From positions 1 through 48,026 of the forward strand of contig QCLY01000006.1 of NCBI GenBank assembly GCA_003214195.1: 48,026 bases of DNA. The letters run 5' to 3'. Below, piece after piece: positions 1-48,026 of this stretch. The first letter of the stretch is position 1. Each line of letters starts with the position of its first letter. Both the position numbers and the translations under genes were made by a program. Below the pieces are notes generated by a model. It was given only the letters and a program-made list of their open reading frames with translations, was not told where the DNA came from and did not search any database. Source of the stretch: Prochlorococcus sp. AG-418-G23. GTDB taxonomy: Bacteria > Cyanobacteriota > Cyanobacteriia > PCC-6307 > Cyanobiaceae.

Positions 1-111
1 GTTCGAATAGGATTACTAATCATACTTTTTATTTTTTACTCATTATCTGATTTTGCGTTTAATAAAAGAGTATTAAAAAATAAATTTAAAAGGGCTCAAA
101 AATTAAATTAA
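1..111 (+). CDS. C-terminal end of a small membrane protein (partial)
   Basis: An open frame enters from the left edge and ends at TAA 109-111, giving 36 residues: a hydrophobic stretch, then a Lys/Arg-rich tail. This looks like the last membrane segment and cytoplasmic tail of a truncated gene. It ends 17 bases before the next ATG, so the two may be cotranscribed. Family not recognised. Confidence 0.5.
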   Translation, partial: VRIGLLIILFIFYSLSDFAFNKRVLKNKFKRAQKLN

Positions 112-128
112 ATCATTTGATTAAAGAC

Positions 129-1433
129 ATGAATTTAACAAAAGGAATACAAAAAAGTTTAGGTCCTGGAATTTTGTTAGCTGGAGCAGCTATTGGGGGC
201 TCTCATTTATTGTCATCAACTACTGCCGGAGCAAGGTTTGGATTTTCATTAGTTGGCCTAATCCTTCTTACAAATCTTTTAAAATATCCATTCTTGTTGG
301 TTGGTACTAGATTTACAGCATCTACTGGTAAATCATTATTAGAAGGTTTCAAAGAGCGGAATTCTTTATATCTCCCTTTATTTCTTATAGTTAGTTTAAT
401 TACAGGTACTTTCACAATAGCGGCTGTAAGTTTTGTTTCTGGTGTCCTTTTAACTAATATTCCCTTTTTCTCAGCTTTTCCAGCAATGGATTTGTCTATA
501 GGAATCCTCATGGTTTCTGGAATGATATTAATTCTTGGTAAGTATAAAGCCCTTGATAGGATTTCAAAATTTTTAGTATCTCTACTAACTTTTTTAACAT
601 TATTTGCAGTTTTATCGCTTTTATTCAAAGGTTCAATAAATGAGTCTCTAAATATGAGTTTTTTTAAACCAGAAATCAATCCATGGAAGTTTACAAATTT
701 ACCTTTTTTGATCCCTCTAATGGGATGGATGCCTTGCCCAGTAGAGTTATGTGTTTGGCCTTCTTTATGGATGTTTTCTCGAGCAAAAGATGCAAATTAT
801 AAACCAAATGTTAGTGAAGCAGAATTTGATTTTAATCTCGGTTACGTAATAACTGTTGTTACTGCGATTTTCTTCCTTACTCTTGGAGCCATAACAATGT
901 ATGGTACCGGCGATGGAATGCTTTCCGGAAGTGGAGTCTCCTTTGCCCAAAAATTAATACTCCTTTACACTAAATCTATTGGTAATTGGGCTAAATGGAT
1001 CATTATACCTGCAGCATTTGCCGCAATGTTTAGTACAACAATTACTTGTTTAGATGCATATCCAAGAAGTATTTCTGCTATTCAAGGTTTATTGAGAGGA
1101 ACTGATTTTGGACATATGGATTCTAAGATAGAGCGAAAAAGATTCCAAATATGGATGATAGTGCATATCTTTGCATCCTTAATAGCTTTGCTGATCGCAA
1201 GGTCTGGAGGTGTAGGCGTAAAAGATTTTGTATTTGCTGCAATGACTGGAAGCTTTCTTACCGCCCCTTTATTTGCATGGATGGCAATGGATACTATAAA
1301 TAGTAAATTAGTGCCTATTAAAAATAGATATGGATTGCTTCTGAAAACAATATGTTGGATAGGATTAATTTTCTTAACTTTATTTAGTTTATTGTTTATT
1401 GCAAATTCATTCTTTGGTATTGGAATTACTTAA
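129..1433 (+). CDS. NRAMP-related divalent-metal transporter (atypical)
   Basis: A 434-residue polytopic membrane protein with about ten or eleven hydrophobic segments and the general look of the NRAMP/MntH family (COG1914), which imports Mn2+, Fe2+ or related ions. It starts GPGILLAGAAIGGSHLL, where canonical members have DPGN in helix 1, and helix 6 carries GWMPCPVELCVW where canonical members have MPHN. The usual metal-binding Asp, Asn and His are therefore not in place, so substrate may differ. I use ATG 129; TTG 117 in frame would add four residues. Family fairly sure, substrate unknown. Confidence 0.75.
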   Translation: MNLTKGIQKSLGPGILLAGAAIGGSHLLSSTTAGARFGFSLVGLILLTNLLKYPFLLVGTRFTASTGKSLLEGFKERNSLYLPLFLIVSLITGTFTIAAVSFVSGVLLTNIPFFSAFPAMDLSIGILMVSGMILILGKYKALDRISKFLVSLLTFLTLFAVLSLLFKGSINESLNMSFFKPEINPWKFTNLPFLIPLMGWMPCPVELCVWPSLWMFSRAKDANYKPNVSEAEFDFNLGYVITVVTAIFFLTLGAITMYGTGDGMLSGSGVSFAQKLILLYTKSIGNWAKWIIIPAAFAAMFSTTITCLDAYPRSISAIQGLLRGTDFGHMDSKIERKRFQIWMIVHIFASLIALLIARSGGVGVKDFVFAAMTGSFLTAPLFAWMAMDTINSKLVPIKNRYGLLLKTICWIGLIFLTLFSLLFIANSFFGIGIT

Positions 1434-1577
1434 TCGTCAATAATTAATTAAATTTTCATCTAAGAAATAATTTTAAGATGAATTAAATTATTGAATTTGA
1501 GAGTTTAAAAATCATTAAAGGGGTTGATTTTTCTTCAGAATTCGTTTCTCTAGAAATATATATTTTTAGGTTCAATT

Positions 1578-1691
1578 ATGGTTTTAAACCAAACCACCTT
1601 GGAAAGCTTTATGTTTTTTTTGATACTTTCTCTTCTTGCAACGTACATTGTTAATTTAAAGTATTCTTCAAAATTAAAAATACAGAAGTAG
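1578..1691 (+). CDS. 37-residue single-span membrane peptide
   Basis: ATG 1578 to TAG 1691. Starts MVLNQTTLESF, then a single hydrophobic helix and a Lys-rich end, a composition typical of tiny picocyanobacterial membrane proteins. Function unknown. Confidence 0.45.
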   Translation: MVLNQTTLESFMFFLILSLLATYIVNLKYSSKLKIQK

Positions 1692-1717
1692 TTTTTTAAT
1701 CATTTTCTGAATGTGTT

Positions 1718-1915
1718 TTATTTCTTTGGATCACTCCAAGTCTCTTTGTATAACCAGCTCAAAAAAGTAAGAGTAACTATATTCCCAAATGCATAAGTTA
1801 CTCCTAATAATGGGTCATAAATATTTGCAATAATCGTCGACATTATAAAGATTATTAAACCTGAAACAACCAAATCCTGAATAGGCAAATGTTTAAAATC
1901 TACCGAATTAATCAT
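1718..1915 (-). CDS. Small two-helix membrane protein
   Basis: 65 residues with two hydrophobic segments (about 16-32 and 39-55) and a charged tail ending WSDPKK. It converges with the peptide at 1578-1691. Not recognised; likely real from its membrane topology and ATG start. Confidence 0.55.
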   Translation of the reverse strand: MINSVDFKHLPIQDLVVSGLIIFIMSTIIANIYDPLLGVTYAFGNIVTLTFLSWLYKETWSDPKK

Positions 1916-1993
1916 TTGATAATTGTTTTTAAAAGATTAAATTAATTATAAAACAAACAAGTAACTTATTTATTTATAAGGCAATACAAAGAT

Positions 1994-2224
1994 ATGAATA
2001 ATTTTAGAATGGCAAAAATAATTATAGTTTTTTCATCCTTATCTTATTTGAGTGTTTCTTTTTTAAGAAATTTTAATTCTCCAGAAAATATAGAAAAAAG
2101 ATGTATTCTTAAATTTGAAAAAGATTTTAAAAATAATTTGGAAACATCTCATGAAGAATGGAATCAAATTTTAGATTTAGCTGATAACAATTATTTAAAA
2201 TGTATGGGAATACCTCAGTATTAA
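1994..2224 (+). CDS. Hypothetical protein with N-terminal membrane anchor
   Basis: 76 residues: a hydrophobic segment at about 8-24, then a charged soluble part with two Cys (CILKF and LKCMG). Ends three bases before the ATG of the DUF2839 gene, so probably cotranscribed with it. Function unknown. Confidence 0.55.
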   Translation: MNNFRMAKIIIVFSSLSYLSVSFLRNFNSPENIEKRCILKFEKDFKNNLETSHEEWNQILDLADNNYLKCMGIPQY

Positions 2225-2226
2225 TT

Positions 2227-2442
2227 ATGGGAGAGGCAAAGAGAAGAAAAAATTTAGGTATTCCGCCTAGAGAAAAAACTGAAGATATCAAGTTACCTCA
2301 ACTTGATAAAAAAGCTATACAACAAAAAGTAAGGTCAACATTGTATAAAAATCCAATTATCCCTTTTCTTTTTTATGGAGCTGCCCTAGTTATCCTAATC
2401 GGAGGTTTATTTTATGTTTTTAAATCCTTCAATATAGCCTAA
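2227..2442 (+). CDS. DUF2839 family protein
   Basis: 71 residues beginning MGEAKRRKNLGIPPREK, the signature of cyanobacterial DUF2839, with a C-terminal transmembrane helix at about 50-66. The motif fixes the start at ATG 2227. A second family member lies at 4644-4844. Role unknown; small thylakoid or plasma-membrane protein. Confidence 0.8.
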   Translation: MGEAKRRKNLGIPPREKTEDIKLPQLDKKAIQQKVRSTLYKNPIIPFLFYGAALVILIGGLFYVFKSFNIA

Positions 2443-2512
2443 TTCAAAGGATTATTAATTTTATATTTATGATTTTTTGGCATCTTCAATTAAAAAACTT
2501 GAAGGATAATAA

Positions 2513-2608
2513 ATGAGCAATTTTTATTGTGAAGAAATAATCAAAGAAATAATATATGAGAATTATTTACGATTGACACCATTATATGGTGTTGTAATTT
2601 TAGATTAA
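2513..2608 (+). CDS. 31-residue peptide
   Basis: ATG 2513 to TAA 2608, starting MSNFYCEEIIKEI. It is followed after 13 bases by the next small gene. Too short for a family call; kept because of its tight spacing to a duplicated gene. Confidence 0.35.
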   Translation: MSNFYCEEIIKEIIYENYLRLTPLYGVVILD

Positions 2609-2621
2609 ATTAAAACTATTT

Positions 2622-2756
2622 ATGAAAAAAATAAATAAAAAATATGATGAAATAATTCGTCAAGCTGATAATGCAGTTGGAAGAAAAGAAGTAGTTAGTT
2701 TATTAAAAAAAGCTGCAATGATTATGTCTAAATCTGAGGAAAACTTAGCTGCTTAA
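2622..2756 (+). CDS. 44-residue basic peptide, paralogue of 42225-42359
   Basis: Starts MKKINKKYDEIIRQADNAVG and contains GRKE followed by LLKKAA. The gene at 42225-42359 has the same length and the pattern MKK-NKKY-(D/E)-RQA-G-RKE. Conservation of protein and length across 40 kb supports a real gene. Helical and highly basic; function unknown. Confidence 0.65.
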   Translation: MKKINKKYDEIIRQADNAVGRKEVVSLLKKAAMIMSKSEENLAA

Positions 2757-2765
2757 GTTAGAAAA

Positions 2766-2897
2766 CTATTTTATTAGGATAAATAAAACACCATAAAGAA
2801 TGATTGATGAAGATGCAGCCATAATGATAAACGGCAGTATCATACCTGAATTTAACCATCTTAAGAGTCTAATTTTTTTGTTAATTACTCTTGGCAT
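2766..2897 (-). CDS. 43-residue membrane peptide
   Basis: Reads MPRVINKKIRLLRWLNSG and then one long hydrophobic helix. A basic N-terminus followed by a membrane span suggests an inner-membrane peptide. Function unknown. Confidence 0.4.
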   Translation of the reverse strand: MPRVINKKIRLLRWLNSGMILPFIIMAASSSIILYGVLFILIK

Positions 2898-3089
2898 CTT
2901 TTCTGCATACCTTAATTGCAACTTAACAAGTAAATAAATGGTGTAAATGATTAATTAATCTTTTTAAATATCATTTTTTAGCTATTTTGAAATTATATTT
3001 TCTAAAGAAAATTATATTAATTGCATCCGTATTTTTTATCTTGAGAGAAATTTTTAGGTAATTAATACCTTGTATTCTGCAAATTTCTC

Positions 3090-3398
3090 ATGCAAGATTT
3101 AGAAATGTTAGATTTTAAAATAATGATTGAAAATTTAAAAGAAAGCCCTGAAGAATTTAAAGATTATGATTCAGAACTTCTACTTAAGATTCTAAATAAG
3201 ACATTACTGGAGAATAAAAAAGGTGATGATAAAGAACTATTTGTAGATGAAAATTGGAAAATTAATTCAAAAAATATGAGTAATATAATTCCTTCAGATA
3301 ATTCAAATTTAAAAAGAATATTATTAGATATTTTTCCAAATAAAAAAATAGTGATTCAGGATAATAATGATGGATCGCAAACGATTTTCTTATCCTAA
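3090..3398 (+). CDS. Hypothetical acidic soluble protein
   Basis: 102 residues, no signal peptide or membrane segment, rich in Asp, Glu, Lys and Asn; ends DNNDGSQTIFLS. No family recognised. Confidence 0.5.
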   Translation: MQDLEMLDFKIMIENLKESPEEFKDYDSELLLKILNKTLLENKKGDDKELFVDENWKINSKNMSNIIPSDNSNLKRILLDIFPNKKIVIQDNNDGSQTIFLS

Positions 3399-3497
3399 AT
3401 TCAGGAAATATTAAAACCTTATTTATACTATCTATTCAATATTTAAGTTTTTTGAGAAAAATTTAGTAAAAATTACTCTCGCGGAACTTTTTTATAG

Positions 3498-3593
3498 ATG
3501 ATATCGTTCACTAACGTTCATCCAAGTTTATATCTCTGGACGCATGAAATGGGAGTAGGGAACGGGATTCTCATTAACTGCAAAAGACCATGA
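3498..3593 (+). CDS. 31-residue peptide coupled to the next gene
   Basis: ATG 3498; contains SFTNVHPSLYLWTHEMGVGN. Its TGA (3591-3593) overlaps the next ATG (3590-3592) as ATGA, the classical arrangement for translational coupling. The stretch is clearly richer in G+C than its surroundings, hinting at constraint. It could instead be a structured leader; function unknown. Confidence 0.45.
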   Translation: MISFTNVHPSLYLWTHEMGVGNGILINCKRP

Positions 3594-3760
3594 ATAACCT
3601 CTTACAAATAAGAGAAAAAATCAAAAGAGCCAATAGGTTATATGAAGCCCAAATTTTGGCTACTAAAAGTGGAGAAGTTACTCCATACAGAAGATCCGTC
3701 TTTGAAGAAAGAATCAGGAAAACACAAAAAGAAATGAAATTAAAAGACTCAAAAATTTAA
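3590..3760 (+). CDS. 56-residue basic hypothetical protein
   Basis: Starts MNNLLQIREKIKRANRLYEA, contains TPYRRSVFEER, ends LKDSKI. Highly charged and helical. It overlaps the upstream 31-residue frame by four bases and is followed by a clear terminator at 3786. Function unknown. Confidence 0.6.
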   Translation: MNNLLQIREKIKRANRLYEAQILATKSGEVTPYRRSVFEERIRKTQKEMKLKDSKI

Positions 3761-3785
3761 ATTCTTTTTTGAAACTGATCAATTA

Positions 3786-3813
3786 AGAGGGGTTTTACCC
3801 CTCTCTTTTTTTT
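3786..3813 (+). terminator. Rho-independent terminator
   Basis: Perfect 8-bp stem AGAGGGGT/ACCCCTCT with a TTT loop, then CTTTTTTTT. It closes the two-gene unit 3498-3760. Confidence 0.85.
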
Positions 3814-3945
3814 ATATAAAAAACCTAATTATTAATTTATTTTTCGATTATCGATTATTAAAAAGAACATAATATTGATACTTTTACTCTTGATTTAAAT
3901 TATATAAATGGCAAATTTAATTCAATAATTAAGAGGAAAGTAAAT

Positions 3946-4236
3946 ATGTTTAAAAAGAAAAATAAACAAATTAAAACTTCACCTAACAAATCAAATTTAG
4001 ATCAAGTTTTATGGTTTATAGAAAATTATTTGCCCCAAAAGAAAGATCGAGGTGTTCAGAAAAAATTGTATATGGATAATCTAGAAGCAGAGACTATTAA
4101 GATATTTTCTAAATTAGCCTCTACACGTTCTAAAACATTATTACCAACTACAAAAAATACGATAATCTCTTTTACCTTTGGTAATTGGGCCTTACCTTAT
4201 CTGAAATTGCTTAAGAAAATAGGAATAGCTAAGTAA
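3946..4236 (+). CDS. Hypothetical basic protein
   Basis: 96 residues, very Lys-rich N-terminus (MFKKKNKQIK), no obvious membrane segment. Preceded by AAGAGGAAAG at a suitable distance for a ribosome-binding site. Family not recognised. Confidence 0.6.
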   Translation: MFKKKNKQIKTSPNKSNLDQVLWFIENYLPQKKDRGVQKKLYMDNLEAETIKIFSKLASTRSKTLLPTTKNTIISFTFGNWALPYLKLLKKIGIAK

Positions 4237-4390
4237 GAAAATTTTGATCTGCTAGAACTAGATTTATCTCGCAAATAAAAATAAATAAAGATTAAAAAGT
4301 CACAGAAAGCTCTTCTCAAAATTTAAGGAGGAATACTTACTTTACATAAAAAATACAATTGCTAAGTTTAGAATAAGAGATCTATTGATT

Positions 4391-4537
4391 ATGTTTCTAA
4401 ATTATCTGCCCAGAGAAATGGTTGAAGTTGTTGGTTTGACAATGATTTTTTTATTTCTCGTTGGAACTATATTAATTTTATTATTTACATCAGATCAGGC
4501 AAACACAAAGAATCTATATTTAAAGAAGGCTAAATAA
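4391..4537 (+). CDS. 48-residue single-span membrane protein
   Basis: Starts MFLNYLPREMVEVVG, then one hydrophobic helix at about residues 16-33 and a Lys-containing tail. Function unknown. Confidence 0.5.
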   Translation: MFLNYLPREMVEVVGLTMIFLFLVGTILILLFTSDQANTKNLYLKKAK

Positions 4538-4643
4538 ATTTTAAATAATTTGTTTATCAATAAAGGAACTCTGTTTTTAATAAAGTTAACTCGCAGGTGT
4601 AGAACATAATTTTTAATATTGATACATAAACAAATTTAAGATT

Positions 4644-4844
4644 ATGGGCGAAGCTAAAAGAAGAGAAGAATTAGGATTACCACCTAGACAAAAAAAAATT
4701 GAATTAAATAAATCTGATAGATACCTTTCATGGCTCCCAATTACTAAATCAAGAATTAAGAAATACCCTTATATGGGTGTAGCAACAATGGCACTAGGAG
4801 CGATAATTTTCTTAGTAAGTGGGGGCGCAAATAGTATTAATTAA
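4644..4844 (+). CDS. DUF2839 family protein (second copy)
   Basis: 66 residues beginning MGEAKRREELGLPPRQKK, the DUF2839 signature, with one C-terminal membrane helix at about 45-60. Paralogue of the gene at 2227; the two diverge outside the N-terminal motif. Function unknown. Confidence 0.8.
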   Translation: MGEAKRREELGLPPRQKKIELNKSDRYLSWLPITKSRIKKYPYMGVATMALGAIIFLVSGGANSIN

Positions 4845-4872
4845 TTAGATTTTGGCTTGGCTTAGAAAATAT

Positions 4873-5133
4873 CTAAGATTTTTTTTTAAATAGTTTAACA
4901 CCAGATATTATTGAGATTATTGAGGCTATACCTAAAAATATCGAGTAAAAAGGTTGCAAATTAATAATGCCAAAATTACCTGTATGCCATTTTATCAACC
5001 AAAAAGCATCTACTCCCAGTGGCTGAAGAATACTATAAATAGTCCCAGATACAATAGTAATTAGTAATGGGATCGCTGAAATTGCGGTTATTTTCCTGTG
5101 AATTTTTCTTTGATTTGTTTTTAATTTTTCCAT
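4873..5133 (-). CDS. PepSY-associated-TM-like membrane protein
   Basis: 86 residues with RKIHRKI near the N-terminus followed by two hydrophobic segments, the pattern of the PepSY-associated transmembrane helix family, often found with metal uptake or redox partners. It starts directly after the stop of the DUF3721 gene with no gap, so it is the last gene of the minus-strand operon. Family call moderate. Confidence 0.55.
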   Translation of the reverse strand: MEKLKTNQRKIHRKITAISAIPLLITIVSGTIYSILQPLGVDAFWLIKWHTGNFGIINLQPFYSIFLGIASIISIISGVKLFKKKS

Positions 5134-5355
5134 CTATTTCCTTATATAGATATGTAATTCTTTTTCGTTTTTGCATGGCATCCATTTATCTTGATTCTTA
5201 TGTATTCCTTCGCAACCAAGTTCTAAAGATCTATTTTCAGCATCCTCTTCAGAAAGAAATGTACCCCTCATATGTGCATGCGAATAACTATTTAAATTTA
5301 GAGATAAGGAAAATAAAAAAATAAAAAATTTTAAATTTCTAAGAAAAATATGCAT
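5134..5355 (-). CDS. Exported DUF3721 protein
   Basis: 73 residues: a signal sequence (basic then hydrophobic, about 1-27), then MRGTFLSEEDAENRSLELGC and a KWMPC motif, matching DUF3721 of marine cyanobacteria. The two conserved Cys and nearby His suggest a periplasmic metal- or thiol-related role (inference). Lies between the DUF411 and PepSY-TM-like genes. Confidence 0.7.
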   Translation of the reverse strand: MHIFLRNLKFFIFLFSLSLNLNSYSHAHMRGTFLSEEDAENRSLELGCEGIHKNQDKWMPCKNEKELHIYIRK

Positions 5356-5376
5356 TATTTCAAATTAGTATTTGTA

Positions 5377-5895
5377 TTAAGGCGAGATTTTATCAAATAT
5401 TTTTGTTTTGCCAGTTTTATTAAATGAAACTACTTTGTAGTTCTTATAATCATGAGAGTGCGATACGTGAGAATGCATTTCCATCCCTGGAGAGCCAAGT
5501 GGCATGCCAGGAACTGCTATCCCATTGATATTTGGTTTTTCTCTAAATAGTTTGTTGATTGATTCAATCGGGACATGTCCTTCAATCGTATAGTTAGCTA
5601 TTTGAGCAGAGTGACATGATCTCAGATTATTGGGAATTTGATATTGGTTTTTAATTACTGAAACATCCTCCACTATATTATCAACAACTTCTAATCCATT
5701 ATCTCTTAAATGATTGATCCATTTTTTACAACAACCGCATGATGCTGATCTGTAAGAAACAACTTTTGGGATATCTATATTTTCTTGAGATAAACCAATA
5801 CTCTCATTTGGATTAATTATATTTGCAAAAAGAATTCCAGAAAAAATTAGATAATTTAAAAATCCTCTTTTCTTCAATATTTTATTAAGTGCCAT
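5377..5895 (-). CDS. DUF411 predicted metal-binding protein
   Basis: 172 residues with a membrane or signal segment at about 12-27, then SASCGCCKKWINHLR, SCHSAQIANYTIEGHVP and AVPGMPLGSPGME, the hallmarks of DUF411 (COG3019), a periplasmic protein often beside copper-resistance genes. CxCC, the SCH motif and a C-terminal HSHVSHSHD cluster are plausible metal ligands. It is the centre of the 4873-6898 operon. Confidence 0.85.
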   Translation of the reverse strand: MALNKILKKRGFLNYLIFSGILFANIINPNESIGLSQENIDIPKVVSYRSASCGCCKKWINHLRDNGLEVVDNIVEDVSVIKNQYQIPNNLRSCHSAQIANYTIEGHVPIESINKLFREKPNINGIAVPGMPLGSPGMEMHSHVSHSHDYKNYKVVSFNKTGKTKIFDKISP

Positions 5896-5956
5896 ACTAA
5901 TTACGAAGATTAAATTTAATATTTAAATTAACCATAAATGAAAATTTATTAAATCA

Positions 5957-6409
5957 CTATTTAATAAAAATTAAGACACTCATAACTGCCATTAAAAGAT
6001 TTTCGATAAAACTAATAATTCCCAAAGGGGTTTTTGCATATCCACCAATACATGCACAATTTAATTTTAATTTATCCAAATAAACAGCCTTAAAAACTGA
6101 AATCATTCCAGAAATTCCTAAAATTAGTGCAATAAAAATAATTAAAGAGGGTGGAGAAGAATTAAGAAAACTTATTCCAATTAATAATTCGCAAAAAGGA
6201 TAAATATATATCCAACCGTCAAATTTAGAAGAAATTAAATCATATTTCTTATAACTTTTTCCAAAAGCTTCAATATCCATAAGCTTGAGCATCGCTAAAA
6301 GACAAATTGATATCCCCATAAAATTTTGGAAACTTTTAAGCAATGAAATGGTTAAAAGAAATGAAGTACCAAAGACTGCGATTAAGGGGGTAAATGACTT
6401 AATCTTCAT
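5957..6409 (-). CDS. MauE/DoxX-like membrane protein
   Basis: 150 residues with four hydrophobic segments and a late NCACIGGYAKTPLG motif, as in the MauE family (membrane partners for thiol-disulphide chemistry). Two bases separate its start from the upstream stop, so it is cotranscribed. Probably supplies electrons or disulphides to the exported Cys-rich neighbours (inference). Confidence 0.7.
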   Translation of the reverse strand: MKIKSFTPLIAVFGTSFLLTISLLKSFQNFMGISICLLAMLKLMDIEAFGKSYKKYDLISSKFDGWIYIYPFCELLIGISFLNSSPPSLIIFIALILGISGMISVFKAVYLDKLKLNCACIGGYAKTPLGIISFIENLLMAVMSVLIFIK

Positions 6410-6411
6410 TT

Positions 6412-6648
6412 TTAACTTTTTAGGATAGAGTCACAAATAATAGATGGATTTGCTTGTTTAACTATTTTTAGTCTTTTGATCAGTTTTTCTCTATCTATTT
6501 GATGTTTTAAATATTTAATACATAAATTTTTTTCCTGATATACCTCTGCTATTGGATTAATCTTTAAAGCAATAGCAAAAGTACCAATAACTAAAAGAAT
6601 GTTTGTAGCTAGTCGAATGTTTGGCCGAAAATTTGATCTCATTCGCAT
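6412..6648 (-). CDS. Hypothetical membrane-anchored protein
   Basis: 78 residues, Arg-rich start (MRMRSNFRPNIR), one hydrophobic helix at about 12-28, then a charged domain with two Cys. Its first ten bases overlap the upstream gene; it lies inside the metal/redox operon. Confidence 0.6.
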   Translation of the reverse strand: MRMRSNFRPNIRLATNILLVIGTFAIALKINPIAEVYQEKNLCIKYLKHQIDREKLIKRLKIVKQANPSIICDSILKS

Positions 6649-6755
6649 TCTTTATTTCTATTTATAATTTCCCTTAAATATATATCTTTTAGCTCGTCGT
6701 TGTAACCATTCTCTTCGGCAAATTCCTCTAATTCCTTTAACTCTTTTTCTGTCAT
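6639..6755 (-). CDS. 38-residue acidic peptide in operon
   Basis: Reads MTEKELKELEEFAEENGYND and ends KECE. Starts at ATG 6753-6755, overlapping the upstream TAA by one base (TAATG), and ends inside the next gene. The overlaps on both sides are the best evidence that it is translated. Confidence 0.55.
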   Translation of the reverse strand: MTEKELKELEEFAEENGYNDELKDIYLREIINRNKECE

Positions 6756-6898
6756 TAAGCGGCTTTGGATATATCGTTTTTCATGTCTTCTATTTGATTG
6801 ATTAATTCATCTAACCACTCTGTATTATTTTCGGATCTTTTCTTAAAATATGTGATATTTGGTTGATTGATTTCCAATGTCTCATAATCTCCACTCAT
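6755..6898 (-). CDS. 47-residue peptide, first gene of the operon
   Basis: Starts MSGDYETLEINQPNITYFKK, ends SKAA. A strong ribosome-binding site (AGGAGG) precedes the ATG. Appears to lead the seven-gene minus-strand operon down to 4873. Function unknown. Confidence 0.6.
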   Translation of the reverse strand: MSGDYETLEINQPNITYFKKRSENNTEWLDELINQIEDMKNDISKAA

Positions 6899-7044
6899 AA
6901 ATTCCTCCTAAATTTATACTCTGCATAATTTATCTAGATAAATTATGCTTAACAATAGGCTCTAATACTTATATTCATCTGCGATTGGTGACAATTTACT
7001 ATTTTTTAATAGTATAAATATCAAGTAATTTATCTTCCCAAAAT

Positions 7045-7149
7045 ATGGCAACTAATGAAGACCTAGAAAAAAGAATTGAGACTTTAGAAGAAGAGGTAAA
7101 ACATCTAAAAGCTATTCTGCAGTATCAAATGAGAAATAAGAAAAAGTGA
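7045..7149 (+). CDS. 34-residue coiled-coil peptide
   Basis: MATNEDLEKRIETLEEEVKH followed by a basic end. Heptad-like spacing of Leu, Ile and Val suggests one coiled coil that may oligomerise. Function unknown. Confidence 0.5.
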   Translation: MATNEDLEKRIETLEEEVKHLKAILQYQMRNKKK

Positions 7150-7332
7150 TTTGTGCCTGTTTCATGGAAATTACTTTTGGTTCTATAAATATCTACCATT
7201 TGAGTTTTTGGGTACTTAATATCAAAGCTAGATTTAAAAAATTAGTCCATGATTTAGGTACTTTTAAAAAAATAATTTTAAATCATTGATATTTAGAACA
7301 TATTTGCTTTGATAAGTATAAAAGTATTTCAT

Positions 7333-7449
7333 ATGATCAACTCAATAGCTATTACATTGTTATTACTAGGTTCTTTAATTGTTTACAAAAGACTCAAAAG
7401 AAAAAAACGCAGATTTCATGCACCACCTACAAATCAGCTTCCTAGTTGA
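7333..7449 (+). CDS. 38-residue membrane peptide
   Basis: One hydrophobic helix (about 3-18) followed by a strongly basic KRLKRKKRR segment and a Pro-rich tail. Typical single-span peptide with a cytoplasmic positive tail. Its stop is four bases from that of the convergent gene at 7453. Confidence 0.45.
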   Translation: MINSIAITLLLLGSLIVYKRLKRKKRRFHAPPTNQLPS

Positions 7450-7452
7450 AAA

Positions 7453-7566
7453 TTAAATTCCGTCTTCGTCTTCTCCAAAAGGGTTGTATCTAATATCCCA
7501 GATTAGAACTACTGCTATAGATAAAAGCAATAGACCAAAAATTACATGGGGAGGCGGCAATAACAT
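7453..7566 (-). CDS. 37-residue membrane peptide
   Basis: Starts MLLPPPHVIFG, one hydrophobic helix, then WDIRYNPFGEDEDGI. The well-formed acidic tail suggests a real protein. Function unknown. Confidence 0.5.
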   Translation of the reverse strand: MLLPPPHVIFGLLLLSIAVVLIWDIRYNPFGEDEDGI

Positions 7567-7599
7567 CAATAAAACATAACAATTATCAATTAACTTTGT

Positions 7600-7767
7600 T
7601 TATGAAAACTTCAAAGGGTAATCGATATTGTTTGGTTCTAAATGTTTTACATAACATGCTGTTGTGCAATCTACGCCCTCACTATTTATGCTACAAGAAG
7701 TTATGCATTCAAAAAAACTCTTCAAAGCATCGGAATCTTTAATATTTGAATAAATGTTTTTTTTCAT
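7600..7767 (-). CDS. 55-residue Cys-rich peptide
   Basis: Starts MKKNIYSNIKDSDALKSFFE; Cys at about 21, 25, 34 and 38 (ECITSC and CTTAC) form a compact pair-of-pairs that could bind metal or form disulphides. No signal peptide. Family not named. Confidence 0.55.
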   Translation of the reverse strand: MKKNIYSNIKDSDALKSFFECITSCSINSEGVDCTTACYVKHLEPNNIDYPLKFS

Positions 7768-7852
7768 TGTTAATAACTAATTCTGAAGCTTATCTAGCAA
7801 TTTATTTTTAATAATGTCAAATTTTAGGTAAAGTACCTATTAACCATTTTTT

Positions 7853-8103
7853 TTAAAAACTGTTTAAATTATAATTGTTTTCTTTACCTTCCTCTAAAAG
7901 TTTTTTGTATGCTTTTCTCACTTCTTCGATAGATTCAACCCTAGAGCCTTTTGTAAATGGCTTACTTGATTGCTTAAACACACACCACCACCACCATAAA
8001 TTAACATTGCATTAATCAGAGAGGAGTTCTTAGAACTATCTTCAAAAGTTTCAAATACTTTAATTCTCGATCTAACTTTATTGATTAAAGTTAATTTTTC
8101 CAA
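7853..8103 (-). pseudogene. Frameshifted MEKFTL-family (DUF1651-like) gene
   Basis: The first half aligns with the genes at 19867-20115 and 44294-44542 (ME-K-TLINK-RSRIKVFE). After a GGT/GT tandem stretch the frame is lost and the rest (SSKPFTKGSRVESIEE, then AYKKLLEEG) continues in another frame to a stop at 7853. Length is 251 bases against 249 in the paralogues, consistent with a two-base slippage insertion. The start codon is TTG formed by the T-tract of a hairpin at 8102-8127, also unlike the ATG paralogues. Confidence 0.75.
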
Positions 8104-8110
8104 AAAAAAA

Positions 8111-8127
8111 GGGCGTTAGCTTCGCCC
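8111..8127 (-). terminator. GGGCG/CGCCC hairpin with T-tract
   Basis: On the minus strand GGGCGAAGCTAACGCCC is followed by T9 (8102-8110), directly at the start of the decayed gene 7853-8103. It forms the left edge of the ~150 bp repeated element; the 43.6 kb copy has an equivalent hairpin at 43732-43748. Confidence 0.65.
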
Positions 8128-8192
8128 CCATCAAAAAGCAGGATAATCCCCATCACCCAACCTTTTTAAAATCTTAGCACTATATATGGTGT

Positions 8193-8295
8193 TTGTAAGT
8201 ATTTAAAATTACCTATTGATGGGGTTGTTTGATTCTGTTTAATTTGTCATTATAGGAATCCCCATCACCTAGGCTCGTAAGAGTCTTTTTTTTTT
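8193..8295 (+). ncRNA. Candidate structured small RNA (repeat copy 1)
   Basis: An element of about 150 bp (8142-8295) recurs in opposite orientation at 43563-43716 with high identity. On this strand a TATATAT box (8181-8187) is followed by a GATGGGG segment that can pair with CCCCATC 30-40 bases later, and by CTC-GTAA-GAG with T10 at 8271-8295, a terminator with a GNRA tetraloop. The other copy has GCAA in the loop and a G-T in place of an A-T pair, so pairing is kept. RNA start is inferred from the -10-like box. It could be a mobile terminator repeat instead of a small RNA. Confidence 0.45.
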
Positions 8296-8401
8296 GATAT
8301 TTTACACTTCTAGGCTTAGGCACTTTTTTAAATTAGTGTTTAAAGACTTTCTATTTAATTTTTAAATTCGATAATTAATAATTAAATAAATAACTTTATT
8401 C

Positions 8402-8713
8402 ATGCAAACTTACATCGTACATTGGCAATTTCCAGATCAAGAAAGTCATATGCAAGGGGCCGAAGCTTTTGCGGGTTTTGTTGAAGGAGGATGCGAAGGT
8501 GATGAATTTGATGGGTTTAAAGTTCTTAATCGAGTAGTAAATCCTGAGGGAGCTAATGGTTGGGCAATAATTGAATCTTCAAATCATCAGAACATTTGGA
8601 AATGGAGTAGTATCTGGGTCGATAATTTTGGCGTAGAAATTGAAGTTACACCAGTTCTAACGGATAAAGAATTTCTTTCTGTCCATAAAGAAATTGCAGC
8701 AGCCTCAAACTAA
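8402..8713 (+). CDS. DUF3303 family protein
   Basis: 103 residues starting MQTYIVHWQFPDQESHMQG and containing DGFKVLNRVVNPEGANG and EVTPVLTDKEF, the pattern of cyanobacterial DUF3303 (small ferredoxin-like fold). Cytosolic, function unknown. Confidence 0.7.
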   Translation: MQTYIVHWQFPDQESHMQGAEAFAGFVEGGCEGDEFDGFKVLNRVVNPEGANGWAIIESSNHQNIWKWSSIWVDNFGVEIEVTPVLTDKEFLSVHKEIAAASN

Positions 8714-8773
8714 TAGTTAATCTTTTGAATGTTTGACTGCTCATCTAAAATGAAATGATAGTAGACATTTTTT

Positions 8774-8941
8774 ATGGGAAAATTTTCATCTGAAGAAATT
8801 GAAAGGCAATACAATTTAATAAAAATGCTTTTAGCTGAACCTGAAAAGTATAGAGATGCCATTAATGCAATTAAGAAAGATATTGTATATATGCCTATAG
8901 AGCTTAAAAAAAAACTTGAGGAAGAAAATATTATCTTTTAA
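8774..8941 (+). CDS. 55-residue helical protein
   Basis: Starts MGKFSSEEIERQYNLIKMLL and ends EEENIIF; charged, helical, no membrane segment. Starts 60 bases after the DUF3303 gene. Function unknown. Confidence 0.5.
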   Translation: MGKFSSEEIERQYNLIKMLLAEPEKYRDAINAIKKDIVYMPIELKKKLEEENIIF

Positions 8942-9007
8942 CCAATGCAAATGGCATTCATAATGATCGTTAATTTTTAAAAATTAGTAAATAACCATTC
9001 TCGTAAA

Positions 9008-9172
9008 CTAACCGAGGGAGTCTAAATCTCTACGGTGGTGAACTGTATTCCCGTCATCATGTGGAACTTTCTGTTCTCTCATTAAATCTGCAATTGTTGG
9101 ATAATCATTTGCATTATCAAGATCTTTTGCATTTTTATCTTGAATTGCGAATGGTGATTTTTTTAAATTCAT
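9008..9172 (-). CDS. 54-residue hydrophilic protein
   Basis: Starts MNLKKSPFAIQDKNAKDLDN, contains PTIADLMREQKVPHDDGNTV, ends RRDLDSLG. It begins 11 bases after the stop of the gene at 9184-9369, suggesting one transcript. Function unknown. Confidence 0.6.
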   Translation of the reverse strand: MNLKKSPFAIQDKNAKDLDNANDYPTIADLMREQKVPHDDGNTVHHRRDLDSLG

Positions 9173-9183
9173 AATTAATTCCC

Positions 9184-9369
9184 TCAAAATTTTTGTTGGA
9201 TTCTGATTACAGATCCTGGATTGTCATGTACGTAAGAGTTGAATTCTCTCGCAAGCATTAGGCAATCGTACGCATCGCGTGCGTAGAAGCCAACTTCATG
9301 TGTCTTATTTGATGAATCTTTGTAACTCAACACATATTTATTACAAGATTTGATCGGTGTTGATGGCAT
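9184..9369 (-). CDS. 61-residue hypothetical protein
   Basis: Contains YVLSYKDSSNKTHEVGFYAR and DAYDCLMLAREFN, a small alpha/beta-looking domain. First gene of a likely two-gene minus-strand unit. Not recognised. Confidence 0.6.
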   Translation of the reverse strand: MPSTPIKSCNKYVLSYKDSSNKTHEVGFYARDAYDCLMLAREFNSYVHDNPGSVIRIQQKF

Positions 9370-9617
9370 TTAATTTATTTCTGTTACCACTAAGTTCTAA
9401 CTAGGCATGATCATCAACTGACTAATAAAAATGTACGGTTTAAGGCACAAACATATACGGAAAGAGGACCAACAACTAAATTTAAAAATGAATATAATAT
9501 TTAACTAGAGTTAAAGATAAAAAATATTTCCGTTACTCCCATGGAATTATTTTCAATGGATTGCCTGTTTTCGCAAGTAACTTTATCTTAAAAACAAATT
9601 CTTTATAAACACATCAA

Positions 9618-9764
9618 TTATCTCGCTAAATTTATATGTTCGAGATTGTAAATATATTTTTCTCCATCATCGTCACCATCGTCATCATCATGGAAAGAAG
9701 AGATTAATACATAAACTCCTCCAAGTCCTAGTAACATAGATAAATAAAGAATTGGATCTGTCAT
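9618..9764 (-). CDS. 48-residue membrane peptide with Asp-rich loop
   Basis: One hydrophobic N-terminal helix (MTDPILYLSMLLGLGG), then FHDDDDGDDDGEKY, a striking acidic run. A metal- or basic-partner-binding tail is possible. Between 9370 and 9617 I see no convincing gene. Confidence 0.5.
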   Translation of the reverse strand: MTDPILYLSMLLGLGGVYVLISSFHDDDDGDDDGEKYIYNLEHINLAR

Positions 9765-9884
9765 AACTTAAGTTTGAAACATTTAAATTAAATTTGAGGA
9801 AGCTTTACAATATATATATTTTCTTTTAATTATTTAAATGGAAAAACTTTCTACGATCAAAAAATTGTCTTTTATTTGAGAAAA

Positions 9885-9903
9885 CTGAAAGTAGATCTAA
9901 AAT
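9885..9903 (+). promoter_or_regulatory. Degenerate TTGACA-N7-TAAAAT motif
   Basis: CTGAAA-GTAGATC-TAAAAT keeps the spacing and the right half of the dyad of the recurrent motif. It lies 55 bases before the YedK-type gene and probably drives it. Confidence 0.45.
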
Positions 9904-9957
9904 AAGGTTAATTTGCTATTTTTTTAAAGTGAGTTTTAAAAATTGTTTTAAAAATCA

Positions 9958-10596
9958 ATGTGTGGAAGATTTGAGCTGAAAACTAAATTTGAGAAGTTGC
10001 CAACCGTTTTGAAACAAGACTATCCAAGTGGACTAGATTCTAAATATGAGACTCAAAATCTAATAAGACCTAATGATCCTGTGCTTGTAATTAAAAACGA
10101 AGGAAGAATTAAAACTACTTTTATGACATGGGGCTTTATTTCCCCTTGGGCTAAAGACCCATTTGATAAAGAGAGACCAAGACCATTTAATGCAAGATCA
10201 GAAACCGTAGAAGAAAAAAAATTATTTAGTGGAAGTTGGAAACATAAAAGGTGCCTAATACCTGCCAGCGGTTTTTTTGAAAAAAGATATCGTATTAGAA
10301 AGGAGAATTATGAGACTTTTTGGTTGGGAGGCCTATGGAGCAAGTGGTCCTCGCCTTATGGCGCTGAAATAGAGAGTTGTTGCATACTAACAACTGAACC
10401 AAATGAGTTAGTTAAACCTTTACATCACCGTATGCCAGTTATTGTTCCCGATGGATATGAAGAGCAATGGACTGAACAGGTTAAAGATGCTGATGAATTA
10501 AGAGGTTTACTATCAATTATGACGTGTTGGTCTCCTGATGGATGGGTAGTAGAAGAAGCTATTAAAAAATCTACTGATCAAATGAGTTTGTTTTAA
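9958..10596 (+). CDS. yedK: HMCES/YedK-type SRAP protein
   Basis: 212 residues, the usual SRAP length. Starts MCGRFELK: Cys2 is the residue that, after Met removal, forms a thiazolidine crosslink with abasic sites in single-stranded DNA. Other motifs are FNARSET, CLIPASGFFEKR (the catalytic Glu) and HHRMPVIV (the His). Usual GFYEW is GFFEK here. The family shields abasic sites during replication and is often damage-regulated. Confidence 0.9.
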   Translation: MCGRFELKTKFEKLPTVLKQDYPSGLDSKYETQNLIRPNDPVLVIKNEGRIKTTFMTWGFISPWAKDPFDKERPRPFNARSETVEEKKLFSGSWKHKRCLIPASGFFEKRYRIRKENYETFWLGGLWSKWSSPYGAEIESCCILTTEPNELVKPLHHRMPVIVPDGYEEQWTEQVKDADELRGLLSIMTCWSPDGWVVEEAIKKSTDQMSLF

Positions 10597-10686
10597 ATGA
10601 AACCCTTCAAACTAGTAATGCTAGATTAATGTCATTATTTTTTTCCGAAGTTAATTTCAAAATAAATAAAAGGTAACTTTTTCGAA

Positions 10687-11409
10687 ATGCCTACCAGAAT
10701 AAATAAATATTTAAGTGAAGCCGGTTTCTGTTCCAGAAGAGTGGCAGATAAACTAATTGAAGAAGGGAAAGTAACTATAAATGGTATAGTTTCAGAAATA
10801 GGCGCTAAGGTTAAAGAAGGAGACAAAGTAGAAGTTGTTGGTCGAAGAATAGAAAAATTAAAGAAAGAAAAAAAGATATATTTAGCTTTTAATAAACCTG
10901 CTGGGATTGTTTGCACAACCGATAGAAGAGTAGAACCCGCAAATATAATAGATTTTATTAAATATCCAACAAGAATTTTTCCTGTTGGAAGATTGGATAA
11001 GCCCAGTGAGGGATTGATATTTTTAACAAATGATGGAGATATCGTAAATAAAATTCTTAGAACTCGAAATAATCATGAAAAGGAATACATCGTAGAAGTT
11101 AATCGTCAAATTAATAGGGAATTCGTTCAAGGCATGAGTAATGGGGTTGAAATATTAGATACAATAACTAAGAAATGTTTCGTAAAACAACTTGGGCCAA
11201 AAAAATTCAAAATCATACTTACTCAAGGTCTAAACCGCCAGATTAGGAGAATGTGTGAGTCGTTAGGATACAGAGTGAAATCTTTAAAGCGTGTAAGAAT
11301 AATGAATATTAGATTAGATGTTCCAATTGGAGAATATCGCGAATTTACACAAGAAGAACTTTTTGAATTATATGTATTACTCAACAACTCTTCAAATACT
11401 TTTGAATGA
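10687..11409 (+). CDS. rluF: 23S rRNA pseudouridine synthase, RluF type
   Basis: 240 residues: an N-terminal S4 RNA-binding domain (about 1-50), then a pseudouridine synthase domain with GRLDKPSEGL (catalytic Asp near 104) and GLNRQIRRMCESLGYRVKSL. These match the RluB/E/F group, most closely RluF, which modifies 23S rRNA. ATG at 10687 gives the standard MxTRINKYLSEAG start. Probably a core gene next to the island. Confidence 0.88.
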   Translation: MPTRINKYLSEAGFCSRRVADKLIEEGKVTINGIVSEIGAKVKEGDKVEVVGRRIEKLKKEKKIYLAFNKPAGIVCTTDRRVEPANIIDFIKYPTRIFPVGRLDKPSEGLIFLTNDGDIVNKILRTRNNHEKEYIVEVNRQINREFVQGMSNGVEILDTITKKCFVKQLGPKKFKIILTQGLNRQIRRMCESLGYRVKSLKRVRIMNIRLDVPIGEYREFTQEELFELYVLLNNSSNTFE

Positions 11410-11533
11410 TTAAAATTTTCAAAAAAATTTCTTAATTTGATTATCTTTTATTTTTTAACGATTTATATAGTTAGAGAATTTTGTTTTGAGATAGTTAATA
11501 TAAGAACTTTTCTTGAGTGAGGAGGTATTTTGA

Positions 11534-11552
11534 TTGACACTCCACCTAAAAT
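11534..11552 (+). promoter_or_regulatory. TTGACA-N7-TAAAAT promoter-like motif
   Basis: TTGACA-CTCCACC-TAAAAT, same spacing as the recurrent motif but without the right dyad half; ATG of the next gene is at 11577. Confidence 0.5.
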
Positions 11553-11576
11553 AAAAATGTCAAATTTCTATTTTTT

Positions 11577-11837
11577 ATGGCATCAAAAATTTACCAATGG
11601 TGGAAGAATGATAGGAGACTTGTAACTATTGTTCTTTTCCTATCTTTATTTGCTTTTTATATTAGAGCTCCCTTTGCGAAGGTAGTAAAAGTAAGAGATA
11701 CCTGTGCGAAGCTAAATACAAGCTATCAAATCACAGGTGATGAAGCGATGAAAAAGCTTAATTTAAAAGAGATAAAAAATTTCAATAATCGTGAATTGGC
11801 TAATTTTTACTGTGAGAGATATTTAGGGATTAAATAA
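11577..11837 (+). CDS. Membrane-anchored hypothetical protein
   Basis: 86 residues: one hydrophobic helix at about 16-30, then a soluble domain with two Cys (RDTCAKLN and ANFYCERYLG). Resembles in layout the gene at 13064 (anchor plus two Cys), though without clear homology. Function unknown. Confidence 0.6.
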   Translation: MASKIYQWWKNDRRLVTIVLFLSLFAFYIRAPFAKVVKVRDTCAKLNTSYQITGDEAMKKLNLKEIKNFNNRELANFYCERYLGIK

Positions 11838-11977
11838 TAAATTAATACTCACCAATGGAATATTATTGGCCGTTAAGATAGCAAGGGTTTTTTAATATGT
11901 AGCAGATAATATCCATTTAAATTGCTAATTCTTATATTTCTGGCGGTTAATAAAAATATAGATTTTGGTAAATTCTT

Positions 11978-12067
11978 ATGCAAAGATGTGTATTAAAAAT
12001 AGCAAGGGTAACAAGATCCTTCTTGCGCCTAGTGAACAAATTTCTCGTTGAGCAATTTTTACAGTAA
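11978..12067 (+). CDS. Possible 29-residue basic peptide
   Basis: ATG 11978 to TAA 12067, MQRCVLKIARVTRSFLRLVN, amphipathic and basic. It overlaps a GCAAGG/CCTTCTTGC stem-loop (12000-12028), so it may be an RNA signal instead. Nothing else is seen in 11838-12256. Confidence 0.2.
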   Translation: MQRCVLKIARVTRSFLRLVNKFLVEQFLQ

Positions 12068-12256
12068 TCCGAATAAATAATTTAGGATAAATCTTATTCG
12101 TTTAGTATCGGAGTAATTATTACATCAATAACCTGCTTGGTTTATCCTCGGTATTCAAAAGCTGTTTCTAATCTAACTAAGAATAAATATATTTTTAAGT
12201 AAATTATCTTAATTATTCTTCTGGTATAAAATACAAATTATTAATTAACTAATGTT

Positions 12257-12346
12257 ATGACTATCAATACATTTTTATTATTACTTTTAGTAATATCAAA
12301 CTATACAAACTTGTATTTAAATGTAAGAAATAGAAGAAGAATTTAA
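12257..12346 (+). CDS. 29-residue membrane peptide
   Basis: MTINTFLLLLLVISNYTNLY followed by a basic RNRRRI tail: one membrane helix with positive-inside end. Weak evidence beyond composition. Confidence 0.35.
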   Translation: MTINTFLLLLLVISNYTNLYLNVRNRRRI

Positions 12347-12418
12347 GAATTATTATTATATTTTTTATGAGAAATAGATCTATCCAAAGTTTAAGAGTTT
12401 TTTCTTTTTATTAATTTA

Positions 12419-12655
12419 TTAGCTAATTAGTATGTCTGAAAAGTTGATCAAAATTTTACGATAAATTGAGGGCAACAAACCATATTGCTTCCCAAGCTTT
12501 TGATGAAATGTTAATTTAAAATAAAACATAAAATCCTCTTCAATTATCAGTGGATTATTAATTATCCCTTTATTTGGTTTCAGCAAAAGTACTAATTTAT
12601 GCAGTTTGATAAGGATTGGTACTTTATTTTGAAGTAGTTGGATTGTTATTGGCAT
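12419..12655 (-). CDS. Uncertain hypothetical protein
   Basis: A 78-residue open frame, Leu/Ile/Lys-rich, with no recognisable motif. It occupies an otherwise empty stretch but could be chance in such AT-rich DNA. Confidence 0.25.
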   Translation of the reverse strand: MPITIQLLQNKVPILIKLHKLVLLLKPNKGIINNPLIIEEDFMFYFKLTFHQKLGKQYGLLPSIYRKILINFSDILIS

Positions 12656-12683
12656 TTTTTATCAAGGAGGATTTAACTAAAAG

Positions 12684-12866
12684 ATGGAATTATTTATAGC
12701 TTTAGGATTACCAATAGTTTTGTTAGTTGCATTAACATTTGTTTTTATATCAGAGGGCATTCCATTATGGATACAAAATTTAAATAAAAATAGTTCAACT
12801 ATATGGAATTTCGGTATTGTTGCCATGAGCACAATGACAGTAATAATTTATTTAGCAAAAAGATAA
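12684..12866 (+). CDS. 60-residue two-helix membrane protein
   Basis: Two hydrophobic segments (about 3-24 and 41-57) separated by a polar loop with Trp. A strong AAGGAGG precedes ATG 12684, supporting translation. Function unknown. Confidence 0.65.
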   Translation: MELFIALGLPIVLLVALTFVFISEGIPLWIQNLNKNSSTIWNFGIVAMSTMTVIIYLAKR

Positions 12867-13063
12867 ATTCATTTTTTGCAAGAAAATATCAGGAAATACT
12901 TTTTTGAGGGAAAACAATCATAGGTTAAGAATTTCAAACATAACTGACTGCGGCGATATTATTCGAACCAACGCTCTATTCACCTGTGTTAAAAAGGTCG
13001 GCTATTTGATAGTTTTTTAGGAATATCAATCTAAACTTAGAGGGATAAAGATCCACTTTATTT

Positions 13064-13318
13064 ATGTCAACAAATAAAAGTCCAAATATTATCAAATACT
13101 CTTTAATTACATCTACGACAGCGATAGTACTCATTTTTATCGCCTTGATCCCTATTTCAAAAAAAGCATTTTATTGGAATCAATGCTTTAAAAAAAGCTT
13201 TCAATGGATAGATAAAAACGAGATGGAACTAAAAAAATTGGATAAAGCTTCAAAAGAAAGTATTGCAGTAGCAGTTTGTAATGGGGCTGTTTACGAACCT
13301 AAATTCAAAAGAAAGTAA
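13064..13318 (+). CDS. Anchored protein with two conserved-looking Cys
   Basis: 84 residues: hydrophobic anchor at about 13-30, then WNQCFKKSFQWI and ESIAVAVCNGAVYEPKFKRK. The anchor plus the CNGAVYEP ending resembles a family common in picocyanobacteria, role unknown. Probably faces the periplasm or lumen. Confidence 0.65.
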   Translation: MSTNKSPNIIKYSLITSTTAIVLIFIALIPISKKAFYWNQCFKKSFQWIDKNEMELKKLDKASKESIAVAVCNGAVYEPKFKRK

Positions 13319-13418
13319 TTAAATAAAAAGTCGATCTAAAATAAGTGTGAATCAATTACTTTTTTGTATTGATCTGTAAACTCTATTTTTACTTCTTATT
13401 AACACCCGAATTGCTCAT

Positions 13419-13676
13419 TTAAAGAATTGGATATGCTATCCAACCAAATAAGGAGTAATTAATAATGACAGCCATAAAACCAATCATTGCAAGTCGACCA
13501 TTAGTTCTTTCTGCAATAAACCAATAACTATTTGGCCATTCAAAATCGCCTCTCTTATTGGATATTTGATCTTTTGAAAGTGAAGTCTCTTTTTTGGTGT
13601 TTTTTTGTTCAAAATAATAATTGCTATCAGGATAAAAGCTTTCGCTTGACATATTTTCTGATTTAAAGTCAACCAT
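13419..13676 (-). CDS. hli: High-light-inducible protein (HLIP)
   Basis: The C-terminal third has ERTNGRLAMIGFMAVIINY, the ExxNGRxAMxGF chlorophyll-binding helix of HLIP/CAB-like proteins that protect photosystems under light or nutrient stress. A hydrophilic N-terminal extension precedes it. I choose ATG 13676 (85 residues); an in-frame ATG at 13733 would add 19 residues, and MSSES further in is also possible. Confidence 0.85.
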   Translation of the reverse strand: MVDFKSENMSSESFYPDSNYYFEQKNTKKETSLSKDQISNKRGDFEWPNSYWFIAERTNGRLAMIGFMAVIINYSLFGWIAYPIL

Positions 13677-13912
13677 TTTATTAGAAATATGAATTTCATA
13701 TATCTTAAAACTAAAAAGGGTAAATAGGTTCAAAGAAGCTTAGGATTTTTTATTTATATGTAGTTTTTTGATTCGTTACAACTTATGAGTAAGATACAAG
13801 ATATGTAAAAAAATAGTCGTGACAACCACAGAGCACTTCTTCTTAGATAAAAGTACCATATAAATTAATAGTAAAAAGAAGGAATATTTAAATATATGAT
13901 ATGGGAAGTCTT

Positions 13913-14060
13913 ATGAAACTCATTACTCCTTTCACTGCTCTAAATCGAAAATTCTTTCAAATGGATTTAATTAGAAAAGAAGTTTAAAATACAAGATTAA
14001 CCGCAAAAATATTGCATGATGATTATGGGAAAATATAAGATAAATCATCAATTTGCTTAG
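13913..14060 (+). pseudogene. Decayed copy of the gene at 18718
   Basis: Starts MKLITPFTALNRKFFQMDL, matching MQLTTPFTILNKKFNEMDLI at 18718, then hits in-frame stops while homology continues (LTAKILHDDYGKI). Upstream, 13816-13912 also matches 18402-18494 in DNA, including GTGACAACCAC and the GGAAGTCTT/GGAGGTCTT ribosome-site region. So a block of several hundred bases was duplicated and this copy has decayed. Confidence 0.65.
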
Positions 14061-14266
14061 TTACTAACTTCATATCCGATATTGTTTTTAGGATTGGTTA
14101 TAAAGATAATTAGATTTAAAACTAGGTTCGCAGGTAAATTTAAAGGTTTTAAAAGTAGTAAAGCCATACCCTGGGTTAAGTTGAACCCTTTGTTTTTCAA
14201 AAATCGCCCCCCACCCTTTGTGAACTTTTTGTAAGAGTACTTTAGGTCAGATTAACACTTTTATAA

Positions 14267-14285
14267 TTGACAAGCGATATAAAAT
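14267..14285 (+). promoter_or_regulatory. TTGACA-N7-TAAAAT promoter-like motif
   Basis: TTGACA-AGCGATA-TAAAAT, 18 bases before ATG 14304. The upstream sequence (ATTAACACTTTTATAATTGAC) resembles that before the motif at 19025. Confidence 0.6.
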
Positions 14286-14303
14286 GAAATTATTTTTAGA
14301 GTA

Positions 14304-14555
14304 ATGGAATCAATACTCTTTTTTATAATTTTTAGTGGGATTTGGGCTGTTGCCGATGCCATATTCGCACCATTTTTTTCAAGCTTGTTAGGTATAAGTG
14401 AAGCTTCATCAGAATGCGTTGTAGGAATTATTCTGGGATTAATTACTGGTTTCTTTTTTGGCCCTGTTATTGCATTTAGCCTGGAACAGAAAGCATCTAG
14501 TTGGATAGCTACTATTTGTCTTATAGTCTCAAGTTTTATAGCTAGCAGCTTTTGA
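14304..14555 (+). CDS. Hypothetical membrane protein
   Basis: 83 residues, almost entirely hydrophobic, with three probable helices and Gly-rich turns (GIILGLITGFFFGP). Driven by the promoter-like motif at 14267. Family not recognised. Confidence 0.6.
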   Translation: MESILFFIIFSGIWAVADAIFAPFFSSLLGISEASSECVVGIILGLITGFFFGPVIAFSLEQKASSWIATICLIVSSFIASSF

Positions 14556-14575
14556 TTACTACTTGGTTATACATA

Positions 14576-14668
14576 ATGGTTTATGAATATTTGGATCTTC
14601 AAACTAAAGGGATTCTTGGATTATTTGTCTTTATAATTCGGATTTTTCTAGCTTCCCTTACATATTGA
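14576..14668 (+). CDS. Possible 30-residue membrane peptide
   Basis: MVYEYLDLQTKGILGLFVFI and a further hydrophobic end, 20 bases after the previous gene. Weak support. Confidence 0.3.
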   Translation: MVYEYLDLQTKGILGLFVFIIRIFLASLTY

Positions 14669-14832
14669 TTAGATCTCTAGATAAGCATTGAATTTATTAA
14701 TAAGTTAATTATTTGCAATTAATCATAATAAGCTATCAAAGCTATATAATAATCGCTATTTGAGTTTTTAAGAAAAATGAAAAATAAAAGGCAAGCTTGG
14801 GATAGATCCCCATAACTTAGTTTTATAGTATT

Positions 14833-14877
14833 GGGGAGACAGGATTCGATCCATCTAACTGTAGCTCCCGATGCACC
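14833..14877 (-). repeat. Degenerate tRNA-Pro 3'-half remnant (A)
   Basis: GGGGAGACAGGATTCGATCC and the following CTCCC-GCACC align with the tRNA-Pro fragments elsewhere in the window, with about a third of positions changed. An old insertion-site relic. Apart from this, 14669-15120 shows nothing convincing. Confidence 0.5.
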
Positions 14878-15120
14878 TGCTTTGAAAAATTAGATAAACT
14901 TATAAGAAAAAAGTGTATCAATTGCTTATTATTTGGCATAAAAATAATTTTTGATTCTCAAAATTTTTTAGACAAAGCAGAGTTGTGCGTAGATAAGCAA
15001 AATCTCAGTTCATCTTGCTCACTTGACAACTAGTTATTCCTAATAGAACTGTAAATTTTTTTTGTATGATTGTTCCAAAATCGATGTTATATTTTTTTAA
15101 AAAAATCATTTCAGATATCT

Positions 15121-15408
15121 TCATAATCTGCATGAAGGATAAGTTTCAAGTGCTATTTTAACCCCATTCTCGAAACTCCTACTATCAAAACTTGAACTAT
15201 TCCCAAAGTTTTTTCTATAGGTTTTAAAAAGGGTCCTTGCCGAAGAATTATTCATATACCCAGATTCTGTAGATACACAAAGTGTTTCTGCTATACCTAC
15301 ACCCACACCATACCAGTATGAACCTAAATCAAATGCTTTTGCTGGAATAAATTCGACAAGTGGAGTTAAGAAAGCTATGGAAGAAAAAAGAAAAAATTTT
15401 TTTTTCAT
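15121..15408 (-). CDS. Small secreted protein
   Basis: 95 residues from MKKKFFLF: a signal peptide ending near PAKAFD, then SYWYGVGVGIAETLC and a C-terminal YPSC. Layout matches the genes at 16427 and 39035 (signal peptide, YG/FG-V-G---C, then YPSC in two of them), so they form a loose family. An in-frame ATG nine codons upstream exists but MKKKFF is the natural start. Confidence 0.65.
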   Translation of the reverse strand: MKKKFFLFSSIAFLTPLVEFIPAKAFDLGSYWYGVGVGIAETLCVSTESGYMNNSSARTLFKTYRKNFGNSSSFDSRSFENGVKIALETYPSCRL

Positions 15409-15592
15409 ATTTTTATTTATTATTTTTTCATTCATATTATACTCTCATAATAAATTTATCTTAATCAATTAATGCAGCAAAGTTTTAGCAAATCCTTTCT
15501 CAATGCTCTTTAAGTCTCTTCTTTCTAAATTCTGGCAATAAAATAGATATTCTTGTTAACCATGAAGTATGATTTAGTTTTCATGAGCCTGT

Positions 15593-15632
15593 TAGACGGG
15601 ATTCGAAGCTGCTACCAAGTGTCTAGAGCACT
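15593..15632 (-). repeat. Degenerate tRNA-Pro 3'-half remnant (B)
   Basis: Reading the minus strand, AGTGCTCTAGACACTTGG is followed by CAGCTTCGAATCCCGTC: same layout as the intact fragments (anticodon stem, then T-arm) but heavily mutated. It directly precedes the GC-richer gene pair. Confidence 0.5.
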
Positions 15633-15688
15633 TAACAAACCTAGTTAAGTCATCTCCTTAGGAGGGTAGAAGAAGAGGTTGGGTAAGG

Positions 15689-15967
15689 ATGGTGAATACT
15701 TTAGTTATGGGAGTGGCTGCTGTAAAATATAAAGAATTGGCCTTAAGATTTAAAACTAACGTTATCAGCATTGCCCTTTTACGTATGAGACAAACAAAAG
15801 TAAATTTGTCCACTAGGAGAATTATTCGCAAATTCTTAAATAATCTCGGCAGTATTCTCTACGATCACCAAACCCCTCCACTATCAAGCTCAAATGGAGG
15901 CGCGTGGGGATGTCTTTCATTCTTACTTTGCATTTTGGTTGTTATTCTTATTCTCATGTTGGTCTAA
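15689..15967 (+). CDS. Hypothetical protein with C-terminal membrane helix
   Basis: 92 residues: a basic N-terminal part and a hydrophobic end (CILVVILILMLV). G+C and codon choice are visibly higher than neighbours. Its TAA abuts the next ATG (TAAATG), so the two are one unit. An Ala/Gly-rich GGAWG precedes the helix. Start among several Met codons is uncertain. Confidence 0.5.
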   Translation: MVNTLVMGVAAVKYKELALRFKTNVISIALLRMRQTKVNLSTRRIIRKFLNNLGSILYDHQTPPLSSSNGGAWGCLSFLLCILVVILILMLV

Positions 15968-16339
15968 ATGGAAGCAGCTCGCAAATACCATCCAAAAAAA
16001 AATTCATTCGCTCTATTGCTAATTGCTTTAGCATTTTTAACTAATCAATTTGTTCTTAAAAACTCATTCCCCGAGAACACCTTTCTTCACTCTTGGTACA
16101 ATGACACTCTTGCGATGCCCGCTATTTTTTCATTTGGCGCAGTGGCAAGAGCAGCAACGAAAGCAAACATAACGTTCACAAACTTATATTTTTTGGTGCT
16201 AACGCTTTTCTGCTCCTTCGTCTTTGAATACATAAGGCCGATATTCATAAAAAGTTCAGTGACAGACAAGTACGACATACTTGCATACTGCGTGGGTGCA
16301 GCTGCGTACATCTTGTGGTGTAAAGAATCAGTGAAATAG
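15968..16339 (+). CDS. Membrane protein, VanZ/DUF2809-like layout
   Basis: 123 residues with four hydrophobic segments; FEYIRPIF and then TDKYDILAYCVGAAAYI resemble the D-x-x-D-hydrophobic-G end of small VanZ/DUF2809-type membrane proteins (tentative). Codons such as TAC, GTG and GCG are much commoner than nearby, suggesting transfer together with its upstream partner. Confidence 0.6.
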   Translation: MEAARKYHPKKNSFALLLIALAFLTNQFVLKNSFPENTFLHSWYNDTLAMPAIFSFGAVARAATKANITFTNLYFLVLTLFCSFVFEYIRPIFIKSSVTDKYDILAYCVGAAAYILWCKESVK

Positions 16340-16426
16340 AATATCTTTTCCTTATTTTAAAGAGCAGTATAAAGTAACAAAAAAATGTTTAAGGACACTT
16401 CATGGGTTCAGAAAATAATTTAATAC

Positions 16427-16717
16427 TTATGGAAGAAATTTGGCACATTCCTTCATATCACTATATGCAAAGGTAGTGAAAGCCCTATAATCTCCACTAT
16501 CAAGGTCTGAATTAGCTCTAGTAAAACGAAATTCCAATTCATCCCTTGCTACTTGTGTACTGATTAATTTTTTTTCCGCTAGCTTACAAGTCTGTACTAA
16601 ACTGCCTACATGGAATCCATAGTAATACCAAGCATCTTCGTCAGACTTTGCAAATAAGGGATTAATAATGGGATAAAGAGTTAAAGGAAATAAAAAAAGA
16701 AAGAATTTTGTCCTCAT
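16427..16717 (-). CDS. Small secreted protein
   Basis: 96 residues with an N-terminal signal peptide ending near LFAKSDE, then WYYYGFHVGSLVQTC and a Cys near the C-terminus (KECAKF). Same layout as 15121-15408. Probably periplasmic with one disulphide. Confidence 0.65.
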   Translation of the reverse strand: MRTKFFLFLFPLTLYPIINPLFAKSDEDAWYYYGFHVGSLVQTCKLAEKKLISTQVARDELEFRFTRANSDLDSGDYRAFTTFAYSDMKECAKFLP

Positions 16718-16880
16718 ATTGAAGATATATACACTTACCTAATAATCCTATATAAAAATATAAAAAATGCATTCTAGGAATCACTTCTACTAGATTTTCA
16801 GGTATTTAACTTATCAATTTATTATGAAACATATTACTTTAGTATAATAAGTCATATGATTTGAAAAAAATTTTTTAACC

Positions 16881-17201
16881 ATGTTTCTTGATGTAAAGGG
16901 TCCAAAGTCAAAAGTACAATCATTATCCTTTTATCTCTTTTATACTTTTGTGCCGCTGATTTTATGGGGTATTGGTATGAGGATAGGATTCTTACCTGAT
17001 ACGTTCCTTGAGTGGGCAAATTTCTTAGGTATGATTGGTGCAACAGTTTTATCTGCAATAGTAATAAAAGCAAGAAAATTAGATGCCAAGAATTATTTGC
17101 TTTGCATTCTTACTTTGTTTTTACCTTTGATTTTTCCAGGTAATTTAATTTCAATGATTATCCCTACAGCGCTAGTAGCAAGAAAGATATCATCTAAATG
17201 A
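16881..17201 (+). CDS. Hypothetical membrane protein
   Basis: 106 residues with about four hydrophobic segments and a short polar start. Isolated between two short gaps. Family not recognised. Confidence 0.6.
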   Translation: MFLDVKGPKSKVQSLSFYLFYTFVPLILWGIGMRIGFLPDTFLEWANFLGMIGATVLSAIVIKARKLDAKNYLLCILTLFLPLIFPGNLISMIIPTALVARKISSK

Positions 17202-17277
17202 TCAAAAATAGAATAAATTTTTTATTTACATTTTTAAAAGAAAATATAAAATAAAAAAAAATATTTAAAACCAAACA

Positions 17278-17529
17278 ATGACAAATTGGGAATACAAACA
17301 TATAAGACTCGACTATAAAGGTCGAGGAATTACACAAGAAATAAATCTTCTTGATATTGATGGCGAGCGAATCCGTGGATGGGGGTCATCAAATGAAGTC
17401 CCTACCCTCCCTGAAATGTTTGATGCCCTAGGTCAAGATGGTTGGGAGATGGTTACTCATGTGGTAAACCAAGATTTGCAAACAAATGGAACAACTTTTC
17501 ACTACTACAACTTCAAAAGACCTATCTAA
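17278..17529 (+). CDS. DUF4177-like small protein
   Basis: 83 residues starting MTNWEYKHIRLDYKG with ALGQDGWEMVTHVV and ending FKRPI; the WEYK start, the L-GxxGWE core and KRP end match the DUF4177-type fold. Three bases separate it from the next gene. Function unknown. Confidence 0.65.
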   Translation: MTNWEYKHIRLDYKGRGITQEINLLDIDGERIRGWGSSNEVPTLPEMFDALGQDGWEMVTHVVNQDLQTNGTTFHYYNFKRPI

Positions 17530-17532
17530 GAC

Positions 17533-17745
17533 ATGAGCAAATTTGATGAGTTAATGAAAGGTGGCTCAAAACGTAAAGAAGTAGAGAATCGTCAAGTCAA
17601 AAGAGCTCAAAGAAGGCAAATAATTCTTTGGACATTAGGAATATCATTTGTTTTTACTATTATTCCACCTTTTATAGGAATAATTGTATTTGTACCTACT
17701 CTATTATTTTCTTTATTCTATGCAACTAGGGAATGGATGGGTTGA
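17533..17745 (+). CDS. Small membrane protein
   Basis: 70 residues: a charged N-terminal half (KRKEVENRQVKRAQRRQ) and two close hydrophobic segments. Cotranscribed with the DUF4177-like gene. Function unknown. Confidence 0.6.
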   Translation: MSKFDELMKGGSKRKEVENRQVKRAQRRQIILWTLGISFVFTIIPPFIGIIVFVPTLLFSLFYATREWMG

Positions 17746-17830
17746 TTTTTTCCTAATAATTAAATCTTAACTTGATGCAGGGTATTGCAAATGATCGCTT
17801 AAAAGATTTTTAAATAGTAAGAAGTCAATC

Positions 17831-17875
17831 GGTGGCGAAAGGATTCGAACCTGCTATCTAGTGCCCCAAAGCACT
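17831..17875 (-). repeat. tRNA-Pro 3'-half fragment (C), mildly degenerate
   Basis: Minus strand reads AGTGCTTTGGGGCACTAG, then CAGGTTCGAATCC-TTTCGCC: anticodon stem-loop with TGG, T-arm and part of the acceptor strand. No 5' half is present. Confidence 0.75.
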
Positions 17876-17976
17876 GCCTACCAAATTGCAAGCACTAGCT
17901 TATGGAGCTATAACTTAATTCCTGCATGGTATTGAGTTATTTTTCTGGTTAAAAATAATATTTGTCCATAATTTTC

Positions 17977-17998
17977 TGTCAAAAATCCGTCAACCATC
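17977..17998 (+). repeat. 11-bp direct repeat, arm-site-like
   Basis: TGTCAAAAATC then CGTCAACCATC, 8 of 11 identical, exactly adjacent, about 100 bases from tRNA fragment C. One of a series of such pairs. Confidence 0.4.
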
Positions 17999-18038
17999 TT
18001 TATAATTAAGCGCTTTATCGGTCGTCTAGTTTATGTAG

Positions 18039-18209
18039 TCAGTAATGAAAAAAAGGCACTTCTTCAACTTCTCTTGGAGCATAATCACAAATACCAAATT
18101 GCATACATTCCATTTGGTCATCAGAAAGCTTTCTTTCAACTGAAAGCATATTAAGCCAGTTCTCAAAAGCTTTTTGAAGTTTATGTTTAATAGGATTTCC
18201 GCAAGTCAT
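18039..18209 (-). CDS. 56-residue Cys-containing protein
   Basis: MTCGNPIKHKLQKAFENWLN then DDQMECMQFGICDYAPREVEE; Cys at 3, 35 and 41. A GGAGG ribosome site precedes ATG. Function unknown. Confidence 0.6.
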   Translation of the reverse strand: MTCGNPIKHKLQKAFENWLNMLSVERKLSDDQMECMQFGICDYAPREVEEVPFFHY

Positions 18210-18286
18210 AATGAACCTCCTTTGATATAACAGTTATCTAATATAAGTAACATCTAAAAAACAAGAGTGGGAATACTTAAAAAATT

Positions 18287-18310
18287 AAGAGGGCGTTTAT
18301 TTGCCCTCTT
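18287..18310. terminator. Hairpin AAGAGGGC/GCCCTCTT
   Basis: Perfect 8-bp stem with an 8-base loop. The short A- and T-runs at either end could act weakly in both directions. Confidence 0.5.
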
Positions 18311-18385
18311 TGAGTCGTATGCTCCTCGCTGTCAACAAAGTCGATGAAGTGCTTTTGAATCCTGTATTATTTTTACTTCAAAGGG

Positions 18386-18433
18386 ATGCGAAAATATCTT
18401 TGTGACAACCACAAAGCACTTTTACTCGGGTAA
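18386..18433 (+). CDS. Possible 15-residue peptide
   Basis: MRKYLCDNHKALLLG-stop. The duplicated block at 13.8 kb keeps a DNHRALLLR-stop frame despite other changes, a hint of coding. Could equally be leader DNA for the next gene. Confidence 0.25.
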   Translation: MRKYLCDNHKALLLG

Positions 18434-18494
18434 TAATACTCTATGAATTTCAAGTCAAAAGGAGGATAATAAAGATATAGATCTAGGAGGTCTT

Positions 18495-18677
18495 ATGAAA
18501 CTATTCAATCAATTTAATATTCTTCCAAGATACTTAACAGCGTTTAACTATGCAGGACTAAATCTTAACGAAACGCCAAAAGAACTTGAGAAATGTACTC
18601 CTGAGTTTCAAAACTTTTGGGAGAAAGAATGTAGAGAACATCCAACAAATCAAAATTGTTTAATTTACTGTGACTGA
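18495..18677 (+). CDS. 60-residue Cys-containing protein
   Basis: Begins MKLFNQFNILPRYLTAF and ends with a Cys-rich stretch (EKECREHPTNQNCLIYCD). A strong AGGAGG precedes the ATG. Followed by 18718 after 40 bases. Function unknown. Confidence 0.65.
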   Translation: MKLFNQFNILPRYLTAFNYAGLNLNETPKELEKCTPEFQNFWEKECREHPTNQNCLIYCD

Positions 18678-18717
18678 GGTTTTAATCTTTAGTCTTTTTT
18701 TTAAATAAGGAGGTTTT

Positions 18718-18867
18718 ATGCAACTAACCACTCCATTCACTATTCTCAATAAAAAATTCAACGAGATGGATTTAATTAGAGATGCAATGAAGAGAAGAAA
18801 ATTAGCTACTGAAAGATTGCATAATGATTATAGAAAAATGTATAAAACTAACCAATTTGCTTATTAA
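18718..18867 (+). CDS. 49-residue basic protein
   Basis: MQLTTPFTILNKKFNEMDLI, then a helical basic segment (MKRRKLATERLHNDYRKMYK). AAGGAGG lies before the ATG. A decayed copy sits at 13913, supporting that this is the functional version. Confidence 0.65.
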   Translation: MQLTTPFTILNKKFNEMDLIRDAMKRRKLATERLHNDYRKMYKTNQFAY

Positions 18868-19024
18868 CCTCTAGTGGGAATTTTTAAAGTGTTTTGTCTT
18901 TATAAATCAAGCACGGTTATTGGATTAGATTTAGCAACATTAGTATTGTTGTATATTGATAAAAATTACTCGATACATATCAATTTATTTTAGAGCTATT
19001 TAAGTCAAATTAATACTTTAATTA

Positions 19025-19067
19025 TTGACAGTTGATCTAAAATAAGGGGCAATTAGCTCCTTTTTTT
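19025..19067 (+). promoter_or_regulatory. Dyad promoter motif plus leader hairpin
   Basis: TTGACA-GTTGATC-TAAAAT (19025-19043) is followed by GGGGC-AATTA-GCTCC and T7 (19046-19067) directly touching ATG 19068. Promoter, short leader and a terminator-like hairpin thus abut the start codon, suggesting attenuation or hairpin control of translation. Confidence 0.6.
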
Positions 19068-19373
19068 ATGTCTTGTTCAGTCACCTCCGTGTTTACTTTT
19101 AAAATTGAAAGCACTTTCGATGAATGGGCTGCAATATTTGATAGTGCAGAAGCAGATAAAAGGCATTCAGAATTTGATATTAAACCACTTTTCAGAGGAG
19201 TAAGCAAGGATGATCCTCAAAAAATAATTGTTATTCATCAAGCTCCAGAAGGTAATGTTCAAAAGTTTGTGGAAGCCAATGGTGACTGGATGGCAACTCA
19301 TAGAGTTGACTTATCAACAATGGAGGAATCCTCTTGGACTGCTTCATTAACAAAGGATAGTTGTTGTGATTAA
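19068..19373 (+). CDS. DUF3764 family protein
   Basis: 101 residues; FDEWAAIFDSAEADKRH, LFRGVSKDDPQKIIVIHQAP and MATHRVDLSTMEESSW are the conserved blocks of this cyanobacterial family of dimeric ferredoxin-like fold (recall). Cytosolic, function unknown. Start fixed by the leader hairpin. Confidence 0.7.
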   Translation: MSCSVTSVFTFKIESTFDEWAAIFDSAEADKRHSEFDIKPLFRGVSKDDPQKIIVIHQAPEGNVQKFVEANGDWMATHRVDLSTMEESSWTASLTKDSCCD

Positions 19374-19378
19374 CTAAA

Positions 19379-19544
19379 TGGTAAATCAAGATCAAAAAAA
19401 TCAATATTACTAGAAAAAGCTTAAGACGAACTTAAGGCAATTTGCACCAAGTCCCAAGATCAATCTGGGGCTAGAGATATGGAAGTAAAAACCTTACTAA
19501 GAGAACTTCGAGGGTTTATGAAAAAGAAATTGATGACGATATAA
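19379..19544 (+). pseudogene. Decayed small gene
   Basis: ATG 19379 runs into a stop after ten codons, but the other frames read EKA-stop-DELKAICTKSQ and ARDMEVKTLLRELRGFMKKK to 19544, a plausible helical protein broken by a stop and frameshift. Parent family not identified. Confidence 0.4.
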
Positions 19545-19564
19545 ATAGGGAAGTGTAATATTTA

Positions 19565-19789
19565 CTAATTTTCCATAACACCCGCTATTTTTCGCTCTGC
19601 TAGTCGTTTTTTTAGAATTGAATAATTTTGTGAAGCCCATTTTCGAGAAATATCAAATTCAGCATCTAAATCTTTTTGAAGTGATTTGATTATTTTGAAT
19701 ACTTCTTTGATGCCTAGATAAATTACTAACAGCACCTTAGTTATGTTTATTACAACAAATGCTATCTTTTCAATTCTTTGATCTTGCAT
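19565..19789 (-). CDS. Hypothetical protein with membrane segment
   Basis: 74 residues: hydrophobic segment at about 9-30, then a charged helical part (ISRKWASQNYSILKKRLAER). Function unknown. Confidence 0.5.
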   Translation of the reverse strand: MQDQRIEKIAFVVINITKVLLVIYLGIKEVFKIIKSLQKDLDAEFDISRKWASQNYSILKKRLAERKIAGVMEN

Positions 19790-19866
19790 TTTAACTTATC
19801 CAAGTCCACTAAAATTAACAGAGGTAAGAAATTATGCAAATTTTTTTTCAAACGTTTGAAATTAGA

Positions 19867-20115
19867 TTAAAAATAACTTCTAAAAATACTGGTTTTCTTC
19901 CAACCTTCTTCTAATAACTGTTTGTATTCTTTTCTTGCTGCTTCTATAGTTTCGATCCTGCTGCCTTTCATAACTGGTTTACTGCTTCTTTTATATACGC
20001 AGCCATAACTAATCATCATTGCATCAATAGTTGGCCCAGGCTTACTTATATCCTCAAATGGTTCAAATACTTTTATTCTTGATCTGTCCTTATTTATAAG
20101 GGTAAATTTCTCCAT
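19867..20115 (-). CDS. DUF1651-like protein (MEKFTL family)
   Basis: 82 residues: MEKFTLINKDRSRIKVFEPF, YGCVYKRSSKPVMKGSR and ARKEYKQLLEEGWKKT. The A-R-x-x-(Y/W)-x-x-L-x-x-x-G-W ending is that of DUF1651. Nearly identical to 44294-44542; a frameshifted relative is at 7853. Function unknown, but three copies in 37 kb suggest it moves with the island. Confidence 0.7.
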   Translation of the reverse strand: MEKFTLINKDRSRIKVFEPFEDISKPGPTIDAMMISYGCVYKRSSKPVMKGSRIETIEAARKEYKQLLEEGWKKTSIFRSYF

Positions 20116-20132
20116 AAATTAATAATAGTCAA

Positions 20133-20160
20133 AAAAAGGGGCGACATAAAATCCCTTTTT
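20133..20160. terminator. Symmetrical AAAAAGGG/CCCTTTTT hairpin
   Basis: Stem of 8 bp around a GCGACATAAAAT loop, with extra A's or T's on both sides, so it can work in both directions. It lies 18 bases before the ATG of 20115 (minus). A close relative is at 32923-32944. Confidence 0.55.
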
Positions 20161-20487
20161 ATGGTCATTAAACCAAGAAGAATTTTTACCTATAATGCGA
20201 GCATGATTCTTCATTTTTTCAAATCTTTTTTCAGCTTTTTTAGACTATTTAGTAGCATTATTTTCAATATTATTGAATTTTTCGTAATTTAATATTATTT
20301 CTCATTCCAAGTTTTCTAATATCCAGATACATTGGGTTTGGACTGATATCACCAAGACCAAGAATTACAAGATCAAAAGATTAAATAACTACACCATGCC
20401 AATGAAAAACAAAATCTTCCTTTTATCAAAAAGTACCCAATGAGCATTTTATTGACGATTATTGCTTTTACTTTTTGATTCATGCCG

Positions 20488-20508
20488 GCCAACAAATAGC
20501 CAACAAAT
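20488..20508 (+). repeat. 11-bp period direct repeat GCCAACAAAT
   Basis: GCCAACAAAT at 20488 and 20499. The same unit recurs at 21864 and, inverted, at 23747, bracketing the protease and TPR genes. Otherwise 20161-20557 holds nothing I can support. Confidence 0.6.
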
Positions 20509-20557
20509 TAATACCAAAAGTTGAGAAAAGTCTAGCTCTAATATTAAAATTTTATTT

Positions 20558-21832
20558 ATGAAAAGTATTTATCTGGTCCCATTATTAATATTTGGATCAC
20601 TATTGTTTGAAACTAAACCTATTTTTGCCAATACAAATCTTTGCTCTGAGAAAATTTTAAGTGGTAGAAAACTTGTTAGTGCTTTCAAACCAAATGTTGT
20701 AGTTGTATATGCGGGCGATTTTTATGGAACTGGTTTTGTAATTGGTCAAAGTAATAACAAAACTTTTATTCTTACCAACAAGCACGTGGTTGATTCTGAA
20801 AAGAAAGTCTCAATAAAATGGTCAGATGGATCACTTAATAATGGAGCTGTTATTAAAAGTGCTCGTAATAGCAATGCTTGGAAGAGAGGTATTTGGGTTA
20901 ACGACATGGCATTGATAAGTATTAACGGAATCAAGGGGAGCGTACTCCCAATCAAAAAAACCAATGAATTTGCCGGAGAGAATGTAATTGCTATTGGAAC
21001 ACCAAAAGAATTTGAATTTACAGTTACTAGAGGAATTGTGAGTGCAGTAAGAGAAAGAGGACAAATAATTCAAACTGATGCCGCAATTAATAAAGGAAAC
21101 TCAGGCGGTCCATTAATCAATTCTTATGGATGCGTGGTTGGAATAAATACATACATATATAGAACAGAGGAAGGAGAACAAGGTCTAAATTTTGCAGTAT
21201 CTAGTGAAAGGATAATTCGTTTCTTAAATAACGCGGGCTATGCTTTTTTACAAGATAAATTTATTGATTTTAAATACAATAATATAGAGCCCTTTGAAAA
21301 TAATAATAAAGATTTCTCAAATGATTTAAAACTTTCTAGAGATAAAGGTTCTAGAACTATTAGGATTAATTTTACAAATGGTGGGAGATCAGATTTTATA
21401 AATTTAAAAGAAGATACTTCTAACTCTTCTAGAAAAAGAACCTTTTTTTACAATTCCTCTGATGATAAATATGATTTGGTAGCAACATGTGGGAAAGAAG
21501 ATCCTTCATTAAAAATTTATAGGGATTCTAATCTTTTACCTACAGACTTTAATAATGACAGAGATAGGCAAATTTTTATAAATTTATGTAATGCCACTAC
21601 ATACAGTAATAGAGTATTCTTGAATCCTTGGGAAAAATGGGGAACAGTTTATAAGACTATTCAATTAAGAAAAAATAATGAAAAAGAAGAAATACTTTTC
21701 TGGTGTGAACGGGGAGAATTCATAGATAAATTTGTTAATAAAGGGTCTTTTTATAATCAAATTCCATCTTTAGAAAACTTAAAGAATGATTTAGCTAGAA
21801 ATGTATGTACACCATATGATTTAAGAGGTTAA
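20558..21832 (+). CDS. Secreted trypsin-like (HtrA/S1C) serine protease
   Basis: 424 residues. A signal peptide (1-24, ending PIFA) leads to a protease domain with TNKHVVD (His76), NDMALI (Asp116) and GNSGGPL (Ser182), the full catalytic triad of the S1C family, as in DegP/HtrA. No PDZ domain follows; residues 230-424 are an unrecognised Cys-containing domain. Probably acts in the periplasm on misfolded or foreign protein. It is flanked by GCCAACAAAT direct repeats, as if it were cargo of one insertion. Confidence 0.85.
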   Translation: MKSIYLVPLLIFGSLLFETKPIFANTNLCSEKILSGRKLVSAFKPNVVVVYAGDFYGTGFVIGQSNNKTFILTNKHVVDSEKKVSIKWSDGSLNNGAVIKSARNSNAWKRGIWVNDMALISINGIKGSVLPIKKTNEFAGENVIAIGTPKEFEFTVTRGIVSAVRERGQIIQTDAAINKGNSGGPLINSYGCVVGINTYIYRTEEGEQGLNFAVSSERIIRFLNNAGYAFLQDKFIDFKYNNIEPFENNNKDFSNDLKLSRDKGSRTIRINFTNGGRSDFINLKEDTSNSSRKRTFFYNSSDDKYDLVATCGKEDPSLKIYRDSNLLPTDFNNDRDRQIFINLCNATTYSNRVFLNPWEKWGTVYKTIQLRKNNEKEEILFWCERGEFIDKFVNKGSFYNQIPSLENLKNDLARNVCTPYDLRG

Positions 21833-21863
21833 AAATTTATCAATTTTTATATAAATATTGAAA

Positions 21864-21884
21864 GCCAACAAATGGCAAACAAAT
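21864..21884 (+). repeat. 11-bp period direct repeat GC(C/A)AACAAAT
   Basis: GCCAACAAAT at 21864 and GCAAACAAAT at 21875, same unit as at 20488. Between here and 22121 I see no gene. Confidence 0.6.
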
Positions 21885-22121
21885 ATATCTTTATTTTATA
21901 TCTCTAAGTAAACAGTACTCCGCAACTAATTAGTCATAGCTTATAGGCATAATGTCCTGATAGGGTTGTTAAGTTCTCCCCAATTTTGTAAGAAAGCAGC
22001 AATACTTTAGTTGTAAATAAGACAAATATAGTTATTGGAATTTATTTGAGACTCCATGTTGATTATTATTTATAGTTGTATTAACTTGTAATTACATCTC
22101 AGCTACCCCCTCAACAACCAA

Positions 22122-22301
22122 GTGCTTATTCCAAAGCTATCTCAAACAGAAGATTTGGTTGAAGCAATAAGAGTACTTATTAGAGATCCTTTTGGGAAAA
22201 AGAATTGGCAAATTATAGAGAATAAAGGAAAAACTAGATTAGGAGTAAGGTTTGAAGATGTTACTAGAACTTATAAAAGTATCACTTATAACTGGCTTTG
22301 A
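22122..22301 (+). pseudogene. Integrase N-terminal (arm-binding domain) fragment
   Basis: From GTG 22122 the frame reads 59 residues including AIRVLIRDPFGKKNWQIIEN and KGKTRLGVRFEDVTRTYKS. A 'W-x-I-x-x-x-(G)K-R-L-x-V-R-F' block followed by a Tyr-Lys-Ser segment is what I expect from the arm-binding domain of cyanobacterial tyrosine recombinases. The core-binding and catalytic domains (R..HxxR..Y) are absent, so this is a relic. It lies between GCCAACAAAT repeats, its plausible former binding sites. The similarity is from recall and needs a profile search. Confidence 0.45.
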
Positions 22302-22318
22302 TTAAATCCAAAATAGAA

Positions 22319-23056
22319 ATGAAATCATATATGAGAAACATTTTTATATCAATATCATTCTTTATTATGATCTTATCTTTTGAGATCTTACCAAGTACTA
22401 AATTCTCTAAATTTGGGTTAACCAACATTACACTATTACCCAAAGTTCTAGCTGAGTCAGGAAATTATTATTTACAGCAAACCTATGAAGCATTTAAGAA
22501 GGAAGATTATGGGAGCATCATATTTTACGGAGAAAAAGGTATCGAATATTATCGTAAAAGGAAAGAAACTAAAAGCCCAGAATATGTGAGCCTTTTAACT
22601 TTTGTGGGTCTCGCAAAAATGGAATCTGGTAATTTTCTTGGAGCTATTGAAAACTTTGAAGAATCTATCTTAATTTCACCTGATTCTTACGGTTATTCCC
22701 TACTTGGAAGCGCAAAAGAAAAAGCAAAAGATTTTGAAGGGGCTATAGAAGCTTTGACTAAATCGATAGAAGCATATAAAGGTAGCGATAATAAAATGAT
22801 ACTAGATCTCTTTAAGAGAAGAGGTTTCGCAAGATTGCAACATGGAGAATATAAAGGAGCTATTGATGACTATTCAGAGGCAATAAAGATTATTCCCGAC
22901 GCATCTTTTTATATGTTAAGAGGATACAGCAAGTTTTTAACCGGGGATTTTAGAGGAAATTGCGAAGATATATTTATGGCTGAAAAAATAGGAACTTTAG
23001 ATCAAAATTTAATAAATAAAGTGAAGGAAGACTATAAATGTTTACTTTTTGAATAA
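22319..23056 (+). CDS. Exported TPR protein
   Basis: 245 residues from MKSYMRN. A hydrophobic N-terminus (about 5-22) is followed by TPR-type helices: GNFLGAIENFEESILISPDS, KDFEGAIEALTKSIEAYKG and GEYKGAIDDYSEAIKIIPD, ending with a Cys-containing DFRGNCEDIFMAEK unit. TPRs bind peptides or partner proteins; target unknown. An in-frame TTG lies seven codons upstream. The ending resembles that of 23283-23696. Confidence 0.8.
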   Translation: MKSYMRNIFISISFFIMILSFEILPSTKFSKFGLTNITLLPKVLAESGNYYLQQTYEAFKKEDYGSIIFYGEKGIEYYRKRKETKSPEYVSLLTFVGLAKMESGNFLGAIENFEESILISPDSYGYSLLGSAKEKAKDFEGAIEALTKSIEAYKGSDNKMILDLFKRRGFARLQHGEYKGAIDDYSEAIKIIPDASFYMLRGYSKFLTGDFRGNCEDIFMAEKIGTLDQNLINKVKEDYKCLLFE

Positions 23057-23282
23057 TGTTTAAGAGAGATAATTAAATTAAATTTTTGTTATTTCAACAT
23101 AAAATTACTACATAAGTTTTAAAAACGACTTTTAGATTCTTTTTGTTCTCAAATGCTTCGGAGGAATTTGTAACTTATAAGAAAGTTTAAAACCTTTGAT
23201 TTTTGGAATTTTTATAGAAGAGGGTTATTTGGAGTGAATCTATGTAGGAAAAGTTAATCAAATAAATAAGAACTTGATTAAG

Positions 23283-23696
23283 TTAACATACCTTTTTAAT
23301 CCAATATGCAGCGTCTTCTTGACTTTCCTTAGGAATAATAGAACCTAGAGAAGCAACTTTTTTAAAGTCATTACATGCAGCCCTATTATCCCCAAGCATA
23401 TGTTTAGAATATCCGCGAATGTCATAAGCCATCGCCGCAATCTCACTCTTTAGATAATCAATTTCGTTAAGTAGGGTTAGTGCCTTATTTGATAAATTAA
23501 TAGCCTCTCTATGATTATCTCTAGCTGAACTATCCATCGCTGCAGAAATACTTTCAAAAATTTCATCTTCTATTCCTGCGTATGCATTAGATGGAGATAA
23601 AAATACCAGGCAACTAAAAGTAATATTAAAAAATGAAATAAAAATAGGATTTCTTATAAAGGAATAAGAAGAAAAGCTCTTTCTAAAATTATTCAT
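23283..23696 (-). CDS. Exported TPR-like protein
   Basis: 137 residues: signal peptide to about residue 40 (NAYAG), then a helical repeat with DNHREAINLSNKALTLLNE and RGYSKHMLGDNRAACNDFKK, close in pattern to the last TPR of the neighbour at 22319. Single-domain relative of that gene, in opposite orientation. Confidence 0.65.
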   Translation of the reverse strand: MNNFRKSFSSYSFIRNPIFISFFNITFSCLVFLSPSNAYAGIEDEIFESISAAMDSSARDNHREAINLSNKALTLLNEIDYLKSEIAAMAYDIRGYSKHMLGDNRAACNDFKKVASLGSIIPKESQEDAAYWIKKVC

Positions 23697-23746
23697 TAAT
23701 TTAAATTGTTCTTTCTAAGAAACTTTATAAATATAGCCATAAGAAT

Positions 23747-23767
23747 ATTTGTTGGCCATTTGTTGGA
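23747..23767 (-). repeat. 11-bp period direct repeat, inverted GCCAACAAAT
   Basis: ATTTGTTGGC at 23747 and ATTTGTTGGA at 23758, the reverse complement of the unit at 20488 and 21864. Confidence 0.6.
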
Positions 23768-23830
23768 TGCTATGAGCCAACGAAAATATTCTTAACTACG
23801 TTTTATTTATTTTATTAGTTAGGAATATTT

Positions 23831-24066
23831 TTATTTTTTCCTTTTCAGATCATCAATGACATAAATTGCAACCCCAATAAATAAAACCATCCAAAAAATT
23901 AAAGGACCATAGACGGGATGAATATTTTCACTAATGGATTTATCTAGCTCTAATCTGGATTTATTAATTTCCTTGATAAAGTTAGGACCTCTATCAAAAA
24001 AAACATAACAGATATAACTCCAAGCCCAAAGAAAATAAATTTTTTAATAGTATTAAAATTATCCAA
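23831..24066 (-). pseudogene. Frameshifted two-helix membrane protein
   Basis: From TTG 24066 one frame gives KKFIFFGLGVISVMFF; after a run of eight T (plus-strand A 23996-24003) homology-like coding continues in the next frame: RGPNFIKEINKSRLELDKS, then a second helix and DDLKRKK. A one-base change in the homopolymer explains it; sequencing error or phase variation are alternatives. Confidence 0.45.
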
Positions 24067-24169
24067 AATATTCTTTAAAAATAGAAAGTAAAGTATTTCT
24101 AAATTAGTTAATTTATTAATAAATAACTATAAATTAATAGATTTTTTTAGACTTAAAAAGTTAAAAGTG

Positions 24170-24388
24170 ATGTATGACATTCACAAAAAAATTCAAATAA
24201 TTTCTATGATTAAGAAAACAACAATCAGAATGAAATCTTTGCTCTCAAGTAAAAGATCAAAAGCTATATTAGGGATTGGTTTAATAGCAATTAGTATTGG
24301 TGCACTATCAAAAAAGGTTATCAGCAATCCAGTAGGAGGATGTATGAAAGGCACTCAAGAATTGACTTTAAATAAAGGGATAAAGTAA
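24170..24388 (+). CDS. Hypothetical membrane-anchored protein
   Basis: 72 residues from ATG 24170; one hydrophobic segment (ILGIGLIAISIGAL) and a short C-terminal tail with one Cys. Shorter starts (MIKKTT, MKSLLSS) are possible. Confidence 0.5.
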   Translation: MYDIHKKIQIISMIKKTTIRMKSLLSSKRSKAILGIGLIAISIGALSKKVISNPVGGCMKGTQELTLNKGIK

Positions 24389-24497
24389 AGCTAGGAAAGC
24401 TAGTATTGGAAGTGGTATGAGTTTCATTTCTTATTCAGTTTTTGTAAAACAGGCAATAAGGGCCATGTTTTGGGACATCTAGTTTTTCCTCAGCCTT

Positions 24498-24601
24498 TTA
24501 ATAATCAATTACACCAACTGCCCATGAACCGCAGATATCTTGGTGCTTTGACAACTAGTCAAAAGTATTAAAATTATAGGTGCCAACAGTAATCTTTTCA
24601 T
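24498..24601 (-). pseudogene. Frameshifted small lipoprotein with MKRLLLAP start
   Basis: ATG 24601 reads MKRLLLAPIILILLTSC, a lipoprotein signal with lipobox LTSC, using the recurrent MKRLLL cassette. The same frame ends at 24509, but a neighbouring frame gives CGSWAVGVIDY-stop (24498), which looks like the genuine tail. A single shift between them would restore a ~33-residue lipoprotein. Confidence 0.4.
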
Positions 24602-24729
24602 TAAAAGAGGTTTTTATCCCGCTATTTTAGAACGACTGTCAATTAAATATTTCCCCTTATATCAACTTAATATAAGTAATTATCAGATTAAATTTATGCT
24701 TAAATATTTCAGTTCTCATTAACTTACAA

Positions 24730-24948
24730 ATGTATTATTCAGAAACTAAAGTCATAATGGGTGGTCTAGCCCATGTTCCAATCTTAATTTTTATAGTAAA
24801 TTTTATTAAAGGAAAGTTTGAATCTTTAGCATTAAAAGTAGTTGAAGTTAAGACCGAAAAGCCAAAGGTAAAAGTAGTTGAACTAAAGGAAGAGGAAGTA
24901 AAATCGGAAGAGTTAATCGCAAATGAATTTAAAGAAGAAGCAGAATAA
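24730..24948 (+). CDS. Membrane anchor with acidic/Lys-Val repeat tail
   Basis: 72 residues: hydrophobic segment at about 10-26, then a low-complexity tail with VEVKTEKPKVKVVELKEEE, an alternating charged, Val-rich stretch. Followed by a terminator. Function unknown. Confidence 0.55.
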   Translation: MYYSETKVIMGGLAHVPILIFIVNFIKGKFESLALKVVEVKTEKPKVKVVELKEEEVKSEELIANEFKEEAE

Positions 24949-24969
24949 CGTAAAAAAAAATTTAACAAA

Positions 24970-24995
24970 AAGAGGGATAAAACTCTCTTTTTTTT
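24970..24995 (+). terminator. Rho-independent terminator
   Basis: AAGAGGG-ATAAAA-CTCTCTT (one G-T pair) followed by a T-run ending at 24995. Closes the gene at 24730. Between it and 25173 only a 14-codon frame (25077) is seen. Confidence 0.75.
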
Positions 24996-25173
24996 ATATC
25001 TTCTTCAATTAAAGATTTCTGAGATAAATTTTTTGATTTATGTAGAGAATATCAAGAAGAGATCTAACCTCAAAAGATGGCAGAAATTTTAAGGGATTAC
25101 GCTGATATATTAGATGGTTGATAAATTCAAAAGAAAAACCTAGATTACATAAGTAAATTTTAAGCAGAATAAA

Positions 25174-25551
25174 ATGTCTATCATTACTGATAATAAAGTA
25201 CTAGTTAATATTTGCAGCGGTTTAAAATCCAAAAATAAAGTAACTTTAGGTTTATTGGCTGCCCTTACTGCAGAAAATGAAGGGCATCAAGTAATTCTTT
25301 TTTTAGATGGAAACGGAGTAAACATATTAAATTGCAAAACAGCTGGTGAAGTAGTTGGTAAGGGTAGTGGAGATTTGTACGAACACCTTGAAAATTTAAA
25401 AAATTCAAACATTACCATTTATGTATCAGAAATGTCTGCCAAATCGAGGGGTTACAATAATACGATTCTTAATGGATATAAGGCAGAGTTTGCAATGCCA
25501 AATGTACTGATTGAAGAGTCTATTAAAGCGGATTGCGTACTTTGCTATTGA
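25174..25551 (+). CDS. DsrE-family protein
   Basis: 125 residues: NICSGLKSKNKVTLGLLAAL, HQVILFLDGNGVNIL and a late ESIKADCVLCY. The alpha/beta pattern (strand, helix, VxLFLxGxGV) is DsrE/DsrF-like, a family in sulphur relay or of unknown role in cyanobacteria. The C-terminal CVLC could be the reactive Cys site. Confidence 0.7.
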   Translation: MSIITDNKVLVNICSGLKSKNKVTLGLLAALTAENEGHQVILFLDGNGVNILNCKTAGEVVGKGSGDLYEHLENLKNSNITIYVSEMSAKSRGYNNTILNGYKAEFAMPNVLIEESIKADCVLCY

Positions 25552-25559
25552 CATCGACT

Positions 25560-25614
25560 ATGCGCATACTATTTGTACCTTTTAATTAATCATGATTGAC
25601 AGTCGATCTAACAT
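25560..25614 (+). promoter_or_regulatory. Stub cassette plus dyad promoter motif
   Basis: ATGCGCATACTATTTGTACC then TTTTAATTAATCAT and the dyad GATTGAC-A-GTCGATC (25594-25608) with TAACAT (25609-25614). Other copies of the stub plus dyad are at 32469 and 36842. Drives the gene at 25641 through a degenerate hairpin leader ending CCCTCTTTTTTT. Confidence 0.6.
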
Positions 25615-25640
25615 AGTAGTGATAAAACCCTCTTTTTTTA

Positions 25641-25793
25641 ATGGCAGTTTCAGAATTAAATGAAGACACACAGGATCAAATATTTGATCTTTTAGAGAAT
25701 TTGCAACAAATAGAGAAACTTAAAAATAAAGATATGCGTATTTTGTTAGATAAAATAGTCAGACAATATGGAGGGAAAGTCGTAAATAAATGA
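25641..25793 (+). CDS. 50-residue helical protein
   Basis: MAVSELNEDTQDQIFDLLEN, then helical and basic; ends GKVVNK. Its TGA overlaps the next gene's ATG (ATGA), so translation of the secreted protein is probably coupled to it. Confidence 0.6.
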   Translation: MAVSELNEDTQDQIFDLLENLQQIEKLKNKDMRILLDKIVRQYGGKVVNK

Positions 25794-26044
25794 AACGCTT
25801 ACTACTCCCACTACTAGCACCCTTTGCTTTTATGACACCTCTCTACTCATGTCCAATAGAGGGTAATGATAAAGACCAACTTCTAAGTGAGTTATGCAAT
25901 ATAGGTGATGATGGCAAATGGGAATCTAACAGACTTAATGAAATAATTATTCTCGCTAAGTATGAGAAGTTACCTCCTGAAGGCACTAAGAAAGATAATC
26001 GCACACTTGCAGCATTTATTTGTGAGTTTGGGCATCTCATATGA
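25790..26044 (+). CDS. Secreted protein with MKRLLLPLLA cassette
   Basis: 84 residues. Signal peptide MKRLLLPLLAPFAFMTPLYS, then a mature part with three Cys (CPIEG, ELCNIG, FICEFG). The first ~30 bases are nearly identical to those at 31774 and 32113 although mature parts differ. The stop again overlaps an ATGAAACGCT. Confidence 0.65.
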   Translation: MKRLLLPLLAPFAFMTPLYSCPIEGNDKDQLLSELCNIGDDGKWESNRLNEIIILAKYEKLPPEGTKKDNRTLAAFICEFGHLI

Positions 26045-26078
26045 AACGCTAACCCATGTCAATTAATAGATGACTCAT

Positions 26079-26171
26079 ATGTATGGAATAGCGATTACTT
26101 ATGCTGTTATTAGTATGTTATTACTGGGTGGCTTTGCGTATCTAACCTTCAGAATGACTTCTAAAAAATGA
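26079..26171 (+). CDS. 30-residue membrane peptide MYGIAITY family
   Basis: MYGIAITYAVISMLLLGGFA then YLTFRMTSKK. A close copy, MYGIAITYGVISMLLLGGFA, is at 37159-37260 on the other strand, so the peptide is conserved. Its TGA overlaps the next ATGAAACGCT. Confidence 0.6.
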   Translation: MYGIAITYAVISMLLLGGFAYLTFRMTSKK

Positions 26172-26309
26172 AACGCTTATTGCTTCTATATAATAGCTGC
26201 TCTATCCTTAAATGCTGGGATTAAGGCAGAAGAACCTTACTATTCAAATACTTGGATGGGGACAGATTTATCCAATAAAAAAGCGAGTCTTGGTAACTTC
26301 CTAGGATGA
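26168..26309 (+). pseudogene. Frameshifted MKRLLL secreted gene
   Basis: ATGAAACGCTTATTGCTTCT starts the cassette, but the signal peptide continues (AALSLNAGIKAEEPYYS) in another frame to TGA 26309. The total length leaves one extra base, consistent with a single indel. Confidence 0.6.
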
Positions 26310-26442
26310 CTTGGTTTTGAAATGGTCGCGGCAAAACCGAAGTTGATTTTTTATGATCAAGTATTGCTATGGTGTTTCAGAAATAAATAATGCTTCTGAG
26401 TCATCTAAGCACCGATAAACGGCCTAATTCATGATCTAAAAG

Positions 26443-26544
26443 ATGGGTGCAGCTTGCGGTTGGGCGGCTGAGATTAAACCAGAAAAAGTAAACGAGCAAG
26501 AGGATTACACACAAAGAAAACTACATATAAGAAAAATCAGATAA
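26443..26544 (+). pseudogene. 3' remnant of a small gene
   Basis: MGAACGWAAEIKPEKVNEQE followed by a basic end, 33 residues. It reads like the C-terminus of a secreted protein whose 5' part has decayed in 26310-26442. Low confidence. Confidence 0.3.
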
Positions 26545-26704
26545 ATAGAAAAAGAGTTTTTAATTTTAGAAATTGATGAAGAGCATCTTTAAAGATATTC
26601 AAGTTGTAAAAATGATATATTAGATATTTTAACCAGTCATAACTATCTTATTGAAAGAATCTCTAATTCAAATAATTATTTCTGTTTTTTATAAAAGTAC
26701 TTAG

Positions 26705-27664
26705 TCAATATATATTTATTTGCTTAAAACTTGACCCAAAGATTTCAGCATATTTTATTAGAGATGTTAGTGGCCCAATTAATTTCTTTTTCTCAAATAA
26801 CATTTCAGCCTCGATAATAGTTTCGGAATCACAGACAAAAATATCTGTTCTATTAAATTTTTCAAGTAAGATAAGAATTTTTTTAATGTAAGAATTATTT
26901 TGATACATTGAAGGATGTAATTTTAAGGCACTATTCTCAGGTAAATGTTTTACAAGAGAATATAAAGTTCCCTCTAATTTATTGCCCCTAATTCTTCTTG
27001 AACTACAAAAAATACCAATATTTTTTGTATTTATTAATCGTGGTTTATATGAGTTTTTTATATTTTGAAAATTATCTAAAATTATTTTCTTATTGATATC
27101 TATTGCAGGGAATGCATTTTTTGATATGCAAAAATAATTCTTTGAAACATTATTATAATACTTAACAAATATCGGATGATCTGAGTCATAAGTTTTGTTT
27201 AATAGAATTTTTTGTCTTTCTCTAAATCTTTTCTTTTTATTATTCCCAGTTTTACAGAAAATATATTCAGGCAAATCAAAATAACTAGCTTGACCTTCTT
27301 CAATATAAGAAAACCCTGAACAATATTTTGAATTCTGTATTTCAACTGCTTCATCTGTATCCCAAGGAGTATATAAAAAAAATTTATTATTTAATTTTTC
27401 TAATTTTCTTTTCAATAATATCCCAAATAAACTTAAGCTAAAAAGCTTTGAGAATATTTTTTCTAAAATATGAAAACTTCTTATATTGATTAATTTACCT
27501 TTAATTATATCCGTTTTAGTATTTCTTAAACTAACTATTAAGATGTTATCTTCATGAATTTTATATTTATCAATTATTAATTTAGTTATAAATAAAACTA
27601 TATTATTATTAATAATAAAAACATGCTTAAAATTATTTTCACTCTTCATTAAATAATTTTTCAA
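26705..27664 (-). CDS. Glycosyltransferase, polysialyltransferase/GT52-like
   Basis: 319 residues. FLYTPWDTDEAVEIQ, GFSYIEEGQASYF, SALKLHPSMYQ and KKKLIGPLTSLIKYA resemble capsule and LPS sialyl/polysialyltransferases of the GT52/GT38 type (E-E-G, H-P and S-S-L landmarks; here TSL). It would add sugars to surface glycan from the cytoplasmic side. Very AT-rich. Next to the formyltransferase fusion, so probably one surface-polysaccharide module. Confidence 0.6.
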   Translation of the reverse strand: MKNYLMKSENNFKHVFIINNNIVLFITKLIIDKYKIHEDNILIVSLRNTKTDIIKGKLINIRSFHILEKIFSKLFSLSLFGILLKRKLEKLNNKFFLYTPWDTDEAVEIQNSKYCSGFSYIEEGQASYFDLPEYIFCKTGNNKKKRFRERQKILLNKTYDSDHPIFVKYYNNVSKNYFCISKNAFPAIDINKKIILDNFQNIKNSYKPRLINTKNIGIFCSSRRIRGNKLEGTLYSLVKHLPENSALKLHPSMYQNNSYIKKILILLEKFNRTDIFVCDSETIIEAEMLFEKKKLIGPLTSLIKYAEIFGSSFKQINIY

Positions 27665-27733
27665 AAAAATATTTTCATTTAATTTATTATATATAAATAT
27701 AAGATTTCTTATTTTTTACAATACATTTAATCT

Positions 27734-28001
27734 TTAAGCCCGCCTTGGAATATAGATAAAACGAGCAGACATAGCTAGTTCAATTTCAGGCTGTGGTTTA
27801 CTCCTGGTAAATAAGTAATCTCTACACCATACATATGAGTCATCTTAAAAATCTAATAACTTTTTATTTTTAGTTTGAAATTCCTCTTCAATTTTTCCTT
27901 GATATCTTAAATCAGAGTATTTTTTTTAGTTCATCTGCATTCGATAAATTTTTATCTAATTGTTTATCTACTTCTAATGTAATTACTGAATACTTATTGT
28001 C
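27734..28001 (-). pseudogene. Decayed gene in surface-glycan block
   Basis: In two frames one reads LEVDKQLDKNLSNADELKK, then after a shift DLRYQGKIEEEFQTKNKKLL, a stop, and SYVWCRDYLFTRSKPQPEIE to IYIPRRA-stop. Continuous coding character across a frameshift and a stop indicates a relic. Parent family not recognised. Sequence near 27815-27848 also matches 26067-26100 on the other strand. Confidence 0.5.
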
Positions 28002-28010
28002 TTAAGTTCT

Positions 28011-29684
28011 TTATTTTAAACCCGTTTTTATATTGGAGTGTTCTACATAATCAAGAACAATCAAATTAGAACTAAAGTTAAAAGTATGAACTCCTTTTAT
28101 ATTTTCATAAAATCTTGGTTCTATAGTAGAACAAACTTCTTCTTTATATTCAGTTGATGAAAGACTAATAATTTTTGCAACACCGCATGACTCCCCATAT
28201 ATTCCAAAACCGTGTTTTTGGAAAACACGGTATATTTGATTATCAACAATAATTTGGCCTCCATTTCTAGCTCTTAAAGGATCAAATATCACTGGATTTA
28301 ATTCGTGAGGATGCCATTTTTCACTTAAAGGATTATCACTATAAAAAATATGTAGTTGGCTATGAGGATTGTCCATGTTAGTAAACATCCACCACTTATT
28401 ATTGTATTCGAAGATATTAGTATCAACTGCAGAAACTCCACTCATAAGTGTTTTATAAAACTTCCATTTCATTGGGAACTCTTGGCATTTATATAACCGT
28501 ATTTCCCTCTTCCCTAGAGTTTCTGGGCACATAAAAATATCATTATTATATTCAAAGATAAAAGGGTAAGACAGATGAAAGTCCTCTTTGAGAACAATGC
28601 CTAGACTTTCATGGCCTGAAGGAGAAATTTTGTATGCAGCAATACTTCCTTGATTAGCTTTATAGTCAAAATCTTCAACAAAACAATAATGAGAATTTTC
28701 TCTCTTTATTACAAAAGGATCTGCTAAAAATCGATTTTTTGGGTTCGGTATTTTATGTGAACGCCATAACACCACATCATTCCAACTTTTTGAAAATTGA
28801 TAAGCAACACCCCATCTAAAATTCATATGAAGTAACCTTACCTTTAGCCTAAATAGGATAAAGGGGATAGTTTTTTTTAAATAATTCAAACTTTGCCAGA
28901 TACTAGGGTCTGTATATAAACGGTTACTGTATGGAACTTTTTTATGAATTACTAATTTAGGATTAACGGAAGTTATGTCATTAATTATTTTATGCAAAAA
29001 AGGATTTGAAGATTCATAAAGTCTTGCTAAATTCAAACTATAAAACCAACTAGTTGAAATAAAACCCCTATAAAATACGTCTCCACCATCTAATTCATTT
29101 GTCAGTCTCTGAATAATAAACCCTGTCCTAGGGTTTCTCTCATATACCTCCCAAAAGCCTGGAGGGCCTCCTCTATTGACTTGATTATCTCCATGATGAA
29201 AAGAGACTATTCCATTTGGACATACGTTCAAAATATCACCCCTTAAGATTCCACTGCCGGCACGGACTAATAAATCTAAATTCAATTTCTTAATATTCTC
29301 AATATCTTTAATTGGGTAGCGATAAATAAGACCACTTTTGGATATTATTGGGTTTAAAATTAACGAATCAAGTTTTAATTCATCTAAATTAAATTTATTG
29401 TATAGATCTGGAAACTTTCCACTTTTTTTTATTACAATTGCTTCAATTTTGCAAATAGATTTGAAAAATAAAAATGAAAAAAATTTTTTTAAGCCTCTTC
29501 TCTTTACATAATCAACTACTTTAAAAAATAAATTCTTATTTTTGATACTTTTATTATTTATGAGAATTGTAGATACCTCATAATTTTTTGATGATTTAGA
29601 AAGTTTAATTAAGTCCCATATTTGCTTTGTCTGAAGAGTAGTATCAATAATAATTCCTACTCGTTTCTTCCTTATTTTTTTCAT
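28011..29684 (-). CDS. Formyltransferase domain fused to GINT1-like propeller
   Basis: 557 residues. Residues about 8-215 resemble the formyl-transferase N-domain: SFHHGDNQVNRGGPPGFWEV near 161-180 and LDGGDVFYRG near 198-207. The usual N-x-H is S-F-H here; the Asp (199) is kept. Residues about 300-540 form a beta-propeller with RFLADPFV, FVEDFDY, LSYPFIFEYNNDIFMCPE and SAVDTNIFEYN, as in GINT1-type/GH43-like domains. Likely modifies a nucleotide-sugar or glycan for the cell surface. Ser for Asn may alter or abolish formyl transfer. Confidence 0.75.
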   Translation of the reverse strand: MKKIRKKRVGIIIDTTLQTKQIWDLIKLSKSSKNYEVSTILINNKSIKNKNLFFKVVDYVKRRGLKKFFSFLFFKSICKIEAIVIKKSGKFPDLYNKFNLDELKLDSLILNPIISKSGLIYRYPIKDIENIKKLNLDLLVRAGSGILRGDILNVCPNGIVSFHHGDNQVNRGGPPGFWEVYERNPRTGFIIQRLTNELDGGDVFYRGFISTSWFYSLNLARLYESSNPFLHKIINDITSVNPKLVIHKKVPYSNRLYTDPSIWQSLNYLKKTIPFILFRLKVRLLHMNFRWGVAYQFSKSWNDVVLWRSHKIPNPKNRFLADPFVIKRENSHYCFVEDFDYKANQGSIAAYKISPSGHESLGIVLKEDFHLSYPFIFEYNNDIFMCPETLGKREIRLYKCQEFPMKWKFYKTLMSGVSAVDTNIFEYNNKWWMFTNMDNPHSQLHIFYSDNPLSEKWHPHELNPVIFDPLRARNGGQIIVDNQIYRVFQKHGFGIYGESCGVAKIISLSSTEYKEEVCSTIEPRFYENIKGVHTFNFSSNLIVLDYVEHSNIKTGLK

Positions 29685-29781
29685 TTTCGCTTTATTGAAG
29701 ATTAAGCAATATTAAACTATAAAAGTGCTTTTAATTTTAAAAGTAAACGCAGAGGTGATATATAGTGCAAGAAATAAAAAA

Positions 29782-29818
29782 GAAGCTCATGCTTCATATT
29801 TTAGATCTACTGTCAATC
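29782..29818 (-). promoter_or_regulatory. Dyad promoter motif plus hairpin
   Basis: Minus strand: GATTGAC-A-GTAGATC, then TAAAAT, then GAAGC-ATGA-GCTTC and T6. Same order as at 19025. It points toward the formyltransferase fusion (start 29684). Confidence 0.6.
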
Positions 29819-29955
29819 ACAGAATTGTTATTTTGGCTTAGATAGTCCTAAAAACTGTCTCATAGGGGTATACCCGCTAGATATATTCCAGTTTCTTTTA
29901 CTAGCTAACCAATTCTTATCCCGCAACGAAAATATAAAATTCTAAGCAATAAAAA

Positions 29956-30045
29956 AGAGAGTCTGGGTAACTCACTAGTATGAATTGGTTTTTAAGATTT
30001 GGGGCGACAGGATTCCAACCTGCGACCTAGTGCTCCTAAAGCACT
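29956..30045 (-). repeat. tRNA-Pro 3'-half fragment (D) with its terminator
   Basis: 30001-30045 is the tRNA 3' half (minus strand), with one change in the T-loop (GGTTGGAATCC). The bases after its 3' end (TAAAAACCAATTCATACTAG) and the hairpin GTGAGTTACCCAGACTC plus T-run match those of fragments F, G and J: a duplicated piece of the tRNA gene's own 3' flank. Confidence 0.8.
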
Positions 30046-30056
30046 GGCTTTTCATT

Positions 30057-30923
30057 TTACAAAGCATATGAAGCTTTACTTTTTGGGGCTATTGATTTTC
30101 GTTGAAGTCTTATCAATGAGGTTGGATTAATAGGATTAGAACCAGTTGATAAATCAACAACTTTTATAATGTAGTTTTTCTTCATTGTTTTCTTAGTAAA
30201 TTTTAATAAACCAATTAGTCTATCTTTGAAGAAAATACGGAGTAATCTTGCAATGTCAATTGTGAGACGAGATATCTTAAACATAAATATTGGCTCAAGG
30301 AGTAATATATTTTCAATTTTTTTTGCATTTAGTTGATTAATTACTGTTTTATATATCCGTGGCATTTCTTCAAGTGCATGAACACTGAAAATAGCATTCT
30401 TAGAATCAAAATTCGTTTTATAAGTTTGAGGATCTGCTAAATCCCCCACGATAAAGGTCACATTTTTGATATTGAATTTTTTAGCCGCCTCTTGAGCAAG
30501 ATATATTGAAGTAGGCGAGATATCTATTCCAACAAATTCTAATTCTTTAAATCTTGAGGCTAAGAACAAGATGTTATGTCCAGCCCCACTTCCAATTTCG
30601 ACTACTTTAGTTGGGTTTGATTCAAGAATAAAAGTTGAAAGAATTTCATAAAATTTTTTCTTAACAATACTATTCCCATTTAAAATAATTTGATTATCAA
30701 TTAATGACCACCTAAGAGAATCAAATGAGGTGCAGTATCTATCCAAATCAAGATTGTTTAATTTTTTAAGAATTAATCTTCTCCTTTCTTCGTATATTTC
30801 AAGGATTAATTCTTGGTTTCTTACTAAATTCTTTTTTCTTAAGATTGCCCTCGCTATTTTTTTTATTGATTCTTTAGACATTAAAAATATTTGTTCAATA
30901 CCAAAAATTAAAGACGATCTCAT
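30057..30923 (-). CDS. Class I SAM-dependent methyltransferase
   Basis: 288 residues; VVEIGSGAGHNILFLA is the SAM-binding motif I, FVGIDISPTSI is motif II and NVTFIVGDLAD a motif III-like segment. The C-terminal 80 residues are basic and unrecognised. The stop lies only 12 bases from tRNA fragment D, so the 3' end may have been fixed by that insertion. ATG at 30881 (MSKESIKK) is an equally likely start, giving 274 residues. Substrate unknown; a glycan or lipid is plausible from context. Confidence 0.75.
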   Translation of the reverse strand: MRSSLIFGIEQIFLMSKESIKKIARAILRKKNLVRNQELILEIYEERRRLILKKLNNLDLDRYCTSFDSLRWSLIDNQIILNGNSIVKKKFYEILSTFILESNPTKVVEIGSGAGHNILFLASRFKELEFVGIDISPTSIYLAQEAAKKFNIKNVTFIVGDLADPQTYKTNFDSKNAIFSVHALEEMPRIYKTVINQLNAKKIENILLLEPIFMFKISRLTIDIARLLRIFFKDRLIGLLKFTKKTMKKNYIIKVVDLSTGSNPINPTSLIRLQRKSIAPKSKASYAL

Positions 30924-31034
30924 TATTTTCTCTAAATTTTATTGATAATAATATATCCCACAAAAGATATTATTTCTTATAGTCTCTTAAAATTTATAGG
31001 AAATTGTCTATTTACTATAAATTTTGAAATAACT

Positions 31035-31055
31035 TTTGGGCACTTTTTGGGCACT
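31035..31055 (+). repeat. 11-bp period direct repeat TTTGGGCACT
   Basis: TTTGGGCACT at 31035 and 31046, about 52 bases beyond the 3' end of tRNA fragment E. Arm-site-like. Confidence 0.6.
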
Positions 31056-31106
31056 CTACTTTTTAGGGTAAATATATTATTAGCTGAGACTTACTGCTAT
31101 AACTGA

Positions 31107-31153
31107 TCGGGGCGACAGGATTCGAACCTGCGACCTAGTGCTCCCAAAGCACT
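31107..31153 (-). repeat. tRNA-Pro(TGG) 3'-half fragment (E)
   Basis: Minus strand: AGTGCTTTGGGAGCACTAGG, then TCGCAGGTTCGAATCC and TGTCGCCCCGA. Anticodon loop TTTGGGA gives TGG (Pro), followed by variable region, T-arm and acceptor strand; no D-arm half. Its downstream flank (CAGTAAGTCTCAGCTAATAA) is shared with fragment I. Confidence 0.85.
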
Positions 31154-31299
31154 TAACATCCTTCTAAATACTTGGTTTTCTATTTTTAGCTTAATAATTA
31201 TTTGCTAATTATTAAATTGATAAAGACAAACAAACAATTACATGTAATAAATATGACATGATTTATTTTATTAACTTTTAAGTTTAAATTTCTTTCAAT

Positions 31300-31770
31300 A
31301 TGAATAAGTTATTAGCCTCCCCATTAGCAATTTGTATATTAGTTCTAAGTGCTTGTTCGCCTAAGACAGATATATCTGAGTTAGAAGTAATAGATGTTTT
31401 ATTTTGTGCAAAAAGAAATAAATTATCATTAAGTGTCGATGAAATTTACGAGACTAAATATCCGTGGATCTTCAATAAAGAATCTGGTAAGTTATACGAA
31501 CGTGACATGGATAAAAATGAGTTATATCCCTTAGAAGTATTTATTGAAGGTGAAAGCAAATTTGTATATGAATCGAAATTAAATGGGAATATTTTAGAAA
31601 TAGAGGAAACTGAATACTATCCTGTTAATGAAAAAATTTATGGTAAATATTTAATTGATTTAGATAAGTTAAAATCAAAATCATCATATAGATATTCTGA
31701 TGGCTACAAAGAAAGATATAAAGATGATTGTATTAGAATTCCATTACCTGATGGCATAACAATAAGATAA
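31300..31770 (+). CDS. Lipoprotein of unknown function
   Basis: 156 residues; signal with lipobox LSAC (Cys19), then an acidic, Tyr-rich domain with a Cys near 36 and another near 147. Followed after three bases by a MKRLLLPPL secreted gene, so cotranscribed. No family recognised. Confidence 0.65.
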   Translation: MNKLLASPLAICILVLSACSPKTDISELEVIDVLFCAKRNKLSLSVDEIYETKYPWIFNKESGKLYERDMDKNELYPLEVFIEGESKFVYESKLNGNILEIEETEYYPVNEKIYGKYLIDLDKLKSKSSYRYSDGYKERYKDDCIRIPLPDGITIR

Positions 31771-31773
31771 AAA

Positions 31774-32112
31774 ATGAAACGCTTACTACTCCCACCACTA
31801 GCTGCAATCGCTTTACCTACTGCTGTTACTGCAGAGGTTATTTACCTTGAGTGTAATTTAGATGGTTATTTAGGAGATATTGAAATCACACTTAACGAGA
31901 GTGAAAGAAAAGTGACCTATTTATATGGCTCTGGGCCTGCATTTACATATACCGCTTTATTTACTAAAGATAAAATTTTATTTGGTAGTGTAAGAGATAT
32001 CACAATAGATAGAACAACTGGAAATATTTTTCTTCATTCGACGGATGAAAGTAGTCCAATCGCTTCAAAAGGTAAATGTAAAAAAGTTAACAAGACTTTG
32101 AATTTGTTCTAA
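31774..32112 (+). CDS. Secreted protein with MKRLLLPPLA cassette
   Basis: 112 residues: signal peptide MKRLLLPPLAAIALPTAVTA, then YLECNLDGYLGDIEITLNES and a late KGKCKKVNK. A beta-rich mature part with two Cys. Its stop directly abuts the next cassette ATG. Function unknown. Confidence 0.7.
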   Translation: MKRLLLPPLAAIALPTAVTAEVIYLECNLDGYLGDIEITLNESERKVTYLYGSGPAFTYTALFTKDKILFGSVRDITIDRTTGNIFLHSTDESSPIASKGKCKKVNKTLNLF

Positions 32113-32472
32113 ATGAAACTCTTACTCCTCCCACTACTAACAGCTTTCGTTTTACCTCCTGCTGTTAATGCAGAACCAGCATCAAGATATAAAGTCAGTT
32201 TCATAAATTCTCCTTTTACTGAAAACGAGGAAACTGCATTGCGATTGGTAAATGAAAACTATGGTAAACAGTTAGAAAACAAGCTTATTAATAACACCTA
32301 TTATTCACATCCTTGGTATTTCATCTACAAACAAAGAGAATGTATTTTTAGAGTTTATGCCAAGGAAGATATGCCAACTCATACAGCAAACATTGAAACT
32401 TTTACTGTTGATATTTGCAATAAAACAATAAAAGCAATGTGGTCACCTGATGTATATCTAGAAGTTAAATGA
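32113..32472 (+). CDS. Secreted protein with MKLLLLPLLT cassette
   Basis: 119 residues: signal peptide MKLLLLPLLTAFVLPPAVNA, mature part with Cys near 82 and 106. The first ~30 bases match those of the previous gene but the mature parts do not. The stop overlaps a further ATGAAACGC stub. Confidence 0.7.
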   Translation: MKLLLLPLLTAFVLPPAVNAEPASRYKVSFINSPFTENEETALRLVNENYGKQLENKLINNTYYSHPWYFIYKQRECIFRVYAKEDMPTHTANIETFTVDICNKTIKAMWSPDVYLEVK

Positions 32473-32520
32473 AACGCTTACTATTAGCACCTCTTAATTA
32501 ATCATGATTGACGGTTGATC
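32469..32520 (+). promoter_or_regulatory. MKRLLLAPLN stub plus degenerate dyad
   Basis: ATGAAACGCTTACTATTAGC then ACCTCTTAATTAA (a 10-codon frame), followed by GATTGAC-G-GTTGATC (32506-32520). The same stub-plus-dyad is at 36842 (minus) and 25560. The -10 position here is AATTTT, so this copy may be inactive. Confidence 0.5.
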
Positions 32521-32546
32521 AATTTTTTATATTTACTAAGAGGATC

Positions 32547-32813
32547 TTAATTTAACCAATTAACTAACCACCCTACTCGAGCTATAAATAAGGCCAGAGA
32601 AAGAACTGTAATGAAAAAATATACAGTTTTTTCTTGATTACTAAAAATATTAATTAAAGAAAAAATTATTGCTAAAAGAAAAAATAAGACCTGAATAATA
32701 ATACTTGTTATACTTATGAACTCAGCCGTGAAAATACTAAGAACTGAACGAATTGCATCAAAAATTTCAAGAAGGGATCCTAAAATTAAAAATATAAAAG
32801 GAATAATTTTCAT
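32547..32813 (-). CDS. Hypothetical membrane protein
   Basis: 88 residues from MKIIPF (an ATG two codons upstream also fits) with three hydrophobic segments and no motif I recognise. Confidence 0.5.
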   Translation of the reverse strand: MKIIPFIFLILGSLLEIFDAIRSVLSIFTAEFISITSIIIQVLFFLLAIIFSLINIFSNQEKTVYFFITVLSLALFIARVGWLVNWLN

Positions 32814-32959
32814 TATCAAAAAGGTTTTTTAAATATTTTAGGATTACTTTTACAAATAAAACTTATGGGTCATTAAATATAAAAAATATATTTATATTAA
32901 ATGCTTACTACTTGCGTAAAAAGGGGCGACAAAAATCCCCTTGAAAGTTCCACCATAAG

Positions 32960-32981
32960 GCACGTAAATGACACGCATATC
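32960..32981 (+). repeat. 11-bp direct repeat CACGTAAATG/CACGCATATC
   Basis: GCACGTAAATG at 32960 then ACACGCATATC at 32971, arm-site-like, about 90 bases before tRNA fragment F. A hairpin AAGGGG-CGACAAAAAT-CCCCTT lies just upstream at 32923-32944. No gene is seen in 32820-33432. Confidence 0.5.
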
Positions 32982-33071
32982 ACAACTAATTAGACCGCTC
33001 TAGTCCATACTTTTTTTAATAAAGTACTGTTAGAACAATAAGTCTCAGCTATAGCTTAAACGCGCCTAGTT

Positions 33072-33165
33072 CTTTGGGAGCACTAGGTAGCAGGTTCGAA
33101 TCCTGTCGCCCCGACTCTTAAAAACCAAGTCATACTAGCAAGTTACCCACACTCGCTTTTTTATT
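33072..33165 (+). repeat. tRNA-Pro 3'-half fragment (F) with 3' flank
   Basis: CTTTGGGAGCACTAGG to CGCCCCGA (33072-33114), then CTCTTAAAAACCAAGTCATA and a weakened hairpin with CTTTTTT near 33160. Opposite orientation to fragment E, so E and F form an inverted pair around the secreted-protein module. Confidence 0.8.
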
Positions 33166-33432
33166 GGAAATTATGTCGGTTACTTCAGCCGAAAAGACGC
33201 CGACAATTGCGGGAGTATTCAAAGTTATTCTTAGTTATTCATAAATATTCTTTGGTTCTTATTTGTTTATCAAGTTCTACTTTTTAAGTATTTTATTACT
33301 CTGTTTGTATGCCTTCTGATTCATATATTTCAATAGATCCATCATTATCCTTTTGTTGAATAAAATTTTTATTTAAAGTAATTGATTAAAATAAAAATAG
33401 AAAATGGAAATTAATAGAAATTAATAGAAATA

Positions 33433-34470
33433 ATGACTTCCGCTTTTACTAAAGACTTACTACAGATAATTTCTGAAAGAGAAGAAAAAAATAGGGCAGA
33501 TGAGTTAATTATTCAAGGAGGATATGCTAGTCCATGTGCTGTAGAGGCATTAAGAGCACTAACAAATATTAAATTAACACTAATATATGGTTGTCAAATT
33601 AGGGACGGCAAGAGAAAAGCAAGACATTCCGGCTTCTTATACCAGAATCATGCAGATGTGAATGTATTTTTTCAGGAAAAATATTGTCATGCAAAAATAT
33701 ATTGTTGGTTAAAGGAGGGGGAAGTCGTTGAAGTTTTATCAGGATCTGCGAACTTCTCGAGGGATGGTTTAACTCAGGACGGAACAGAAATTCTTTATAA
33801 AATTGACAGTAAAGATTTTAAGAGAACTTATGACTTCTTGGAAAACAATATCGCTAATAGTACTTTATGTAGAGATTATGAAATAAAAGAATCAAATAAG
33901 AATAAACAAAAAAACGTCGATGTTTATAAAAAAGTAATGCCCCGAGATGAGATTGGTGTTAAAAATCGCAACTACAAGATTCTTCAAAATGATCCTCCTA
34001 AGATAAATTTATATTTTCATGACGCTACAAATGAAAATAAATTTGGGAGAATTAATGGATATAGCGAAACAAGTCAAGTCAATAAAGATGATTGTGAATT
34101 ATCAATAAGTACGAAATTAATAGAGGCAATCCCAAAATTTTTCCCAAATGATGGGATTAATCAAAAAGCTGGAATGGGTCAAGGTAAAGAAGGGAAATCT
34201 GATATTCCAAATGCAACTTTTTGCTTCGAAAAAGATGAACTAACCATGCCCATGAGTTTTCAAGGTACTGTGCCAAGCAAATCTAAGGGTAATAGATATA
34301 AAAATATAAGGTCATTTCCTGAAGGTGCAGTACTTGGTCGATATTTAAGAAAAAAATTGGGTATTAATTCAGATGAAAAAATCACCAAGGAAATTTTAGA
34401 TAAATATGGGAGAGATTTTCTTACCATAACTCATCATGGAGGTGGAGATTATTCAGTAGATTTTGGGTAA
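33433..34470 (+). CDS. NgoFVII/BfiI-type PLD-fold restriction endonuclease
   Basis: 345 residues. The N-terminal domain (about 1-160) is a phospholipase-D-fold nuclease: HAKIYCW (His86, Lys88), SGSANFS (Asn107) and a following Glu119, the HxK..N..E set of NgoFVII/BfiI enzymes, which cut DNA without metal. The C-terminal part, about 190-345, with NLYFHDATNENKFGRINGYS, fits the DNA-reading domain. No DNA methyltransferase is in the window, so it is either an orphan or targets particular DNA. Lies between tRNA fragments F and G as cargo. Confidence 0.75.
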   Translation: MTSAFTKDLLQIISEREEKNRADELIIQGGYASPCAVEALRALTNIKLTLIYGCQIRDGKRKARHSGFLYQNHADVNVFFQEKYCHAKIYCWLKEGEVVEVLSGSANFSRDGLTQDGTEILYKIDSKDFKRTYDFLENNIANSTLCRDYEIKESNKNKQKNVDVYKKVMPRDEIGVKNRNYKILQNDPPKINLYFHDATNENKFGRINGYSETSQVNKDDCELSISTKLIEAIPKFFPNDGINQKAGMGQGKEGKSDIPNATFCFEKDELTMPMSFQGTVPSKSKGNRYKNIRSFPEGAVLGRYLRKKLGINSDEKITKEILDKYGRDFLTITHHGGGDYSVDFG

Positions 34471-34694
34471 TTCTTACTAAGATACATTATCTAATTCATA
34501 TACTTTTAAATTAGATTCTTTATTTTTTTTTGAGAAGTGATATTTTTGAGACCTCTCGACATTAATAGTTATGAATTTATTAGGATTTTTTATCGCCATA
34601 AGTACCTCTCCAATTTTCAATCCACATCGCTAAATAGTATTGTTCTTCAATATTTAGCAATTTATTTATTTTCAGAATACATTACTAATAAATT

Positions 34695-35381
34695 TCAACA
34701 TGCCTTTTTAAAGACTTCCTCGGCAAGAGATTTAGGTGGAATTGCAACTTTTGGTGGACCATCTATACCTAATAAAAGTTTCTTACAATCTAATGTAATT
34801 GTATACTGATCATCCCAACCATCAAATACTGAAATATTTCTATAATTTCCTTTTTTTATTAAATTTTTAAAATCATATTGATTCGCTGCAATTCTTTCAT
34901 AGCCTTCTCTTACAGGACAATTTTCTCTATATAGCATTATCATTTTTTTATGTTTTTTATTATAGCTTTTAAGTTTATATTTTTTTTTCATACCTTCAGA
35001 AGTTTCAATATTATCTAAATCAACTGTTTCTCCATTTCTAGTTTCTTTAGAATCAACTAATCTATTTGATACTTCTTTATTATTACAACTTAAATACATT
35101 TGATAAGTTGAGTAATAGGTTAAGTCTGATATTTCATTTACTACCTTAAATAAAGTAAATTTGATATGAATCTCATCTTCACTTATTAGGGGGAATTCTG
35201 TAAATAAATCTTTTTCACTACAACTAAACATTCTAAAATTATTTTTAACTTCCCCATATTCGGTACAGATTTGAAATTGTTCTAAATTTGGAATTGCAAC
35301 TTCCTTATAGATATTTTTATTTGTATTACTACATGCGATACAAAATATCGATGTAATAAAAAGGGTAAAATATTTTCTCAA
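34695..35381 (-). CDS. Lipoprotein of unknown function
   Basis: 228 residues with lipobox CIAC near 17, then a long domain with several Cys and a C-terminal LGIDGPPKVAIPPKSLAEEV segment. Envelope-anchored. Convergent with the nuclease gene. No family recognised. In 34471-34694 I see nothing firm. Confidence 0.6.
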   Translation of the reverse strand: MRKYFTLFITSIFCIACSNTNKNIYKEVAIPNLEQFQICTEYGEVKNNFRMFSCSEKDLFTEFPLISEDEIHIKFTLFKVVNEISDLTYYSTYQMYLSCNNKEVSNRLVDSKETRNGETVDLDNIETSEGMKKKYKLKSYNKKHKKMIMLYRENCPVREGYERIAANQYDFKNLIKKGNYRNISVFDGWDDQYTITLDCKKLLLGIDGPPKVAIPPKSLAEEVFKKAC

Positions 35382-35478
35382 AATAAGTTTTTCAACCTTA
35401 TTATTTTTTATTTTAATTCTTATGTCAATAAGAAAATATTATTCCAAGAACTAAGCAAATCATTATCTTTAGATTTCT

Positions 35479-35500
35479 TTTGAGCGAGATTTGAGCAAGA
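35479..35500 (+). repeat. 11-bp direct repeat TTTGAGC(G/A)AGA
   Basis: TTTGAGCGAGA at 35479 then TTTGAGCAAGA at 35490, exactly adjacent, about 130 bases before tRNA fragment G. Arm-site-like. 35382-35798 otherwise holds only that fragment. Confidence 0.6.
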
Positions 35501-35630
35501 TTTTGCTTATTTATGGACAACCTTGCTATAACTTTCTATTTTTTAAGACTCACAAATTTTTTTTAATACCAACTCATAAGCTATAGCTTCACTTGTTTAT
35601 TTGGCCTACTGTCGCAAATTGTCTAACGGA

Positions 35631-35675
35631 TGCTTTGGGAGCACTAGGTCGCAGGTTCGAATCCTGTCGCCCCGA
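35631..35675 (+). repeat. tRNA-Pro(TGG) 3'-half fragment (G)
   Basis: TGCTTTGGGAGCACTAGG through GCAGGTTCGAATCC to CGCCCCGA, essentially intact 3' half. Followed by the shared flank CTCTTAAAAACCAAGTTATA and CTCGCTTTTT. Confidence 0.85.
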
Positions 35676-35798
35676 CTCTTAAAAACCAAGTTATACTATC
35701 TAGTCTCCCAACTCGCTTTTTAATTTCTCATTTGTCTTAAAATCTCAGCGGGCGAGGATTTGTATATCTTTGGATAACTTTGGAGGGTGTGTCGCCCG

Positions 35799-36044
35799 TT
35801 ATAGCCATACTTCTGGTGTTACTCTCCAACCCTGACTAATTAATTTTTTCCATTCTTCTCTAGCCTTTTCAATCTTTAATTCTTCCCTCATTTGCATTGC
35901 TGGTGTTTCTTTTCCTAATACCCCAACTATTTTTCCAGTATCAACAAACATATATTCGAAGAATTTATCTTTGTTCTTTTTATTTATTGTGAATCTTTTT
36001 ACTCTTGATCTTCTGGAATTTATTAGCCAATGTTCTTTATTCAT
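35799..36044 (-). CDS. DUF1651 family protein
   Basis: 81 residues: HWLINSRRSRVKRFTINKKN and AREEWKKLISQGWRVTPEVW, the DUF1651 blocks. Distantly similar to the MEKFTL genes at 19867 and 44294. Unknown function. Confidence 0.75.
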   Translation of the reverse strand: MNKEHWLINSRRSRVKRFTINKKNKDKFFEYMFVDTGKIVGVLGKETPAMQMREELKIEKAREEWKKLISQGWRVTPEVWL

Positions 36045-36084
36045 ATATTTATTTTGGTCTAAAATCCTTTTTTTGTATTAGTAG

Positions 36085-36648
36085 CTAAGCTAATTCTTTT
36101 TTACTCAATATCTTATCAATAAATCCTTGGAATCTTTTGAATAATTTTTCATCGCTTCTTTTCTTTAATACAAATAATGTCCCTTTATCTCCTCTGCATA
36201 TTCTTAGCTCCTTACTTAAATAGGTGATATCTAGCCATCCTTTTTGCTCTTTTTTTATTTCTGCTAATGCTTTTACTTTATTGAATCCTATTTGGGGACC
36301 TATTAATCCAGCATGAGTAAATTTAACTCCAACCCTAATATCATTGATTGGGTTTAACTTGGCTATGATACCGGTCCCAACAATTGCATTAATACCTCTT
36401 GGTTTAAGCAAGTTCATGGCACTTGAATTTAAAGGATCCAAGATTTGTAGATTATCTACTAATGGAGAATAATTTAAAAATGGAGCATTAGAACTGCTCC
36501 ACCTTAACTCCCATATTCCCTGTAATTTTTCAATTTCTTTACTAAGAATGAAATTAGAATTGCCCTCAAGTTTTGTAGCTAATAATAAAATATCTTTTGA
36601 ATTTGGTTTATCAAGAAGTAATTTTATTAGCTTTTGCTCTGTCTCCAT
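36085..36648 (-). CDS. PAP/fibrillin family protein
   Basis: 187 residues. LQGIWELRWSSSNAPFLNYS, LQILDPLNSSAMNLL, VGVKFTHAGLIGP and GWLDITYLSKELRICRGDKG-TLFVL are the conserved blocks of plastid-lipid-associated (fibrillin) proteins, lipocalin-like proteins at thylakoid membranes that bind lipid or quinone. About usual length. Commonly core in cyanobacteria; this copy sits in an island module. Confidence 0.85.
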   Translation of the reverse strand: METEQKLIKLLLDKPNSKDILLLATKLEGNSNFILSKEIEKLQGIWELRWSSSNAPFLNYSPLVDNLQILDPLNSSAMNLLKPRGINAIVGTGIIAKLNPINDIRVGVKFTHAGLIGPQIGFNKVKALAEIKKEQKGWLDITYLSKELRICRGDKGTLFVLKKRSDEKLFKRFQGFIDKILSKKELA

Positions 36649-36732
36649 TATTCCATCTTAAGGATTAAATAATGTCATTGTTGATGAGTGTGTTTTCCTA
36701 TTACTGCAAAATAAGACCATCAAGCTTTTGAT

Positions 36733-36792
36733 TTAACCAATCAAAGAAATAATTAGAGTCATAATCTTTTCAGCAATAAATCTTCTATTCAT
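36733..36792 (-). CDS. Tiny 19-residue peptide behind leader cassette
   Basis: MNRRFIAEKIMTLIISLIG-stop, beginning right after the hairpin and T-tract of the dyad-promoter leader. The ATG sits where the DUF3764 gene's ATG sits in the same cassette at 19068, so it may be translated or be the stump of a lost gene. Confidence 0.35.
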   Translation of the reverse strand: MNRRFIAEKIMTLIISLIG

Positions 36793-36837
36793 AAAAAAAG
36801 AGGGTTTTATGCCTCTAAGTTAGATCGACTGTCAATC
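36793..36837 (-). promoter_or_regulatory. Dyad promoter motif plus leader hairpin
   Basis: Minus strand: GATTGAC-A-GTCGATC (36823-36837), TAACTT (36817-36822), then AGAGG-CATAAAAC-CCTCT and T7, then ATG 36792. It is the best-preserved example of the cassette. Confidence 0.6.
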
Positions 36838-36841
36838 GTAA

Positions 36842-36874
36842 TTAATTTAGCGGTGCAAGTAGTAAGAGTTTCAT
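36842..36874 (-). CDS. MKLLLLAPLN stub
   Basis: ATGAAACTCTTACTACTTGC then ACCGCTAAATTAA: a 10-codon frame overlapping the upstream TGA as ATGA and leading straight into the dyad motif. Same peptide and arrangement as 32469. Either a leader peptide or a truncated signal-peptide gene. Confidence 0.4.
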   Translation of the reverse strand: MKLLLLAPLN

Positions 36875-37011
36875 TTATTTATAAATATATAGGCAGAATA
36901 TAACCAGATTAAAAAAACACCAATTGCAATTGTGCTTCCATAAATAAGAAAATTCCAAATTTTACTTATTTTGGATTTTTTATAATTTTTTTCTTCTTCT
37001 TTACTAATCAT
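36871..37011 (-). CDS. 46-residue membrane peptide
   Basis: MISKEEEKNYKKSKISKIWN then one hydrophobic helix and IFINK. Starts by a one-base overlap with the upstream TAA (TAATG) and ends overlapping the stub ATGA. Confidence 0.55.
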   Translation of the reverse strand: MISKEEEKNYKKSKISKIWNFLIYGSTIAIGVFLIWLYSAYIFINK

Positions 37012-37172
37012 TACTTCTTTTTAGATTTTCTTGTTCCACCATAAGAATATTGACTTTCTTTTGAAACAATATGCCAACACTCCGTACAGCAAAAAATCCA
37101 ACTTTTGTAATTTATAGATTTAACTCGATAATGGATTTCATCCTCTTTATTGCATAAATCACACTTTTTCAT
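37011..37172 (-). CDS. 53-residue zinc-ribbon-like protein
   Basis: MKKCDLCNKEDEIHYRVKSI, then SWIFCCTECWHIVS and a basic end. Two CxxC pairs separated by about 25 residues are a standard Zn-ribbon layout. It begins inside the MYGIAITY gene and ends overlapping the next one: three overlapping genes in one transcript. Confidence 0.65.
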   Translation of the reverse strand: MKKCDLCNKEDEIHYRVKSINYKSWIFCCTECWHIVSKESQYSYGGTRKSKKK

Positions 37173-37260
37173 TTTTAAAAGTCATTTTGAAGGTTAGATA
37201 CGCAAAGCCCCCCAGTAATAACATACTAATAACACCATAAGTAATTGCTATGCCGTACAT
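37159..37260 (-). CDS. 33-residue membrane peptide MYGIAITY family
   Basis: MYGIAITYGVISMLLLGGFA-YLTFKMTFKNEKV, close copy of the peptide at 26079. First of a chain of overlapping small genes. One membrane helix. Confidence 0.6.
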   Translation of the reverse strand: MYGIAITYGVISMLLLGGFAYLTFKMTFKNEKV

Positions 37261-37282
37261 ATTCTGACTATTTAATTACTTG

Positions 37283-37672
37283 CTAATCCCACATAGAGAG
37301 ATCTGAATCTCCTGTTGATCTTTGCATCCAATGGATTTTCCAAATCCCATTAATCTTTTTGAAGATAGAAGTCACGGTTGGTAAATCATCATTATGAGTT
37401 CCTTTGAAAGAGAATTTTGACCCAAGAGTAAAAACACACATTGCTACATCGGCAGAAAGAAATTCAAACTTATGAATTTTTGTAATTTCTGCTTTTTCCT
37501 GAACAACATCGCCAGAATTCATCATTTCTTCGAATCCCTTTGCACTTATTGGATTTCCACTAGGTCTGATAAGTAAGAAATCTGAAGTGGCATTATTTAC
37601 AAAAAATGAGCCCATTTTTTGTGGTGTTGCTAACTCATACAACATAGATTCAATTGTTTCTCGATCTGTCAT
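37283..37672 (-). CDS. NTF2-like (SnoaL/DUF4440-type) protein
   Basis: 129 residues; DRETIESMLYELATPQKMGS, SADVAMCVFTLGSKF and IFKKINGIWKIHWMQRS are typical of the NTF2-like cone fold used as small enzymes or binding proteins. Starts at the ATG that follows the T8 of the leader cassette at 37673-37714. Ligand unknown. Confidence 0.75.
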   Translation of the reverse strand: MTDRETIESMLYELATPQKMGSFFVNNATSDFLLIRPSGNPISAKGFEEMMNSGDVVQEKAEITKIHKFEFLSADVAMCVFTLGSKFSFKGTHNDDLPTVTSIFKKINGIWKIHWMQRSTGDSDLSMWD

Positions 37673-37695
37673 AAAAAAAAGTGTTTATCTCTCTA

Positions 37696-37714
37696 AGTTT
37701 AGATCGACTGTCAA
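37696..37714 (-). promoter_or_regulatory. TTGACA-N7-TAAACT motif
   Basis: Minus strand TTGACA-GTCGATC-TAAACT, then a weak AGAGAGATAAACACT leader with T8 and ATG 37672. Serves the NTF2-like gene. Confidence 0.6.
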
Positions 37715-37788
37715 TTTTATTGGTCTTTATCAAAACTAGAAGCCTGGAATAAATTTTTAAAATATAATTAAAACTAAAAAGGAATCTC

Positions 37789-38592
37789 TTGTTAAAAGAT
37801 ATCCAAAAAGAAGTCGATGATTTAAAGAAAACTCTCTTACCTCTATTAGGCAATGAGAGGACAAATTTTCTTCGCGATTTAAAGACTTATGTTTATGTTT
37901 ATTGTGAGATTTCAGAAGACAATAAACGAATCCCAATATATATAGGGAAAGGTAAGGGTGATAGATGTTTTGCTCATTTAAATAATCTTGAAGATATTTC
38001 TAAAACAAAAAATAGAAAAATTACAAATTTATTATTAGAAAAAAAACTTAGCATCGATATTCTCGCTTATGGATTAGACAGCCAGACAGCATTATTGATT
38101 GAATCGGCATGCATCGATTTAATGGGTATAGATAATTTGGCAAACTTGGTAAGGGGACAGGGAGAAAATTGTAAGAGGATACCACTTGCTGAATTAACTA
38201 ATCTGTTAACTGAAAAGACAGTTGAAGTTTTACCTGAACATAAAGGGGTTTCAATTCTTATCAACAAATGTTTTAAGCCAACATTTGGAGATTTAGAAAT
38301 TTTTGAATATACAAGGGGGATTTGGCCAAAAAGCATGATGACAGTCTCAGGAGATTCAAAATATGCTTATGCGACATTTAAAGGAGTTGTTAAAGAAGTT
38401 TATGAGATACATAGTTGGGTTCCAGCTGGTATTCAAGAATATTTCACAAGAGAATTGGATCCAGAAAGATTGTCTACTTGTAAATGGGAATTTGTTGGTA
38501 GAAAAGCTCCTGAAGAAATAAGGAAACTTTATGTCGGTAAAATCATTAAAAAAGATAGGAGTTATGGATCATCATTTATTCCTGTAGGGTAG
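37789..38592 (+). CDS. LEM-3-like GIY-YIG endonuclease
   Basis: 267 residues. YVYVYCEISEDNKRIPIYIG-KGKGDRCFAHL (about 34-64) is the GIY-YIG core with spaced Y..YIGKG..R..H as in LEM-3/ANKLE1-type proteins; ALLIESACIDLMGIDNLANL supplies the late Glu. The C-terminal half ends with an unrecognised domain (WEFVGRKAPEEIRKLYVGK). Start TTG 37789 gives the complete domain; no ATG fits. Could cut branched or damaged DNA, or be a defence effector. Confidence 0.75.
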   Translation: MLKDIQKEVDDLKKTLLPLLGNERTNFLRDLKTYVYVYCEISEDNKRIPIYIGKGKGDRCFAHLNNLEDISKTKNRKITNLLLEKKLSIDILAYGLDSQTALLIESACIDLMGIDNLANLVRGQGENCKRIPLAELTNLLTEKTVEVLPEHKGVSILINKCFKPTFGDLEIFEYTRGIWPKSMMTVSGDSKYAYATFKGVVKEVYEIHSWVPAGIQEYFTRELDPERLSTCKWEFVGRKAPEEIRKLYVGKIIKKDRSYGSSFIPVG

Positions 38593-38611
38593 TTCGGGCG
38601 TAAGAAGAAGA

Positions 38612-38630
38612 GGGATCTGTAGGGGGATCT
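38612..38630 (+). repeat. 12-bp period direct repeat GGGATCT
   Basis: GGGATCT at 38612 and 38624 (reverse complement AGATCCC). Related in design to AGCTCCCC at 44572/44584 and AGCGCTCC at 44837/44849; the flanking 38640-38700 also matches 44760-44850 inverted. Confidence 0.55.
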
Positions 38631-38758
38631 AGAACCTATAAAGACCTTATAAAATCTTCGAAGATATCACTATATTGAGTCTCAAACTTGTCCCAACCTC
38701 TGCAAATAATTAAGACTATTACTACGATTTTGCGGAAATTGCCTTTGATAGATCGAGT

Positions 38759-38802
38759 CCTTTGGGAGCACTATGTCGCAGGTTCGAATCCTGTCGCCCC
38801 GA
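38759..38802 (+). repeat. tRNA-Pro(TGG) 3'-half fragment (H)
   Basis: CCTTTGGGAGCACTATG then TCGCAGGTTCGAATCC and CGCCCCGA; one change (TATGTCGC). Downstream flank differs from F/G/J: ACTGGCTTTTCAGCG. Confidence 0.85.
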
Positions 38803-38831
38803 CTGGCTTTTCAGCGATTGCCTAATTTGGC

Positions 38832-38853
38832 TTAGGGAAAAATTAGGGGAAAT
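38832..38853 (+). repeat. 11-bp period direct repeat TTAGGG
   Basis: TTAGGGAAAAA at 38832, TTAGGGGAAAT at 38843, 30 bases past fragment H. Related to 39457. Confidence 0.55.
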
Positions 38854-39034
38854 GACCTCCTTTTTAGGGGGTTTCCTTATGGTGTTTCCCTAGACTTTAT
38901 AAAATTTTATTGAATTTTTTAGGATATAAGCCTACCTTATATAAATAGATAGAGTTGTTTGCTAACCTCATTAGTAAATTGCTATGTAAGTATTAAATAT
39001 GAAATTAATATTGGGATTTACTAAAAAAACATTG

Positions 39035-39325
39035 ATGCGTAAATTCTTATTTCTTTTATCATCATTTAGTCTTGCAACTATCGCATTAACAAGTCAAAGT
39101 TTTGCCGCTTTAACACAAGAGGAAGAGCAAATAATGATATTTGGAATGTTTACTGCACTTTGTGAAATGCATGATGAAAATAATTTACCTTATTCGATAG
39201 CAAAAAAGTATGCAGATCAATACTCCTACAATGCAAGAAAAAAATACTTATCTAAAAGTGAAATGGAGTTTATCAAAAGTGGAATACTGGAGTTATACCC
39301 AAGTTGTCCATTTCCTAAACAATAA
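39035..39325 (+). CDS. Small secreted protein
   Basis: 96 residues from MRKFLFLLSS; signal peptide ending SFAALT, then IFGMFTALCEMHDEN and C-terminal ELYPSCPFPKQ. The F-G-x-x-x-x-x-C and Y-P-S-C landmarks relate it to 15121 and, less clearly, 16427. An in-frame ATG at 38999 would lengthen it by 12 residues. Sits alone between fragments H and I. Confidence 0.65.
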   Translation: MRKFLFLLSSFSLATIALTSQSFAALTQEEEQIMIFGMFTALCEMHDENNLPYSIAKKYADQYSYNARKKYLSKSEMEFIKSGILELYPSCPFPKQ

Positions 39326-39456
39326 ATTTCATATTTCGTTGAGCAGGCAACATTTATCGCAAATAAAACCCAAAAAAAGAATAAATTAAACGCTCACTAT
39401 TTACGACCTTTTTATTTGTTTTGGCACCTTCTAACCTTATAGTGCACTAGGTCAAC

Positions 39457-39478
39457 TTTAGGGAAAATTTAGGGAAAA
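39457..39478 (+). repeat. 11-bp direct repeat TTTAGGGAAAA
   Basis: Two perfect adjacent copies of TTTAGGGAAAA. Preceded by AGTGCACTAGGTC (39432-39453 region), a short tRNA-fragment-like piece. An ATTAAACGCTCACTATT cassette relic lies at 39385. No gene in 39326-39826. Confidence 0.6.
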
Positions 39479-39590
39479 ATCTATTAAGCATTAGAAAGTC
39501 TTATAAGGTTTTATAAGAAAAAAGGGCTTATAACTGAAGTTGTAGCCTTAAATTCTAGTTATAGCTCTTCTTGACCTAGTAATTTGGGAG

Positions 39591-39624
39591 AACTAGGTCG
39601 CAAGTTCGAATCCTGTCGCCCCGA
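39591..39624 (+). repeat. tRNA-Pro 3'-half fragment (I)
   Basis: AATTTGGGAGAACTAGG, TCGCAAGTTCGAATCC, CGCCCCGA: two or three changes, and the anticodon stem is broken. Its flank TTCAGTTATAACAGTAAGTC matches that of fragment E. Confidence 0.8.
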
Positions 39625-39677
39625 TTCAGTTATAACAGTAAGTCTCAGCTAATAATATAAAACACGCAAAAAAGTGA

Positions 39678-39699
39678 ACACGCAAATGGCAGGCAAATA
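39678..39699 (+). repeat. 11-bp direct repeat ACACGCAAATG/GCAGGCAAATA
   Basis: Adjacent units at 39678 and 39689, with a further AACACGCAAA at 39661, 55 bases past fragment I. Arm-site-like. Confidence 0.5.
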
Positions 39700-39826
39700 G
39701 CTGCATTAGGTGGGCTAGTTCCCCATCAATGGCCTAAAGATTAAAAATAACTTCTAAAAATACTGGCTTTTTACTTATTTATTCGTAAGTATGCGTATAT
39801 AGGCTTTCTCATAGGGGTTGACGATT

Positions 39827-40102
39827 ATGAAAATTCCAATCGAAATGTTGAAAGAAATTAGAGAAAGTGGGTACGATAAAAAGCTTGTATATAACTACAT
39901 AAAAGAGCTATTAGACAGCGATAAAGAAATTAAAGAAAATAACAATCTAGAGCTTTTAGATAATTACTTATTAGACAAAGATCCACAAGAAGTATCTAAA
40001 AATGCTCCTGAGATACTGATGGCAGCAGAGCTTTTAGACGCTTACTTATTAGATAAAAGATTTATGAGAGAGCTTGAAGATGAAGAATATGATGCTGCTT
40101 AA
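39827..40102 (+). CDS. Acidic helical protein with internal repeat
   Basis: 91 residues from ATG 39827. Two near-identical internal segments, ELLDNYLLDK and ELLDAYLLDK, about 24 residues apart, in a very acidic helical protein ending EDEEYDAA. Probably a small binding or inhibitor protein; function unknown. Confidence 0.6.
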   Translation: MKIPIEMLKEIRESGYDKKLVYNYIKELLDSDKEIKENNNLELLDNYLLDKDPQEVSKNAPEILMAAELLDAYLLDKRFMRELEDEEYDAA

Positions 40103-40174
40103 TTAGATAAAGTACCTATTTTTTCCTATTTATTTAAAGGTTATTCTTGTGAGCAAATAATTAGGATTAAGCCA

Positions 40175-40297
40175 ATGATGAAACTTGCAATCATTTTCTT
40201 ACCAGTTCTCTTTGCAGTTATTTGGGCTGCTTTTATTGGGTTAAGAATAAATAAAATAGAAATTAGAGATGGAAAAAGAAAATTAGTTAATTATTAA
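40175..40297 (+). CDS. 40-residue membrane peptide
   Basis: MMKLAIIFLPVLFAVIWAAF then a charged tail with RINKIEIRDGKRK. One membrane helix. Its stop abuts the TTG of the next frame. Confidence 0.45.
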   Translation: MMKLAIIFLPVLFAVIWAAFIGLRINKIEIRDGKRKLVNY

Positions 40298-40429
40298 TTG
40301 AAAAGCTTACTCCTCCCACTACAAGAGCTTTGGCAGGATCATCATGACCCAACTCATGCAGCTTATGGTATTGGTGGATTAATAGTATTGTTCATAATTT
40401 ATAATCGATTACTCAATAAATATCAGTAA
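40298..40429 (+). CDS. QELW-family membrane peptide with swapped N-terminus
   Basis: From TTG: MKSLLLPLQELWQDHHDPTH then a hydrophobic helix and RLLNKYQ. The body matches the peptide at 44178 (GYFQELWNKQPNEA..., LLNTYK), but the N-terminus is the MKRLLLPLL-type cassette. A direct example of the cassette fused onto an unrelated gene. Start codon inferred. Confidence 0.5.
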   Translation: MKSLLLPLQELWQDHHDPTHAAYGIGGLIVLFIIYNRLLNKYQ

Positions 40430-40430
40430 T

Positions 40431-40461
40431 GCGACCTAGTGCCTCATGTTAACTAGGTCGC
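40431..40461. repeat. Perfect 10-bp inverted repeat from tRNA sequence
   Basis: GCGACCTAGT and ACTAGGTCGC separated by 11 bases; both arms are the tRNA-Pro variable/T-arm segment (ACTAGGTCGC), one in each orientation. A degenerate equivalent (ACGACCT/AGGTCGT) is near 44862-44891 beside the paralogous gene. Confidence 0.6.
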
Positions 40462-40499
40462 AGAAATAATGTTTTTAACTCTGGACCATACACTTAAAT

Positions 40500-40649
40500 T
40501 TAAGAACAAAAGTGATGAAATCTTTGATCATCAACGTCAGCCATTAAATCATATTCCTCTAATTTTTTTGTAATCCTTTTATATTCAATATCATTTACAA
40601 AATGAGCTATATATTTTTCTAAAAAATTTATATTGATTTTTTGTTTCAT
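40500..40649 (-). CDS. 49-residue protein, duplicate of 44931-45080
   Basis: MKQKININFLEKYIAHFVND, then EYDLMADVDDQRFHHFCS. Close paralogue, same length, at 44931 with about 85 percent identity, and the duplication extends about 230 bases including upstream DNA. No signal or membrane segment. Function unknown. Confidence 0.65.
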   Translation of the reverse strand: MKQKININFLEKYIAHFVNDIEYKRITKKLEEYDLMADVDDQRFHHFCS

Positions 40650-40864
40650 TAATATCCTTTATTTATTAATAGCTATTAATTCTCTTTTTAACTTTTATTG
40701 AATAATTTTTCCTTTAAAATTGAGAAAATCTAAAAAAGTCTAATAAGTACAGCTTATAGAGGGTATGAGAGTAAGTAATTATACTCACATTTATATTTTT
40801 CTATTATTAGATTTGTATCAAGATTGCATTAGGAAGCATCTTAGCTAAACAACCAACCAAACAA

Positions 40865-40999
40865 ATGAACGAAACAAAAACAGTTGAGAAGGAAAAAATT
40901 GTAGCTGAGAAGCTCAATGGTAGATTCGCGATGATTGGCTTTATTGCTCTTATTGGCGCATATCTAACAACTGGACAAATTATTCCGGGATTTGTATAA
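40865..40999 (+). CDS. hli: High-light-inducible protein (short form)
   Basis: 44 residues: EKLNGRFAMIGFIALIGAYL is the HLIP chlorophyll-binding helix (ExxNGRxAMxGF), and TTGQIIPGFV the usual end. Photoprotective thylakoid protein. Followed one base later by a small membrane gene and a terminator, forming a two-gene stress operon. Confidence 0.9.
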   Translation: MNETKTVEKEKIVAEKLNGRFAMIGFIALIGAYLTTGQIIPGFV

Positions 41000-41107
41000 A
41001 TGGATTTTATATCTAAAAAACAAGGATATGTACCCCTCAAGGTGGTTCCTTACATATTCTTTGTTGCAGTTGTTTTAAGCATCACAACATCAAATACATT
41101 CGTATAG
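41000..41107 (+). CDS. 35-residue membrane peptide in hli operon
   Basis: MDFISKKQGYVPLKVVPYIF then a hydrophobic helix, starting right after the hli stop. Tight coupling to hli and the shared terminator suggest a thylakoid partner (inference). Confidence 0.6.
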   Translation: MDFISKKQGYVPLKVVPYIFFVAVVLSITTSNTFV

Positions 41108-41131
41108 TTTTTCAAAACTTACATCGTCATG

Positions 41132-41166
41132 AAAGTCAGCTAGTAGGGATACAGGCTGACTTTTTT
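41132..41166 (+). terminator. Rho-independent terminator
   Basis: AAAGTCAGC (41132-41140) and GCTGACTTT (41155-41163) with a 14-base loop, then T-run. Ends the hli operon. Confidence 0.75.
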
Positions 41167-41267
41167 AATGGTTGTTGAGCAATTAACTTGGGAGAATCAA
41201 ATTAAAACCAATAATTAAAAAATAGAGAATATTAAATTAAACCTTTACTTTTTGAACCGCTATCAAC

Positions 41268-41408
41268 TTATTCCAAATTAGTATCAAATTCAGGCCTAAA
41301 TTTAGTAAGTTTAGAAATTTCTAATTCAAGTTCCTCTTCGGAATTAAAACCTAGTTCTTCGTAGGATTCTAGACCTAGTGAAGTTTCACTTTTTAAAATT
41401 ATTTTCAT
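41268..41408 (-). CDS. 46-residue acidic peptide
   Basis: MKIILKSETSLGLESYEELG, acidic EEELELE stretch, ends FDTNLE. No membrane segment; function unknown. Confidence 0.5.
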   Translation of the reverse strand: MKIILKSETSLGLESYEELGFNSEEELELEISKLTKFRPEFDTNLE

Positions 41409-41498
41409 ATACGATAAGTTACTAAATAAATACTAGTTTTTAATAATTTAATTAAGTTACTAAGTTGTTGATTCAAGACCGTTTGACCAATTTATTAA

Positions 41499-41517
41499 TT
41501 GACAATCTTTTTACAAT
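41499..41517 (+). promoter_or_regulatory. TTGACA-N7-TACAAT promoter-like motif
   Basis: TTGACA-ATCTTTT-TACAAT, 27 bases before ATG 41544. It keeps the 7-base spacing without the dyad. Confidence 0.5.
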
Positions 41518-41543
41518 GTATAAATGAACCCCTTCTTTTATTT

Positions 41544-41675
41544 ATGGAAGAAAAAGGATTTAACTTAACTCAAGGAATTGCTTTGCTACTTTTGAAACCA
41601 TTAAACTTGCCTGCTAATTATGTTCTAAATTTAATAATTTACATAACTAACCCTAGAAATAATATTGGTTATTAA
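41544..41675 (+). CDS. 43-residue membrane peptide
   Basis: MEEKGFNLTQGIALLLLKPL, then a second hydrophobic part. Likely membrane-associated; function unknown. Confidence 0.5.
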   Translation: MEEKGFNLTQGIALLLLKPLNLPANYVLNLIIYITNPRNNIGY

Positions 41676-41703
41676 TTATGTCTCTCGAAGTAAAAAAATT
41701 TAA

Positions 41704-41997
41704 ATGAAAGTTCTCGAAAATATTGCATCCGATTTAGAACAAAGAATTACTGATGCTTCCATAGGTAATTCTTCTAGGCCAACTATCTTGTTCTGTGGCT
41801 GTGATCCCCGACTTAAAAAGGATTTGCATAAACGTGCAAAGCGTATTGGCTTTACTCCATCGTACTCAATAAAACATCCATCTATTAAAGTTGAATTGCA
41901 GAATTTTGGGAATAGAAAAATAGAAACAGATAGGTTTAAGACAATAACTATGGACTACGAAAACTTTGAATTTATTTGCAGGTATTTAGAGAGTTAA
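41704..41997 (+). CDS. Hypothetical soluble protein
   Basis: 97 residues with TILFCGCDPRLKKDLHKRAK (a Cys pair and a basic helix) and a Tyr/Phe-rich C-terminus. Possibly a small alpha/beta domain. Not recognised. Confidence 0.6.
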   Translation: MKVLENIASDLEQRITDASIGNSSRPTILFCGCDPRLKKDLHKRAKRIGFTPSYSIKHPSIKVELQNFGNRKIETDRFKTITMDYENFEFICRYLES

Positions 41998-42224
41998 TCA
42001 TCTTTCAAATAGCTATTTTTGTTCTTGTGTTATTGTTAATTAATCTCAGGTAGAGATAAGACTAAGCAATATTGACTAGCTAAAGAATTTTTGAAAAAGA
42101 ATCCCACCTGCAAGAGTCAAATACTTTCTGATAAACAAGTTGTGTTGATCTATTCAATAGAGCTAATTCAAAAAATGACAGTCACTTATTAAGCCTGTGT
42201 CTTTGACACTAAACAAACAAACAA

Positions 42225-42359
42225 ATGAAAAAACTAAACAAAAAATATGCTGACTTAATGCGCCAGGCGCAACAAGCGACAGGAAGAAAAGAAGCAGTTG
42301 GATTAATCCATAAAGCAGCAAAGTTAAAAAATAAATTTGATCAACACGAAATGATGTAG
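42225..42359 (+). CDS. 44-residue basic peptide, paralogue of 2622-2756
   Basis: MKKLNKKYADLMRQAQQATG, then RKEAVGLIHKAAKLKNKF. Same length and core as the 2622 gene. A GTGTCTTTGACAC palindrome precedes it (42198-42210). Confidence 0.65.
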   Translation: MKKLNKKYADLMRQAQQATGRKEAVGLIHKAAKLKNKFDQHEMM

Positions 42360-42385
42360 TCTATTTGAAATACATAGATAAATAA

Positions 42386-42727
42386 ATGAATAAAAGAGGA
42401 GCTAAAGGTTATTGGATATCGACTGCAAAAATAATTAATCAAGATTTATTTGATAAATATGTAAATAAAGTTGGACCATGGCTGAAAGAGGTTGGAGGCC
42501 AAGTCTTTGCAAAAGATACAGAGCCTCAAGGAAAAGAGAGGACAGAGGATGCTGATTTAGCCGTTATTTGTGAATTCCCTTCCATGAAAGATGCGGTCGA
42601 AGCTTATGAATCTGAAGAATATAGAGAACTTTCAAAGCTAAGAAAAGAAGCTACTGAAAATTCTACATTTACAATTATGGAAGGTTTAGATGAGGCTGCA
42701 AAGCTGAGAAGAGCAATTGGTTTTTAA
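42386..42727 (+). CDS. DUF1330 family protein
   Basis: 113 residues; KGYWISTAKIINQDLFDKYV and LAVICEFPSMKDAVEAYESE-EYRELSKLR match DUF1330, a dimeric alpha-beta barrel family. Starts 26 bases after the previous gene. Enzymatic role unproven. Confidence 0.85.
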   Translation: MNKRGAKGYWISTAKIINQDLFDKYVNKVGPWLKEVGGQVFAKDTEPQGKERTEDADLAVICEFPSMKDAVEAYESEEYRELSKLRKEATENSTFTIMEGLDEAAKLRRAIGF

Positions 42728-42857
42728 TATATATATAAGTTTTTCTACTCGTTGCATAGCGAATAAAGAGTTAGAGTAAGAACAATGGAAGCATTTGATT
42801 GGAGATAACTTCACTAGTCCAAAGCAACTATTTATACCTTCAAAAAAAATTAAAGAA

Positions 42858-43145
42858 ATGACTATTTTTATTGGAAATTTATCTTGGGAAACTGAGGTCG
42901 AAGATCTTGAACAACTTTTTAGCAATTATGGAGTAGTTAAAAAATGTTATTTACCTCTTGATAGAGAAACAGGAAGAAAAAGAGGTTTCGCTTTCGTGGA
43001 TTTAAATGATTATAATTCCGAAAAAAAAGCTATTGATGATCTTCAAGATGTTGAATGGATGGGAAGAGAGATAAGGGTCAACGAAGCTGAGAAAAGAGAC
43101 AGACCCAACAATAAAAAATACAATAAATTTAATAGGAATAATTAG
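42858..43145 (+). CDS. RRM-type RNA-binding protein
   Basis: 95 residues: RNP2 (IFIGNL, 3-8) and RNP1 (RGFAFVDL, 42-49) of one RNA-recognition motif, then a basic Asn/Lys/Arg tail. Cyanobacterial Rbp proteins bind mRNA and are often cold-induced. The start is set by MTIFIGNL; an upstream TTG would add a non-conserved extension. Confidence 0.9.
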   Translation: MTIFIGNLSWETEVEDLEQLFSNYGVVKKCYLPLDRETGRKRGFAFVDLNDYNSEKKAIDDLQDVEWMGREIRVNEAEKRDRPNNKKYNKFNRNN

Positions 43146-43195
43146 TTATTATTACATCGCGATTCTGAAGATTATTACTATAAATCAAAAGAAAA

Positions 43196-43564
43196 TTAGA
43201 GATTGCTTATTCGTAACTTATAACCAAAATTCATCAATTGATTATAAGTTGATTTTATTTGTAAAGAGTTAAGAGAAAGACGTTTCTCCTTATTCTTTTG
43301 TAAGTAAAAAAAACCTTTGTTATCTATATTTTTCTCAATAGACACAAATTCTTTCCCTTTCTCTAGAATCCAAGGTTCTAATTGGAAATTATCATCTCCA
43401 ATTTGATAATCCCATGGATAAATATCATTAGTTTGATTCTTTAGAGACATATTGAATACCTTACCTTTAGTAAAAACTATCCTAATACTTTGTGATGGAT
43501 TTTTTGTGTATCTAGAGAGATTGTTATATGTATATGTTGCTTTTTGAATCGTTTTTACAGGCAA
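43196..43564 (-). CDS. Hypothetical protein
   Basis: 122 residues, soluble, mostly beta-looking, from a TTG that directly follows the T-tract of the element's GNRA hairpin. Start therefore uncertain; the next Met is near residue 39. Similar start-in-T-tract situation as at 8103. Not recognised. Confidence 0.5.
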   Translation of the reverse strand: MPVKTIQKATYTYNNLSRYTKNPSQSIRIVFTKGKVFNMSLKNQTNDIYPWDYQIGDDNFQLEPWILEKGKEFVSIEKNIDNKGFFYLQKNKEKRLSLNSLQIKSTYNQLMNFGYKLRISNL

Positions 43565-43665
43565 AAAAAAAGACCCTTGCGAGCCTGGATGATGGGGATT
43601 TCTATCATGACAAATTAAAAAGGAACAAACAACCCCATCGATAGGTAATTTTTAATACTTACAAA
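43563..43665 (-). ncRNA. Candidate structured small RNA (repeat copy 2)
   Basis: Minus-strand copy of the 8193-8295 element: TATATA box near 43671-43676, GATGGGG/CCCCATC pairing, then CTC-GCAA-GGG with T9 at 43563-43586. Compared with copy 1, loop GTAA becomes GCAA and one A-T pair becomes G-T, so the GNRA hairpin is preserved. Full conserved span 43563-43716. Confidence 0.45.
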
Positions 43666-43731
43666 CACCATATATAGTGCTAGGATTTTTAAAAGAGCTG
43701 GGTGATGGGGATTATCAAGCTTTTTTATTTA

Positions 43732-43755
43732 GGGCGAATCTGTCGCCCTTTTTTT
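43732..43755 (+). terminator. GGGCGA/TCGCCC hairpin with T7
   Basis: GGGCGA-ATCTG-TCGCCC followed by TTTTTTT, ending five bases before ATG 43760. Equivalent of the 8111-8127 hairpin; the stem sequence is kept, the loop differs. Confidence 0.7.
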
Positions 43756-43759
43756 GTTT

Positions 43760-43831
43760 ATGAAATTTACTTCTAAAACCTTAAGTTTGATACTTAATTT
43801 GGCTTTTTGTATTTTGGTATTCGTTATTTAG
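43760..43831 (+). CDS. Possible 23-residue hydrophobic peptide
   Basis: MKFTSKTLSLILNLAFCILV then FVI-stop. Signal-peptide-like; it stands where other genes follow a hairpin and T-tract. May be a leader or truncated gene. Confidence 0.3.
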   Translation: MKFTSKTLSLILNLAFCILVFVI

Positions 43832-44026
43832 TTACTGCTGTTGTTGGTGCTCTCGACGTTTCATGATTTTGTATTCTTCATGCAGAGTACCTAAGTGCCA
43901 AGCCTCTCTGAATCCTTTTGCACCTTGCATTAGAAGTCTTACGTCTGAGGTTGAATGTGACTTCATCTCCAAGAACTCTTTCTGCCAAGAAGTATCCTCC
44001 ACTTTAGTTGTCAAATTTTCTCCCAT
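43832..44026 (-). CDS. Hypothetical soluble protein
   Basis: 64 residues: MGENLTTKVEDTSWQKEFLE, MQGAKGFREAWHLGTLHEEY and a C-terminal run of Gln. Helical, probably a small cytosolic protein. It begins inside the decayed frame 44011-44134. Confidence 0.6.
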   Translation of the reverse strand: MGENLTTKVEDTSWQKEFLEMKSHSTSDVRLLMQGAKGFREAWHLGTLHEEYKIMKRREHQQQQ

Positions 44027-44134
44027 TCTTTTTTTCTATCATCCCAAAGCTCACCTTGTTTGTCCACATAAGAGAGAGTTAAATCTTTTATTATTTTTCC
44101 AATTTCTTCGTAATACTTTATCTATTCGTTCCAT
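44011..44134 (-). pseudogene. Frameshifted 40-residue gene
   Basis: MERID from ATG 44134, then with one base removed the frame reads KYYEEIGKIIKDLTLSYVDK-QGELWDDRKKEWEKI-stop (44011). Length is a multiple of three plus one. The coherent, charged tail argues for a real gene recently broken, or a slippage site at AAA. It overlaps the next gene by 16 bases. Confidence 0.5.
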
Positions 44135-44177
44135 AATTATTTTCTTTAGTATTCTTCACTAGAGAGCGAATTTTTTT

Positions 44178-44291
44178 ATGGGATATTTTCAGGAGCTTTG
44201 GAATAAACAACCAAATGAAGCTATCGGTGTAGGCATGTTAATATTCATATTGTTGGGAATTTACATAGCATTACTCAATACATATAAGTAG
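44178..44291 (+). CDS. 37-residue QELW-family membrane peptide
   Basis: MGYFQELWNKQPNEAIGVGM then a hydrophobic helix and LLNTYK. Paralogue at 40298. Three bases before the DUF1651-like gene, so cotranscribed. Confidence 0.6.
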   Translation: MGYFQELWNKQPNEAIGVGMLIFILLGIYIALLNTYK

Positions 44292-44293
44292 TA

Positions 44294-44542
44294 ATGGAAA
44301 AATTTACTCTTATAAATAAAGACAGATCAAGAATAAAAGTATTTGAACCATTTGAAGATGTATCGAAGCCTAGTCCTAGTATTGATGCAATGATGATTTC
44401 CTATGGTTGTGTTTATAAGAGAAGTAGTAAACCAGTTATGAAAGGAAGCAGAGTTGAAATTATCGAAGCAGCTCGGAAGGAATACAAACAACTACTGGAT
44501 GAGGGGTGGAAGAAAACAAGTATCTTCAGGAGCTATTTCTAG
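44294..44542 (+). CDS. DUF1651-like protein (MEKFTL family)
   Basis: 82 residues, nearly identical to 19867-20115 (MEKFTLINKDRSRIKVFEPF, EGWKKTSIFRSYF). Third member of the family in the window; the similarity implies recent duplication or repeated acquisition. Unknown function. Confidence 0.75.
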   Translation: MEKFTLINKDRSRIKVFEPFEDVSKPSPSIDAMMISYGCVYKRSSKPVMKGSRVEIIEAARKEYKQLLDEGWKKTSIFRSYF

Positions 44543-44570
44543 GCACTAAATACATCAAAGTACATCCTGT

Positions 44571-44591
44571 GAGCTCCCCCTACAGCTCCCC
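44571..44591 (+). repeat. 12-bp period direct repeat AGCTCCCC
   Basis: AGCTCCCC at 44572 and 44584, about 75 bases beyond the 3' end of tRNA fragment J. Same design as 38612 and 44837. Confidence 0.55.
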
Positions 44592-44615
44592 TTTCTCACT
44601 TTGAGACATAAACAT

Positions 44616-44642
44616 AAAAAAAGAGAGTTTGGGTAACTCTCT
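44616..44642 (-). terminator. tRNA-Pro-derived terminator
   Basis: Minus strand: AGAGAGTT-ACCCA-AACTCTCT then TTTTTT; perfect 8-bp stem. Best-kept version of the 3' flank carried by fragments D, F and G, thus probably the original tRNA-Pro terminator. Confidence 0.8.
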
Positions 44643-44664
44643 AGTATGACTTGGTTTTTAAGAG

Positions 44665-44711
44665 TCGGGGCGACAGGATTCGAACCTGCGACCTAGTGCT
44701 CCCAAAGCACT
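44665..44711 (-). repeat. tRNA-Pro(TGG) 3'-half fragment (J)
   Basis: Minus strand AGTGCTTTGGGAGCACTAGG, TCGCAGGTTCGAATCC, TGTCGCCCCGA: intact 3' half followed by the shared CTCTTAAAAACCAAGTCATA flank and terminator. No 5' half upstream. Confidence 0.85.
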
Positions 44712-44836
44712 GGGCGTTATTTTTAAGAAAACCTTGATACTTTAGTTATAGCCTAGACTAACTATAGATGGTGGAACGAGTTTGAGACAGCTTATTGCTA
44801 AATCTTCGAAGATCATACAAGATCTTTATAGAACTT

Positions 44837-44858
44837 AGCGCTCCCCCTAGCGCTCCTC
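44837..44858 (+). repeat. 12-bp period direct repeat AGCGCTCC
   Basis: AGCGCTCC at 44837 and 44849. Together with 44572 it brackets tRNA fragment J on both sides. Confidence 0.55.
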
Positions 44859-44930
44859 TATACGACCTAGTGTCTATTTTAATAAGGTCGTAAATAATGA
44901 TGTTTTTCAATCTCGACCATACAATTAAGT

Positions 44931-45080
44931 TTAAGAACAAAAATGATGAAATCTTTGATCATCAACGTCCGCCACTAAATCATATTCTTTTAATTTTTTA
45001 GTAATCCTTTTATATTCAATATCATTTACAAAATTAGCTAAATATTTTTCTAAAAAATTTATATTGATTTTTAGGTTCAT
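44931..45080 (-). CDS. 49-residue protein, duplicate of 40500-40649
   Basis: MNLKININFLEKYLANFVND, then EYDLVADVDDQRFHHFCS. Same length as the paralogue at 40500. Substitutions are spread and no stop arises, so both copies seem under selection or are recent. Confidence 0.65.
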   Translation of the reverse strand: MNLKININFLEKYLANFVNDIEYKRITKKLKEYDLVADVDDQRFHHFCS

Positions 45081-45130
45081 TAATATTCTTTATTAATTAA
45101 TAGCTAATAATTCTAGTTCTAACTTTTTTT

Positions 45131-45169
45131 GATTGATAGTCGATCTAAACTTCAGAGGATAGGACCTCT
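45131..45169 (+). promoter_or_regulatory. Dyad promoter motif plus hairpin
   Basis: GATTGAT-A-GTCGATC (45131-45145), TAAACT (45146-45151), then AGAGG-ATAGGA-CCTCT and a T-run. No ATG follows within the next 40 bases; the next gene starts at 45325. 45170-45324 holds nothing else I can name. Confidence 0.55.
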
Positions 45170-45324
45170 AGTTTTTAATATTTTATTTATTTCCTGTATT
45201 ACATCTATACAGAAACTTATAATAATTGGACTTTTTCTGAGATTTTTCTTTGTAATTAGTTGTCTTTATTGGTTTTTGTTTATAAAAATGTAGTTATCGG
45301 TACAAATTTTAGAACTTTAATATT

Positions 45325-46437
45325 TTGGGATCATATAAAGTAAAAACCTTACATAAGGAAAAATCATTTTCTTTTTCAAGAATCGGACCTGATATTTACG
45401 GCTTCACTCATCCTCAGAATTTATTATCTGAAATAAAGGAAAGAGCGGAATTTCTATATGAGTTATTGGACAGACATGTAATTTCCATAGACCCCTTCAG
45501 TAAAGATTGTCTTCTGCAACTTTTCAGGCTAGCGGCAAAATTTGAAAGTAACCCAAACAGATATATTTCCCATAACAGTCCCCTCAAGGGAAAGATACTC
45601 ATAAATGCCTTCTATGAACCAAGCACCAGAACAAGGTTATCCTTTGACAGTGCATGGCACAGGCTGGGGGGCGATTCAATAAATATCACCGATAAAAGTT
45701 CCACTGGAATTGCCAAGGGAGAATCCCATCTGGATATTGCTCATATGTTTAATAACTACGGTGACTGCGTTGTCCTCAGAGAAAGTGACAATGAGGCGAT
45801 CTTTGAAATGACAAAATCATTGAGAATCCCAATTATCAATGCCGGTAATGGAATCGATGAACATCCCACTCAGGCGATGGCTGATCTTTATACGATTTTT
45901 AAATGGAGACCTCATCTGGTTAACAAATCAATTGATGAAAGTGAAAAAATAACCATTGGTATCATCGGAGTTCCATCACGTATGAGAACAGTCAGATCTC
46001 TTCTGAAATTATTCTGCAAGTTTCCATATTTCATAAAAAAAATTATTGTGATTTACGATGAAAAATCCATTGATCAGAACGATCTATTTGATGAAGGCCA
46101 GCTGGAACAACTTATTGAATCTGATCTAAAGATAGAGCTTGAGAGTGATATGCAAAAAGTACTGCCTTCCCTGGACGTTACATATATAAATGCAATTGCA
46201 TGGGTAGGAGAAAATTATGAGGTTCATGGAAGTTCATTTAAATTGCACAGTGAGTTGCCATTTAAAAAAGATTCCATAATATTGCATCCACTTGCTCGTG
46301 GACCTGAATTGTCAACATCACTTGATCAGACCTCAAAAAATTGGTATTTTGCTCAGTCAAGAGGAGCGGTATTTGTAAGAATGGCATTACTTACCTGTCT
46401 GATGGATAGAACAACAAGAGTGATGGATGTCGTTTAA
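45325..46437 (+). CDS. Aspartate-carbamoyltransferase family protein
   Basis: 370 residues. STRTR (100-104) binds carbamoyl phosphate, KGES (131-134) is the mobile lysine loop, HPTQ (180-183) and HPLARGPELS (321-330) are further active-site segments, so the fold and chemistry look intact. About 60 residues longer than usual PyrB, mainly at the N-terminus. Start TTG 45325, no ATG available nearby. Codon use is distinctly less AT-biased than the island. Paired with an asparagine synthase, so it may carbamoylate a substrate in a surface or secondary pathway; it could also be a diverged pyrB. Confidence 0.8.
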   Translation: MGSYKVKTLHKEKSFSFSRIGPDIYGFTHPQNLLSEIKERAEFLYELLDRHVISIDPFSKDCLLQLFRLAAKFESNPNRYISHNSPLKGKILINAFYEPSTRTRLSFDSAWHRLGGDSINITDKSSTGIAKGESHLDIAHMFNNYGDCVVLRESDNEAIFEMTKSLRIPIINAGNGIDEHPTQAMADLYTIFKWRPHLVNKSIDESEKITIGIIGVPSRMRTVRSLLKLFCKFPYFIKKIIVIYDEKSIDQNDLFDEGQLEQLIESDLKIELESDMQKVLPSLDVTYINAIAWVGENYEVHGSSFKLHSELPFKKDSIILHPLARGPELSTSLDQTSKNWYFAQSRGAVFVRMALLTCLMDRTTRVMDVV

Positions 46438-46441
46438 CTAG

Positions 46442-48026
46442 ATGTGTGGAATAGGCGGGGTTTTTAATAAATCAAAAAATAAATCTGTTGAACCTCAGAT
46501 TCTTGTAAATATGGCGGCTATTCAAAGCCATCGTGGACCTGACGGTTTTGGATATAAATTATCAGATGATGCTTCTGTAGGATTCTGTCATGCGAGATTA
46601 TCAATAATAGATTTAAATGAAAATCGAGCCAGACAGCCTTTTGTTGGTGGTGCCGAAAATCATATTCTGATGGCGCATAATGGTGAATTTTATGACTTTC
46701 AGAGAATCAGGGCTGATCTTGTTGCACAGGGCGTAAGCTTTTCTTCAAAAAGCGATTCTGAAATATTACTTAGGCTTTATGAGAAATATGGCATTGATGA
46801 ATCATTATCTTATCTGCGAGGAGAATTTGCCTTTTCATTGTTTGATGCAGAACAGGATTGTCTTTATCTTGTAAGAGATCGTTTTGGGATTAAACCTCAA
46901 TACTGGATTGAGACCGATGATTCCTTAATATTTGGCTCTGAATTAAAAGTATTATTCGCCCATCCATCAGTTGAAAGGAAATTTACGGGTGAAGGACTGG
47001 TTCATCAATTGATGCAGGTAATGGTACCTGGCTCTACAGCATTCGCCGGAGTTAAACAAGTTAAACCCGGATATATCCTTAAGGTCAAAAGAGTAAATAA
47101 TAAATTTCAGATAACAGAGGAAAAATTCTGGGATATAAATTTCCCTAAGAAAAACACTTATGAAAGAGATAAAAGTGAAGAATATTTTATTGAAAATATT
47201 AGAAAAGAATTGTTGAGAGCAGTTGAATTAAGAATGGTCGCTGATGTTCCTGTCGGCTGTTATTTGTCCGGTGGAATTGATAGTTGCTCAATTTTGGGAT
47301 TGGCTTCTGCCATAAGTCAAAAATCAGTCAAGGCATTCACGATTGGTTTCAGTGATGAAAGATATGATGAAACTTCGATAGCAAAAGAGATGGCTGTCGC
47401 AACCAATGCAGATCATGAGATTTTAAAAATAAATGGAGAAGATCTCTATGGGAATTTTGAAAAGGTTCTATGGTTTACTGAAAGATCTATTTATAACACT
47501 CTTGCAATTGCAAAGTACCTTATGAGTAAAAGAGTAAATGAGCTCGATTATAAGGTCGTTATGACAGGAGAGGGCTCAGATGAATTGTTTGGAGGCTATC
47601 CCGCTTTTAGAAAAGATATGTATACCTATGGGGTCGGAATTTCTAATTCAGGATCTGAGAATCTTAGAAAAAATCTGGAAAATTCAAATGATATTTTCAA
47701 GGGCGCGATGCTAGCTAATGAAGAGATAAGTAATAAATCTTTCAAGGAATTTTTAGGATTCACGCCAAGTTGCCTTCAACCTTGGCTTGCATGTGAAACT
47801 TATGCGAAAAGTCTAGTCTCAAGTAAATATAAAGAGATAACGGAAACTTATGATCCTGGGGCGGCAATTTTTGGAGAACTTGACCTTGAACAGTTAGAAA
47901 ATAGATACGCAATTGATCAGGCTCAGTATGTTTGGATGAAGACTATGCTTGAGGGCCAAATTCTCACATGGGGTGGAGATAGAGTGGATATGTCAAATTC
48001 AATGGAAGCCAGACCTGCATTTTTAG
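46442..48026 (+). CDS. asnB: Asparagine synthase (glutamine-hydrolysing), partial
   Basis: Open from ATG 46442 to the window edge (528 codons). MCGIGGVFNKS gives the Cys2 nucleophile of the glutaminase domain; SHRGPDGFGY, AHNGEF and RDRFGIKPQYW follow; the synthetase domain has YLSGGIDS near residue 276 and MTGEGSDELFGGYP. Such enzymes transfer ammonia to an aspartate-like carboxylate; in clusters they often amidate glycans or peptides. Four bases after the carbamoyltransferase stop, so one operon, with the same higher G+C. The C-terminus lies outside. Confidence 0.9.
   Translation, partial: MCGIGGVFNKSKNKSVEPQILVNMAAIQSHRGPDGFGYKLSDDASVGFCHARLSIIDLNENRARQPFVGGAENHILMAHNGEFYDFQRIRADLVAQGVSFSSKSDSEILLRLYEKYGIDESLSYLRGEFAFSLFDAEQDCLYLVRDRFGIKPQYWIETDDSLIFGSELKVLFAHPSVERKFTGEGLVHQLMQVMVPGSTAFAGVKQVKPGYILKVKRVNNKFQITEEKFWDINFPKKNTYERDKSEEYFIENIRKELLRAVELRMVADVPVGCYLSGGIDSCSILGLASAISQKSVKAFTIGFSDERYDETSIAKEMAVATNADHEILKINGEDLYGNFEKVLWFTERSIYNTLAIAKYLMSKRVNELDYKVVMTGEGSDELFGGYPAFRKDMYTYGVGISNSGSENLRKNLENSNDIFKGAMLANEEISNKSFKEFLGFTPSCLQPWLACETYAKSLVSSKYKEITETYDPGAAIFGELDLEQLENRYAIDQAQYVWMKTMLEGQILTWGGDRVDMSNSMEARPAFL

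What the first reader, a model, noticed from the sequence alone, without database searches (positions are those of the whole stretch)
19025..37714. Promoter, hairpin, T-tract and ATG packed into one leader cassette
After the dyad motif, GGGGC-AATTA-GCTCC-T7-ATG (19046), AGAGG-CATAAAAC-CCTCT-T7-ATG (36793), and weaker forms at 25615 and 37673 place a terminator-like hairpin directly against the start codon; at 29782 and 45154 the hairpin is present without an adjacent ATG. No Shine-Dalgarno is visible between hairpin and ATG. This arrangement implies premature termination, RNA-protein control, or leaderless-like starts after processing. Stem sequences differ but pairing is kept.
Basis: partly seen in the sequence, partly recalled or inferred. 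Interest (0 to 1): 0.7.

Follow-up and report, generated by a model that had tools for sequence, protein, structure and literature searches.

The report
Promoter starting inside a terminator hairpin
In the ocean bacterium Prochlorococcus, many unrelated genes carry the same 50-base start cassette, in which transcription seems to begin inside a stop-signal hairpin, so that a gene could switch itself on while stopping transcription that runs in from its neighbour.

Summary
The core motif occurs in 189 of 200 genomes of the window's genus; in a family draw only this genus of 59 had it. It precedes 43 protein clusters, 27 of them singletons. Pairing covaries: 1204 Watson-Crick pairs against 1146.7 in swaps (0 of 1000 reach it); A-C mismatches are depleted, G-U pairs hardly, which points to sense-strand RNA. 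TAAnnT looks like a -10 box. In MED4, 10 of 14 mapped RNA 5' ends lie exactly 6 nt behind such a box. This puts +1 at the arm/loop border, so the gene's own mRNA would lack the 5' arm; self-attenuation is unlikely. I propose a self-insulating promoter: the hairpin ends transcripts arriving from upstream, own transcripts escape. Start sites and termination are inferred, not measured. A predicted difference between codirectional and divergent sites was not seen (p=0.2), and sliding controls did not support type B pairs.

The parts
19025..19043 (+). cassette 1: motif TTGACAGTTGATCTAA and -10 box TAAAAT (19038-19043)
19044..19067 (+). cassette 1: hairpin AAGGGGC-AATTA-GCTCCTT (19044-19062) and T-tract; predicted +1 at 19050/19051
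19068..19373 (+). DUF3764 gene, 101 aa
25596..25640 (+). cassette 2: exact motif 25596-25611, -10 TAACAT, T7; no hairpin (0.0 kcal/mol); predicted +1 25621
25641..25793 (+). 50-aa ORF, its stop overlapping the ATG of the next ORF (25790-26044)
   Evidence: no Pfam match
29776..29816 (-). cassette 3: motif 29816-29801 (A variant), hairpin 29795-29782, T6
29722..29775 (-). apparently decayed start of a second DUF3764 copy behind cassette 3 (ATT where the other copy has ATG)
   Evidence: 34 of 37 nt identical, 29758-29722
36793..36835 (-). cassette 4: exact motif 36835-36820, hairpin 36816-36799, T7; predicted +1 36810
36733..36792 (-). 19-aa ORF MNRRFIAEKIMTLIISLIG, relatives behind the cassette in other genomes
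37673..37714 (-). cassette 5: exact motif 37714-37699, weak hairpin (-1.0), T8; predicted +1 37689
37283..37672 (-). DUF3804 gene, 129 aa
45133..45176 (+). cassette 6: motif TTGATAGTCGATCTAA, hairpin 45154-45169 (-5.9), T5; no start codon close by

Best explanation
A genus-specific, portable, self-insulating promoter cassette. TGATTGACAGTYGATC (about -28 to -13) plus the -10 box TAAnnT recruit RNA polymerase; transcription starts at the border between 5' arm and loop of a short intrinsic-terminator hairpin. The 5' arm is the discriminator between -10 and +1 and is (but for at most a base or two) not transcribed from this promoter, so own mRNAs have no hairpin, escape termination, and carry a short unstructured C/U-rich 5'UTR ending in a U-run right before AUG, perhaps for S1-type initiation without Shine-Dalgarno. 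Transcripts coming from the upstream gene contain both arms and the U-tract and are ended just before the start codon. Shown: the cassette, its spread, its fixed geometry, the pairing covariation. Inferred: start site, -10 role, termination, S1.
For: Motif in 189/200 genomes of the genus (65/66 of those at least 90% complete and at most 5% contaminated), 24/300 across the family, all in one genus of 59. T at offset 3 in 97% of 166 sites while offsets 1-2 vary; no other conserved box in the 45 nt upstream that were printed. MED4 spacing: 10/14 mapped ends 6 nt behind TANNNT, no other spacing more than twice, giving +1 at offset 10; 5' arms start at offset 4-5 in 199, and loops at offset 10-12 in 200, of the 226 of 256 leaders that fold. 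Covariation: 5/5 groups more stable than swaps (at most 3/300); WC 1204 vs 1146.7+-9.0 (0/1000), AC 37 vs 52.6 (1/1000 as low), GU 144 vs 154.0 (107/1000 as low). T-tract kept in 16/18 and hairpin of -4 or better in 13/18 leaders without a nearby start codon. Upstream ORF codirectional in 89 of 115 classified, 66 of them within 60 nt (crude ORF calls). One BLAST cluster carries both stem types (7 A, 7 B, 3 other). PMC7843447 says Rho appears absent in cyanobacteria (passage).
Against: No transcript data for these promoters. Hairpin strength does not differ between codirectional (n=89) and divergent (n=26) sites (p=0.2), and T-runs are if anything longer at divergent ones (6.8 vs 6.3, p=0.07). 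In fixed registers only 3 of 19 pairs covary at under 5% (type A 6-18 and 5-19, one in the second B set), and for both type B sets a partner slid by +2 pairs as often or more (125 vs 121 of 138; 194 vs 182 of 222). Hairpins are short (mean -5.5 kcal/mol; shuffled -1.1) and lack the A-tract. 30 of 256 leaders do not fold, nor does 25596; 37714 hardly does. In type A offset 10 is C, so +1 would slip to A at 11. Generic codirectional gaps also mostly lack a terminator (323 of 351), so its absence upstream of the motif is not telling. Relatedness is not controlled in the swap tests.
Confidence: 0.5

Rival explanations
1. Attenuator or RNA-binding leader: the gene's own transcript starts upstream of the hairpin, folds it, and a protein, RNA or ligand decides between termination and read-through.
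For: Sense-strand RNA pairing is conserved; hairpin plus T-tract lies just before the ATG.
Against: No -10 conserved at a fixed place in the 45 nt upstream of the motif (one at variable distance is not excluded); the near-invariant T of TAAnnT and the fixed arm position would be unexplained; MED4 spacing puts +1 at the loop; no Rfam family reaches its gathering score at these leaders in the window.
Confidence: 0.2
2. DNA operator: the arms are a dyad for a repressor next to the -10 box, and no RNA hairpin matters.
For: The dyad straddles +1; the commonest stem sequences usually come with the motif (GGGGCAATTAGCTCC 26 of 32, GGGATAAAACCC 33 of 34, but those loci were fetched by the motif).
Against: Different stem sequences serve one gene family; G-U hardly depleted while A-C is, which a DNA dyad does not predict; T-tract kept.
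Confidence: 0.12
3. Mere promoter plus pyrimidine-rich translation leader: G-rich discriminator and C/U-rich 5'UTR look complementary by composition; the hairpin has no function.
For: Geometry fits a discriminator and an S1-type leader; the hairpin is missing in some cassettes; the slid controls for type B.
Against: Covariation beyond composition in swap tests; T-tract and mostly the stem are kept where no start codon abuts.
Confidence: 0.14
4. Mobile or recombination module: the cassette is spread by recombination in hypervariable islands, and its conservation mainly reflects recent copying.
For: Same cassette before 43 protein clusters, families with swapped leader types; host-type genes joined to phage-type genes at the cassette in L145 and L147.
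Against: Conservation fades at the start codon and fits promoter geometry; covariation suggests selection, not only copying. Not exclusive of the best explanation; chimeric assembly of the two phage contigs is possible.
Confidence: 0.1

Closest known systems
Intrinsic (Rho-independent) terminator
   Same: stem with G-C pairs, 4-8 nt loop, T-tract right behind, sense-strand pairing conserved
   Different: no A-tract, short stem, sits at the 5' end of a gene with a promoter -10 box directly before the 5' arm
Prochlorococcus -10 promoters (TANNNT, 6 nt to +1 at 10 of 14 MED4 ends)
   Same: TAAnnT box and spacing
   Different: a 16-bp conserved element directly upstream of -10; TTGACA only 7 bp from it, so not a -35; discriminator doubles as a hairpin arm
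Terminators used as insulators in cyanobacterial synthetic biology (Kelly 2019, as described in a passage of PMC7843447)
   Same: a terminator in front of a gene shields it from upstream read-through
   Different: there terminators were tested between start site and RBS of a promoter; here start site and terminator interlock so that own transcripts lack one arm
Attenuation leaders (trp type, T-box, riboswitches; recalled)
   Same: terminator hairpin near the start codon
   Different: those hairpins are in the regulated transcript itself; here predicted not to be

Membership tests
Intrinsic terminator | stable stem with short loop, pairing conserved | tested here: met
   (226 of 256 fold at -1 or below); but slid controls for type B not exceeded
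Intrinsic terminator | U-tract directly after the stem | tested here: met
   (T-rich in 136/148 with and 16/18 without a nearby start codon)
Intrinsic terminator | A-tract before the stem (typical, not obligatory) | tested here: not met
   the -10 box lies there
Intrinsic terminator | RNA 3' ends in the U-tract | not testable with these tools
   no RNA data
Sigma70-type promoter | -10 box TANNNT at fixed distance | tested here: inconclusive
   box met in sequence, spacing taken from other MED4 genes; the start sites themselves are not measured
Sigma70-type promoter | -35 TTGACA 16-18 bp before -10 | tested here: not met
   TTGACA ends 7 bp before TAAnnT; by reading, no TANNNT lies 16-18 bp behind it in either consensus
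Attenuator / riboswitch leader | hairpin within the regulated gene's own transcript | tested here: inconclusive
   predicted not met from -10 spacing; start sites not measured
Attenuator / riboswitch leader | known aptamer or family | tested here: not met
   in the window only Glutamine-II at 3512-3574, none at these leaders at gathering scores
Leaderless mRNA | start site at the start codon | tested here: inconclusive
   predicted 5'UTR 17-20 nt

The most novel reading that the evidence does not exclude
A natural, genus-wide class of one-way gates: portable island genes carry a promoter whose start site lies inside a terminator hairpin, so that the same 25 bp act as terminator for incoming RNA polymerase and as 5'UTR for the gene's own transcript. 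This would let genes land anywhere in hypervariable islands, and perhaps in T4-like cyanophage genomes, without coming under neighbour control.
Probability: 0.43. Interest if true: 0.82.

Novelty: new variant of a known kind. Interest (0 to 1): 0.65.

Why it matters
If true, it shows how a streamlined, apparently Rho-less bacterium makes its exchanged island genes self-contained: one 50-bp cassette supplies promoter, insulation and 5'UTR. It should be testable in MED4 start-site data (a dRNA-seq study exists as far as I recall; not held here) and offers a compact insulated-promoter design. It also points to an island regulon with an unidentified 16-bp recognition element.

Tried and rejected
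Rejected: TTGACA as a -35 with a -10 in the loop (by reading, no TANNNT at 16-18 bp in either type). Rejected: Yfr11 as a cassette transcript; by its published coordinates it ends just upstream of the MED4 cassette at 358589 and by reading has its own terminator. Not confirmed: codirectional versus divergent difference. Not informative: absence of separate terminators (81 of 89 codirectional sites, but also 323 of 351 generic gaps). Slid controls failed for type B. The codon-position test of the 19-aa ORF was unclear: summed heterozygosity 3.31/1.68/3.28. In phage isolates the type B consensus gave ten partial matches only, E about 3, at most 47% of the query (type A was not searched there). 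Literature: nine searches ran (one search found none); judged by titles and the starts of abstracts, none is about this motif or arrangement. Voigt 2014, the MED4 start-site study, is not held.
Full report
What was checked. The window lies in a 1.18-Mb, 61-contig, 70%-complete genome. Most related loci carry Prochlorococcus titles, so I take it as Prochlorococcus. With GACAGTNGATCTAA and at most one mismatch the genome has 12 places, 8 of them in this window.

Spread. TTGACAGTNGATCTAA is found in 189 of 200 genomes of the genus, 65 of 66 of those at least 90% complete and at most 5% contaminated; the reversed control pattern hit in two genomes, once each. In a family-wide draw, 24 of 300 genomes match, all in one genus of 59.

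Anatomy. From the fetched loci, 215 sites gave 185 with distinct downstream sequence and at least 100 nt behind them. I dropped 19 from other organisms or from viral contigs other than L145 and L147, leaving 166; L132, dropped there, later looked like a cassette too. The motif extends to TGA before it (-1 A 96%, -2 G 59%, -3 T 73%). Behind TAA, offset 3 is T in 97% while offsets 1 and 2 vary, which is the look of a -10 box TAAnnT. Between -45 and -4 no column exceeds 0.2 bit. A T-run of at least 4 follows in 153 of 166; the chosen start codon lies 24-30 nt behind the motif in 134 of 166; ATG sits 0 or 1 nt behind the T-run in 97 of 153.

Two stem families. Type A reads AAGGGGC-AATTA-GCTCCTT, type B AGAGGG-ATAAAA-CCCTCT. 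In the loci held, which were fetched by the motif, GGGGCAATTAGCTCC has the motif in 26 of 32 places (five more have a degenerate one by eye) and GGGATAAAACCC in 33 of 34; the shorter-loop GGGATAAACCC has it in 9 of 13, the other four standing behind an A-run like ordinary terminators. One protein cluster carries either type (7 A, 7 B, 3 other). 135 proteins of at least 15 aa fall into 43 BLAST clusters, 27 of them singletons, some perhaps no genes.

Is the pairing real? Exchanging 3' halves between leaders of one type weakens the hairpin (z -4.3 for 47 distinct A, -3.7 for 37 distinct B, no swap of 200 reaches the native mean; 25 of 153 leaders of neither type were left out). With 256 distinct leaders (listings conditional on an ATG 20-26 nt behind nnT, and cut short), all five class/type groups tested beat their swaps (at most 3 of 300). 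Pair counts, register chosen for most Watson-Crick pairs in native and swapped alike: Watson-Crick 1204 against 1146.7+-9.0 (0 of 1000 swaps reach it), A-C 37 against 52.6 (1 of 1000 as low), G-U 144 against 154.0 (107 of 1000 as low), G-U/A-C ratio 3.9 against 3.0 (8 of 1000 as high). G-U being tolerated where A-C is not points to RNA of the sense strand. The weaker side: in fixed registers only 3 of 19 pairs reach 5%. There type A exceeds its slid versions (195 of 231 paired against 170 or fewer), but both type B sets are equalled or beaten by a partner slid by +2 (125 against 121 of 138, 194 against 182 of 222). The second B set was a mixture chosen by pattern. Related sequences are not independent.

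Where does transcription start? Steglich et al. 2008 (PMC2518516; I read the outline with abstract, sections 7 and 11, and found passages) list 14 MED4 ncRNAs with mapped first nucleotides. In G015, which I take as MED4, 10 of these 14 ends lie exactly 6 nt behind a TANNNT; no other spacing occurs more than twice. Three others have one at 4, 5 and 7 nt, and Yfr12 is a processed end according to that paper. Applied to the cassette, +1 falls on offset 10. Among the 226 of 256 leaders that fold at -1 kcal/mol or below, the 5' arm begins at offset 4-5 in 199, and the first loop base is at offset 11 in 113, 10 in 62, 12 in 25 and 9 in 23 (the fold was started at offset 4, so the arm start is bounded there). 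The 5' arm thus fills the gap between -10 and +1, give or take a base.

Consequence. The gene's own RNA would begin about AAUUAGCUCCUUUUUUUAUG or AUAAAACCCUCUUUUUUUAUG, without hairpin. RNA arriving from upstream would hold the full hairpin and U-tract. Of 153 sites, 115 have a classified neighbour within 500 nt (38 dropped: 30 too near a contig end, 3 repeats, 5 with larger gaps); 89 of the 115 have a codirectional upstream ORF, 66 of these within 60 nt. Cyanobacteria appear to lack Rho, as PMC7843447 states in a passage seen. Pyrimidine-rich leaders have been proposed to serve S1-type initiation in MED4 (PMC5607370, passages). Where no start codon lies near, 16 of 18 leaders are still T-rich and 13 of 18 have a hairpin of -4 kcal/mol or better, which speaks for termination besides translation.

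Against it. Hairpin energy does not differ significantly between codirectional and divergent sites (medians -8.5 and -7.45, p=0.2), and T-runs are not longer at codirectional ones (6.3 against 6.8, p=0.07). Stems are short. Generic codirectional gaps mostly lack terminators too (323 of 351). No RNA data could be consulted; the MED4 start-site study of Voigt et al. 2014 is not held.

The exceptions in the window. The hairpin at 29782 stands before what looks like a decayed copy of the DUF3764 gene. The 36792 start is a 19-aa ORF. A pattern search of the loci held found 25 such ORFs, this one included; 24 have the motif upstream and the remaining one a degenerate form. Other genes behind the window's cassettes are DUF3764 and DUF3804 and small ORFs, one of which was searched and has no Pfam match (25641).

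Phage link. Two metagenomic contigs with phage genes carry the cassette: L145 (UvsX-like recombinase, DnaB-like helicase, MazG-like) and L147 (PhoH-like, exonuclease) by PHROGs; from memory these are typical of T4-like cyanophages. In both, host-type genes meet phage genes at the cassette, so real recombination and chimeric assembly are both open. The type B consensus was not found in phage isolates.

Verdict. A real, genus-specific cassette whose conserved geometry is best explained by a promoter interlocked with a terminator. Confidence about 0.5 in the insulation mechanism, much higher in the anatomy.

Noticed in passing
window 3512-3574 (+): Glutamine-II riboswitch aptamer, 46.4 bits, above the gathering score.
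   Followed up: no
window 36733-36792 (-); L013, L027, L043, L052, L194 and others: Conserved 19-aa ORF such as MFNRFIAEKIMTLLISLFS behind the cassette; by reading, in L013, L043 and L052 its stop overlaps the start of a next small ORF, and in L027 another gene follows directly. It may serve as a translational coupling leader.
   Followed up: partly
L019, L088, L098, L179, L192, L193 and others; window 36854-36874 (-) with one difference: The 21-nt start ATGAAACGCTTACTACTTGCA recurs before many different continuations (20 contexts by pattern); in 6 of the 20 an exact part of the cassette motif follows 39-47 nt later. Perhaps a recombination site or shuffled signal-peptide start.
   Followed up: partly
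L145 1-1130, L147 380-600: Host-type island genes joined to phage-type genes at the cassette.
   Followed up: partly
L019 (-), L040 (-), L063 (-), L098 (+): Cassette followed not by ATG but by a recurring stretch AATAGCAAAGTAYGC..., maybe a noncoding RNA.
   Followed up: no
window 24967-24992 (+): An ordinary terminator-like hairpin with almost the type B stem-loop (AAAAAGAGGGATAAAACTCTCTTTTT), behind an ORF.
   Followed up: no
window 33433-34470 (+): NgoFVII-type restriction endonuclease domains (PF09565, PF20731).
   Followed up: no
window 11534-11580 (+): Degenerate cassette without hairpin but with the same spacing and T6-ATG before an 86-aa ORF.
   Followed up: no
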